Shown in pieces: positions 1-64,000 of a stretch of DNA of 64,000 nucleotides. The first letter of the stretch is position 1; every line of letters starts with the position of its first letter. A program made the position numbers and the translations under genes. This DNA comes from Halichondria panicea (lineage: Eukaryota; Porifera; Demospongiae; Suberitida; Halichondriidae), in assembly GCF_963675165.1 (NCBI RefSeq), contig NC_087388.1, positions 4,655,047 through 4,719,046 of the forward strand. Reading direction: 5' to 3'. The notes under the pieces were generated by a model. That model was not told the origin of the DNA. It made no database searches and saw nothing but the letters and a program-made list of their open reading frames with translations.

Positions 1-1593
1 CACGTGCTACAAAGAAGAAACAGAGTGGAGTTTCTTTGTGCGTACGAAATACGAAGGGATGAGACCACACCGTGCAGTATAAATCGTTTTGCCAGATGAA
101 ATGTCCCAAATTGATTGCTTATAGGGAAGCATACAGTGAAACCTAGTCTATTGTACACCCTCTACATGTATAATACAGCCATGCAGGATAATGGCTCTGA
201 GCCTCCACAGCATGTCTGTGTTAGCAGGCCACCTCTTTACAGTATTACAGACACTGTTGGTCTACCCAAGGGTGACCACTAAAAGGACATTTTCACTGTG
301 TGCTATATAAGTTTAGAGTGGTTCGTAGTACTGCAACAATAGCCTAAGGGACTGGACTGGCTGCACGTGTACAGTGCCTGGGGCTGACCTCCTCCTAAAC
401 AAAAGAGGAGAGGAAGTTGGTGCAACAGTATCACTATATCAAATTTCAGAGGAGAATACAAAGAGGTGGGCATGCAGTAGCTTATGAAAGGATCAACAGG
501 AAGAGGGGAAGTTGCATCTACATACATAATTAATCACTCGTTATGACAGTATGATATTCTGCTTGGCGGCGAACTTACACGAGCAGTAATTGATGGATTG
601 TGTACATTGTATATTCCCAGGGGGCACGTTTGGACAGAACACAATAGAAGGGGATTTATACACGTACTTAGCTCGACAGATTTTGGATTTTGGATTTTGG
701 TGTCCAGGGTGTACCACTATTGTCCAATCTACACTCAGTACATTTCTACAATACAGCCAGGTTATAATTATTACGATTTCCAGAGCATGTTTCTAGTTGC
801 TAGGCCACCGCTTAATTTATTACATTAACTGTTCGTTTGCCCTAGGGGGACCACTGTACATGCGTGCAGCAAATTATGCCTCATGCAAAATCATATCTAG
901 CTAGTATATAGAATTGATTAAAGAAAAACGAAACTCATTCCCATGAGCATAGCTGACTACGTAATGTACTAGGTAGATGTACTAGGTGCCTTATGGTGCT
1001 TGTACAATATCAATGTTTTCATAAATTAATGTAATTATACAATGACAGATTAACAACAAAGCAGTGTGCATAAGGCAAATGAAATGACATAATTATAAAG
1101 ACAATGATAAAATGTGACTAGCCAGCCAAACCAAAGCCAAAGTCAGTAATAGATACAACAATAGTATAGCTATGTATCTAGGACACACACACACACTGTA
1201 CACCCAGCTACTGTAATATGGTGGAGGGGTTTAAAAGCACATAACTTTATTAAATCTCAGCGTGATTCGATCTTTTGATCTTCTGAGAGCTTAGAAACAG
1301 CTCTTTCAACTTTGCGCTGACATTTTTCTTCTGTTCACGCTTTTTGGTCAAAACCGGGCTTGAAAAAATGACCTAAGTTGCTTTAATGCTTCCCCTTTGA
1401 GCTCTAAAAAAATCATAAGGAATATTGGACTATCCAAACTCATATAAAGTTTAACTAAATTTGGCATTGACAATTGACCAAATTAAACGATGTACATCAA
1501 TTATTCTGTAGCCACTCTATTACACAATGATACAACGCAAATACGGAAGTTAGCAACAGAGGGTACTATGACGATGTGAATTATGTCACATAC
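1..1593. other. Non-coding flank with diverged repeat copies
   Basis: No convincing exon was found here, although the SH3 gene at 1594-2814 must continue to the left on the minus strand. The stretches 140-300 and 700-860 are diverged copies of one sequence (both contain an 'atacagcc...gccacc...gaccact' series), so this is at least partly dispersed-repeat DNA. Short ORFs at 590-828 and 303-527 lie inside it and look like noise. Confidence 0.5.
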
Positions 1594-1661
1594 CTTGTTC
1601 TCTCCGAATGATGACTCGGCAAGTTTCTGTGCTAATTCTCCGTCCACTGGATCAACAAACG

Positions 1662-1697
<36 letters not shown>

Positions 1698-2268
1698 GAG
1701 GGGGAGGGGGAGCGGTTATTAATTGACCTTAGGAGAATAGATCTTTATCTAATCATGTTTCCCAACAGAAATTACTATAACCTTTCAACATAAAAATAAT
1801 ATCGTTCTGCAGAATATGATTCAATGTTCGACTCGGAATAAAAATTCTGTAGATACGATAAAACACAGCACACGATCAATGTTTTAATAGTGACAGTCAG
1901 ACATACTAATGCTTTACTTTCAATATAGTGCACTAGGCTTCTGTCAATTTTAACCACTATAATTAGACACACACGCCCATAGAGACGCAGGTGACATCCC
2001 ATTCAGTATGGTATGCTAGTTCTGTTATTGAGCAGTGTACACATAACACATTTTGATCTGCACAATAGTTTCTATGGAGACTGAGACTGAGTGTGTGTGT
2101 GGTCATAAGGATAGCTCTATTAGGGTATCCCATGATATACAATAGAGACTATAAATAACGTTACCTAATAATTAAACAATCAATATAATTATGTGTACTG
2201 GGATGAATGAAAGTTTTGGATTGGGAATTGACTAATTCTCAACAGGCTCCTTACAAGGGAACAAACAC

Positions 2269-2335
<67 letters not shown>

Positions 2336-2345
2336 TACACACACA

Positions 2346-2387
<42 letters not shown>

Positions 2388-2814
2388 ACACAGCAAACAC
2401 ACACTGTATGACATTTACAGTGAACGAGGCTAGCCATTGCATTCAAATTAAGAATGGTGAGGTAGCTGGAATAATCTCCAATGGTCACACACAGTGGCTT
2501 GATCGAAGGTAAACATCAAAGGAAAACATGTTTAGGCTACCATACTCCGTCCAGCTAGCTCTAGCTCCAAGTACCACACATATGTACACCTAAACCACAT
2601 CACATCAATTAGTTAGACCTAGGGTTAACCATAGCTATAACATTACCTCCAAATACTGACTGGGTACATAGCCATAGTTTCCACTGCTCACAGCATATGC
2701 TGCCCACCATCTAGAGTCTGCTTTGGAGGCTATTCTGAACAACTCGCCCTCTTTGAAGCTCAAAATGTCCTCTCTCTCTTTCTCGTAATCAAATTTGGCT
2801 CTAAAGACCTCCAT
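1594..2814 (-). CDS. SH3-domain protein, first two exons (partial)
   Basis: Exon 1 (2814-2647) starts at ATG and encodes 56 residues that are almost exactly one SH3 domain. The ALYDY-like stretch reads AKFDYEKEREDILSF, followed by an acidic KEGELF segment, the WW pair (RWWAAY) and the closing GYVPSQYLE motif. The donor is GGAG|gtaatg, phase 0. Exon 2 (1662-1594) continues in phase 0 with AFVDPVDGELAQKL and ends at a good donor (AACAAG|gtatgt). Its acceptor is formed by the end of a CA microsatellite. SH3 domains bind proline-rich ligands, so an adaptor or scaffold role is likely. The rest lies beyond the left edge or in exons I could not find, so the family is not identified. An N-terminal SH3 starting at residue 1 is unusual but seen in several adaptor families. 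Confidence 0.75.
1663..1695. repeat. (TG)n microsatellite at an SH3-gene splice acceptor
   Basis: About 15 TG units on plus. Read on minus this is (CA)n ending directly in the AG acceptor of SH3 exon 2, preceded by a C-rich run. Confidence 0.85.
2266..2394. repeat. Interrupted (CA)n microsatellite
   Basis: About 120 bp of CA units with CCACA and TACAC interruptions, in the intron between SH3 exons 1 and 2. It generates spurious Thr-His and Cys-Val ORFs on both strands. Confidence 0.9.
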
Positions 2815-3564
2815 CTAAATATCTTTAACTGAAAGAACTGTCCACACTCGCTAGCCGATACTTTCTTTCTTTTAGAACTGAATAGAGAATGAAATGATGA
2901 AGCCCGGCCCATGAATATTTATCGCCATGTGGAGGAATTCTGATAAGTCCTAACAATGAATCTCATTATAGATAGGATGCAATTTGCACACCACAAAAGT
3001 TATAGCTGAAAATCATGTAATATAAATACGTTTGATGTTGCATGGCTAGTACGGAAGTGAGCTCTAGGCATTCTCTGGCATTGATCGTCCCCTCCTACTT
3101 GGCTGATCTGTTAGTGTGTGTCTGTTTGTGTGCTCTCTGTACGGTCTGTGTGTCAGTCACTCCTGTAGCCGCCGCGCTCGGTGAGAGACCCTTGGTGTAA
3201 TAGCTGTATCTACTCCTTCTTAGGCTCGTAGCTGCAGTCCCAACTCTCCTTTCTTCAAACACTTCCAGTGGCACTGCTAGTTGCAGTTTGCCATTTTTTT
3301 TCATTCATAAGTATTCATTGAACAATCACTTCATATTCAGGTTCTCTTGGCTTTACTTAAGTTTTAAAGCTGAGAGAAATTCATTTTTCATGACAGGTAA
3401 GGAACACATCTCAACAAAATAATGTTCAATGAAAATATAAAATGCATCAATAACTATTTATGGCATGCATGGGTAGTTTAAAAAAAGCTATAGCTATAAT
3501 AATAATTATACTTGATCATCATGAGAATGCATACAATATCTAACTACAAAAGTTGTGAAATTTT
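2815..3564. other. Spacer between SH3 gene and cadherin
   Basis: Holds the putative promoter side of the SH3 gene (minus) and the 3' end of the cadherin gene (minus). A 69-codon minus ORF at 3095-3304 has no recognisable features. Nothing else is supportable. Confidence 0.5.
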
Positions 3565-6500
3565 TTAGGAAGCAATGAAGTCATAAATGTTATCGATTGA
3601 TACTCGTTGTCCATCCAACAAATCGCTCTTTTTCTCTCCCTCACCCACCAGTAATGGCACCATCTTCCTTAAGCCCTCAGCATCTCGTTCGTCCAGATGA
3701 TATCGCTGAGCCAGCATTGATGGGTCAGAGCTACACCTTGCTCTTTGGCCCGGGTTTACCGATTGCATTTCCAAATATTCTTCCAACTCGGACTTGATAG
3801 AGGGGTTTTTCAATGGCTGCTCAAGTAGTCCAGACGGTACAGGGGGGAGCTGTAGATACGAAATAATTAACTTATAATTATAATAGACTCTGATTAATCC
3901 GGCCACCTTTGGGAGAGTGCAGTTAGGCCAGAATAGCGATTTCAGAAACTAGCCCGCGGCTAAAAAAACGACCTTACCTGCATGGCTCGAATCTGTAATG
4001 ACTAATTTTGAGGTTCTCATAGGTGCCATCTGTCCCGAAACTCCCGGGACAGTCCCAGATTTGGAGGCTCTATCCTAAGTCTTTTATGGAAAGTGCTATT
4101 TACCCAGATTTTCAAAGTTGCTGCTCCTAGAGTCCAAAGAAGCTCAAAAATACTGTAGCTTTGGCTTGAAAGCTTGAGACTAAAGTCATGAATAGAATTG
4201 CTGTCTTACATCGCTACGATCGAACATTGCTGTGCAGTTTTGTGGGTGGGCTCTCCAGCATGATCCATACTGACTGAGCATGCGCAGGAAGCATGCGTGC
4301 AACTGCTAATATATATTATAAATCTCTATGAGTGCATGTCATGACAAATGGGGTTCAATTTTTTGTCCCAGACACTTTTCTTTGGACCTAAGGGTTCTGT
4401 TTCGAGGAAATTATTCATTCTGCCCTCTATTTAACAATTTTATCTGCCAAACCACACCCAAAACGTCATATCTGGCCGTAATAAACATACATTGAAAACC
4501 TATAGTTAGAGGCAGTATACTGGCCAGTATATGGAATAGCAAGAATGGCCGCATTTCAGGCCGAGTTTTGTGCAGTAAACATCTAGTTAGCAATCCATGC
4601 CAAACCAAAATGGCCGGTATATCTAGGTGGCCATGTACTTCAGAGAGCTGGAATAGCGAGAGTCTATATTGCACTGCAAAAATATTAGCTGGAACAGGAA
4701 CAAGCTTGTTTAGCTGACATGCAAAAACTCTAGTTACGCCAAGGGCTAAAGAGAAGAGGCATCCAACTCACTATTTACCCTTAGTCTTAATGGCTATGTC
4801 ATCACCATCTACTTCATATCAGAGGCAGGGAATACAATAAATAGATCGAATCCATGCAGTAGTGCATGTGCAAAAGTCAAGCATTCCGCTCACATGGAAT
4901 CATTACGGTGGAATGTAAAAATAGTAATATGAAGTTTGCTGATTCTGAAAATAGCCCAAGTTTCATGCCCTCTTTGCCCTAGTTCACTTTTTTACTGCAC
5001 TTACTTAGTAAATTGCCTCACCTTTAAATTAGCACATCTTCGTCCAGTCGTAGCATAGTGGTAGGTATCCTCTGAAGTTGACACAGTAGAGTACATGGGA
5101 CATGGCACTGTCGTTGTCTCGTTTACTTTGCTATAATTATAGGTGGCAGTGTATGGGAGGGTTTGCTGTGAGACTTAATCACACAAACACATGCACACAT
5201 GCATCATGCGACAAATAAAAAGTGATTGTATATTTTGCTAAACAGTATTGTTACATAAGCAACGAGTGAGAAAGCAAACTGATAGGGTTAATTAATGTAC
5301 CAACACTGTGTGGGGAATTGTAATTAAACGCACAAACAACATTAAACAGACGAACTTTTTATATGTATGAACCTATACCTGTAATGTGATGTCTCCGTGT
5401 TACTGTGTCTTAATGAGTTGGTCCTTTCAAGGATACTGCTTTGGATTTTAGAAACAAGTTCACGTTGCTTCCTTCGATAGCAGAGTACTAGCAGTATGAC
5501 TGTCATTATGTGTACAAATACTGACAGAATCAAAATGATGAGTGTCGCTGCAAAAGCAATGCAGAATTCATCACATTTTCCAATTTTTACACCAGAATCA
5601 AATTCTGTGTTTTCAGCCGTGCTTAAAAATGTTAAGTTGACAAGTACCATTGTTTGGTCAGTATACAATCCATCCGTGACTTCAACAATAACAGCTAGTT
5701 TATCGCACACGGTAGCAGAATTAAAGTCTTCATATAGTGAAAGCGTACCCATGGAGTCCATTCGCAGAAACTGACCATCCCCTGACATGATACTATACGT
5801 GAGCTCGCTGCCATAATCAGTGTCCTCATCAACTGCTTGTACTTGTCCGACAATGTGCGAGAACTCATTCTCAAGGGTATACACATAAAACGGTTGAGTG
5901 AATTTCGGAACGAAATCATTTGAAGGCAACACTTCGATATTTACTGAAACTGAAGCTGTTAGATTGCTAATTCTGTCCAAGCAATCAATGTTAAAATTGT
6001 GATCCATTTCGTTTTCATAGTCCAATGAATTTCTGAGTACTAAAGTGCCATTTACTACATCAAACAATGTTAAGACATCAGACGATCCGGTCAACTTTAA
6101 ATGCTTGTCGTTAGCTACATCAATAGTTCCGGGGGTATTACAGGTAAAGTTGTACAAATCAGTTCCTATGGACACCGACTCGTTCACTTGAATTAGATAA
6201 CTGTTTTCAGCAAATGAAGGCGTACAATTTCCAGACACAGTAACAAACAAGCTAATGTCGAAAGTTGGACATATTTGTGTGTCTACAACAGTTGCTTCAC
6301 ACACTGCTAACTGTAGGATGATCCTTTCAAACTGAGGTCGCTCGAAACAGTATCTATATGTCAGTGACTTAATCAGGGTGATGTTACCACTACTGCGATC
6401 CAAACGAAAATATTCCTCAAGATAACTTAGATCAGTGCTTTGAAAATTGAAATAAATGTCTCCATGATTATCACCCTCATCACTATCTACTGCATTGATG

Positions 6501-9500
6501 AATACCAGTGCTTCAGACTCAGGGACGTTTGAGGCAATTAATGTTCCAACATGTAATGAATCATCACTGCTACTAATGGAAACAGTCCGTTCAGCTAGTT
6601 CAGGAGAGTGTTCGTTAATCGGTATGATTTGGACGGTTAGGTTCGCTATATCGAACATTTCAGGAGCACCCAAATCAAAGCATTTAAACTGCAGCTTGTA
6701 AAAACTACGTTCCTCATAGTCCAATACATGCTGTGGTGTTACGAATACCACACCAGTGTCGAATTCAATATCAAAAGGTTCTTCAGTAAACAGTCTCTGA
6801 TACTTAATCAACCCAGGAAGGGTGTCTAAATCAGAGCATCTCAGTTGCTGAACATTACTGGGTCTGCTTCCTGGATGGCTGTCAAATTCATTTACAGTTG
6901 CCGAATACTCAGGTGGATCAAACATAGGTGGCTCATCGTTCACATCGATGATAGTTAGCAGAGCATCGATTCTTGAGAAATGATTGGGCATGCAGATAGT
7001 ATTCGTAACTTGCAAACGAAGTGTGTATGAATCTCTAGTTTCATAATCCAATGGAGACACCAGTTCCAGAGTTCCTGTAGAATAACCAATTCGAAAAAGT
7101 GTCTGATCATTTCCAGACACGATCATGTATCTCACTACTCCACAATCACCACGATCGTTGTCAGTAGAATTCACAGTAATTAGTGATGACCCGACTGCAG
7201 TATCCTCCCGAACCTCAATGCTCAAGTATGGAAGAGTAAATTGAGGTGTAAACTGATTATCCAATTGGTTTGAAACAGTAATCCTTGTACCATTTGTAAA
7301 ACTGCCAGCTGCACAGACTATAGTGGGTTGGAAATCACAATTGATGCACGATAATTGCACAGCCTCAGTAGCCATTGACAAAACTCCAGACGTGGAATTG
7401 ATGCGAAACCATTGGTTACTCTCATTCTCAAGAAAACTATATGTGATGTCATCATCAATATCTGAAGATATACATTCAATGTTATCTGTTATTACATCAC
7501 CCGTAAGGAAATTCTGGTTGATTAGAAATCGAGCCCTTGCTGGAATGTTAAATCTCAAAGAAGGGACTGTTTGGACTTCAACTAAAACAGAAAGAGAGAC
7601 AAAAGAATGATAAAATATTAACTCTTAAATGATACAAAATGTTTTGCGTTCATCATTTAGAAAACAAAATTAGATAAGGAATGTATAACACATAAGTGGA
7701 CAGTTCTGGTTCATACTGGACAATGCAATAACACGGGAGAACGTAACCGTTGATTCTATAGCTACAGTATATTATCAGAATGATGGAGCATGTTTTTATA
7801 ACCTATATAGCAGTATATTATTATACTTCAGGATGGAGCATGTTTTTATAACCTATAGCTGTGAATAAGAAAAAGGAAGTTGCATATGCTAGTGAGAACA
7901 AACAACACATGATGAAGTCACTGCTCTAAGTATACAAATCTGCAAGTAAGATTGGTTAACAATTATATACACTTGTGCTATATATAGCCTGTGCTATATA
8001 GAGGCTATATAATTATAGCCTCGTTCCCAGGCTAAAAATTATAGCGAACAACAAAACTATGGCCTGGTGTCCATTGCATGAGTGTTAGTATACATGCGCT
8101 GCAGTATTACCAAGAATCCAAGTACTTGTAATACAGTAGACTCCACTAATCCAGCTCTCTGAAGTCGATTCGATATAATTATACTGTGGCCGTTTCATTT
8201 GGTACGGATAATTGCTAGCTTGATCTTTACTGCACAAAACTCGCCCTGAAATGTGGCCACTCGCTATTACGTATACTGGTCAGTTCTGGCTGTCCCAAAC
8301 GAAGGTAATTTTATACATTTATTACGGCCGAATATGTGTGGTTTGACAAATAAAGTTGGATTACACTTAAATTTCATTATCCTCGAGACACACCGCAAAA
8401 TTAGTCATTAGATTCGAGGTAGGGTCGCTTTTTAGCCGCGACTATTTTCTAAAATGCAGCTATATACCAGCCAAACTGCACTGTGTTCCAAGGGTGACCA
8501 GATTGACGAGAGTCTACTGTATATCAGTTAAACTATTTCAGTAAAAACTAGTTAATTTACATGGACTTGTCCTACACTTGAAGCTATCCTACCTCATCGA
8601 ACCCTATCATACATCCTACCACGTCCTACACTGGATCGTCTGTTCAAAGTTATATATATATACTGTCTCAATGGGATGACTGAGTTTACATGTGAAGCTA
8701 TATATATAAGCTTATATGTACTATCTTGCGCTGTTAAAAAAGACTTGATATTAATTATTATAGTGAAGCTGGAGGCTCTCATTCACCTCTCTATATAATT
8801 ATGCTAGACTATTTTGCCAGAGAGAATAATAGCACTATATGATCAGAGATCAGAGATTTTGCTATGTAGGATGAGATGCTTTGAGGTTCTTTCGATCAGC
8901 ACAAGAAAAAACATTAACTGACACAGCTTCACAAAGCTGAAGTCGATTCCTATACCAAATTCCGAGTAAATGAACTAGGAGTTTAACTGACGTAGTATAC
9001 GATTACTGGGTAATGCTGGAGCGCATGTTCACTATCACCCATGCAATTGACACCACCAGCCCCCTTTTTCGTACAATTGCAATTAGGACAAAATAGCCTG
9101 GGAATGAGGCTAGCTAGAGTTCAATGGACAGGATGATGATTATGACCTAATGATAAAAGATCAAACTTTAAAGGTATCTCTACCCACTGATGAAGCTCAC
9201 AAACCAACTGAAAGGTCTATTGTACCTATAATGGCTTGCAAAAGGAAGTAATTGATGCCATCATTTTGAAATCATTTTTCACTCGAGTTATACTTGTCCA
9301 TGTGAGTGTAAAATGATTATTGTTGCCCAGTGAGTGGGCATATCAAAGCAATCCAGTGTTCTGTATATTGCATATTGCATCACTACCATAGCAACCATAT
9401 ATTGCACTGCATTGTATGGCATAATGCACTGGGATTATATGCACTTGCACTGTGTGTAAATGCAGTAGACTTTGCGAAAGAGATCTACTTTTGGGACTTA

Positions 9501-10044
9501 TATACCCCATCATCCCACTCGATAACTAATTTGTAGGCTACTACCTAGGGAACAAAACCTAAGAATTTACTCAACACTAAAATTCCACTCAAAACACATG
9601 TCTTTTAATCAAAAGAATTTGACGTCATTGGGCAACAAGTTAGTTGTTGCAGGCGCCCTCGTGCAACATGCCATATATTGCACTGGATGACATAATGTGC
9701 TCGGGGCCTGCGGACCTCGAGCATTATGTTACTCCATATGGCATGTTGCACGCGTGCTGGGCAATAACTACTATAATTATAGCTATACTATAGATGTGCC
9801 AAAGTGTCATAGTGTGTCTAATAAAGTTGACAAAATAATGCTAACGTTGATTTTCTCAAAGAAAGAATGTTTTCGATCGTGTCAACTCATATAATGTTTG
9901 CAGTACAGCAACAAATTCAGATCCAAATTGCATGAAACAGTTTTTGCTTGCATAACTTAGATACTCACTGCAAAACTCACCTCCAAGTTCAAGGAGAAAT
10001 ACAATGCACAGCATAAATCCAGGTGTAGATCTAATGATTACCAT
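3565..10044 (-). CDS. Cadherin-repeat transmembrane receptor, four exons
   Basis: Exons (minus): 10044-9981, 7581-5379, 5130-5022, 3849-3565; phases 1, 2 and 0 join to an 886-residue protein. Exon 1 is a signal peptide (residues 1-21). The large exon holds about five to six cadherin repeats, recognised by linker motifs such as DVNDEPPMF, NEHSPEL and SNDFVPKF, by LDYE motifs and by DSDEGDN-type calcium-binding acids. A membrane helix at about residues 693-723 is followed by RRKQR. The ORF could read through at 5379 to a stop at 5342, but a clean CAG|gtatag donor there and in-frame downstream exons argue for splicing. The resulting tail of about 160 residues carries LPPVP, a YxxM motif (YLEM, near 817) and YDFIAS at the end. 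No beta-catenin-binding region is recognisable, so this is not a classical cadherin. Likely role: calcium-dependent cell adhesion and signalling at the plasma membrane. Intron 1 is 2.4 kb and houses repeats. Confidence 0.85.
3881..4670 (-). mobile_element. Non-autonomous inverted-repeat element, copy 1
   Basis: Lies in the last cadherin intron. Ends read TAATAGACTC and GAGTCTATATT. The internal sequence (agagagctgg, tgcacaaaactcg, gccgcgg) matches the element at 8134-8519 in opposite orientation, diverged and longer. It contains no transposase ORF. Confidence 0.6.
8134..8519 (+). mobile_element. Tc1/mariner-type MITE with TA target duplication
   Basis: Termini CAGTAGACTC and GAGTCTACTG are perfect inverted repeats, each flanked by TA (8132-8133 and 8520-8521). 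At 386 bp it has no coding capacity. It sits in cadherin intron 1. Confidence 0.75.
9628..9775. repeat. Foldback repeat in cadherin intron 1
   Basis: Arms contain GTGCAACATGCCATAT and its complement ATATGGCATGTTGCAC, then imperfect inner arms (acataatgtgctcg / cgagcattatgt) around a short loop. The related 'tatattgcactg' wording also occurs near 9400. No TIR family was assigned. Confidence 0.6.
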
Positions 10045-10839
10045 TTTTTGCTTATGGTTCCAGTGAATCTATCTTGTTAGTAATGGTTATCTAGAGAATA
10101 AAGTAGACATTTTATGCACAGAGGAGGTACGACATAGGTTGACCTTTTGCTAATGAGTTACTCCCGTATTGCATTCCTGCAGCATGACAGGATGTCACGC
10201 CCACATTTACCTAGAGGAGGTGTGGCCTCGCGTCATATTTTATCATCAAGTTTCACTGAGGAATTGTGAGTGTACGGAGAAAGAAGAGAATATACAGAAG
10301 CACAACACCAAAACTTGCTCTCCTAGCTAGCTAAAAGACTACAAACGATCATAGTACTCCACAGTAGTTATAAACAATGCCTAGCTATATCCTGTGACAT
10401 AAGAAAATGAATAGCATAGTCATAGTTGAAGAAATGAGCTATAAACTTACAGTGTAAGAGTTTGTTGCGCTTTCTAAGGCTCCTGTGTTAATGTAATACT
10501 TTAGTAGATACTAAGATTGATAAACAAGTAGAAAATGCCTCTTGGAGAGACTCCAGAAGAGATAAACACAAAGAACAGTAAAATAGCGCTGACGGTGCAT
10601 AAAATACTTGCTGAGTCAACACAAATATCATGTGGGCGTGACATGTGCGGCTATTAATCAAGACACAAACAAACACACCAAACGGTCTCTGCCAACCAAA
10701 TTCAGCCACAGCATTCGTATAGCGCAGTGACATGATATGAATGCCTGAGAAGATAGCTTCCAGGAAATCTGTACACAAGGCCTCCTCTACAATACAAGAC
10801 CAATACAAGAGCACACTATACAGCATATTGGCCACTAGA
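10045..10839. promoter_or_regulatory. Divergent promoter interval, cadherin / J protein
   Basis: Cadherin translation starts leftwards at 10044 and the J-protein signal peptide starts rightwards at 10840, so both promoters should lie here. A 115-codon minus ORF (10488-10835) overlaps the interval but has no family features and runs to the J-protein start on the opposite strand. No specific elements are claimed. Confidence 0.4.
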
Positions 10840-11380
10840 ATGGACTCTTCAAAGAGAATCAGTAGATCTACTCACAACCTACTCTCCTGTCTGTCTTTAG
10901 TCTTGTGTGTATCTCTCCTAACGTGCCCGAGCAGGGTAGCCGCTGAAGAGACCGACTACTATAAACTACTGGGCATATCTAGAGATGCATCGAACAAAGA
11001 GATTAAGAAGGCGTTCAGAAAGTTGGCTATCAAGTATCATCCCGACAAGAACCCTGCCCCCTCCGCTAGAGAAGAGTTTGAGAAGATAGCTAATGGTGAG
11101 ATACTCGTTTAGTAGTCGTAATATTGCTGACTTTGGCATCATAGTTGTTCTTTCACACGTATGAGTATTTGGATCTAGATCATTGTCAAGCGCTAGTTGT
11201 AGAGACTTCCTTAACATTACCTTCAGAAGAATTCCCTATTAATAAACACTCTTCCTTCATAATTCATAATCTTCTGCTATTGGTTTGATTAGCAAAACAC
11301 AGAAATAGAAAATGATTCTTTGACTGTGTATACTATATAATTGTCAATATTGCTCCAACTACACACCCACACATACACAC

Positions 11381-11424
<44 letters not shown>

Positions 11425-12161
11425 ACCCACACATACACACACACCCACCCACACACACACACACACACACGTACAGCCTATGAGGTCCTCTCAGATACAA
11501 AGAAACGGCAACACTACGATCAATTTGGAGCAGAAAGCCCTGGGGGCAATCCTAGCCAAGGTTTCGACGGTTTCAACTTCAACTACGATTCATTCTTCAA
11601 TACCGACCATTTTAACAGTGAACACTCTGAGTTCAATACACACTTCAACTTCAACTTTGACGATGTTTTCAATGATTTCTTCGATGATGAGAGCGATCCA
11701 TTTGAAGGTTTTGGATTCCACAATCACTTTGGTGGTGGAGGGGGCGGAGGTCATGAGGTTGACGATGGTTTCGGATTCGGAGGAATGTTCGATGGTATGG
11801 GAGACATGTTTGGAGACAACTTTGCAGGACAGGAAGGTAATTGGCTATTATAGTGTTCTTGCTTGCTTGTAGATTAGGTGCTTTCCCCTTTGTATAATTG
11901 GGTTGCGGTGATACGTTTGCTTGTAGAAAAGGTGTTTTCCCTTGTGTTGGCTTGCAGTTGATGCCTTAGCTTGGTGATTTCCCCCTAACCCTTGCATATA
12001 AATTTTGTCTTGTTCAAGTTATACTCCTTTGTTGATCCTTACCACTTTCGTACCTCACCAATACTACTCTCTGTACAGCTACAGGTGGTGGAGGCAGATC
12101 GTGTAAGACTGTCACCAGAAGAGAAGGAAACACGATCACCTCACACACTATTTGCTCATAG
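10840..12161 (+). CDS. DNAJB9: ER-luminal J-domain co-chaperone, DNAJB9/ERdj4-like
   Basis: Exons 10840-11095, 11477-11836 and 12079-12161 (both junctions phase 1) give 232 residues; human DNAJB9 has 223. The chosen ATG begins a hydrophobic signal peptide ([15 protein letters not shown]) ending near VAAEE; an upstream ATG at 10741 would bury it. The J domain starts at DYYKLLG (about 39), has the catalytic HPD at 67-69 and continues as AYEVLSD in exon 2. A Gly/Phe/Asn/Asp-rich middle (FNFNFDDVF) follows. The short last exon encodes [13 protein letters not shown], matching the conserved C-terminal motif of DNAJB9. In that family the J domain stimulates the ATPase of BiP and promotes ER-associated degradation. 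Intron 1 ends in a 100-bp CA microsatellite that forms the acceptor. The exon 2 ORF extended through the repeat is an artefact. Confidence 0.9.
11362..11470. repeat. (CA)n microsatellite at the J-protein exon 2 acceptor
   Basis: CA and CCCA/TACA repeats run up to GTACAG, the acceptor of exon 2 at 11477. No conventional pyrimidine tract separates them. Confidence 0.9.
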
Positions 12162-12387
12162 GATACAAATCAACTCTCAGTTAATTATACAAATAATTGA
12201 TTGATCACTTTTAATTTTTCTAAATTTTCACAATGATTTGTCAGTTCGTGAAAAGCAAATTATAAATAAATTATACTCACAATGTAATAGTGCAATTGTC
12301 TAAAAACTATATATGGTCTATATAATTATTATATAGCTTCCCATGTCTATGAGTCGAAATAAGTTATATGTAAGGTAAACACAGAGG
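12162..12387. other. Convergent 3' ends, J protein and TBC gene
   Basis: The two stops are 226 bp apart in tail-to-tail orientation. The gap is AT-rich (aaataaattat) and should contain both polyadenylation regions. Confidence 0.5.
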
Positions 12388-13273
12388 CTAAACAAGCAAT
12401 GACGGTTCAGATCGTAGCTGGTCGAACTCTGACCCTTGCCATGCCCCTTCATCAAACACACCTCCTGATAACGTCTCGCTCCGATGATCGTAATGAATTA
12501 CATCACTATTGGAGTCTTTCCTTCTCTGATCTAAACTTCCATTGTATGCGTACGGAGTGCTACAGTTGTCTTCATAATTATGAGCTTCTGCAAGTTCGAT
12601 TGTGTTGCTTCCATCGTGTAGCGTGGAGTGTGCCAAGACTCCTGCGTTAAATGTACTTGCTGGGTTGTACAACACAGGAGTAGCTTCCAGTAGAGCAGGA
12701 GCACTACTGAGAGGGTGTGTGTGATTTTGTAGTCCAGTTGATTTGGTTGGCGGGGTGAATGGTACTTGAGGGGAGAGGTGTGCTGCCTGACTGGTGCCAT
12801 AGTTATTGGGTGTCATAGAACTTGAAGGGTGGTAGTTGTGGAGTGGAGAAGTTTGGGGTGTATACTGGGTTTCATGTACTTGATTCTGTGATGGAGTGTC
12901 CCCTTCAATGGCGGCTCGATATCTCACTGAAACCTCCAGACTTGTGTCGTAAGTGTTTGAAGAATTCTTAGGAAACATATTCCTAGGCACAAAACCGAGT
13001 TTTGGTGGAGGCCCAACATTTGATTCATTATGAATAGGAGTTTTTGAGCCAGGTGTACTTTGACTGTTTCTGGTAGCACCAACGTTTTGAGTGATATCGA
13101 GTGTTTTAGAGTTGGTAACAGACTTGTTATGTCCAGATGTGTTTTGAGCACCATTAGGGAAAGGTGCTGACAGATTGAGTGTGGCATTGTTTGTAGGGGT
13201 AGTGGGGGAGAGCATGAAGGGAGAGGTGATGGGGTGGTCGCCAAACAAGGACCTCCAAATGGTGCTTCTCTGT

Positions 13274-13338
<65 letters not shown>

Positions 13339-16300
13339 AGGGTTAGTAATAGTGTTACACATTAAACAGCTATACATGTGTAATAAGTAAAAGCAAATTG
13401 AGATATTGAACATGCAACATTTGATAAGAGAAATTCGTATTTTTACGGATAGCAATTGGATCACAGAACTATGTAAAGTTATGGTTGTTACAAGAGTTGA
13501 TTTCAGTTGCCTCCTATCAAAATGCAAGACGTCCTAATACAATACTGTGACAACTTAAGCACAATTAAGTCATAATGAAGAGGAAGTATCTAGACTCACA
13601 CTGATCTTGTTGGAGTAGAGCGTGGAGATCCGCTGTCGTGTTCTGACAAACCCGACTAGAGGGGGAGGGGCACACCCCTCGTCACTCACAAGGTACTGTA
13701 GAGGGTGGGGGCATTCTAATATTCTAATATTCAGGAATGCCACGTGTTCAGTTACCATACTTTAACACACTGCTATAGACGTACCTAGAAATAATTAAGA
13801 TTAAAATGTCAGCAACCTACATGTGTGTGTATTCTATTCAATCCTCTATCTCAATTGAACACACAAATTTGCCTCTTTTACGTAATATGTATCAAAACTA
13901 GCTAGGCCTAAGATGTGGTTATATTTTGTTTGGTGTTGGTTAGAGCTATATCTACCACTGACCAGTGCGGACACATCCCTGTCTCTATGATAGGGACAAA
14001 GTGGTTGCCCCAATAGTACCAGCTATAGCTATAGCTACACTGAGCCACAGGTTACTAGTAGCTACAGACACTCACCCTTAGTTCGTACGGACAGTACTCC
14101 TCTCCCTTGAGTTGCTCAGCCAACGCTCTCGCTATCGTTAGAATGGAGCCCAAGGGAGCATTACAAGACAGGCTCATCGCAAACTACATGTTAAGGGGGA
14201 GGGGCAACGTAAAACCACATCAAGATATAAGTACACATGATCAGTTCCAGTCCACAGAGCATGGGTTCGAGCAAATAGCTTTTTGCATACGGTAATTGTT
14301 CGCATTCCAATACCATAATTATATACGTACGGCACACTTTATTCGGATATTATTAGTCTCGCAAATGGATGGAGCTGGTACACCGATTCTTACTTACTTG
14401 CATAAACGATTCAATTGTCTTGCACAAGAGGAGTTCTTGCTTGTAGTGTACAAGGATTGCCACGGCCATAAATAATTGGAAATGCTTCGTAAGATGATCA
14501 CACCAGATAATCTGTATAGGCACAACATCAAAACGGCACTCTCGCGTATATTAAAGATAACAGTATCCCAGTTTGTACTACTGAAGCTAGATACAGCTGC
14601 TTAATTTACACCCATCAACTTACCTCCCAGAGAGAGATGACATCTTCCATTGAAAACTCCCTTTTGAAGTTCAGCAAAACACCCCTGAAGGAAAACACAA
14701 ACAGAACTTAAACACTAAACGCACTCAGTTCATTCCTTTTTTAGATGTCGTAGCGAATTTGAGACTGCATGGTATTAATTCTAACGTAAAATAAGTATTT
14801 GAATCACAATACTAGACTTACCTGTAACAAAACATCCAGTCATCATCTCCATGGATACCATCTGTATAATACACAATTCATCATAATAAACAACACACTG
14901 AGATAACACAATGAACAGTTGATGAAGGCCTCACCGATGTGATTGTGCAGCTGTGTGTCGGCATAGTAACAGAGCCGAGCCACGGAAGAAAGAGGTTGAG
15001 AGAGAGTTAAATCAGAAAACACGTGAGTCTGCATGTGAACAGAAAGTTAAGAACAGAAACTTAAAATTCAATTCTTAAACATGTACCGAGTATATTATAA
15101 GCATTGAACGTGTGCATGGGTAGAGCTTTAATTTGGAATAATTCTTTTGTTTGTGTACCAAGAAATCCCATGTACATAGCCATTCATTCACGCCATTCAT
15201 TCACGCTTAAACAGAGGAACAGATTTCTTCATTAATTATTATTCTTCATATTCAAGTTAAACATTAAACCCACACTGAGCACACTGATGCGATCAAGCTA
15301 ACGTTAACGCACCATTCTCCTCATGACCTCTGCCAGACACCAGAACGCTTGATGCTCACAACCCAGCATCAGCAGCAGTGGTGACAGAAACTCGTTCATA
15401 CCTTGAACATAGCCTGAGGGGGAAATTATAAGGAAATGACAATCAGCCTCCTTGTACGAAAATACCGTCTACATAATAAAAAGCTGCAGAGTTTGATTTT
15501 GGCACCAATATATTAGAAAGATAAACTATTCGTCATTTTCTAAACGAGCTTCTAAGCTTAGATCCTGTTCTCTGAGTTATAATTATATCAAGGACGTATA
15601 AAGAGAAGAGGGCATATGCAACTATACAGTCTATCGTATTATAAACGAGCGGGGGCGTATGTCTAAAAATAGTAAACAAATTATTGCACGTGCGCACTTT
15701 ATACTCTAGACTAACTTTATTCCCTAGTGGGCGGTTGGCTAAATATAGCATATCCTGCTGACTCATCAATACTAATATGACGCATACACAGAATACATAC
15801 ACATTGTGAGTTGCATGCCCTCTTCTCTTTATACGCCCTTTGTTATTATACAGTACCTCTTCTCTTTATATGCCCTTTGTTATTATACAGTACCTCTTCT
15901 CTTTATACGCCCTTTGTTATTATACAGTACCTCTTCTCTTTATACGCCCTTTGTTATTATACAGTACCTCTTCTCTTTATACGCCCTTTGTTATTATACA
16001 GTACCTCTTCTCTTTATACGCCCTTTGTTATTATACAGTACCTCTTCTCTTTATACGCCCTTTGTTATTATACAGTACCTCTTCTCTTTATACGCCCTTT
16101 GTTATTATATACAGTACAAATGTCACTATCACACACAGCTAATGTAGTACATGCAACCATGGCAACCATGGCACCTCTACGATTGGTTACGTACCAAGGT
16201 CAATGTTGTAGACACAGAAGGTGGTGAGCACTCTGTTGAGAATGCTAATGTTCTCAGTGGCCTCTGGTCCGCTTCCTTTAAAGGAGGCGTGGCTTCTATC

Positions 16301-16713
16301 AGTACGCACACAGTCCTTGCCTAGTGTGCACAAGATAAGACACGATATAATTACCATTTCAAAACATGGAATGTGGGAAAAAGGGAATTTGGGGGTTCAA
16401 GTACAGCATCAGAAGGAGCTCAATTACAGGTCATTGAGATTAGTAAAACGTCTAAAACACAAGACTTAGAAAAAGCATTCAATTATAGGGGGCATTCATT
16501 AATTGTATACGTATATAGCAACCAACCTATGACTCTGATGTAATCTGCGACACCATCGGGAATAACCCCACACTGCCAGGTGTCCACTAGCCGTTGGTAC
16601 TCCAGTCTGTGTGTGTGTGTGTGGGGGGGGAATCGTGTGTGCATGTGTGCGTGTGCACGCGCGTGTGTGTGTGTGTGTGGGGGGGAATTGTGTGTGCATG
16701 TGTGCGTGTGCGC

Positions 16714-16748
<35 letters not shown>

Positions 16749-17510
16749 TGTGATGGCCGATATACTATACGTCTGGGAGGTCACCACACCTCCAGCTAGT
16801 AGTGGGTGTTAACCGTTTGCAACTAAAGACTTATTTGGGAGCATATCAAGGAGCTTCATGCAGTCATCACATAGTAACTGTATATATAACAACCTCTGAC
16901 CATTAGGAACATAACAAGCCTCTTAGCTGAGCTGGTTCAAGAGACTGTACATACATTAATCACCATTGCACTGGCTGTTTATTACCTCTTATCTGTGTCT
17001 ATCTGTTCCCTCTCTTCTCTTGTTGACAGGAATGGATAATAGGCAAGCAGAAACTTCCACACTCGACCTCTAACCTCAGGGCAAATGCCCTGGGGGGGGG
17101 GGGAGGAACATTGAATGGGTACCAGTATAACAAGAGGAATTTCAGTGACATATCTCAGGGGTAACAGTGCAACGTTAACATAATACAGTTGAACCAATGG
17201 TTCTGAGCAGTAAAATGAGCTCAACTGGACCTCTAGATTTCCAGGCCTGATAATCACGCATAATAGTCTAGTCTACCTCATGGAAGGTCCACTTTCTGAC
17301 GGAGTATTCATCGAGAACTTTGCCACTGGAATCCTGGAATAAGGCCCATACTGAGCCTGTGATCTTCTGCATGTCAATCACCAGGGGCATGATTGGTCTT
17401 GAAGACACGTACGTACCTATAGAGCTCCACCTAATACTACTAGTCTGTTCAGCCTTGTATCGTACATAGATTCTAGACACAGATAATGAAGACAAAGATC
17501 CCTCCTCCAT
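12388..17510 (-). CDS. TBC-domain Rab GTPase-activating protein, 12 exons
   Basis: Exons (minus): 17510-17277, 17089-16986, 16606-16527, 16320-16195, 15413-15313, 15028-14935, 14861-14822, 14684-14624, 14511-14398, 14183-14076, 13655-13600, 13267-12388. All phases agree; 665 residues. The TBC domain opens with [15 protein letters not shown] and WKFLLAYYP. The arginine finger motif IxxDxxR is IGKDCVR (139-145, R145) and the glutamine finger is GYVQG (Q185). Later conserved pieces are FWCL, FKREFS and IIWCDH. The family accelerates GTP hydrolysis by Rab GTPases. Sequence style is nearest to the Gyp7/TBC1D15-17 or SGSM groups; the exact subfamily is uncertain. The C-terminal 290 residues are Ser/Thr/Pro/Asn-rich and look disordered. 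Start: the reading frame is open a little further 5', but the first in-frame ATG is at 17510. The donor of exon 1 (GAG|gtagac) is weak. Confidence 0.85.
13276..13336. repeat. (TG)n microsatellite at the TBC last-exon acceptor
   Basis: Pure (TG)n on plus, so (CA)n on minus, ending in cttacagag directly before TBC exon 12. Confidence 0.9.
15820..16117. repeat. 37-bp minisatellite, eight units
   Basis: Eight near-perfect copies of a 37-bp unit (ctcttctctttatacgccc followed by tttgttattatacagtac) lie in the TBC intron between 15413 and 16195. The last unit has two extra bases (tata). The unit core matches in inverted orientation 'cgtataaagagaagagggc' at about 15595-15613 in the same intron and a similar stretch near 37795. 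ORFs across it (FIRPLLLY repeats) occur in all three frames and are not genes. Confidence 0.9.
16611..16746. repeat. Compound (TG)n/G-run microsatellite at a TBC acceptor
   Basis: Two ~65-bp sub-blocks of TG units separated by GGGGGG-AATTGTG. On minus it ends in (CA)nG at the acceptor of TBC exon 3 (16606). Confidence 0.9.
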
Positions 17511-17631
17511 GAGGTACCAACCACTCCCCCACCTTTTGTTGCTCTTGGCGCATGCGTACAACAAACCACGTGGAGCAGTTGTCACATCTCACAGCTGCAA
17601 CTGAAGCAGAAGGTAGTGAGTCTCTATCCAG
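17511..17631. promoter_or_regulatory. Bidirectional promoter, TBC gene / snoRNA host
   Basis: The first TBC ATG (minus, 17510) and host exon 1 (plus, 3' end 17631) face away from each other across about 100 bp. The interval includes the palindrome CGCATGCG at 17549-17556, a core resembling an NRF-1 site, and a CpG-bearing stretch. Transcription starts are not determined. Confidence 0.5.
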
Positions 17632-17779
17632 GTAAATCAGCTACTCTTGTGTGTTTGTGTTGTTTGTTACTTCATTCTCTACTCTCTTTTACAGGCCGTG
17701 AAGATGCTGTGAGCAATCCAGAATCCTTTGGTTGAATGTGCTGCAAAAAGGTATAATGTGCATTGCTTGTTGTACTTGT

Positions 17780-17855
17780 CTCTTTGATCATATTGGTTTG
17801 ATTGGAATTACCGTCTGATCTACTGTGCTTACCACTGGCATCTGAACTAAGGGAA
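17780..17855 (+). pseudogene. Decayed box C/D snoRNA copy
   Basis: Same family as the five copies downstream: ggaattaccgtctga is preserved, but box C reads TGATCA instead of TGATGA and the terminal box D position reads CTAA instead of CTGA. The 3' guide is also altered (ggcatctgaa). The flanking ccc/ggg stem is weakened. Probably non-functional or divergent. Confidence 0.65.
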
Positions 17856-17998
17856 TTTAGAATGTCATAGGATCTTTTAAACAAACAGCTTTCGTTTTAA
17901 GTTGTAGACAATGCCGCCCGCATTTATGCTGATCTTTTTGCTCTTAGGCTGTGATGTGAAAATGTTGTAATAGAAAATTATTACATTGTGTTTTTTGT

Positions 17999-18072
17999 TC
18001 CCTTTGATGATACTGGTTTATTGGAATTACCGTCTGATTAGCCGTGATTACCACTGGCACCAGAACTGAGGA
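17999..18072 (+). ncRNA. Box C/D snoRNA, copy 1 (18S 530-loop guide)
   Basis: Box C TGATGA at 18005-18010 and box D CTGA at 18066-18069, with internal CTGA (D') after ggaattaccgt. The D' guide is antisense to the universal 18S sequence CGGTAATTCC. The D guide contains ctggcaccaga, antisense to TCTGGTGCCAG of the same loop. The 3' flanking stem is less perfect than in other copies. Confidence 0.8.
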
Positions 18073-18313
18073 TCTAGGAATATTTTACCGTCAATATTGA
18101 AAGCTGTAATGTAATTCTTGTTTCTCTTTACCTTTATCTGTTTGTACATCTGTAGGTACTGCCTTCCACCTTAATCAAAGACGGGGAAGACGAACCAAAA
18201 ATGTGTGGAAAAGTTTGGAAGAGAAATTGGTAAATTCGAGTATCTAGCTGTACTAGTAATACTGTCAACAATTGTAAGAAGTTTAGAAAAATGATGCTTG
18301 ATAGACCTGTTTC

Positions 18314-18447
18314 TAGCCTGCTTGCCACAGAGCACTGACAGTCCGTACAGTGACCCTATCCAGAGCGGGCTCATAGTAACAATCATTGATGGACCACAAT
18401 AGGAAACTGGTTACCTTCACTACAATAGGTTTTCAGTGTCGACAAGT
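18314..18447 (+). ncRNA. H/ACA-type snoRNA, copy 1
   Basis: 134 nt. The first hairpin is closed by AGCCTGC / GCGGGCT, the hinge ATAGTA fits the H box ANANNA, the second hairpin is closed by CATTGA / TCAGTG, and ACA at 18442-18444 lies three bases before the end. It is intronic in the host gene. It differs from the other copies by a few bases (gtccgtacag). Confidence 0.7.
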
Positions 18448-18804
18448 GGACACACCTTTTGAATGCTGTACACTGTAATTATAATATAAGTATACCTTCT
18501 TGTATTCTCCTCCGTTTCAGAATCTTTGCAACACACCGTCAGTTAGTTAATTAGAGCGTTATACAATCCTCAAATGGAATATGTGTACTCACTGTGGTCT
18601 GGTTTACTACAATAATTGGGAGCATTTCCCATAAATACTGTGTAAGGAACTCGTAATGCTCAACATGTGTTGCTAACTCTATACATGCATGCACAGTATC
18701 ACTTTTTATGATTATTTATATTTTGGTAATCTAGATTGTGGAGATACTGCAAGCAACACTGAATTTGGTAAGTATTGATTGTGTGTGCATTATGTATATA
18801 ATTT

Positions 18805-18881
18805 TTCCCGTTGATGATACTGGTTTATTGGAATTACCGTCTGATTAGCCGTGATTACCACTGGCACCAGAACTGAGGGAA
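18805..18881 (+). ncRNA. Box C/D snoRNA, copy 2
   Basis: Box C at 18812-18817, box D at 18873-18876, terminal stem ttccc/gggaa. The guides are identical to copy 1, so it should direct the same two sites in the 18S 530 loop. Confidence 0.85.
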
Positions 18882-19071
18882 TTTAGTTGAATGGTTATTT
18901 GCACTTCTCATGCAAGCTTTTATTACTATAATATTTCATTTTGAATACGTATAGGAAGATATCCCATCAAGCCTGCTCGCCATGTTATAGGTGTGGAGAT
19001 GCTGAGCAAAATGGAATAATTATGGCGAGTATCATAATTTATGAATGTACGTATAATTATACTGTTAATTT

Positions 19072-19148
19072 TTCCCTTTGATGATACTGGTTTATTGGAA
19101 TTACCGTCTGATTAGCCGTGATTACCACTGGCACCAGAACTGAGGGAA
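19072..19148 (+). ncRNA. Box C/D snoRNA, copy 3
   Basis: Box C at 19079-19084, box D at 19140-19143, stem ttccc/gggaa. The internal sequence is identical to copy 2. Confidence 0.85.
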
Positions 19149-19304
19149 TATGGATATGTCTTGGTTAAAATATCTTCTAATTAAGAGCATGCACATGTTG
19201 ATATTACTTTTATCTTGATGTCGTTATATACATACAGTACAGGTGTTGGGAATTGAAAAATGCTCAAGAAATTTGTTGTTAAAAGGTGGGAGAAGTGTGT
19301 TTTG

Positions 19305-19382
19305 TTCCCATTGATGATACTGGTTAGTTTGGAATTACCGTCTGATTAATCGTGATTACCACTGGCACCAGAACTGAGGAAA
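19305..19382 (+). ncRNA. Box C/D snoRNA, copy 4
   Basis: Box C at 19312-19317, box D at 19374-19377. Small differences (ggttagtttgg; attaatcg) lie outside both guide cores, which are unchanged. Confidence 0.82.
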
Positions 19383-19621
19383 CTGATGTATTGTTGTATA
19401 TATTTGTGATAGTTGAGCATTCCGTTATGAACGCACTTTTCAAATGTTTTTGCTTGTATGGCAATTAACTGTTTTTGTTTTTCTGGTTCCCATAGGAAAT
19501 TGTGCTGGGCTGTGATGCACGAATGCACTGAAGATGAAGTACGAGTTAATAAACAGGTACTGTGTAAATGTCAGTACTGTATTATAATGTAGACACCCCT
19601 ACTTTAAAAAGAGTGTCGTCC

Positions 19622-19755
19622 TAGCCTGCTTGCCACAGAGCACTGACAGTCTGTGCAGTGACCCTATCCAGAGCGGGCTCATAGTAACAATCATTGATGG
19701 ACCACAATAGGAAACTGGTTACCTTCACTACAATAGGTTTTCAGTGTCGACAAGT
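19622..19755 (+). ncRNA. H/ACA-type snoRNA, copy 2
   Basis: 134 nt. Same hairpin-hinge-hairpin-tail layout as copy 1, with ACA at 19750-19752. The sequence is nearly identical to copy 3. Confidence 0.7.
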
Positions 19756-20045
19756 GGGCACATACGTGTTGTTATTGGTTTATGCGTACTGGACTAACAA
19801 TTACACTATCACAATTTTATGTATAATTATTTCAGGAAGAAGAGTGCAAAACTTGACCCACTGGACATGGCAGAGGGTGGGTGCTGTACCTCATTCAAAA
19901 AGAAAACTCTAGCGTTGATCTATAATTGGACTAGTAGACTATTGTCAAGAGCTTGAGGGCGACCAGGGACTGGCTCTATAATGATGACGAAGACTGCATG
20001 CATCACGTTTTTATAGCTGGTGAGAATGTTTTTGTTCTAGATTAA

Positions 20046-20151
20046 GCTCTGAGCCGATGAAGAAAAGATATAGGAATTGCCGTGTGATGCCTATGAAGGC
20101 GTGTGAACACAGTGATCAATCAGAGGCATTGTCAATGAGTGATTATGATGT
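20046..20151 (+). ncRNA. Unclassified conserved intronic RNA element, copy 1
   Basis: About 105 nt, identical to 20986-21090 over nearly its full length while most surrounding intron sequence differs. A closing stem CTCTGA / TCAGAG and inner complementary pieces (ATAGG / CCTAT, GTGT / ACAC) suggest a folded RNA. It has a GATGA-like box, but no convincing box D or H/ACA layout. Probably a third host-encoded small RNA; the class is unknown. Confidence 0.5.
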
Positions 20152-20281
20152 TTGCTTGCAGGTGTTATCTTCGTTAGTTTCTAACTTCCTACTTTTCTTT
20201 TGCTGCAGGTTTAATTGACTTGTGTACAGAATGCTATAAAGACACATGGCGAAATTAAAATGTGAGTAAAAATAGTGTTAA

Positions 20282-20359
20282 TTCCCTTTGATGATACTGG
20301 TTTGTTTGGAATTACCGTCTGATTAGCCGTGATTACCACTGGCACCAGAACTGAGGGAA
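20282..20359 (+). ncRNA. Box C/D snoRNA, copy 5
   Basis: Box C at 20289-20294, box D at 20351-20354, stem attccc/gggaat. Guides are unchanged; the loop has ggtttgtttgg as in copy 4. Confidence 0.85.
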
Positions 20360-20677
20360 TTTTATTTGATTGCTGTATGGTAGAGCATTCATTGGAACAC
20401 ATTTTGCACTATTCAATTGACTGTTCTTATTTCTTGACTACCGTAGCTCTCTGTGGTATTGTTCTAGCTGGGCAGCGTGTGCGAACTTGTACTGAAATCT
20501 GGAGGAAAGGTGAACTAACAGGTACAGTTTCATGTATGTTGTGAAGGTAAACAGATTTTGTGTATTAAGTTTCATGTCCGCCTAAGGGGTTATATAAATG
20601 TTGATCCCGTACTCTTAAGATTGAAAGTGTATAAGCTAGCCCTTACTTAAAATATTCCTTCCTGGTTGACATATTTC

Positions 20678-20811
20678 TAGCCTGCTTGCCACAGAGCACT
20701 GACAGTCTGTGCAGTGACCCTATCCAGAGCGGGCTCATAGTAACAATCATTGATGGACCACAATAGGAAACTGGTTACCTTCACTACAATAGGTTTTCAG
20801 TGTCGACAAGT
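20678..20811 (+). ncRNA. H/ACA-type snoRNA, copy 3
   Basis: 134 nt, ACA at 20806-20808, same structure as copies 1 and 2. It lies in the block duplicated with the element at 20986. Confidence 0.7.
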
Positions 20812-20985
20812 GGGCACATACGTGTTGCTGGTTTTACGAGTACTTGATTACAATTCCTACAATTGACAATATATATATTTCAGAAGGATGAACTTCTACA
20901 CTGGACATGCACGGCGCCGATCCTATGTCAACGAGCTCGAGGACGGCCATAGTTGGTGAGAATGCTTTTGTTTTAATCATTAAGA

Positions 20986-21090
20986 TCTGAGCCGATGAAG
21001 AAAAGATATAGGAATTGCCGTGTGATGCCTATGAAGGCGTGTGAACACAGTGATCAATCAGAGGCATTGTCAATGAGTGATTATGATGTT
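20986..21090 (+). ncRNA. Unclassified conserved intronic RNA element, copy 2
   Basis: Second copy of the 20046-20151 element, with ATCTGA / TCAGAG as the closing stem. The compensating match at the stem base is consistent with structure being kept. Confidence 0.5.
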
Positions 21091-21442
21091 TTGCTTGTGT
21101 TTCTACTGGCTTTTTAAATCCTACTTTCTTTTTTGCTGCAGGTTTGGCTGGTTGATTTCTACCTGACAGCACCTATTAAAGATTTCGACATAATTATGCT
21201 ACTGTCATTTTCGCTGGCTGTGCAGAATTCTATGAACTGTTATGAACTGTATAAGCCCCAATTGTGTTAATGTGTAACTTATTAATGTCTTGTTTGTGTC
21301 TGTCTGTCTGTCAATAATAATTTTGCTATTTTCAAAGATGTTCGTTGGGCATGCCTAGTTTATTTTCAACGAGCCCCGCCTTCGCTTCCTCTGATTAGAC
21401 ACACAAATTAATAATTATAGGAAGAGTGACCTTTCCAATAAG

Positions 21443-22411
21443 ATGTCCTCAGACACTCCCTGCATCCCTGTGCTAAACTTTGCCAACCCAGACCGAGATG
21501 CCAAAGTCAAGCTCCTTGTTGAAGCCATGGAGAAGGTTGGATTTGTCTATATGGACAATGTACCCGGCTACAGCTTGGAAATTGAAGAGAAACTGCTGCA
21601 GGCTACCAAGTGGTTCTTTGCCAAACCTTTAGAAGATAAACTCAGAGTTTCTTGCACAAATTGGAACAAAGACGCCAAAGGATATTACAGAGGGTATATT
21701 CCCATCAACGTCAAGGAAGGTCATTTGAGAGAGCAATACGAAATGGGAGAAGAGCTTCCCGAAGATGACCCAGACCGAAATTCTGCCAACTACTTGTATG
21801 AACCAACTCCTTTTCCTGATGGTGAGGAAGGCTACACTTATCGTGAGCTGATGATGTCTCACTATGCTGCTATGACCAACGCTGGAATAGAATTTCTAAG
21901 ACTCTTAGCAAAAGGGCTTGAAGTTGCTGAAGATTTCTTCGACAAAAAATTCTTGCCAAAAACACTCTCAAGTCTTCGTATCATGCACTACCCCACATAC
22001 GGTGACACTCCTCAGCCAACGTTTGTTTGTGAAGAGCATTTTGACACACCTTTTGTTACTATTCTTACAACGTTTGCATATTCTGGTCTCGAGATAAAGA
22101 ACAAAAATGACGAGTGGGTGAAAGTTGCTCCACGTCCTGGTTCTCTGGTGGTGAACATCGGAGATCTCCTGTCTAGAGTGTCGAGGAGAAGATTCAAAGC
22201 GACCTGGCATCGAGTTAGAGACACTGGTGGAGATCGTTACTCTATTCCTTTCTTTTTTGAGCCTCGAGCAGATGCACAATTTGAGTTTTCACATGAGGAC
22301 GACCTCGGGTGGATAACTTATGGATCATGGATGGTGAATCATATGAGAAGATTTAAGTATCAATTTGGTCATTTGCCAGAATACCCGTCAGATTTACCAA
22401 TGTTTGGTTAA
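21443..22411 (+). CDS. 2-oxoglutarate/Fe(II)-dependent oxygenase, IPNS-like, copy 1
   Basis: Intronless, 322 residues. An N-terminal DIOX_N region (about 6-110, beginning IPVLNFANPDRDA) is followed by the double-stranded beta-helix core. Iron ligands are visible as HFD (H199, D201) and H256 in ATWHRVRD. The 2-oxoglutarate-binding RxS is RYS (265-267) in GGDRYSIPFFFEP. Members of this isopenicillin-N-synthase-like family hydroxylate, desaturate or cyclise small molecules; the substrate cannot be told from sequence. The protein has no signal peptide, so it should be cytosolic. A closely similar paralogue lies 202 bp downstream. Absence of introns beside multi-intron neighbours is notable and compatible with retroposition or transfer from a microbe, but does not prove either. 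Confidence 0.9.
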   Translation: MSSDTPCIPVLNFANPDRDAKVKLLVEAMEKVGFVYMDNVPGYSLEIEEKLLQATKWFFAKPLEDKLRVSCTNWNKDAKGYYRGYIPINVKEGHLREQYEMGEELPEDDPDRNSANYLYEPTPFPDGEEGYTYRELMMSHYAAMTNAGIEFLRLLAKGLEVAEDFFDKKFLPKTLSSLRIMHYPTYGDTPQPTFVCEEHFDTPFVTILTTFAYSGLEIKNKNDEWVKVAPRPGSLVVNIGDLLSRVSRRRFKATWHRVRDTGGDRYSIPFFFEPRADAQFEFSHEDDLGWITYGSWMVNHMRRFKYQFGHLPEYPSDLPMFG

Positions 22412-22613
22412 TTCTTGTATCATCTTATGACTATAATATAGCCATTTTTTATATGGAAGGTCACAATTGTCTCACATGCATGCACACATGTCTGTTTCAA
22501 TTATTGGATGTAGATCTGAACCTGAATGACCTTTAGTTTAAAGGTCATGACCATAAAAGATCTCATATTCCAAGAAACCCTCCTAGATCCTGATCTGACC
22601 TGACTCTACAGAA

Positions 22614-23570
22614 ATGTCTGCAACCAGTGTGCCGGTGATTGACTTCTCCAATCCGGACCGAGATGCCAACTCCAAGCTACTAATGCAGGCTATGGAAACT
22701 GTGGGGTTTGTGTATCTGGACAATGTTCCTGGATTCAATCGTGATGTTGAAGAGAAGTTATTACAGGCTAGCAAGTGGTTCTTTGCCAAACCCCTCGAAG
22801 AGAAGATCATGGTGTCTTGTAAAAATTGGAACAAGGACGCAGCTGGTGTGTACAGAGGGTATATTCCCATTAACGTCAAGGAAGGCCATTTGAGAGAGCA
22901 GTACGAAATGGGGGAAGAGCTTCCTGAAGATGATCCAGACCGAAATTCCGTCAATTACCTTTACGAACCGACTCCATTTCCGCCAAGTGAAGAAGATAGT
23001 TTTCGTAAATTGATGGTGTCTCACTACTCTGCTATGGCCAGCACTGGAGTGGAATTTTTGAAACTCCTCGCATTAGGGCTTGGACAGGAAGAGAATTTAT
23101 TTGACAAAAAATTTCTCCCTAAGACTCTGTCAAGCTTGCGCATTATGCACTACCCCACATACGGAGACACACCTCAACCGACATTCGTTTGCGAAGAGCA
23201 TATAGATTCAACGTTTGTTACTCTCCTAATCACATTCGGATATTCGGGCCTGGAAATTCAGAACGAAAATGACGAGTGGGTGAAAGTTGCTCCGCGTCCT
23301 GGCTCTCTGGTGGTGAACATCGGAGATCTCCTGTCTAGAATGACAAAGAGAAGATTCAAAGCTACCAAGCATCGAGTTAGAGACACTGGTGGAGATCGTT
23401 ACTCTGTTCCTTTCTTCTTTGAGCCTCGAGCAGATGCACAATTCGAGTTTCCCGAAAAAGGAGATTTAGGATGGATAACTTACGGACCATGGATCGTGAA
23501 GTATGCTGGGAGATTCAAGTACCAATTCGGACATTTGCCTGAGTATCCAAATGTGCCTATGATTGGTTAA
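22614..23570 (+). CDS. 2-oxoglutarate/Fe(II)-dependent oxygenase, IPNS-like, copy 2
   Basis: Intronless, 318 residues, a tandem duplicate of 21443-22411 with matching blocks such as GYIPINVKEGHLREQYEMGE and RIMHYPTYGDTPQPTF. Catalytic residues are kept: HID (H196, D198), H253 and RYS (262-264). The residue after the first iron ligand differs (HID versus HFD), as do pocket-proximal positions (STFVTLLIT versus TPFVTILTT), so the substrate or efficiency may have shifted. The 202-bp gap is short enough for its promoter to sit in the first gene's 3' region. Both copies are intact, arguing for retained function. Confidence 0.9.
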   Translation: MSATSVPVIDFSNPDRDANSKLLMQAMETVGFVYLDNVPGFNRDVEEKLLQASKWFFAKPLEEKIMVSCKNWNKDAAGVYRGYIPINVKEGHLREQYEMGEELPEDDPDRNSVNYLYEPTPFPPSEEDSFRKLMVSHYSAMASTGVEFLKLLALGLGQEENLFDKKFLPKTLSSLRIMHYPTYGDTPQPTFVCEEHIDSTFVTLLITFGYSGLEIQNENDEWVKVAPRPGSLVVNIGDLLSRMTKRRFKATKHRVRDTGGDRYSVPFFFEPRADAQFEFPEKGDLGWITYGPWIVKYAGRFKYQFGHLPEYPNVPMIG

Positions 23571-24485
23571 CTTTCATTCTTGTTGTTGAGTTTTGTGTAT
23601 TATTAGACGTATGAAATTGTGAATGTTATAGTGCATGGTCAACTATTATCGGGTTTTATTTAGGTATTACCAAGAGTTGTAAGGTTTTTCCTAGCCTTGA
23701 ATCCAGGCTGATTACTTACTGGTCTCGAGGCTAGGTTTTTCCCAGACCTCTCTGTACATATATACTACATGTCAATTATCTCAAAAATAAATATTATACA
23801 ATAGAAGTTAGCATGTATGATATCGGGTTATTAATGTTGCCAAGTTACTATGTTAAAATTAATGTTTACAAGTTCAGGACATGTTGAGTCCGAGTTTCAA
23901 TTCAATACATATGTAGCTGTTTAGTGGTCCTGCTGAACTTGGGGATAGCCACTATAGAGACGTACTGCATCCTGTGATTGAGAAATATTTATTGAATGTA
24001 ATTAATATAATTATTGCAATGAGGAACATAATTATATAGCTATAGGATTGGTAGATTATGCTCGCGAGTGTGACCTATTTTTTATTGTTTATGCTCGAGT
24101 TAACAGCCTATCATTCTTTTCAAATTATTGCCTATTATTCCTACGTTTAAGTTCCTCCAAGCACAACATAGATCCCATGTCGTCACATGGCGTCACACAA
24201 ATAATCAGTTAACACAGAATGCATGTGCCAAGGAGATAATTAACCACCATGCAGTACTTCCGTCAGGCCTACAAATGCTTATACTATGATTCGTGCTGAC
24301 CTAGCTGTATTCCCAAAACCTGCCGATTATTCTCTTAAAAGGTGCCCAATGTCAGTATAATTCTCACCCAAAAAATGCGCCTATTATGCTCAAAATTATG
24401 CCGACATATCTACCAACCCCCTAATAGTATATAGCTCACCCTCTGTACAATTTTATACATGTAGGTAGTCATTGTAGTATACAAT
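23571..24485. other. Intergenic, repeat-like
   Basis: No exon seen. It includes a small foldback (cctagccttgaatccaggctg / ctcgaggctagg at about 23690-23735) and an AT-rich stretch with 'cctattattcctacg' wording that looks like dispersed-repeat sequence. Confidence 0.4.
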
Positions 24486-25346
24486 TTAATGCACCGTGTG
24501 CATTAATGGTTCAATTGCACTAACCTGTTCATCTTCTTTGGCGCAACCAGGATCACGAAACATTGGTGGAGGCTCGGTAATGGCTGTCAATATCTCCCCT
24601 TCTTTTACTGATTTCAACTGCTCATCAAATTGTCCCAACTTCTCTGCAACTTGCTGCATGCAGTGCTTGAACTCATCAGTCAAAACTTCAAGGTTTTCCT
24701 CCATAATTTTCTTTGTAGCTACACTTTGCTCGTCAATCCCACTTGGTTGCTCTGTATTCGCCTGAAAATTTTCCAGTTGCTTGTCTCTCTCTAATAGCTC
24801 TGCAATATGTTCCTCTTTAACTAGCTTGAGTTCTTTTTGCATTTTCATTTCACGTCGTTTAGCTTTGTCTAAGTCAGCTTCCAAACTGTTGATTTTTGCT
24901 TGTCTGTCTGTCAAGTTTCCGGTTACCATTCTTAGCTGCTTGTCCTTAAATAAGATCTTCTCATCGTGTCTTCTAGTTGCTTCTTCCAGCTGTCGCTGCG
25001 CTTGTGCTTCACCTGCTTTAACCTCTTTCAAGTCCGCCTCCAAACGCTCAATCTTTGCCTGCCAATTCAGACCTCCTAAAAATTTCTCGTTGTATGAAAT
25101 CTCCTCCTCATGTTTTTTAAGTGTGTTTTCTAACTCCTGCTTTGCTAGTGCTTCCCCCAACTGTGATTCTTTCAAGTCAGCCTCCAATTGTCTAATTTTT
25201 GCTAGAGCTTCAGCCAAAGATAGGCCTTCAGAGCCTGATCGTTTCGAAGAGGGTTTTGGTGTAAGCCACAAGTCTTGCAATTTTTTGAACTTATTCTCCC
25301 AGTTAGAGCTTCCTCCATCATCTCCCTGAGCTCCCTCGACCTGCAT
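24486..25346 (-). CDS. Intronless coiled-coil protein with internal repeats
   Basis: 286 residues from a plain ATG at 25346. The N-terminus (about 1-45) is polar and Ser/Gly-rich. Residues about 46-200 are strongly heptad-like, rich in Glu, Lys, Leu and Ala. Three diverged repeats start with AKIRQLEADL (49), AKIERLEADL (97) and AKINSLEADL (150), each followed by a basic/acidic helix ending near HEEEI or HDEKI. The C-terminal third is less helical, with PPPMFRDPG. No family is recognised; a structural or scaffold role is possible. The kinesin stop lies only 183 bp upstream on the same strand, yet a perfect NRF-1-like palindrome 88 bp upstream of the ATG suggests its own promoter. It could also be a retrocopy given its lack of introns. 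Confidence 0.75.
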   Translation of the reverse strand: MQVEGAQGDDGGSSNWENKFKKLQDLWLTPKPSSKRSGSEGLSLAEALAKIRQLEADLKESQLGEALAKQELENTLKKHEEEISYNEKFLGGLNWQAKIERLEADLKEVKAGEAQAQRQLEEATRRHDEKILFKDKQLRMVTGNLTDRQAKINSLEADLDKAKRREMKMQKELKLVKEEHIAELLERDKQLENFQANTEQPSGIDEQSVATKKIMEENLEVLTDEFKHCMQQVAEKLGQFDEQLKSVKEGEILTAITEPPPMFRDPGCAKEDEQVSAIEPLMHTVH

Positions 25347-25433
25347 TGCTTCTCTTTGTAAGACTTTAACTTAGTACATGTATGTAGCTGGTAACGCCCA
25401 CTTATATGCAAATAACATTTTATTTTGCATGCA

Positions 25434-25445
25434 TGCGCATGCGCA
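25434..25445. promoter_or_regulatory. NRF-1-like palindromic site
   Basis: TGCGCATGCGCA is a perfect 12-bp palindrome equal to the known NRF-1 consensus, 88 bp upstream of the coiled-coil gene start. Confidence 0.5.
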
Positions 25446-25529
25446 ATGTTAATTAGATCTGATAACACTCAATGAGCATTAATTATTGTGTATCATGAGA
25501 CATTGACTGCTTAATGCATAAAAATATGT

Positions 25530-28500
25530 TTAATTTGGAGCCCTAGTAACATGTTTAGTTGCTTTTCCCAGTTCCACTTGTCGTACGTTCTGTCCAAACT
25601 CCAGTGTGCTGATGGTCTCCAGAACATTGCATTGCAGGGGACTCACATTCACAAACATGCATGCCTATAGTTTATGTGTGTGTGTGTGCGATAGGAAAAG
25701 TATTTGATCAAGGTAGAAATTACCATTATCATCAGTGAAATAGCTATAGCTCAAGTAAAATAAATGACAATCTTTTTTCTAGCACGAAATTTTCGAGGCA
25801 CGAATAAATTGTTTGCTCTTTGGTTAATTGTTGCGATTTCCGATAGCTAAGTATTTTGTGAACCTAAGTTTCGTACCACAAAAATTAAGCACCTCGAAAA
25901 TGTCACGCTCTTAATTTACTTGAGTCTCCGAGTCTCCGAGCATGATGATAAGATACTCACCTTCGAATCTCCTCCAATAGAAGGCTGAAGGAGATGAGTA
26001 AGCTTAGAGTTACGATATGGAATGTGCAGAGCACCAGTACGAATAGACGCAAACACCTGGGAGTATAATAATTGTCAAGTAACAGCCTGCATGAGTGCAT
26101 GTGCTGTTTTAAGGTTATATATACCTCTATACTACAAAGACTCCCATTTACATAACAGTCACTGTACGCATGTGGATCGACTCATGTTATATAGACATGC
26201 ATTACACAGTGAAGACATTGCATGCACTATAGTATACATTCTCAGCCATATCCCGAAACTAGTGTCTGAGAGAATGCACCAGATCAATGTATGTATAGTC
26301 GAAAGTATATAGCCCTGCACCTTTGAGATGCTACGTACATGCAATGTACATGCAATGCACGATGTACCTGTCCTAATGCAGAGAGACTCTTGTTGATGGC
26401 AGCTGCTTCCACTAGTCTTATTCCAGACGCCTCACTCCGTGAAATCCTCTCAGACCCAGCGAGATCGACAAGGGTTAACCTCCCTCTTGTTGTTGCCCTG
26501 GAGACAACATCAAATCCCTCCACTTTGAGGAAGAACAGAAGATGAGAACGAGAGCTGCATGCATGGTGTATAGCCGAAGGTGTTCAATATGCATGACGAA
26601 TGGCAGAGTGCAATGTTGTGTACACATGCAGTAAAACAGAGGAAGTGCATGCATGTACTCAAAGTGATCGTTCTACTTTCAAATGAGGATAAAATTAATT
26701 TTACATGCCGATAAAACTGGAATCTATATAATTAAGTAGCTGCATGATCATAAGGAGAGTAATCTTGCACATTTCTGTACCTGCTGGTGTTCATCTTGGT
26801 GCTGGCTACAGTGCGATTTTTCTCCCCCTCATTGAAGATCATCATCACATCCTCCATCGTCCTCACTTCAATCTCAATCAGACCCTATATACAACAAAAA
26901 TGCCAACATGCAGTTACTTAAAATGTGTGCTTGCAGGTGTCTTTAAAATTCTACAACTGCATGCATGATAAAAAACCCTCTATATAATTATACAAAGTAC
27001 GTAAAATACTATAATAATACTATAGTGTGGCATATACAAATCCTCTAGACTTAATTGTCTTAATTGCTCAAAAATAAATGTCCTTTTGCTGCATGTAATA
27101 GAAACTTCAAAAGATATTGCGTCCGAACAATAACTATGTTCAATTACATATACAAATGCATGTACTATACTTACTGGAACAGCCACGTTCTTCCCTTTAT
27201 TCTGAAGTTGCAACTTTTGGTGACCCTCATCCGGAGAAGCCAGTAAATCATACACTGCTTCATTATACACCTCCACCATTGACACCTATACGTATAACAT
27301 GTGATGATCAAAAGTTATCTCAACCAGCTAACTTACTCTCATTGTGTATTTGACTTTAGTTCTCTCGTTGCATATCTTGAAAAGTTCTTTCATTGACCTA
27401 TACCGTACGTATATAATGAATAAAATATTGCTTATAATTATAATAATATAGGTGACCACTCTGTCAATCTGAAGCTTGTGTATTGCAGTCCTCTGTTGAA
27501 CAGGTCACCACCAAACCTTCAAAGCATATATACAATATATGCTCTGTTGTTATAGCATGCATGCATGCATGAAGCCACCTTTTCACTATTAATTGGTCTG
27601 CCTCAGAGTGACTGGCTGCATACATTATACCTGATATTGACTCCATAAGCTTCTCGTTCGCCCATCATGGTGTACGTCTTCCCAGCCCCTGTCTGACCAT
27701 ATGCTAGGATGCACACATTATAACCATCCACACAGGAGGTGATAATAGGCTTCGTATCCTCAAATACCTGTAGCAAAATTGTTGCGTTTTAGTTTTAGTT
27801 AGCTGCGAAACGAAAATGCAATTTCGCCAACACTTTTTCAATTTCTATATGACATGTGTATTGCTTTGATGTATATAAACAGCTATTGCTAGACTTTTTA
27901 TAATTGGGCCACATTTCACATGTATATATATACAATGTACATGTACTAATTACCTTTTCTTGAGTGGTGTCAGGCATGTAGACTCTTTCAAACTCAAACA
28001 ATTTCTTGCGACCTTGCTGTGTGGTGCATGTCACTCTGTCATCGTCAAAACGAAGATGACATCGATCAGATTTGTCATAGCGACAACGGCAAAATACTCG
28101 AATATTACCCTTAAGTTCTTGAACCTAATAAAAACCAAACGTTAAGATTAAGCTGGACAATAATTGATTAAGAATCCAATCATGAGAATTTGACTGTTGA
28201 TTGTACCTCATTGAAAAGTAACTTTCTTTGAAGGGCCTCTTTCTGATACAGTGTCCTCACTTCCACAATCTCTCGCTTCTGTCTCCAGTGAATACGTACC
28301 AGCTGCTCCACTGACTTAGAAAGCTAAAAAGGAATGTAGAATTTACTTACTTTAGAAGTTAAGTGTCTCAGGAGTAAAGCGTCCTTAATTTATTGGGTTC
28401 AAAGTTGCTATAATTCTAATAATTATACCTGATGTAAAGAGCCAGCATAGCTTGTGAGTCCTTTGGTGGCTACACTGCGAAGAGCTGTAAATTTTGCCTT

Positions 28501-31212
28501 GAGTGTTCGAGACTCTTCCCCAAGGATGGTCAGCAATGGTCTTATAACAGATGGTTGAATACCACCACGGAAACTTTGACTTAGCGATTGCTGCCGATGC
28601 ATTTTGGACTGCAATAAATATCGTAGTTTGTTAGATTGGTACACCCTAATTATAATTCATATAGATAAGCGAAAGCTATCAAAGTTATCTCTACCAATGC
28701 GTTTCAAGAATTAGATTAATTCTTACTTGTTTTCTATGCTCCATTTTCCCGTTCTCAAGCTCTCTCTTCATCCTCTTGTTTTCTGTCTCCAGCTCATCGA
28801 CCTTGCTTTGAAGTTGCTCCAGCTGTTTTTTGGCCTCTTTATGCTTATCATTCATTGCTCTGAGCTGTGCAGCCTGACATTGTGCATGCATACAATGATG
28901 TTTATAATAATTATGCTATAAAGCACAATCATACTAAAAAAATGATATTGAAATGCGGCAATATAGCTGTTATAATGTAGCATTGCATGCAGTACTGGCT
29001 AACAAGTGATTTCCATATATTACCGTTTCTTTGAGCTTCTTTTCAGTGAGGTTTTTGAATGGGTCTCTGCCACCATATAATCCAGCCTCAGAATAGTCCA
29101 ACACTCCTGCAGTGTGTAGTATAATTATAGTGTTTAGTGCAACACTCTATAAGTGCATGTATTATAATGATTATTCTGAAAGCTTATAATCACTATTTAC
29201 CGTCATCATTAATAGCGTTGTAGACGCTGACACTCTCTTCCACTGAATACTTGCAGCAGCGAAGCATGGCAACTATTGACTTCGCATCCTTCCACTCGGG
29301 ACACGCTTTCTGTAAAGGAAAGTAACATAATTTAAATATAGTTTACACTCAGTCATATGTACCTGTACTTCGCTGATAATTGAGGTGACTCCCGGAACAT
29401 GTCTCTCCCAAGAAAGAGGCATAGGATACCAAGATCCTGTGCCCTCGTCAAAGAAGTACAGAACATTAGTTGTCTCCTATAGAAATTGCATGAACTTCTT
29501 ATAATTATAGCTGTGGTATAGAGAATGTACCTTTCGGAGGTATGTGACCAGTTTTCCTCTAGTGGGATGAATAAACTCTCCTTCTCTCACCCCAGTAAAC
29601 TGCTTCTGTCTGCCAGTTGTGCCATCATCACTCTGCACCTGCATGGAAGAAGTACATGTATAACTTAAAAGTTTGTTATAGGCATGCCAATTCAGTTTTT
29701 TTACCATGTGCCTGGGAGTGCACCGTGTTTAGTTATATACATGCAGTGTTACTAGCATGAGGGCAAAAGCTATATAATAAACTAAGTATTCTACTATAGG
29801 TATTCTCCTATAACACAATTATCTGGGAATTATAGTGCATGGTGTTCAATTGACAGTGAGGTTAGTAACCATATAGCAGGAAATTTTTGCCGGTGCAGAA
29901 ACCATCATGCACCGAGTGTATATACACTCAAAAATATTCGTACAGCTCAGAATGGTACATGCATGCTTATGGCGTACTTCACAGTTTTAATTTTCAACGA
30001 ACATTTTGACCATACGAAAATAACATATATACAGCCTACCTGATAGGGATCGTGGTCGATTGGTAGGAAGTTTCCTCTGTCACCCCAAGCATCAGGAAAG
30101 TATCTCCACTTTTGTTCTTCAAAATCGACATAGAATTTCTTCCCATCTTCTCTCACATACAAAGTAAATTCTTCTCCTTCGAATGTTCGAAAGAGCTCGA
30201 ACATGTTTCCAGCGTTTGCAGCAACGACTGAACTCTCACTCACAGGTGAGAGCTCGACTTGTGTGTGAGGAGTGTCTCTATCATTGATGCTCTGAGTCTC
30301 TAGCGTGCTTGTACTGTAGGTGCCTCCGGTGATATGGCTGTTGTACTGGCGGTGGTAGGATCTACATAAAAGAGAGATCAGAATACCGTATTACTAGAAT
30401 GTTTTGCGAGCATTAAACATTTGCGAACTTTGCGAGGGTTGATCAATTTGCAACCATAAAATCCGTAAATTAAATACACACGATCCTTGCCAGAATGCAA
30501 CAGTTAGATCGCAAAGGGTCAACTTTTCTGCTGATTTGGCTCATTCGCAATAGTTTTTCACCTGCAAAATATTCTAGTAATACGGTAGATGCATAATTAT
30601 TATATAGATGTATATGATCATCTACTTAGCTTGAAACCTAGTCTGATGCCTCTTATATTTGCTCTTACTTGCTCTGTAGGTCTTTGCTAGACACCTTTCC
30701 TGTTACTCCCTGCCTTCTCTGGCGTTTAGTAGACCCCTCTGACGGTCGTCTGGTGTCAATGGACTCCGGCCTCCCCCTCTCGTAGCCAGCTCCTGTTATA
30801 AACTCTGTCCGATGCTTCCCATTATCATATATAGAGGTTGTCCCGATATAGCCATTGGAATAGTATGGATCATTTGAGTCTGGTTCTTTGGCAATGTCGA
30901 GGTGGGAGGGTGGAGTTCTTCTTGTCGCACGGTCTCCTAGAGAGAAGAAATAATTAAACTATACATCCGCTAGTTCTATGGGTAAGGCTAAAAACTCCAG
31001 GAGAAGATAATCGTAGAATGTAACTTGGTGTATACTGGCTAAATATTAAACTTACCACTGTCACTAGTTTGCTGGAGCTCAGATGCAGTACCCTTTTTCT
31101 TCATGGCTTCGGAATAAGCTCCCCTGATCATTTTGGCATCCATCTGACCACCCTCCTGAGACTGCACCACCACCACATGAACCTCATGGTCTCTGGAAGA
31201 GCTAGTACCCAT
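25530..31212 (-). CDS. C-terminal-motor kinesin (kinesin-14), 18 exons
   Basis: Exons (minus): 31212-31056, 30936-30669, 30361-30040, 29638-29531, 29476-29363, 29309-29201, 29106-29024, 28873-28727, 28608-28429, 28323-28207, 28124-27954, 27767-27631, 27397-27337, 27285-27175, 26884-26781, 26554-26368, 26056-25961, 25664-25530. All 17 junction phases close; 868 residues. The motor follows the kinesin-14 neck signature [11 protein letters not shown] (about 538) and is C-terminal. It has the P-loop GQTGAGKT (616-623), switch I SSRSH (730-734), switch II DLAGSE (760-765) and PYRNSKLT. A coiled coil ([20 protein letters not shown]) precedes the neck. The N-terminal third is unusual: it starts MGTSSS, a possible N-myristoylation signal, then has a disordered region and two WW-like aromatic segments ([27 protein letters not shown]). 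Kinesin-14s are usually minus-end-directed. Cargo is unknown. Confidence 0.9.
25750..25924. mobile_element. Small inverted-repeat element in last kinesin intron
   Basis: Terminal inverted repeats CTCAAGTAAAATAA and TTAATTTACTTGAG, with further inner complementarity (tttcgaggca / acctcgaaa). It is 175 bp with no coding capacity. Confidence 0.6.
30384..30587. mobile_element. MITE with 17-bp TIR
   Basis: Starts TACCGTATTACTAGAAT and ends with its exact complement ATTCTAGTAATACGGTA. The outer TA may be the target duplication. 204 bp, inside a kinesin intron. Confidence 0.75.
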
Positions 31213-31457
31213 CTCTATGAGTATTGTGTGTACACAAGATTTATTGGTTGCTTTGTTTTTGCAGCAACGAGCCCTGCCCACCTTTACCACGTGAGCTTTA
31301 TAACCTTCTTTTGTCAAAGGTTAAAAGGTTAATTAAGAAAGGTGTGAAGCATGCATCGCCTAAAAGCTTAGCAAACTCATGGCGTTTGTGTTTATAAGCT
31401 TTAGCAGGCACTGGTCGAAAATAAATGTGTATGAGCCTCACTTAATTTATACCAAAA
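31213..31457. promoter_or_regulatory. Divergent promoter, kinesin-14 / Rieske gene
   Basis: The kinesin ATG (minus, 31212) and Rieske ATG (plus, 31458) are 245 bp apart. The interval should hold both promoters; no individual element is claimed. Confidence 0.5.
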
Positions 31458-34400
31458 ATGGATTTTCTGAAACCACAACAGAAGCAAACTTCTAATCTCA
31501 AGACAAGCATTTCTGTGGAGTCCCTTCAAAGACCTAATGTAACCCATGCTGAAGGAGACAGCACTACTAAGCTAACCACTAGCAGGTACATGCTCACTGG
31601 TGCAGAACAGGTGTCTGGTTCCAGTACACATCTTTCCAAGGGTTCGTTGTCATTGGCAACCAATCTTCATCACATTGGCAAGGAGCTCTTTTTCCCCGTC
31701 ACAGGTAAATTGCACACCAAGCTCTTGTACATAATATTTGTACTTTCACCCTCCAAAGGATTAACTGTTGAAAGCTTTCTCTCGGAGACACCACCGCTAT
31801 CACCACGACAACAACCCTCACCCAGCAAAGCCCCGCCCACTGATGACTCCCCACCACCACATGGACGGAAGGTGTGCGTGAATGGACGTGAGATCGCTGT
31901 CTTTCTCTATGGAAACAATTTCTATGCAGTGGATGAGCATTGCTCACATTTAGGTGAATGGATTGTGTCTACAATGTACAGCGTGCATTTTCAATCGTTT
32001 AAATGTCTAATTGTTGTCCTATGTATTTTCCGGAGACCTTAACTGGAATTCTGTTGACCTACAACAGTGCATAGTAGCTTCCTCCAATGAATTTAGTGCA
32101 GTAATAGCAGGGTGTCATACAGGATTTTGAAATAGAGGGGTGAAATAAGATACACAGAGTGTGTCGTCAGCTAGGGGAACCCAGGAGCATATGCCCCTCC
32201 AGATTTTGTTCTTAATTAGGTGATCCTACGTGAATTCTGGTGGGTTTTGGGGTTGCCTTTGCATACTCAGTCATACAACTAGTACCTTTGATGGGATATA
32301 TATCCCCCTTTCCCCCGCTATGAGATCCGGATAGAGTATCACCAAGGGAGAAGATGCATGCACCTCTCTGCTTTCGGGTAACATAATATTATTATGCTAT
32401 AAATAGAAATTCTAAATCCAGTATCAACATTTTACGCATCGGCAGAACGCTTAAAAGTATGTACAGTCTAAAAATAGAAATGGGATTTAGAATATGCCTT
32501 TGGTATTCTGTATAAATATAGACCAAAGAGATGGCCCATGTTGTTTGCCTCACTATATGACTCAGTAGTGCATGCCTTGTACTGGAGTTATGTAACGATT
32601 CCTCCCCACCTAACAGTTGTACAAACATGATATATTTTTTTGTTTCCCGAGCAGAGTTTACCTACTACGGTAATTCTGGTACCTACATGTACTACATACA
32701 TGTACCACTATACCATTGTACATGTACATGCATGTATCTCTAGCTGTATGTAAGCTCAATCCTCAAAGACAAGTTTGGCCAGCTCACTGTGCATAATTTA
32801 TGGTAGTATAACAGTAATGCTGTTGAAAGCTTCAGTTTTTTTTCCCTTTCCTTTTCACCTTTGTCTTATAGTGTCAAATCTCCCTTGCCATGGAAGTATA
32901 ATGATTGTGTTAAATAGAATTTTGAGAAGTATGCGATATAGAATCCATATAAGGTGTATGGTTAACAGATGCCATACAGGTGCATGGTGAAGTCGTAAGC
33001 TGTATATAGGGAAATGTTATTGGAGCATTGATATGGTAGGAGTATTCCGGCAAACATATCTAGTCGTGTGTAGGACTTCATGTGCTTGTGTGCTGGAAAC
33101 TAACGTGCATGTACTGCACATGGTATAATAATTATTATTGCATTATAATTATATGTACTATCAAGAGTTCATGAACTCTTGGTACTATGTAATGACTATA
33201 GTGTGGGAACAATGTTGTTCCAATAATTATAATTATACCATCAATAATCTGTTTTTTATGAGATAGTAAATGTGTTGGTAATTTTTAGTGTGCACAATAC
33301 TGGCCTGTAATAGGTCCACACCCTTGAAGCCTAGATGTACTATGTCTATACGTCTGAGATGAAATTGTTGAGTACAGATCCAAAATCCTTTCATGCATAG
33401 TCAGCATATATTTCGTGACATTTACACAAAGTATGACCAAGACTTCAGTATGGTGATCACATGCACTGAGACGGTAAAGACCCACTAGACAATTAGTGAC
33501 CTACATTACCACCCACTTGGATAAAAGTTCTGCGAGGGGCGCAAGAAACTGCCTATTTCGAAAAAGACCAAGGGCTATGATTATAAATTATTAGCCTATT
33601 TTCCTACAGGCTGCTTTCGGGAAGTCATAACTTTCGTGAAGATTGCTTGCAATTAATTAGTAAAGACGGTTTGTTATTTTCTAGCAGAGGTATTATAGCT
33701 TCCTATATTTAGCTATGAACCCAGTCACTCTCCTCTGACTCAACAAGGCCATATATAGGCATCGATATCCTCACTGTCTAGCTGCAGAGGAGGAATACCA
33801 GGGTCAATAGGGTCCCGTTTAATAAAATATTTAACATTCTTGTTCTCAGATTTGACTTGTACAAGCATGTATATACAATGCATATTCTCACCACTTAGCA
33901 TGCATGCGTAGACAACTGGCGCAATGATATACACCCGATACTTCCCATTTAGCGTAGTATCGTCCTTTTCGGTGCTTTCTTCTCCTCAATCCTACATTTC
34001 AAACATTTTGTGGTCTACTGTCTCTGTGCATATATGCCCCAAGGGCATACGATAATATGCGTGGTGTGTCTGTCTGTGTAATCTAGCTGTTTCGGTGCTT
34101 TCCTCTTCACAATTAATTCTATACATTTCAAATATTTTGTTTGGTCTACTGCCTTTGAGGGCATCTGGTAATAATTATGCGTGTGGGTTCTATTGTTCTG
34201 CAATAAAGCCAATGAAGCATCCCACACATTCCAATGAAGCACGTTCTAGGTGCTCTATGAGAAATAGAGCCCATAGAAACAAGAAGCTTAAGCAAATACA
34301 CTTGAGTGCATGAGATGTAAATCTATAATAGACGCTAAGTGCTATTATAGTGCATTTATGACCAATTTAGGTGGTCGAATAGCGACATTCCTACACCCAT

Positions 34401-35333
34401 GCATAAAATAATAGTTAGTTGTTTATATAGAACTTCACAACGCTGAGGCAGTATACATACATAAGCACCTTGATGTCTAATTTTGCACTAATTAAAAAAT
34501 TATGAATCTCATTAAAAATTTGTTAAAAATGTATTTTTGAGAGTATGCTAAGCAAGCTATAGCCCTTTCATTTATATATCTGACTCTAAACTTTCAATTC
34601 AACCTTTGAGGAATTTTTGAATTTGTTGAATTTGCCAAAAAAACGCACCCGTCTAATATATAGTTACCTTAACCCTTTCCTAGCTTTAATTAAAACAAGA
34701 AAATACACATATTTTTCTTTAAAAATTCGTATCTCATGAACCATACATTGACGTAACTAATTCCTACAGGTAGCCCATGCAGACCCCAATGCAGAGGTAT
34801 CTTGATACCATCATCGTCACCTAGCAACATGATGTATGAAGCGTACCTCGAGGCAGCACAATGAAAATACCACGTGAAAGAGCAGCTCAATGCGCATGTG
34901 CTGGTACCTACAGCGTGTGCATAGCTCCAACACAGCGCCCACAATCATTTTTTGAAAATTAGCAGTAGCCATGCCGCCTATAATTGGCGGCTATAGCGGG
35001 GAAAGGGTTAAGTTACGCATACTTCTATATGAAGTGAGCCTATAGCCTCGTGTCCATCATTACTATCTCTACCCTTTTTGTCATCCAGGTGGACCACTGC
35101 ATCTCGCGGACATTGAAGATTCTCTTTCACTAACTACTGGACAATCAACACCCTGTATTATCTGTCCCTGGCACAAGTGGTGCTTTGATCTGAGTACTGG
35201 GAGACAGTTAGACCCACTTGGGAGAGAGCAGCACATACAATCTTATCCTGTTCGAGTAGATTCAGATACTGGGACTATTTCTATTGGTTTTGCATCGTTT
35301 GATTCATCTTGTTTTACTGACTATGACTTCTAG
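31458..35333 (+). CDS. Rieske [2Fe-2S] domain protein, RFESD-like
   Basis: Exon 1 (31458-31953) encodes a long Ser/Pro-rich leader, then the start of a Rieske fold ([22 protein letters not shown]) ending in the first cluster-binding motif CSH. The donor TTTAG|gtgaat is phase 1. The exon at 35089-35333 (tcatccag|GTGG) restores GGPLHL and the second motif CPWH followed by KWCFDLSTG. The CxH...CxxH pair binds a [2Fe-2S] cluster. The joined protein has 246 residues, or 228 if the 54-nt putative intron 31705-31758 (ACAG|gtaaat ... ccaaag) is removed, which keeps frame. It is a soluble Rieske protein without an oxygenase domain, closest in style to animal RFESD; its electron-transfer partner is unknown. 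Near-identical last exons also occur at 47815 and 50509. Confidence 0.85.
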
Positions 35334-35478
35334 CAGGAGTGCAACTCCTGCTTCTATAGTATTCTGTTATCATGTTTATTCTTCAGGTAATTATTTTTAT
35401 ACATTAATTTGGGGAATTAAATTAAGGTGGTTTGATTTGGGTGATTCAGCCTGTGCATGTCCTAGCAATAATTGTTTC
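33353..35478. repeat. Segmental duplication unit X, copy 1
   Basis: Starts at CTGAGATGAAATTGTTGAG and ends after the Rieske terminal exon, near CCTAGCAATAATTG. It matches 45405-48187 with high similarity, apart from a hAT-like insertion and small indels in the second copy. The preceding 32.4-33.3 kb is a diverged copy of spacer unit Y. Confidence 0.8.
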
Positions 35479-35528
35479 CAAAAGCGTGCATGCATGGGTG
35501 GGTGTCTATTTGCATGGTCATAGTAGAC

Positions 35529-35636
35529 TGTATAGCGAGTAATTTTGTGGTAAAATATTGGTGGGCAAGCTGAGCTGCCCTCCACGAAATTTTTTACCCC
35601 CCCCCCCACAAAAATTACCCGCTATACGCGCGGTAT
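35529..35636. mobile_element. Short 'gctatacgg' MITE
   Basis: Ends GTATAGCGAGTAATTTTGTGG and CACAAAAATTACCCGCTATAC are inverted repeats with poly-C/G-rich inner flanks. Same family as 39097-39305 and 51645-51839. Confidence 0.6.
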
Positions 35637-35844
35637 ATAAACCTGAAGTGTTATGCTATATAAAGCGGCCTGCATGCATATACTGGAAACAAATTAAAGA
35701 GCCTCAAGGAAGAAACACTAAACTGAGTGGTGACTAGAGACTAGCAAAAGTGAGTGGTGATTAGCTAGATCTATAGCTATTATATATACATGTTTGTACT
35801 ATATGGTTGCACTAAAGATCAAAGGCTTCAGTTGTAGTTTATAC

Positions 35845-36042
35845 TACCATATAGAGGGTATATTTCGAGGGTATAAATGTTCGTGGTTTTCGCGGTTTAT
35901 GAACATTTATAACAGCGAATTTAATATTCCATGCATGCATGCTGCAAAAAGGCGCTATTCCACGAAAATTAAATCTGCGAAAACCTTTCTAAACACACAT
36001 CCGCGAACATTTATACCCTCGAAATATACCCGCTATACGGTA
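35845..36042. mobile_element. MITE with ~38-bp TIR
   Basis: TACC-ATATAGAGGGTATATTTCG at the left pairs with CGAAATATACCC-GCTATACGGTA at the right, and the inverted match continues inward over GAGGGTATAAATGTTCG. 198 bp, no ORF, ends in TA. Confidence 0.75.
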
Positions 36043-36061
36043 CTTATACAACCTGTCTGAC

Positions 36062-36124
36062 CACAAGCCATGGTATATGGCAGTTATACCCTAAGTGTAT
36101 AACTGCCATATACCATGGCTTGTG
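36062..36124. repeat. Perfect 28-bp inverted repeat with 7-nt loop
   Basis: Left arm 36062-36089 begins CACAAGCCATGG and ends GTTATAC; right arm 36097-36124 is its exact complement; loop cctaagt. Directly follows the preceding MITE. It could form a 28-bp hairpin. Confidence 0.9.
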
Positions 36125-37028
36125 CATGGTCAAACTACATGTACAAGCTAGAACTGAATACAGTATCCCACCTTTGCAACAAAATTGACACACTGTTCCA
36201 ATTCAATTCATCATAACTTTAAAACAATGACACACTACTCAATTCATCAATATTAGAGCTAGAGATAATTCAATACAAAACAGAACTAATGATTTTAGAA
36301 AGAGCCAAGTTCGAGCGATGAATATTTCCAAAAAGGGAGGCAAATTTGGAAGAACTCTGTGAACGATACTGGTTTGTTTGTGTTGCTTTTTTTCAACTTT
36401 CAACATTGGTTCTCACAACCTGCTTATTACATTGCTGCATGGGACCAGGAGCATGCAGTAAGAAGGGTCCAGACTGCCAATTTAAGTATTTATCTGGTTC
36501 CTTCACAATTCCTCAGACTAAAGAGACTGCACTGGGCCAGTAGGCTTGTGGAATGATATTTTTGGGTACATTTGCACTCTCTGTAGACAAGTAGCACCAG
36601 TGTACTTTCTTGAAGTGCCTTCTATAAAGACAACCTTCACAGTTGCTTGCTTGAATCATAGACGCTTGCTTAATTGAATCAGCCATCGCTTTTTAAAAAC
36701 ACTTTAAACAAAACTATGTAACTCTGACAACCCATGCACAGTAAAAACATAACATAAAACATCCCAAATAAAATGCATAATCTGAAATTTAATCAGTAGA
36801 AATGACATAAATTTCTGTCATTTTAACACTAAAATACGATGATGCATCCCATATAACATAATTATGTGTTTTTGCTGTGCATGCACTTATACCACTGAAT
36901 GTGCCCATGCAACAGATGTTCATAGCTCCACATGTGTAAGTACTACATATAATGCATGCATGCAGGATCATACAGTATACTGTGTACAACACATGCAATG
37001 CAGAGCAACAACCAACAAGAGCCTCATC

Positions 37029-40000
37029 ATGATGCAAGTACAAGCAATCGTGCTCAGCACAGTCCTACTATTATGCTTGCCAACGTTGTCCATGTGTGAG
37101 TATCAAGTGATCAACACTGGTCGATTCGGAACAGACCGGAATACAATTGAGCTAGAATGCAGAAACAATGGTGTGGCATTACAAGGAGCGGTCTTTTGGC
37201 TTAATCGAGTCAGCAGAGAGAATGAGTTACTAGCATTGGGAGTTGATGTGACTGTACGTCCAGATGGTCGAATCGTGTTTCAGATTACAAGAGAACTGGA
37301 GGGAACATTCTTTTGTGGTCAAAACGTAGAAAATTTCGGTTCAGTTGGACAACAGTTGATTGGTGAGTGAGTGTAATTGGTAGCTTTTTTTCTATGTTTT
37401 CAGCAGAAATGTGATACAATATAATTATATCCGTCATAAAATGCATTTAATATGCTTCATTTTCTCTATAATAGCTTATCCTGACCAATTCCTATCACCA
37501 AATTATGAACGGACTTTCTTTGCCAAGGTTGGCACCACTGCTCGCCTGCATTGCTCCATTCTACCCGGGGCACTCAGGGCACAGTACTTTGCAGATTGGA
37601 GAAATGCCACAAGCTCTATAGAGGTTGCTAGACTCGATGGACCACGAGCCTCCTCTCCACTCTCCACCACTCCGGACCCAAGGTGGGTGTAATACAAGGA
37701 GTAAGTTACTGAATCCGAGCAAAGCGAGGCTATATAATGAGGTCAATATAATGAGGTTCAATCGAGATCCATCTTGGTGATAGTGCCAAGGGCGTATGAA
37801 GAGAAGAGGGCATGCAACTACAATCTATGGGAGGGGCGTGTGCATTAAAAATAGATTGCACGTGCACTTAATCCATAATAGTCACCAAGCCAGTTAGCTA
37901 ACTCGCTGGACCACATCTGACCTCAAAGCGAAACTGTGTTTATTAAAATAGATTCAAGACATTTTAACGTAAAACCAGGGTAGCTCAGATGGCTAGTGTG
38001 AAGACTTCCCCATGCATGCAGAATAGTATAATTATTATACAAAAATAACTGAATGAAAAAACAGAAACAACTTACTGTCCAACTTGGTGTGACGTCTAGA
38101 AAAAAGGAACATTTTTGTGCATGGGATGAGGTGCCTATACATGTGGTAAAGCATTAATGTTGGTTGTGCTTGTGGATGGGTGGGATGAAAAGACGAATAC
38201 AGGTTGAGTTTTGTAACAGTTTTGCACATTCCTACGGTTTTTATTATAATAAGTCAAAAGTTTGTTATAAATTATATACATGTACCGGTAATCAGATTTC
38301 CATTCTTTGCTTTTTTGTCGGTAATTTTGTCAAAAGCCACAGAAATGAAATGCAACAGCGATCGAGGACTTGCACCATGTGTATATTATATCATGACCCC
38401 TAGTAATTATATAACAATATACAGTGTACGTAATACACAATGGCCAGCAGTGATTAAACCTTTGATCAGTATTTTCAAAGCTGGTATATAAATCATATAA
38501 TTATTGTGAACTGCTTTAGGGTACGTCTCTAAGATTTTTTATCTGTGGAGTGCAGTCATAATTATAGTAACAACTATTGTCCATCCCATCCCTCCCATGC
38601 AGGTTCATGGTTGATGAGACGACGTTTGCCCTCATTATTGAGTCAGTGAGTCTATCTGATGCAGGTAACTACCAGTGTGTGCTCGGTGTGAGGGACCCGG
38701 CCGGTCTGCCTCTTATCTATCCCCAAACTGAGACACTCAACCTGACACTCGTCGTCTATCGTAAGTCTGAGGGATTATTCACAGAGGGATCTCTTCCAGA
38801 TTCACTTGGTCCTTTTCTTATATTTGGTATAAGTCATACTTGTAATATCGTAGATGGACTTGAATAATAAAGAACTCTGATTCATGACAAACAACACAGG
38901 TATTGAAGTGAACTAACTAGAATATGTATAAATATATAGAAGACAGCCGTTACATCATAAGTACAGTAGACACAGTTTACAACTAACACCTGATATAGTC
39001 TATTCAAGTTATGTCCTGCAAAGGCATGAATGTTCAAGACATCACAACACTCTAGCCCTGTTTCTCCTGCCTGCATGAGGCCGCTAATTCTATAACTACC
39101 GTATAGCGGGTAATTTCGGGGGACAAAATATTCGTGGTTCAGCAATATTGAGACATTTCGTGGATAATATTTTCGTGGTTGGAGCTTGCACTGCAGGTAA
39201 AGGTAGGCAAGGTCGCTTCATTCGTGGGTAAAATATTCGTGGTCAGACTTCCAACCACGAAAACCACGAATATTTTGCCCCACGAAAATTACACGCTATA
39301 CGGTATACTATCCTAGTGCATGCGAACGTGAAGCTTTTAATATTGCTACATATGCTTAAATATTCCTACGTTTTAATATAGATTGCTATCTTCAAAACAT
39401 GTATAATTATACCTTTGCCATCCCATTTAAGTTTATCATTGTCTTGTTACATATTATAATTATAGAGGCTCCAATAATCACCGAGTCTCCAAAGAACCGC
39501 ATCATTGCTCTTGATGACAACAGACCGAACCAAAGTGCCACCTTCCATTGTCAAGCAAGAGGGCAACCAAAACCTGAAATCAAATGGCTGCACCACTCAC
39601 CAGATATTGAAGACGATTTAAACTCAGACACGATTGGGAAATACTTATTACGTACAGATGCTGTAAGTACGCCAACTGGAGATTACATTGTCAGTAGTTG
39701 GTTAACTGTTAACACGGTGGATGCTTTTGATGCGGGTGAGGTGGTGTGCAGTGTAATGGCCGATGATGATGAACTACCTACTGATTTACAGACAGTACAG
39801 ACAATGGCTCAACTAGCTGTAATTGGTGAGTATTATATCTATACATCATCAAAATTAATGGTGTGATTATAACAAACGGCTACTTATTACTTGTCAATGA
39901 GTCAATGACTATTTGCTAAATCAACTGTATTTGTTTGTGGTATAATGTAATCAGAATGATTGCTTTTGTAGTGCGGTTGGTGGTAAAACAATACTGCATG

Positions 40001-41318
40001 TGCCATGCACGCTAAGTGGTTAATTACCTAAGTGCTTAAGATTTAATATGTACACAGATCGACTCATGCATGTGAGTACCTGTTTTGACATTCACATCAT
40101 TTTTTTTTTACAGGGAGCTTTAACAGTTTGGACCTACTAATTTCAACAAATGGCGACATCATATTTAAACTAAGACTACCTTATCCTATTCTGGTTCCTG
40201 TGCAACTATCTATCATCTACATGGACGCTAATGACAACAGAAAAATCTTTTCAAAAGTGACTGAAAATGCGTACATCGGTACAGACCTAATCACTCATTT
40301 TGAGCCAAGTTTTCAAGTCCCCACTGATTTTAACACTGTCAGGATCAGAATAGCCCTGCGGTATCAGAGACTACAAGGACCATTCAATGAATCGCCACTC
40401 ACATTCGGTATGTACTTATAGATGATGCATGAGTTATACTTATTCATGTTCATTGATTTGATTTGCTTAATTATTCTACACTCATATGTGACAGGCTCTG
40501 GGAAAAGGGCCAATTGGAGCCCATTGAGCAATAGTTACTTTCTTGGCTTATAGTTATCTAACTCTACAATCTTTCTACTACCTCTCCGCAAAATCTCTTT
40601 CCAACAAAGCGCTTTGTCTAAGCATCCACCATTACCTTACTTTTCCCAATTTAGTGAGTGAACGTTTCTCAATACTGCCCATGCACATAACTCAGGCATG
40701 GAACGAGGTATGTGCACACTAAGCATATCAATGCGTAGGCAATTCTTTGCTCTATCATCTGGTATATAGATCACAAAAATTATAGCTTGCGCTAATTGGG
40801 CCCTTTTCCCAGAGCCTGTATTTTCTTACGAGGTGCATTACATTTAATTATTCACATAGCAGGTAATTTGGGGGGAGGGTAATTTTGTGGTTGAATCTTC
40901 TTATTTGTTTACAGATATCCGACGTCCAAATTTTTTCAGAGAGGAGGAAACCAGTGTCAAGAGTGTGACTATCATCAGTATAGCTGGATCAGTCGTTGCG
41001 ATCTGTGTAGTCATCACTGTTTTGGTTGCAGTATTAACTTGTATCACATGTCGAGAAACGACAAAGCGCAAGCTGAAAGCAGCTCATGAAGATAAAAACT
41101 GCCACAATTTGGAAATGAAAGAACGCAATCTGGAAGAACGCAATCTGGAAGAACGCAATCCTCAGCGCACAATTAAACGGACTAACTCCCTTCCCCACCT
41201 TAACATTGAAAAATGTGAAGTATATCTGCTTCCTCCTGGCACAAGATCTAAACAAGATTTCTTGGCACTTTTTCCCCATATAGCCAGCAGTTTGTATAAG
41301 GAAATTTCCTCCCCCTAA
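37029..41318 (+). CDS. Ig-domain transmembrane receptor A
   Basis: Exons 37029-37362, 37475-37682, 38603-38760, 39466-39825, 40114-40407, 40915-41318; phases 1,2,1,1,1; 585 residues. Signal peptide (about 1-23). Ig-like domain 1 has C44-C96 (ELEC ... GTFFCG). Domain 2, split by the phase-2 intron, has C138-C206 (LHC ... DAGNYQC). Domain 3 is I-set-like with C262-C328 (FHC ... KW ... DAGEVVC). A fourth exon-encoded segment without an obvious disulfide (354-451) may be an FN3-like membrane-proximal domain. The membrane helix is at about 469-495. The tail of about 90 residues is basic with a tandem NLEER motif and a C-terminal SLYKEI that fits the ITIM-like pattern. Likely a cell-surface adhesion or recognition receptor; there is no kinase domain. 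Its ectodomain is nearly the same as that of receptor B. Ligand unknown. Confidence 0.85.
39097..39305. mobile_element. MITE, 'TACCGTATAGCGGGTAATTT' family
   Basis: 209-bp inverted-repeat element in receptor A intron 3. Left end TACCGTATAGCGGG and right end complementary (cgctatacggta), with inner ttcgtggtt / aaccacgaa arms. Confidence 0.75.
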
Positions 41319-41637
41319 TATACTTCTGTCATGTCATAGATCATATAGCTAATAGCTGCTTATAATTAATATTGTGCAAGCTACTTGGGTGATGGGTGAA
41401 GTATTTATAGACTTAAATGAGAACGACATTTAATCTAGATTCAGATTATGCTTTTTGTGATGGGTGTTTCAGAGTTCACATTGTGGTACGTACGTGGTGT
41501 TGATTATAACAAGTGTGTTACTACAGTGACCCGGAACCTCCAAATAACAGACAAGTTGATGCATGCAGGTTGTTTTGTTTGCTATTCGGAGGTGTCCTTT
41601 TTATTGAGTGTTATACACAATGCATATAAGTATGTTC

Positions 41638-41815
41638 ATTCTGACCGCTTGCATGACAATACCGCTTGCATATTGGTTCTGCATGACTGCTTGCATGATG
41701 ATACCGCTTGCATGTTCATTCATACCGCTTGCATATATTGGTTCTGACCGCCGCTTGCATGACGATTCATACTGCTTGCATGCATGTTTGTCTTGACCGC
41801 TTGCATGCCGAGTTA
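41638..41815. repeat. Irregular tandem repeat of ACCGCTTGCAT
   Basis: About eight occurrences of (a/g)ccgcttgcat or close variants, spaced about 15-30 bases, with 'ttggttctg' and 'gttcattc' between some. It gives low-complexity ORFs on both strands (ASGI-MQA type) that are not genes. Confidence 0.75.
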
Positions 41816-41987
41816 TCATTTTGGCACCAAAAACACACCATAAAATATTACCACTCAATATTGCTGAACCATGCACGAATAGTTTGTCCCCCGAAAATTA
41901 CCCGCTATATATACGGTATATTTGGAGTTGCATAATTATTCCTCCCTACTTAACAGTTCACACACAGTGATTGTTGTCTCAGCTCTA

Positions 41988-42840
41988 GCATTGTCTGGAG
42001 GGACAGCCCCTCACAACATGTGAGCCGGTTTGTGCCTTCTATAGAAGATTGCTTTATGTCTGTGACATGTACATGCATGCACGTGGTAATCCTATTGGGT
42101 AAAAATCAAAACTACACTGTAATAATAATGACTGCATGTGTATATATAATGTCCAGACCTGCAAATTTCTCATCTGCATGTGTGTATAACGGCCTTGAGT
42201 CATAGTATGTATTCTGTCATTGATATCTTGGTACTTATATACTGTGCTTAATTTGCAGTTCACTTGGATTTCTGGGACAATAATTATAGAAATACTTTTG
42301 TACAGTTTGCATGCATGCATGGGGCCATGTTTACTAGCACATAAAAATTATTATTTTGTAAGACATTATCAGTTACTGTTTGTATATAAACATATACAGC
42401 AATAATCGTTGCACACATTTTAACCCCATTTCCAACATCTATAGTGTCTCAAGCCATGAGCCAATTTTGGACTCATGCAATGGTATTGCACGCGTGATAT
42501 TGCTGCACATATAAGGTTGAACTATTTTAATATGAGCTATAGTTTGGCAAGCTCAATTGGTCAGTATAGTATTATGCAGTATAGATATAGCTTCCTGCAT
42601 GTGAGAAGATCCTTCATCCTTTCCTGTTCACATACTTTGTCCACTCATTTCAAGTTATACACTCCATACTTGCCCACAATCTCCCTTGCCATATGGACGG
42701 TAGTATTATGTTGAATACGAGATCTATAGTTCTAGATGTTTTTGGGAACGAAATATGATCTTGTGATCACATAAAATAGTACGGGGGATGTTAGATTAAT
42801 TGAGTTCCTGCAAACTGACACTGTCATGTGTCATGACTCA
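41988..42840. repeat. Spacer unit Y, diverged copy
   Basis: Shares with 43970 and 48517 the run 'agcattgtct.gagggacagcccctcacaac', the 'gttgaacta...tagtttggcaagctcaat.gg' segment and 'ctttgtccactcatttcaagtt'. More diverged than the other two copies. Confidence 0.6.
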
Positions 42841-43969
42841 TCCAACTAGAAAAACATTTGCAATGTGAAAAATTGCTAGGATTGGCCAGGGGAGCCATAA
42901 AAAAGCGTGGAAACAAGAAATCAGACGAGAGCATAACTCCAATCCGTTACAATGTCATGAATGATTCCCTTTCTTTTTCAGTACAATTATGACATGCATG
43001 GAACGTCAAGAGGCAGTACAGAAGTTCAAGAAGAGAAGACAGGACTAATCAGATATCTTCTCGAATATCTCTGGACTAATAATGAGTAATAATTTATATT
43101 GCTTGATATGTTGAATTTTTGAATCAGTATTAAATGACAGCCATTTTAAGAGCATGATATCTAGCCAGTGCATATAGCATACCTGTCAGAGAAAGGGAGC
43201 TAGAGCTGAACAGTGTGAAGAAAAGCAACACCCAGGCTCTGGAAAAGCACCAGAGGTACGCCAATGTCAAAAGGTCACTAATTAAAACATCACGTGGGCT
43301 TATGTTTTACATGTAAAAAACTGAGTTTACCCTCGCGCCTGTTGTACCACAAATCCGAAATGCCTAAAAAATAAGAAATGAAGAGCATTATGGGTGTGGC
43401 ACTGTGGGTGTGTCTGGAATTCGCACTCATATAATTGAAATGCGCGTGTGTGCGTGACACTATATAGTGTCATCTTATAAGAAAACCACAAGAGCTCTAT
43501 TCCAACACTTGTGTTGTATAGTGCAATTTTACCTAAAAAAAGGTCATCACTTTTCATCAGCAGTAAGCATGCGCAGTAGATGGCCCTGCCCACATTTCCA
43601 TTGAATGACATCATTCTAGTAACTACGCATGTGTGCAGTGCAGAATAGATGAGAGGATCAAGCTGAGTTGGAGTTGATGAAGCACAAAATGGGGGGGGGC
43701 TCTAGTCCCGTCAGCCCCCCTCTGCCTACGCCACCGCTGGTTTAACACAAAAATCAATGATACCGGTGCTGTTTTAACATTGATATCAAGTAACACGTAT
43801 GTATATAGTGTGCTATTTTAGGAGACATTCGAACGACACGCTACCACGTGTTAAAATAACATGTTTGTTTTTACAGTGTATGACTCGGCATTGCATGCCC
43901 TATCATTTTGGAATTGCATAATTATTCCTCCTCACTTAACAGTCTCACACACACAGTGATTGTTGTCTC

Positions 43970-45339
43970 AAATCTAGCATTGTCTAGAGGGACTCACTGT
44001 ACCAAATATTAGTGTCTTAAGCCGTAAGCCAATTTTGGATTCGGTATATGGCTGTGCATTCTAAGCCTTACCTGTGTTCCTTGTTATATCTGTGACGTGG
44101 TGGCCCTGGGTATAGCACTACATGATATTGCTGTATATAAGGTTGAACTATTCTATAGTTTAGCGATAATGCATGTGTTTGTACTTAAGAAACAGGGAGG
44201 CTATAATTATAGTGTATCTTTGGGAGGATGCTATTGCATGCATGGATTTAATTCACTGAGTATGTTTAATTACATCTTATATATAGTTGAGTATTACCTT
44301 TACAATCACACATGCATGTACTACCATCAGCTCCCTTTGTATCTCTATAATTATGTGTGTTCAGTGTGCAATCCTTGCATATAATTATCAACTTTGGCAA
44401 GCTCAATCGGTTAGTATACATGCTTTATAATTATAGTAATGCAATGCAATGCTGTGAGATTCTGAAGATGTTATAATCCTTTCCTTTTCACATACTTTGT
44501 CCACTCATTTCAAGTTTCTATAAAAGCGCTGCAATGGGTTAATTTTCACCGCTATAATTATACACACTCTATAGTTGTTCCCAAAATCCCCCTTGCCTTG
44601 GAGGGTAGTATGTTGGGAAGGAAATGTGATCTTGTGGTCAGACTATACATAGAATCGCACATAATTGTGGGTAGCTATATATAGCATATGCCAAATATGC
44701 ATGGTTGTGGTGCAAGTCGTATAATATTATGGCTGTGCGTTTTAGTACCGTATATAGTATAGGGGGATGTTAGAGCTGATAGTAAAGTTTCTGCAAACTG
44801 CATGTCATGTGTATGGCTTCATGCATGTGTGCATGCGTTGGGAAGTACCTAGTGCACATGTATAATACTATAATTATGCATGTATTATGCATGTTTCAAT
44901 TGTTCTTTTATGGTCATGCACATGAGAGCATATTAAAATACTGGTCTGTAATAGGTTCACACCATTTAAGCCAGCAGGAACATTCCCTCAGATTGAATGT
45001 ATTTTGGGTCTATATGCATGCCTTTGTGTGCATGCATAAAATTATATGCGCCAGAGACATACGATCATTATTATGTACATGTGTCTGTCTGTGCATTCCA
45101 TGCAGTTGTAATTTCTAAACAGTTACGCAATTAATAGGAACACAGTTAAGAGATTCGTAGGCTTCTCGGCACGTTTTATTGTTCTGTAATACATGTAGTA
45201 GCTGTTTTTTATGCTATATTATGGACGGAATTACACTCTATAAACAGCAACTTATTATTATTTGCATCGATGTGTGAAACATTCTAAAATGGAATCATAA
45301 TAATTATAATTAGCATGCTCTGCCATGTACTTTTAGGAC
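43970..45339. repeat. Spacer unit Y, copy 1
   Basis: Direct duplicate of 48517-50013, nearly identical over its last 600 bp. ORFs 44097-44384 and 44807-45118 fall inside it and recur in the other copy, but have no coding features. It ends at CTTTTAGGACA, immediately before the 56-bp receptor-C shard. Confidence 0.8.
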
Positions 45340-45345
45340 AACGTA

Positions 45346-45401
45346 TTCTTAGCTCTCTTTGAGTGCTGTCTATCCAATAGAAAAGATTTGGATAGTCAAT
45401 T
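45346..45401. pseudogene. 56-bp exact shard of receptor C exon 1
   Basis: The 56 bases here are identical to 59588-59643, an interior part of receptor C exon 1 that encodes the FYWIDSTQREL region. It sits exactly at the junction between spacer copy Y (ending 45339) and unit X (starting 45405). Too short to encode anything alone; it looks like filler captured at a rearrangement breakpoint. Confidence 0.85.
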
Positions 45402-46210
45402 CTGTCTGAGATGAAATTGTTGAGTACAGATCCAAAATCCTTTCATGCATAGTCAGCATATATTTCGTGACATTTACACAAAGTATGACCAAGACTTCAG
45501 TATGGTGATCACATGCACTGAGACGGTAAAGACCCACTAGACAATTAGTGACCTACATTACCATCCACTTGGATAAAAGTTCTGCGAGGGACGCAAGAAA
45601 CTGCCTATTTCGAAAAAGACTAAGGGCTATGATTATAAATTATTAGCCTATTTTCCTACAGGCTGCTTTCGGGAAGTCATAACTTTTGTGAAGATTGCTT
45701 GCAATTAATTAGTAAAGACGGTTTGTTATTTTCTAGCAGAGGTATTATAGCTTCCTCTATCTAGCTATGAACCCAGTCACTCTCCTCTGACTCAACAAGG
45801 CCATATATAGGCATCGATATCCTCACTGTCTAGCTGCAGAGGAGGAATACCAGGGTCAATAGGGTCCCGTTTAATAAAATATTTAACATTCTTGTTCTCA
45901 GATTTGACTTATACAAGCATGTATATATACATGCATATTCTCACCACTTAGCATGCATGTGTAGACAACTGGCGCAATGATATACACCCGATACTTCCCA
46001 TTTAGCGTAGTACCGTCCTTTTCGGTGCTTTCTTCTCCACAATCCTACATTTCAAACATTTTGTGGTCTACTGTCTCTGTGCATATATGCCCCAAGGGCA
46101 TACGATAATATGCATGGTGTGTCTGTCTGTGTAATCAAGCTGTTTCAGTGCTTTCCTCTTCACAATTCTACATTTCAAACATTTTGTAGTCTACTGTCTC
46201 TGTGCATATA

Positions 46211-47076
46211 CAGGGGCGGATCCAGGATTTAGGGAAGGGGGGTTCTTTTCCCACGGACCAGAAGTGTCACTCGGCGCGTAGCGCCGAAATTTTTGGCTGA
46301 CCACGCCCCCTTTTACATGCCACGCCCATTAATTAACCACATTCCCCTTCAACAAAAACAATTATTATAATATCTGAAAGAACACAAGGCAAAGCCATTC
46401 TCATGCTCTGGGATAGTGATTGCACTTTCTTCTCTTTCAGGAGAGCACCAATGTCCATTGGCTGATCCTCAGCGGAAGATCTCGTTGCTTGCTTCGATGA
46501 ACACGGAGGGGTGATGGAGGTGGCTGGTGGTTTCAGTAGAGAGATAGTTGTGACTGGAGGAGAGATGGTTGTGACTGGAGGAGAGACGTTGATGACTGGA
46601 GGAGAGACGATGGTGGCTGGTGGTTCTCTTGAAGAGGAGACTGGCTGTAGACTTGACGCATCATCTAGATTATTATATTAGTCAATATAGATCTAATTAT
46701 TATAGCAATTATAATTAATCTATACAGTGTCTATCATTCAGTATGCAGTGCCATGAACTCTCCCTTACCTGAAACTTTACTCTTCTTAAACCAGGAGTCA
46801 ATGGAGGGTTGCAATCTAGACCTTTTGTTAGGATTCATGGCCAGGCTTATCACTGCGACCACGTGGCTGGATGAGTCAATATAGCCAGCCCCACCCTCAT
46901 ATTATGCAGAGAGTACCAGCCCCACCCTCACATTATGCAGAGAGAACTTTGTACCCTATTGTCATGACAGTAAGCTACTAGCTAGCTAGCAAGCCGGGTG
47001 TATTAAATATAAAGTATCAACTTAGTGGAAGGGTAGTTCGTACGAACCCAACGAACTACCTCTGGATCCGCCACTG
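46211..47076 (-). mobile_element. Non-autonomous hAT-like element with transposase-exon remnant
   Basis: Termini CAGGGGCGGATCCAG and CTGGATCCGCCACTG, flanked by ATATA on both sides (46206-46210, 47077-47081). The same sequence without insertion is present at about 46083-46095, giving an empty site. On minus, an ATG at 46838 opens MNPNKRSRLQPSIDSWFKK and meets a donor at 46769. A later stretch encodes repeated 'VSPPVTT' units, which looks like the 5' end of a transposase gene retained in a deletion derivative. A subterminal hairpin (gtagttcgtacgaac) lies near the right end. hAT elements usually make 8-bp duplications; only 5 bp are clear here. Confidence 0.7.
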
Positions 47077-47814
47077 ATATATGCCCCAAGGGCATACCAT
47101 AATATGCGTGGTGTGTCTGTCTGTGTGATCTAGCTGTTTCGGTGCTTTCCTCTTCACAATTCTACATTTCAAATAATTATTTTGTGGTCGGTCTACTGCC
47201 TTTGAGGGCATCCGGTAATAATTAGGCGTGTGGCTTCTATTGTTCTGCAATAAAGCCAATGAAGCACGTTCTATAGGTGTTCTATTAGAAATAGAGCCCA
47301 TAGCAACAATAAGTCGCGTGCATGAGATGTAAATCTATAATAGACGCTAAGTGCTATTATAGTGCATTTTAGACCAATTTAGGTGGTCGAATAGCGACGT
47401 TCCTACACCCATGCATAGTTAGTTGTTTTACCAGATATAAACTCGACCTATTATTATCACAACGCTGAGGCAGTATACATATAAGAACCTTGATGTCTAA
47501 TTTTAGCGAATTTGTAAATGTCTTCACTAATAAAACACTATGAACTCATTAAACATTTTGTTCTAATGAAATGTTTGAGAGTATGCTAAGCAAGCTAGCC
47601 CTTTCATTTATATCTGACTCCAAACTTTCAATTCAACCGTTGACGAATTTTTAAATTTGCTGCAATATCACCAAAATTCAGTACCGGCTTAAAAATCTGA
47701 AAACGTACCCGTCTATTATATGTAGTATTAGGTACGCATAATTCTATATGAAGTGAGCCTATAGCCTCGTGTATATTGCCCATCATTACTATCTCTACCC
47801 TTTTTGTCATGCAG

Positions 47815-48059
47815 GTGGACCACTGCACCTCGAGGACATTGAAGATTCTCTTTCACTAACTACTAGACAATCAACACCCTGTATTATCTGTCCCTGGCAC
47901 AAGTGGTGCTTTGATCTGAGTACTGGGAGACAGTTAGACCCACTTGGGAGAGAGCAGCACATACAATCTTATCCTGTTCGAGTAGATTCAGATACTGGGA
48001 CTATTTCTATTGGTTTTGCATCGTTCGATTCATCTTGTTTTACTGACTATGACTTCTAG
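47815..48059 (+). other. Duplicate Rieske terminal exon, intact
   Basis: 245 bp, same length, phase and acceptor type (tcatgcag|GTGG) as the exon at 35089-35333. It encodes the same CPWHKWCF half-domain and stop, with two substitutions (LADI to LEDI, TTGQS to TTRQS). It could serve as an alternative last exon for the Rieske gene about 16 kb upstream if transcription read through receptor A, or be an orphan. There is no local first exon. Confidence 0.75.
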
Positions 48060-48516
48060 ATCCTATATAGTATTCTGTTATCATGTTTATTCTTCAGGTA
48101 ATTATTTTCATACATTAATTTGGGGAATTAAATTAAGGTGGTTTGATTTGGGTGATTCAGCCTATGCATGTCCTAGCAATAATTGGTTTCTATCATAAAT
48201 ATAATTATACCAACGCATAATTTACAAAAGCGTTGGTGTCTATTTGTCAAATGTAAAGGTGAGGCGTCTCATAATGAATTTGGTATAAAGCATAGCCTCG
48301 TTCCCAGGCCTTATACTTTTTCTTGTTGTTGTCACTGTTCATCCATAAATCATAAGAAAGACATATAGTGAGGCAGTAAAGAAAGAAATGGGCGTACGTA
48401 AAGCTTACATCTATTTCTTTCTTTATTCCTCCAATCAATATCTCAATCTCATTGAACGATAATATACAGTATTTAATCTTATTGAACGATTGTGAGAACA
48501 TATATGTGGAATATCA

Positions 48517-50013
48517 TTAGCATTGTCTAGAGGGACAGCCCCTCACAACATGTTGATTGTGACACGTGCATGTAATGTCCTATAATTGCATGGGGAAAAT
48601 CAAAAACTATATGACTGTGCAATGTGTATGTGCATGTCACTGTGTGTGTTTATTCGATATCTTGGTACCTATATATACTCACTGTACCAAATATTAGTGT
48701 CTCAAGCCGTAAGCCAATTTTGTTGTGCATTCTGACCTGTGTTCCTTGTTATATCTGTGACGTGGTGGCAGCCGGCCGCCCTGCATGGGTATAATATTAT
48801 AGCACTACATGATATTGCTGTATATAAGGTTGAACTATATTCTATAGTTTAGTGATAATGTGTTTGTACCGTTATAAGAAACATATTTGGGAGGCTATAA
48901 TTATAGGGTATCTTTGGGAGGATGCTATTGTATTGCATGGATTTAATTCACTGAGTATGTTTAATTACATCTTATAGTTGAGTATTACCTTTACAATCAC
49001 ACATGCATGTACTACCATCAGCTCCCTTTGTATCTCTATAATTATGTGTGTTCAGTATGCAATCCCTTGCATATAATTATCGACTTTGGCAAGCTCAATA
49101 GGTCAGTATACATGCTTTATGCAATACTTCCTGTGAGATTCAGAAGATGTTATAATCCTTTCCTTTTCACATACTTTGTCCACTCATTTCAAGTTTCCTA
49201 TAATTATATAAAAGCGCTGCAATGGGTTAATTTTCACCGCTATATACACACTCAATAGTTGTGCCCAAAATCCCCTTGCCATGGAAGGTAGTATGTTGGG
49301 AAGGAATTGTGATCTTGTGATCAGACTATACATAGAATCACACATAATTGTGGGTAGCTATATATAGCATATACCAAATATGGTTGTGGTGCAAGTCGTA
49401 TAATATTATGGCTGTGCGTTTTAGTACCGTATATAGTATTAGGGGGATGTTAGAGCTGATAGTAAAGTTCCTGCAAACTGCATGTCATGTGTATGGCTTC
49501 ATGCATGTGTGCACTGGGAAGTACCTAGTGCACATGTATAATACTATAATTATGCATGTATTATGCATGTTTCAATTGTTCTTTTATGGTCATGCACATG
49601 AGAGCATATTAAAATACTGGTCTGTAATAGGTTCACACCATTTAAGCCAGCAGGAACATTCCCTCAGATTGAATGTATTTTGGGTCTATATGCATGCCTT
49701 TGTGTGCATGCATAAAATTATATGCGCCAGAGACATACGATCATTATTATGTACATGTGTCTGTCTGTGCATTCCATGCAGTTGTAATTTCTAAACAGTT
49801 ACGCAATTAATAGGAACACAGTTAAGAGATTCGTAGGCTTCTCGGCACGTTTTATTGTTCTGTAATACATGTAGTAGCTGTTTTTTATGCTATATGGACG
49901 GAATTACACTCTATAAACAGCAACTCATATTTGCATCGATGTGTGAAACATTCTAAAATGGAATCATAAATAATTATAATTAGCATGCTCTGCCATGCAT
50001 GTGCTTTTAGGAC
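48517..50013. repeat. Spacer unit Y, copy 2
   Basis: Direct duplicate of 43970-45339. It retains the 'gacagcccctcacaacatg' part that is deleted in copy 1, so neither copy derives simply from the other. The ORF at 49348-49794 is the same non-coding frame seen in copy 1. Confidence 0.8.
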
Positions 50014-50508
50014 AGTGTAAACAATAGCTGTAAAACAGACCAACTATAAAGTGATTCGTGAATAGCATTAACTGCCATTATGCCAGAGGATGTGCCAGGA
50101 TGTTTGGTCTGTGACTGTTTTCCAGGATGCTTGCAGCTTTGGCTATACGCATGGGAACTATTTGGAGACGTTCGTTGTGCGGCTAAATTACCAGACCATG
50201 TGTTCACCGCTAAGGTTAAATTATTTACTAACACTATAATAATGGCTTTGCTAGTACACATTTTACTCAGTTTGCATGGTTATAGGACTGTATAGTAACC
50301 CGGGTATGGTGTAATGTGTTTATTAATGATTGACATGTGTGCATAATGTATAACGCAGTTATGGCCAATTTTGGGGTCCAATATTGACATTCCAGTAGAT
50401 CTATACTAATTTGCTTAATTAGATTGAACATGAGATCGGTATACTGCTCTCAGTACATGTGTAAAGTGAGCCTCGTGTATTTTTGTTACAATTAATCGTG
50501 TCATGCAG

Positions 50509-50755
50509 GTGGACCACTGCATCTCGGGGACATTGAAGATTCTCTTTCACTAACTATACTGGACAATCAACACCCTGTATTATCTGTCCCTGGCACAAGT
50601 GGTGCTTTGATCTGAGTACTAGGAGACAGTTAGACCCACTTGGGAGAGAGCAGCACATACAATCTTATCCTGTTCAAGTAGATTCAGATACTGGGACTAT
50701 TTCTATTGGTTTTGCATCGTTTGATTCATCTTGTTTTACTGACTATGACTTCTAG
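50509..50755 (+). pseudogene. Third Rieske terminal exon copy, frameshifted
   Basis: 247 bp: the same exon with a 2-base insertion (ctaactaTActgg instead of ctaactactgg) that breaks the frame before the CPWH motif. Splice acceptor and stop position are still recognisable. It is the remnant of unit X nearest receptor B. Confidence 0.85.
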
Positions 50756-51217
50756 CGTTGTTTTTCATTAATTTTACATAAGTGGTTTAATTAATTCGTC
50801 TGATCCAGCAGCTTGCATGCATGCCTTAGTAATAAGTTATTCTCATAGCACATACGTTTTGCGAGACAGCCAATAAAGGTATTATGCTATTCATGCACTC
50901 CTATCCGCTAACGCACACAGAGTCACTGGCTTATTAAATCAACCGTAAAGCGTGGGTGTCTATTTGTCCAATATTAAAAGGGGGCGTAGCAAGCCATGAA
51001 AACACCCTGGGTATTCCCAGGCTTCTAGGATATAAGTCCAGGCGGCGTTAATTCTTTATGCAAAGCAGATTAACGCAAGAGCGTCGAGAAAAAAGTAATC
51101 GAGTGGTGAGTATAATAATGTCTAGCTAGACTAAGCTATAGCGGTATGTGTATTAAGGTGTGAACATGCATAATGACAACACCTTGCAGATAACAACTGA
51201 CAAAGAAGAGTCTCATC
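50756..51217. promoter_or_regulatory. Upstream region of receptor B
   Basis: 462 bp between the broken Rieske exon and the receptor B ATG. It contains a possible 5' exon donor (gtggtgagt near 51103). No coding sequence seen. Confidence 0.35.
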
Positions 51218-54200
51218 ATGATACAAGTACAAGAAATCGTGCTTAGCACAGTTCTACTATTATGCTTGACAGCATTATCCAAGTGTCAGTACGAAGTGAT
51301 CAACACTGGTCGATTCGGAATCATCCGGAATACAATTGAGCTAGAATGCAGAATCAATGGTGCGGCATTGCAAGAAGCTGTCTTTTGGCTCAATCGAGTC
51401 AGCAGAGAGAATGAGTTACTAGCATTGGGAGTTGACGTGACTGTACGTCCAGATGGTCGAATCGTGTTTCAGATTACAAGAGAACTGGAGGGAACATTCT
51501 TTTGTGGACAAAATCTAGAGAATTTCGGTCGAGTTGGAAAACAGCTGATTGGTGAGTGGGTGGTAGCTTAATTGCTTCATTTTTTTAAAATGTGATAAGA
51601 GACTGAATGTTTGCTCAATCAGTGCTTGCACTAAAACTGAATAGTTAGTAAATTCTGGGGGGCAAAATATTTGTGGTTTTCGTGGCTGAACACTGGACCA
51701 CAAATGAAGCGACCTTGCCTACCTTTACCTGCAGTGCAAGCAGCAACCACCAAAATAAGATCCACGAATTGACTAAATATTGCTCAACCACGAATATTTT
51801 GCCCCCCCCCCCCCCCTGAGAATTACCCGCTATACGGTATTATTCATTTTTAGTGCAAGCACAGGAAACAGGGATAAGGTCACACTTTATGCTTTGTGGT
51901 AAGATAGAGTCTTGCATGAGTGTTGCTGGTTTCTGTTGTGTGCGTGACATCCTCTAGCTATATCCATCGACATGTGGTAACTACTATTATGTTTTAACAA
52001 CAGAAGTGGTGCAAACTATATAGAATTCCCTATAGCTAATGTGTTCGCTTACCTCTGTATAAAGTGCAATCTGTCCCAGATTATTAATGACAGCAAGCAT
52101 TGTGCAACCGCACCAACTATTTTTTGCAATTTACAGTACATACAGTTATAATATGTAGTACAGGAAGGCTCGTTTCATTACATACTCGCGACATAAATTG
52201 AAGTGACTGTTTCATCGTCACTACTTTTCATGATAGTATAAAACCCGGCTTGGAAACAAACATTAATCTAGGTACTCTCCCAAAATGTTTGATGTCCATT
52301 TTAGTCATTGCATTGTCTGTAAAGCAGCTTTAACAATCCCACTGATAGGATGGAATTTTAAATAGCAGGTGTGTGTGTGTGTAAATTGAAGCCATGTGTG
52401 TATCATCACATGGTCCGAAATACCATGCAGTAGTATGACATGAGTAAGAAGGTGGTTAACGTAAGCTAACTGTAATGTATATTTTTCACCAGAAAATGAT
52501 TTAATATCTGTTTAGTATAAGAAGGTGGATAACTGAAACTGATGGCTTTCAGAAAACTGCTCTTTGATTAACTGATTTCCTTTTCCACAGCTTATCCTAA
52601 CCGGTTCATACCACCAAATAATGAACGGACTTTTTTTGCCAAGGTTGGCACCACTGCTCGCTTGCGTTGCTCCATTCTGCCTGGGGCACTCAGGGCACAG
52701 TACTTTGCAGACTGGAGAAATGCCACAAGCTCTATAGAGGTCGCTAGACTCGATGGACCACGACCCTCCCCTCCTTTCTCCACCACTCCGGACCCTAGGT
52801 GGGTGTAATTATAATAAAATAGGCGTAGGAATGAGCACCAAACAGTCTATTAATACTCATAACTTATGATGCAAACTTTTAATATCTAATCAGTTTCCCC
52901 AATTGTTTACATCATTCATTGTCAACATGTAGGGGATTTCTTTAGGGTTGATCCCTGGGGTTTTTTTTTATTATCTAGTCAGCACAAACTTAAGCTGATG
53001 CATGCGGGTTACAGTTCGCATATAATTTATACAGTATATACACTAAATCAATACCACATGCAGTTCTATTTATAATATTATTGGCAGTATTTTAGTGTCC
53101 CTTCGTCTTGCCATCCAGATTCATGGTTGATGAGACGACGTTTTCCCTCATCATTGAGTCAGTGAGTCTATCTGATGCGGGTAGATACCAGTGTGTGCTC
53201 GGTGTGAGGGACCCGGCCGGTCTACGTCTTATCTATCCCCAAACTGAGACACTCGACCTGACACTCATCGTCTATCGTAAGTCTGAGGGATTGTTCACAG
53301 ATTCACTAATAATTAATTTTGGTCTTTTGGTATTATAGTATAGTTTTAATAGAGTAATGGGGAATGTTTCTCCTCTCCTATATATATCTATGAGCCGCCA
53401 TGCATGGGTGCACTCTAGCTATCCCAGTGCATGTTAACGTGAAGCGTTTGGCTTCCGTAAGCATAATTACATGTGTATGTATCAAACCATCTATATAATT
53501 AGATCATAATTACCTTTGCCATAATTAATTAGAGGCTCCAATAATCACCGAGTCTCCGGAGAACCGCATCATTGCTCTTGATGACAACATACCGAACCAA
53601 AGTGCCACCTTCCATTGTCAAGCAAGAGGGCAACCAAAGCCTGAAATCGAATGGCTGCACAACTCACAAGAAATTGAAAACGATTTGAACTCAGACACAA
53701 CTGGGAAATACGTAGTACGTACAGATGCTGCGAGTACACCAACTGGAGATTACATTGTCAGTAGTTGGTTGACTGTTAACACAGTGGATGCCTTTGATGC
53801 GGGTGAGGTGGTGTGCAGTGTAATGGCCGATGATGATGAACTACCTACTGATCTACAGACGGTTCAGACAACGACTCAACTAGCTGTAATTGGTGAGTAT
53901 TATTATCAATTTGCTGTGGTTATTGCTTTGATAGAACATAGCCTCATTCATAAATAATATTAATGACATCCGTTAATCCGAATGTATTCGGATGGAGTCT
54001 GTACAATTATTATAGTGGGGTTAATTATGTTGGTGGTAAAATACTCTGCCACACACACTTTATATAAGTGGCTAATTATCTAAGTGCTCTGTACACAAAC
54101 TTCTGAGTGTGAGTTACTTGTTGTGACATTCACTTTTCTTTTTACAGGGAGCTTTAGCAGTTTGGACCTACTAATTTCCACAAATGGCGACATCATATTC

Positions 54201-55386
54201 AAACTAAGACTACCTTCTCCTATTCTGGTTCCTGTGCAGCTATCTATCATCTACATTGACGCTAATGACAACAGAAGAATCTCTCCAAGGGTAACAGAAA
54301 ATGCGTACAACGGTACAGACCTAATCACTCATTTGGAGCCAAGTTTTCAAGTCCCCACTGATTTCAACACTGTGAGGATCAGAATAGCCCTGCGGTATCA
54401 AAGGCTACAAGGACCATTCAATGAATCGGCACTTACATTTGGTATGTATACCTAGTAGCTTATGTGAATGATGTGTTTTTTTAAGCCCATATCCGGCTAA
54501 CAAGTGCACAATACACAACAATTGAATGCAACATTTGGACTGTGCTTTTCGATATATACAGTCCATATCGATATCATATTATTTTCTGTTTTTTACAGAT
54601 CTCCGACGTCCAAATTTTTTCACAGAGGAGGAGGCCAGTGTCTGGAATGTGGCTATAATCAGTATAGCTGGATCAGTCATTGCGATCTGTGTAGTCATCG
54701 CTGTTTTGGTCACATTGCTAACTTGCATCGCATGTCGACACACGATGAAGCGCAAACATACCAGTCACATGGCAGACATTGCTAGAATGGAAGCAGGTCA
54801 TAACCAAATTCTAGCAGAAAAACATAGCGATAATCAAGCAGAATTGAACATACTTCGAGAAAACCATGAGCAGATTATTAAAAAACTTGATGAAAATAAT
54901 GAAGCAAAACTGAATACATTGAAAGAAGAAAACGATGCAGAAATTGAAAGACGCACTCTTGAATATGAAAGAAACCAAGAATCAACAAATCAAAAATACA
55001 AACATGAGCTTATGTTACTCGAAGCAAAACATGAACACGAAACTAGACTGAAACTCTTGGATATGTATTCCGATAAAATGTCAGCTTGCAATGGTGGGGG
55101 CTTTAAAATTACTTATATAGTTGGTAAAACAGAAATATCAATTGAAAAGAAGAACACCAGTTGTGGGGATATGATAGATGGACCACATACAATGTACACA
55201 GCACAAGCAGTGGATAAGCGACCAATGTTACTCAGAGGAGAGAGTATCGACTATGGGAGCAACTTCCAGTTAGAGCAAGAGTGTGTGATTGACTGTTTCA
55301 AGAATATTGTGGAAGCCAGTATGAAAGACTCAAGGATTGGACCAACACTACGGAGATTAGTATCAACTGACCAATTAGAAAGATAG
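51218..55386 (+). CDS. Ig-domain transmembrane receptor B
   Basis: Exons 51218-51551, 52591-52798, 53119-53276, 53533-53892, 54148-54441, 54599-55386. The first five exons have exactly the same lengths and phases as receptor A (334, 208, 158, 360, 294). 713 residues. The ectodomain repeats A almost residue for residue: three Ig-like domains, then the membrane-proximal segment and helix (NVAIISIAGSVIAICVV). After CRHTMKRK the tail is unrelated to A and about 220 residues long. It starts with a strongly helical, Glu/Lys/Asn-rich coiled coil (AEKHSDNQAELNILRENHEQ) and ends in a region with Cys, Asp and Gly that I do not recognise. Probably a surface recognition receptor using a different intracellular output or self-assembly mode from A. 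Most introns are phase 1, suited to domain exchange. Confidence 0.87.
51645..51839. mobile_element. MITE, 'gctatacgg' family
   Basis: In receptor B intron 1. The right end attacccgctatacggta matches the family; the left end is partly degraded. Contains the C-run and 'cacgaatattttgcccc' typical of the copy at 39097. Confidence 0.65.
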
Positions 55387-55703
55387 CTATAGTTATTGTT
55401 AGTAGAATTTTTTAAACTTCACTTATTTTGTTCAACACTTGTTCACTGTAAACTCACTATAAATTATTAACAATCATGAAAAATGGAGTGTCAAACTGTC
55501 AATGCTAGCTATAATATAACACACAGTCTATATATATAATTATGTAAAACAGATACGTTTTAATAACATAAAACATCTCAAATAAAATGCATCATTTGAA
55601 ATTTAATGTAGAAATGACATAAATTTCTGTCAGTTTAACAGCACGATGATGCATCCCATATAACATAATTATGTGTTTTTGGTGTGCATGACTAAAAATA
55701 AAC
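55387..55703. other. Tail-to-tail 3' region, receptors B and C
   Basis: 317 bp separate the B stop (plus) from the C stop (minus). From about 55565 the sequence repeats the region upstream of receptor A (about 36715), so this is a duplication endpoint as well as the shared 3' flank. Confidence 0.5.
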
Positions 55704-58316
55704 TTACACACAAGTTTCTTTTTGGGTACAATATCCTTGCCCACTATATACTGAAACAGTCTCCTCTATATCAGCTGGTTGTCTTGTATCTGCAGCGTCT
55801 TCACTATTTAGCATAGTATATGTGATAGACGGCTTGAGCAATTCCTTGATAGTTTTAAAAGTATTCTTAGTTTCCTTCTCTTCAGCACTCTCTCGGAAAC
55901 AAAATGGTCGCCAGTGTCGTTTAGTTGTACTTGATTTCCTCCTGGTAGTCACAGGTGGTTCTTCCTCAGGGGGCATAGCACCTGGATATGTCGGACCAGA
56001 AACTGCACCTGCCGGTTTGCCGTTGGTTTCTTCAGATGGGATCTTAGGTGATTTTTGCTTCAAAGCTTCCAGTACCTGGTTTAGTGTTAATTGGCCAGGC
56101 AAATTGTCGTTGACAAACTTTGTTTGTGCACCTTTTGTGTTGGCTTTGAAGGAGCATTCCAAGGCTTTTTTTCGTCCGAAACAGAGGCAGAGTAGAACAA
56201 TCAAAACTATGGCAATGATGATGAGTGCAAGGAGCAGGAAAAGTCCGGGAACGAGGAACGTCACAAGGATAATTGACAGCTCAGTTGGTAGCGATCGATC
56301 TGTGAATGTAGTAACAATGAGTATATACTGTGCGTACGCATATAATGATATTGCGTGAAAATTGAAGTAAAACATGCTTTGTGTCCAGTCCAAAATAGCT
56401 CCCAACAAAATAATGACAGGAAACGATTAATTTTGCTAATTAGCTTGAAAAATGTGCTTATACTAGAACGTGGGTGCACCTTTTTAATTAGATTACGGCT
56501 ATTTCGACGCTAATAACAATGAAACCTGCATGTCTATAGCGGGCATACCAACGGTGGCTGTAATAAAGATGTGGTCACATGTTATAATAGAGATTTTGAG
56601 GCCCATTTTACCTAACTGTATACGAAATAATTATGTGAACCTGAAGTAGCCATTAGCGGAATTTCACTGAATCAGCGACTCTGAACCGTGCTTCAGGCGT
56701 ATTGTACCTCATACACATCGCAAAAATTAATTGTCAGAGGCTACTCTAACTTACAATTAGTTACTTTCCCGTCCACCCCCCGCATGCATACTGATCATGA
56801 GCTACATATCACATTGAACTGTGCTACTGATCATGACCTCTGAGCTGTAGGAAATCATATGGTTTTGTTATTGCATCAATTTTAAAGGATTTCATGATAA
56901 TTATTATTGCTATTACATAATACAAACACACTTTCTGCTCGCATCCTCTTTTTAAAATTGGAGTGGCCTAACGTTATAGAGGGCATGCACTGTTGTGGAG
57001 GGTAACCTGCTTTTACTGGCTAGGGTGAACATGCACAACAGACATGCTCACTCTTACCGTGTGTAACTTGGTCTCCTTTCAGAGGTCCAGTATTAGACTG
57101 ATGCATTAGTGCAACATCAACTGTAAAGCGTTGGTAAGGCATCGTGTCATCAAAGTGAGTAATTTCCTGCGACTGAGTGAAACGGCTGAGAGTTATGGTA
57201 TTGAGTGAATCACCAGTGTCAATATCAGTGTACTTGATAAACAGTTGCACTTCAGCTGGTATGGGTACCTCAAGAAATACCCGAAAGATAATAGTTTGTG
57301 AGACTGTGATGAATGTAGACAATCTCTGCACTTCACCTGCAGCATGCAATATAGAGTATATGAAATGGACAGGTTACAAAACACATTATCCACAAAGGAA
57401 TATCATAAAAAGACTCCCAAGACAGTCTCCTATACATGACAGTATGGTCAAATGAACTGGTCAACGCACTCAATGTTCTTCTTACTGATGTGTTGATATA
57501 CAGTAATATTATGCATTGTGCACACTGAAAGTGTAACTCGTATACATGTGTGCGAATTATAGCACTTACCTAACACTGACAAGAAAGCTGTTGCAGTGGT
57601 TTTAGCCGACTCGCCATCACCCGGTCTAATAGTGCCTGTACAAGTCACGTTCCCACTGTCATAATTATCCAGACTCTGAATCGCAAAAGAGCTCTCAAAA
57701 ATAGTATCTTCTACTCTTGAAAAATTCAATATGTATTTGTTTCCGTTCCTCAAAATTTCTTTGCCGTTATGCTTCCAGGAAATCTCCAGTGAAGGGTATC
57801 CTCTTATTCTGCAGTAGTACGTTACTAATTGGTTGGCATCAGAAGTGGATAAGACAACAACTTGAGATTCAGGTGGTTCCATAAAAGTCGGTGGGACTGT
57901 ATAATTATAGGAAAACAATCAATTTGTGTGACTTCATAACCTTTGGAGTATAATTATAGTAGTATAGGAGTTTATCTACAGTGCACCTGTTTTAGAGGGT
58001 CACCAGTGGCAGTATAATTATTATAATAAACAGAGCCCATACTAACACACATTGAGGTTCAATAAAGGTAGTGGGACCGCATGGGAAATAGTGTGAATCA
58101 TAATAAACTATAGCCTATTAATTTGGGCTATAGTAGTAGGTCCGGAGTTTTTTTACAGCGAAACGTGTTTTAGAGGGTCACCAGTGGCAGAATTATAATA
58201 AAGAGGTGGTTAAGACTGACTATGTGATACTTTGGCTTCTGGTTCAGTCTAATTGCATGTGGGCGGGAGGATTTTGCATTATTACCCTATGCGTGTGCAG
58301 CAGGGGTAGAGTGATT

Positions 58317-58352
<36 letters not shown>

Positions 58353-59783
58353 TGTTTGTGTGTGGACACAAAAATGAGCTGTTTGAGCGAACTAGACAAT
58401 TTCATGGACTGCTTTAACTGCTAATGAGACAGTGGTTGAAAAATGAATATAGCTAGTTGAAACTTGTAGGCGATCTTCGAGTGACAAAAAACACTGTTAT
58501 CTAATCAATCTAATCGTTGTTTTTATGAATTTACGATCATGCATTCCCCATACAAATATTAAGGTCATTATGGTAAAAAGTTGTATCCATTTTGCTGCTG
58601 TGCGTTGAAGCGTTGAAGCTCAACGCACAGAGTGCATCTTGTATTACTAAGTTTAACCTGATGAATAATAATTATTATGAATATGCAAATGAGTTTCATT
58701 AACATACTAGCCATAATTAATGATGCGAGGGTGTACCAGAAACTACTTGGCATGACAGCAATAAAGTTTCACTGTACTATAGGGAACACATGCACCGCTT
58801 TTAATACACATCTCACTAGCCAAGAGGCTATAGAACTGAATGCTATCCTACTACAGCTGGCACGCACAATGCATCACCATGACATTGTACTTCCATTAAT
58901 TGTACAATTCTATTTCTGAATGGCTTCTGGTAGCCATGTGCATGCACTGACGGTACAGGGTGATATAAATCAAGGCTTCTCTCACCATACACATCAAGGG
59001 TCACTCCTAGCCTCTGAGTCTGCGTGTACAGAAACATTTGTCCTGCAGGATCAGCCACACCCACAACCCCGAAGTATATGCCTCTGTCATCGAAGGATAC
59101 TGATTGAATAGTGAGAGCAAAAGTTTCTGGATTAACAAAGTATCTTGAGTTGGGATCCAATGGCAACAAACTTCGACGAGGGCCTTGGATTCTACCGATG
59201 GTCTGTGAACTGTTGTCTAGCCAGTCAACGTAGTATTGTGCTAATAAACTTCCAGGGAGTACTAATGGATTGAGCACTGCATCACTACCGATTCGCACTG
59301 TTTCTTTCTTTGATTCAAGTTGAGAAGATATTAATGGAAAAGCTGCAGATATATAGGGGAATTAAGAACAAGCACAAGCCATTTAGCGCTGCTTCAATAA
59401 ACTAATGGACATGCTATAGTAGATTATGCACTGCACGTAACTTTTTTCTAGCACTCACCTATAAGAGGTTCCATTCCACTAATGGTGTTCACATCACTAC
59501 CACAGAAGTACAATCCTTCAAGTTCTCGAGTAATCACAAAGTTAAAGCCTTGAGAGTTTTGTGAATACTTTTCTTCTCCCAGTATATTTCTTAGCTCTCT
59601 TTGAGTGCTGTCTATCCAATAGAAAAGATTTGGATAGTCAATTAGGTTGACATCTCTGCAGTTTAATGCTAGTTGGTTTTGATTGATTCCTGCTCCTCTG
59701 CTTGTGATGAGCTGAAAAGGACCTTGCTGGGCACTGCAATACTGCAGCAGCCCGTTGAGAGATAGCAGAAATAGTAGTAGCAT
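55704..59783 (-). CDS. Ig-domain transmembrane receptor C
   Basis: Exons (minus): 59783-59459, 59342-58986, 57896-57570, 57336-57058, 56299-55704; every junction is phase 1; 627 residues. Signal peptide MLLLFLLSLNGLL. The first domain shares ITRELEGLYFCG with A and B (ITRELEGTFFCG). Domain 2 is a single exon here, where A and B have an intron. It lacks the usual second cysteine (RGIYFGVVG). Domain 3 is a clear C2/I-set Ig (TYYCR ... ISWKHNG ... DSGNVTC). Then come the membrane-proximal domain, the helix (LFLLLALIIIAIVLIVLLC) and a tail of about 150 residues. The tail contains ITYTML (588-593), which matches the ITIM consensus, and a second Tyr cluster (VSVYSGQGY). The likely function is cell-surface recognition with possible tyrosine-based signalling; ligand unknown. 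Confidence 0.87.
58317..58352. repeat. (TG)n microsatellite
   Basis: About 17 TG units in the receptor C intron between 57897 and 58985. The same intron holds two diverged copies of a 'tttagagggtcaccagtggcag' segment (57991-58012 and 58169-58190). Confidence 0.85.
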
Positions 59784-60111
59784 TTCTTTACTTGTTCATT
59801 AGAGTCTAGTCTATCCTCACAGTCACTGTTTCTACTGAGTATAAAATGTAGTTCATTTGCTTGTATAAATTGTCGGTTTGTTGAGCACGTGACATTGACG
59901 ACGTCACCGCCGCAACTAGTATTTTGTGGTAAAGTTATGATGTTATTATGCTAATTGTAGTCTGTGGTAAAATTTGTGACCCATATTTCTGATTACGAAA
60001 TTTGATGAATTGTTTTGGCATTGAAAATTCACAAATAGAAAACAATTAATACACACAACTAAACCAACTGAAATGTACAACCATGCATATGCACTTCATA
60101 AATTTATATAT
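59784..60111. promoter_or_regulatory. Upstream of receptor C / 3' flank of receptor D
   Basis: 328 bp between the C start and D stop, both on minus. Contains tgacgacgtcac-like text (acgtgacattgacgacgtcacc at about 59886-59907), which includes a CRE-like TGACG. Function unproven. Confidence 0.35.
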
Positions 60112-62594
60112 CTATTCGTTAAGAGACCTAAATAATTCTTTTCCTTTTTGAATTGCTTCTTCTCTAGTGCATTTTTTATACGGTTTTATTTTTCTTCTTT
60201 CTCTTGCACATGATTTTCCTTTTGTTTTAATAGGAGAGAGATCACTCGGAGGCACACAAGTGACTCGTTTATTGTTATTGTCAAAGACTACACTGAGGGT
60301 AAGTGCTGACGGTTCTTCCGCGTTTTCCATATGTATTGAAGACTGAGCCGATGTTATGCAATTATACTCTTGGCATGGTGGTGGACCACTTGAGGATACA
60401 ATTTGTGTGCCATTGTGAACTGTCTCGTATTGCTCTTCTATATGTTGAAAATAATCTAGCAAATCTCCGACTTTTTCACACTTTTGATCACAAGTGGATT
60501 TGGGGTTATCTTGTACTTTTTTAAGGTTTTTGTAGAATTTATAGCTACCTGTTTCAAGGTAATTGTGTTTGCGAATGTCTTCTCTATCATTTATCCAGCA
60601 CTTGATGCAGCATAAGATTGAAATACAGAATAGAAGTAAGCACACTGTGACGAGTCCACTCCCTACTGGTATTGCTATTGTGATCAGTCGCTGGTAGAGG
60701 GAAAACTCTGCATATTAAAAAAGGGGTTATTGGTGCATGCAAGTTTATTCTATAATATTATCAGACGAGGCATGAAGCATACACATGCAACTATCTATAC
60801 TGCTCATGTTAAAATTCCTTAACTTAGCAAATTAAAGCATGGCCTGTGTTTATTGAGAAATTGATAAACACGATAATTTATTTTACCGTTTTTTATCTCC
60901 ATTGACAGATCCTTGCTCATGGGGAGACTGGATCTGGATCCTCTGCTTTCTACAACCGTCACAGAAACAATAGACGTAAACAATGCTTCTGGAGGGTCAT
61001 CGTAGACAAAGGTTAGTGAATTAGTGTTCATGTATACTTCTGATGTCGTAAGAGGCTCTTGCCCATCCTCAAAGTCTAGTTGTATCCGTAAGCCAATTGG
61101 TATCATCACATCATCACCGATATTGACAATGAAGATTAACTTATTCTCAACTGTCCGGTAAACATCAACATCGAAAATGTCTGCATGAAGATGGAAGCAC
61201 ATAATTATACTTATACTGGTATCAGTTATAGCTTTTCATTGCAATTTATATCTGTAAATTTTGCTTACTTAAAACAGAAAAATTTGCAACTATTTTTGAG
61301 TCGTTCACAGGAGGTATATCGCCACCAGGTTCCACAGTAGCCACACATCTCACGCTTCCGCTGTCTACAGGATGAATGTTGTGTATCATCAAAATCCTGG
61401 TCACTGTGTCTTCACTGTCTTGGTTGGGAGCCATTTCTTTAACGCTGTATTTTGCAATTGTAGAAGAGGTTGAGACTGGGTTTCCATTGTGTTTCCACGA
61501 AATAGTAGGAGCAGGAAAGCCCTTAGCTGTACATGTGAACTGCGCAACAGCATTTTCTTCGTACTTCATGGTCACGCTCACTAGTTCCTGCATGATTCTG
61601 GGTTCTTCTGCAAATAGAACAGCTAATTGCATGCATACAGGTGTAATCTACCTACCGACCACCTATCTGCATGAGGTTAATTTTTTAGATCTAACATCTA
61701 AATAAGCGTAAAAAATCCTACAAAGTAGTTCTGTATAATTATAAGATAGTGCTCACCGTAAACTTCCAGACGTATACCCATACTTATGGTCTGCATATAG
61801 TTCATTTCAGAGGCACCTTCTGCTTCCATAACTCCGAGTTCCCCAAAATAATTTCCAGCATCAGTATGACGAGTTACACTCTCTATTTTCAAAGAAAAGG
61901 TGTTAGGCTCCACAGAAAATCGTTCGATTCCTTGATTTATTACAGTGTTCCGGAGTCCTCTGATTGCACCTACCGATATTTCATTGGTACCAGTCCTATT
62001 CTTCCAGTCAATGTAATATCGAGAGAACCAAATACCAGGTCCAATGTACGGGGGAAGTATCGCTGTAGTTCCACTCTTTGCTCTAATGGTGATACTCCCA
62101 TCAAGTGCTACTTGATGGTCAGTTGATGGTTGAGCTGTAATAAATTATAGGGCATGCATAAAAAACTGCCTATTATATATTAAAGGGTCTATATGCTGTA
62201 ATGTATGGAAGGAATTAAGCTGTTTAGTATCTGACAATAATATAATTATGCTGGAACAAAATTAAAGATACTCACCTATTACATTCACAAAATCACTGCC
62301 AGAAACTATATTTATATCGTTACTGCAAGTGTACTGCCCCTCATTTTCCAGTCTATCCACTAAAAAAGTGTAACTGTCAGTGGCTGCATCCATTACTGAG
62401 GATTCAAATGTGCCATTTTGAAAGAAAAAGGCACTACCATCGAGGGTTCCACCTCCATTCAGTCGACAGGTCAGTTGTACGCCATTTGAAGAAAATCTCG
62501 TAAAAACAATTTCATAAATTTGAGCATCTGCTTGGCTGGCTAGAAAGCAGGTCATCACCAAGACCACTGCAACAGATACTCCTCCTCCAATCAT
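60112..62594 (-). CDS. Ig-domain transmembrane receptor D
   Basis: Exons (minus): 62594-62276, 62134-61757, 61607-61269, 61180-60887, 60707-60112; all junctions phase 1; 641 residues. The signal peptide follows MIGGGVSVAVVLV; an acceptor-like cag directly upstream suggests a non-coding 5' exon, and an alternative ATG lies at 62603. Domain 1 has LTC ... GQYTC. Domain 2 has an Ig-like WKN and DAGNYFGELG but lacks the second cysteine, as in C. Domain 3 is a canonical C2/I-set Ig (QFTCTAKGFPAPTISWKHNG ... DSGSVRC). A membrane-proximal exon, a helix (SGLVTVCLLLFCISILCC) and a basic tail of about 165 residues follow. The tail has several tyrosines (NYLETG, EQYETV) but no strict ITIM. Exon layout equals receptor C, so C and D are an older duplicate pair. 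Likely a surface recognition receptor. Confidence 0.85.
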
Positions 62595-63085
62595 AGTCTG
62601 CATAAAAAAGAATGCTTTAAATGTAGCCAATAAATAATTAGCTGCTAGATCTATAGAATCTTAAGCATGCCAGTATAAGTAGATCTATAGCTATAGTTGT
62701 ATCTACAAGCATGTATGTATACCTAATAGTAAGCTATATATATACCTTATACAGTATAATTTTACATAGCCATAGAGTAATTAAAGAATGTTACCTTTTT
62801 CGTTTATTAGTAGAGTTATAGGTGTAGTTCAGCTAGCAGTCTGCAGTCCAGAAAGCTGTGTATATAGACAATCAGTATAAAGTCTCTGATGCTTATGGCA
62901 GTAACTAGCTAGATATTATAGCACTGAATGTCAGTGCATGGCCTTTTATTAGCTACAGCAGCCCACCCCACCCACACATTCAGTAAAACGTACATGATGA
63001 ATTCATTTACATCCTTGTTAATAAGGATAGATAAAAAAAACCACAAAACATTACATTGCATTATACAATCCAAAAAAGTGATATC
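62595..63085. other. Spacer upstream of receptor D
   Basis: About 490 bp, AT-rich with many tatagctata motifs. It should contain the receptor D promoter and possibly a 5' non-coding exon, and the 3' end of the next gene. No coding sequence seen. Confidence 0.4.
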
Positions 63086-63849
63086 TTAAACCTCAGTAGC
63101 CTGAGATGACTCTATAGCACTGAATCTGCGTCCATGCAAACCAGCGGGTGTGCTAGCACCTATCTGCAAACTAGTTCTCCTAGGAGAATGTCTGTTCTGA
63201 GTTGTTGAAAGTTGAGAATGTTGACTCAAGTCCATGCTCTGCGTATAGTTTGATCGATTCTCAGACGGATTCAAATAGTTATAGTAACCGAACGAGCTCT
63301 GAGTTCCTCTAGGAGGCTGCATTTTGCCATTCCCGTTCTGCACATTACCACTTCCACTGTGCAAATATCCGCTTCCGTTCTGTACATATCCATTCCCATT
63401 CTGCACGTTACCACTTCCACTGTGCAAATATCCGCTTCCGTTCTGTACGTATCCATTCCCATTCTGCACGTTACCACTTCCACTGTGCAAATATCCGCTT
63501 CCGTTCTGTACGTATCTATTCCCATTCTGTATGTTTCTGGGTCCACTGTGAATATAGTTGTTGCTACTTGAGCGCCTGTTAGGTAGATTACTAACACTCG
63601 AATGGTTCACGCTATTTAGACCGTCTTGATGAATTTGTGGCAATGAGTGACGATGGTTTTGTTGCATGTGGATGGACATTGACGAACTGTCTGTTGTCGG
63701 CGAAGTCTGAATTACACTGTGCAATGGGGCGGATAGTTCGCGTGATAGTGAGAGGCGACGAATCTTCTGTGAGCCCGTGGGTGTGGGGGTGGACTGACGG
63801 TGAGCTGTTAGGATCACAGAGTTCGGTCTCATGTCCATGATATCATCGC
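63086..63849 (-). CDS. Last exon of an unidentified gene, low-complexity tail
   Basis: Reads from an acceptor (gcatacag|GCGATG, high end 63849) to a stop at 63086, about 254 residues; earlier exons lie beyond the right edge. Composition is Ser/Asn/Gln/His/Gly-rich and probably disordered. A 21-residue unit made of three 7-residue subunits (YVQNGSG, YLHSGSG, NVQNGNG) is repeated three times. Basic Ser motifs (RRLSLS, RRTSLQ, RRFSAI) fit RxxS basophilic kinase sites. No domain is recognised. It could be the cytoplasmic tail of a further receptor in the cluster, but nothing here proves that. The open frame continues upstream of the acceptor to 63907, so the exon start is not certain. Confidence 0.65.
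63330..63530. repeat. 63-bp coding minisatellite
   Basis: Three near-identical 63-bp units, each of three 21-bp subunits, inside the last exon at the right edge. In-frame, so copy number can vary without breaking the protein. Confidence 0.85.
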
Positions 63850-64000
63850 CTGTATGCATTGGGAGGGAAGAACATGTCAATCCATCATCCATCGTAACAG
63901 TATACAATATGGCAATACATGCAGCCGGCAGTGATTAACACATAATAGACTTTGAATCGAGGGATGATTAATAAAAAAGAGTTGTACAAAATTATTAATG

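Follow-up and report, generated by a model that had tools for sequence, protein, structure and literature searches.

Which molecules a sponge uses to decide between self and non-self has long been asked, and a family of receptor genes that is small and countable, and that includes a pair with near-identical ectodomains, offers concrete genes with which to test it. The locus described here, from Halichondria panicea, raises the question of whether such a family is at hand: the window, by which we mean the whole stretch of 64,000 nucleotides that was analysed (C12:4655047-4719046), carries a cluster of genes for receptors with immunoglobulin (Ig) domains, which a preliminary description took for a candidate allorecognition complex. 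Our best reading, to which we would give a probability of about 0.45, is that these genes encode immunoglobulin superfamily (IgSF) surface receptors in which similar ectodomains are coupled to the cell interior through different tails, and that two of them, A and B, are paired-receptor-like.

Positions 37029 to 62594 are filled by four intact genes in 25.6 kb, A and B on the plus strand and C and D on the minus strand, exactly the span and the arrangement that had been described, with the start codons of A and D at 37029 and 62594, respectively. In the spliced models, gene A (37029..41318, plus strand) has six exons and encodes 585 amino acids; its exons lie at 37029-37362 (signal peptide and Ig1), 37475-37682 and 38603-38760 (Ig2), 39466-39825 (Ig3), 40114-40407 (membrane-proximal domain) and 40915-41318 (helix and tail). 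Gene B (51218..55386, plus strand), whose start codon is 14 kb from that of A, also has six exons (51218-51551, 52591-52798, 53119-53276, 53533-53892, 54148-54441 and 54599-55386) and encodes 713 amino acids. Gene C (55704..59783, minus strand; exons 59459-59783, 58986-59342, 57570-57896, 57058-57336 and 55704-56299) and gene D (60112..62594, minus strand; exons 62276-62594, 61757-62134, 61269-61607, 60887-61180 and 60112-60707) have five exons each and encode 627 and 641 amino acids, respectively. Internal stops are absent from all four spliced proteins, the 18 introns all have GT-AG boundaries, and the inter-domain introns are in phase 1 throughout; an extra phase-2 intron interrupts Ig2 of A and B, and Ig2 of C and D is unsplit. 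Repeats also lie around the genes, with 33352-34151 being 97% identical to 45404-46196, 35011-35478 being 93% identical to 47730-48190, and 34030-34640 being 80% identical to 47077-47676.

The four products are predicted type I membrane proteins built to one plan, namely a putative N-terminal signal peptide, Ig1, Ig2, Ig3, a membrane-proximal domain with its own exon, one membrane helix (19-residue hydropathy 2.7-3.7) and a tail. A signal peptide had been claimed for all four, and when judged by hydropathy against our own threshold of 1.6 the claim held for A, B and D; the N-terminal segment of C falls below the threshold, and its signal peptide is thus the least certain. Pfam Ig models scored above the curated cut-off in 4/4 proteins (Ig_3 E values of 6e-14, 3e-16, 5e-11 and 3e-16 in A, B, C and D), in a scan that used provisional exon joins and took C and D without tail and helix. 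Ig domains above that cut-off, by which we assign proteins to the IgSF, were found in all five proteins scanned, namely A, B, C, D and H, a likely relative elsewhere in the genome. A, B and C do share the string ITRELEG.(F/Y)FCG, and a related one, ITRDLEGMYTCG, occurs in G, a further relative.

The Ig2 cysteine pair is kept in A, B, G and H, is missing altogether from C and D, and is represented in F by one misplaced cysteine, a pattern that fits a single loss in a C-D-F group. Some Ig domains of the Alr proteins of Hydractinia are without canonical cysteines, a feature in which C, D and F resemble them. The predicted structure of the C Ig2 domain was uninformative (pLDDT 39.5). The membrane-proximal domain, of about 95 residues and free of cysteine, was modelled from the four sequences of the window with six strands at a mean pLDDT of 79.8, the final 11 residues falling below 50. 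From the count and spacing of these strands we infer that it may be FnIII-like; Pfam gave nothing in the first of six members and two weak matches (E 0.12 and 0.15) in one other member each, and the best match among the sequences of solved structures was only Rab-1B (E 0.16).

The preliminary description had proposed a search for further members, and it found them. The 131.5-Mb genome (39 contigs) was searched with A Ig2, A Ig3, the A membrane-proximal part with the helix, and Ig1-Ig2 of G, F and H, the match counts being lower bounds. The relatedness of the four genes is well above chance, the A Ig2 query finding C with an E value of 2e-21 and D with one of 8e-11. F (C12:4997543-5001488, plus strand), about 280 kb from the cluster, and G (C2:3002649-2997915, minus strand), on another contig, both have the five-exon plan in an intact frame and belong to the same family. 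H (C2:3011743-3008668, minus strand) has the exon plan of G and lies about 6 kb from it, but in sequence it is only weakly similar to the others (E 0.0016 at best, with A Ig3, and 0.14 with G Ig2); its membership therefore rests mostly on layout and place and is less certain. E (C12:4397107-4397793), a 0.7-kb copy of A exon 3 with its intron flanks, lies about 294 kb before A, and no other A exon was matched within 5 kb around it. A tree of the seven ectodomains joins A with B (100/99), C with F (93/93) and D with C and F (83/89); H, D and G sit on long branches, and the grouping of G with H was flagged as unsafe. Apart from A and B, the paralogues are 21-53% identical per domain (six genes, H left out). 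We place A to D in a small type I IgSF receptor family of six members and a likely seventh, born by duplication. Among 58 pattern matches in viral contigs there was no relative.

The ectodomains of A and B align over 451 codons with zero indels, and 399/451 residues are identical. Their dS is 0.178 (0.129-0.231) and their dN 0.055 (0.041-0.071), giving a dN/dS of 0.31 (bootstrap 0.21-0.48), and the 52 amino-acid differences fall about equally in the four domains (15, 14, 13 and 10; p 0.90). With an upper bound of 0.48, diversifying selection on the ectodomain as a whole is ruled out. Codons 1 to 50 of exon 6, which cover the juxtamembrane region and the helix, have a higher ratio over few sites (dN 0.151, dS 0.200).

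The introns of A and B appear to differ far more than their fourfold-degenerate sites, of which 169/193 (87.6%) are identical. Intron lengths in A and B are 112 and 1039 for intron 1, 920 and 320 for intron 2, 705 and 256 for intron 3, and 507 and 157 for intron 5, approximately 3- to 9-fold differences. Local alignments of introns 1, 2, 3 and 5 score 25, 30.5, 36.5 and 20; the highest scores among 30 single-base shuffles of each were 22, 30, 30 and 20.5, so that the first three lie little above the shuffles and intron 5 does no better than they do. Intron 4, with a score of 70.5 compared with 28.5 for shuffles, can be aligned over its whole length, though with many gaps; 189/242 aligned positions are identical, where shuffles average 73% under the same lenient settings. 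Among the ten 60-base intron ends, the 3' end of intron 4 and the 5' end of intron 3 retain the clearest similarity, and some others exceed shuffles by roughly two standard deviations; no such excess is seen at the 3' end of intron 3 or at either end of intron 5. The introns are therefore, at least in part, homologous, yet they look older than the exons. That introns here keep similarity for a time is indicated by a control, A against its young copy in fragment E, between which the exon is 99.4% identical and the introns 98.5 and 98.7%, with 16 gap columns set aside.

The tails differ among A to D, as had been described, and in A and B the change is abrupt. Their last exons are alike through the helix, with 23-29 of each 30 bases identical without gaps for 150 bases, then 14, then 5-10; past 41071 in A and 54755 in B no DNA similarity was found, and neither tail retrieves the region of the other. 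The tail-coding parts so delimited are 41072..41318 in A, which contains a 15-base tandem repeat at 41119-41160, and the long 54756..55386 in B, both on the plus strand. Past residue 52 of exon 6, 2/38 residues are identical in an ungapped comparison. With gaps allowed and the filter off, the protein alignment continues past the helix to A exon 6 residue 90, which we read as charged low-complexity sequence, although the first part of the two tails may be distantly homologous and neither tail a replacement. Used as queries against the genome, the A tail finds itself and one match with stops (E 0.09), and the B tail, as protein, finds only itself. When all tails were compared with each other as protein, filter off, most matches other than that of A with B lay in or near the helix; G matches A into the tail at 25% over 106 columns, helix included (E 0.001), and C matches B at 20% (E 0.94), both of which we take, without proof, for chance or composition.

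No Pfam family reached its cut-off in any of the seven tails (A, B, C, D, F, G and H); DUF4011, FapA, CAGE1, YfbU and Rap1-DNA-bind all fell under their curated thresholds and were rejected as candidate domains. By eye, the B tail resembles a long coiled coil, those of C and D are polar, that of G helical, that of F rich in cysteine and proline, and that of H rich in serine. The seven tails contain three ITIM-like strings (in A, C and G, not in B) where shuffles give 1.2 (P 0.12), so that ITIM signalling as a family trait was discarded. No ITAM was found in the seven tails and no recognised signalling motif in the B tail, and the cores of all seven helices are free of charged residues.

Each member thus combines one ectodomain plan (Ig1-Ig2-Ig3-beta domain) and one helix with a tail of its own. 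We propose that the ectodomain would bind a ligand on another cell, on a microbe or in the matrix, and that each tail would couple this binding to its own cytoplasmic partner. The ectodomain exons of A and B would have been held alike by purifying selection, perhaps also by gene conversion confined to exons, while their introns and tails diverged; with ectodomains kept alike and tails diverged, the same or a similar ligand would yield two outputs. A and B, nearly alike outside the cell and very different inside it, share this arrangement with vertebrate immune receptor pairs and are a clear case of it outside the vertebrates. In Siglec-11 and Siglec-16, as far as the available text of PMC5701461 describes them, the extracellular regions are kept alike by conversion and the outputs are opposite. 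From such descriptions, A and B resemble these receptors and the CEACAM families in their near-identical Ig ectodomains, different tails and possible homogenisation of exons. As neighbouring genes with nearly identical ectodomains and different cytoplasmic tails, A and B resemble a paired-receptor set, but we do not claim membership of that class, as opposed signalling motifs were not found: unlike the vertebrate receptors, the seven proteins show no ITIM/ITAM contrast above chance and no charged helix residue. Nothing beyond the Ig domains speaks for common descent with them. The stronger proposal, an independent paired-receptor system in a non-bilaterian with exon-limited conversion, opposite balancing tails and a change of tail at each duplication, we regard as unlikely. 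A literature word search, with most subscription papers outside its reach, found no paper on the A-H family and none joining paired receptors with sponges and Porifera.

The alternative that survives best, though we consider it somewhat unlikely, is ordinary recent tandem duplication, in which A and B would be young duplicates under purifying selection, one of them with a tail replaced or decayed by chance, and the other genes would be older and of assorted roles. A dS of 0.18 is young, the repeats around the genes show local duplication, and the 15-base tandem repeat is what a decayed or newly made A tail might contain. However, plain young duplication does not predict the apparently far greater divergence of introns than of fourfold sites, and both tails are open frames, that of B for 216 residues. 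Since several introns still resemble each other at their ends, ordinary indel turnover may account for part of the contrast between introns and exons, and a plain recent duplication with a change of one tail would look much like the paired-receptor-like history that we prefer.

We give less credence to the view that the proteins mediate homotypic or heterotypic cell adhesion in development or tissue cohesion, their tails serving different cytoskeletal or PDZ partners. The Ig2 profile, built from six genes, matches Dpr-interacting protein, contactins and JAML among many solved Ig chains, the differences between A and B are not concentrated in one domain, and C ends in ETCV, which we take to fit the class I PDZ ligand consensus. 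Seven differing tails together with a near-identical ectodomain pair would presumably be less usual for adhesion molecules, which is not decisive. Sponge IgSF proteins are tied mainly to adhesion and recognition in the accessible part of a review (PMC11999971).

Innate receptors for microbes, with the variety of tails leading to different downstream outputs, are an improbable alternative. In three sponges the genes that respond to microbial challenge by a change in regulation include Ig-domain genes, according to the available text of PMC8242945, and the best solved match of the Ig2 profile is the polymeric immunoglobulin receptor (E 2e-11), with no single stretch passing alone; yet a TIR, death, kinase or other Pfam domain above cut-off occurs in 0/7 tails. 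As described in the portions of the literature available to us, the Geodia receptor tyrosine kinase and adhesion molecule and the TIR-Ig receptors of sponges share extracellular Ig domains with the present family, which differs from the kinases and the TIR-Ig receptors in that a kinase or TIR domain is absent from 7/7 tails.

Although the four genes do form a cluster of paralogous Ig receptors whose tails vary, an allorecognition complex like Hydractinia Alr, in which polymorphic ectodomains would set fusion or rejection, is the least probable reading, since the likeness is one of layout by description (clustered, related, single-pass type I IgSF genes of low mutual identity, A and B excepted) and A and B, the only pair open to such measurement, have diverged under purifying selection, with changes not concentrated in one domain. 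The family is also smaller, occupying three sites on two contigs with one partial copy (E), compared with the 41 or more loci and 44 pseudogene-like models given for Hydractinia in the accessible part of PMC11067881.

Beyond the family, the Ig1 profile matches Fc receptor-like protein 5 (E 1e-8). The genome also has cadherin genes, which like the Ig genes point to an animal, and no clear silicatein mark was read from its cathepsin-like genes. The A Ig3 query gave at least 27 matches, six of which are A to D, F and H; the remaining 21 have no match with the Ig1 or Ig2 queries, and some of them, grouped on contigs C4, C8 and C9, may be distant relatives. One further weak match lies at C4:849101 (E 0.37).

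Intron 4 of F and intron 3 of G, the further family members, contain a near-identical stretch of at least 763 bases (positions 2505-3267 of genome stretch L004 and 111-873 of L041, respectively), with 99.5% identity; the two genes lie on different contigs. This common stretch is probably a young mobile element present in both family members. Exon 3 of A also occurs elsewhere, as an isolated copy with its intron flanks, E (C12 4397107-4397793; positions 2107-2793 of the surrounding stretch, L043), which sits approximately 294 kb from A with an overall identity of 96.6%. Close to E there is a frame that, judged by eye, resembles a retroelement integrase.

The surroundings of A and B are themselves repetitive. 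Related pieces with pairwise identities of 93-98% are found once before A (window 35011-35478) and twice between A and B (47730-48190 and 50499-50756), and a 1.2-kb direct repeat of 93% identity (44111-45327 and 48798-49997) also lies between the two genes. Among the repeated pieces, the Pfam scan covered the frames at 47757-48056 and 50537-50752; the former frame matched a Rieske ferredoxin family above the cut-off (E 3e-8), and no family was matched by the latter. A Rieske match below the cut-off was obtained for the frame at 31446-32039.

The membrane-proximal exon of H (L057/L070) encodes a domain in which the hydropathy profile shows a second hydrophobic segment, spanning residues 334-357 and reaching values of 2.0; none of the other six genes (A, B, C, D, F and G) has this segment.

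Past the cluster, a minus-strand open frame holds a 63-base tandem repeat of 3.2 copies (window 63327-63529); this frame matched no Pfam family at E 0.001. A tandem pair of plus-strand 2-oxoglutarate/Fe(II) oxygenase frames (21395-22408 and 22599-23567) was identified by Pfam scan and DNA comparison, the two sharing approximately 80% DNA identity. Finally, a minus-strand open frame of 760 residues at 5345-7624 carries cadherin repeats (Pfam Cadherin, E 2e-48) and, close to its end, a hydrophobic stretch followed by a short tail; it is another predicted adhesion-type receptor close to the Ig-receptor cluster.
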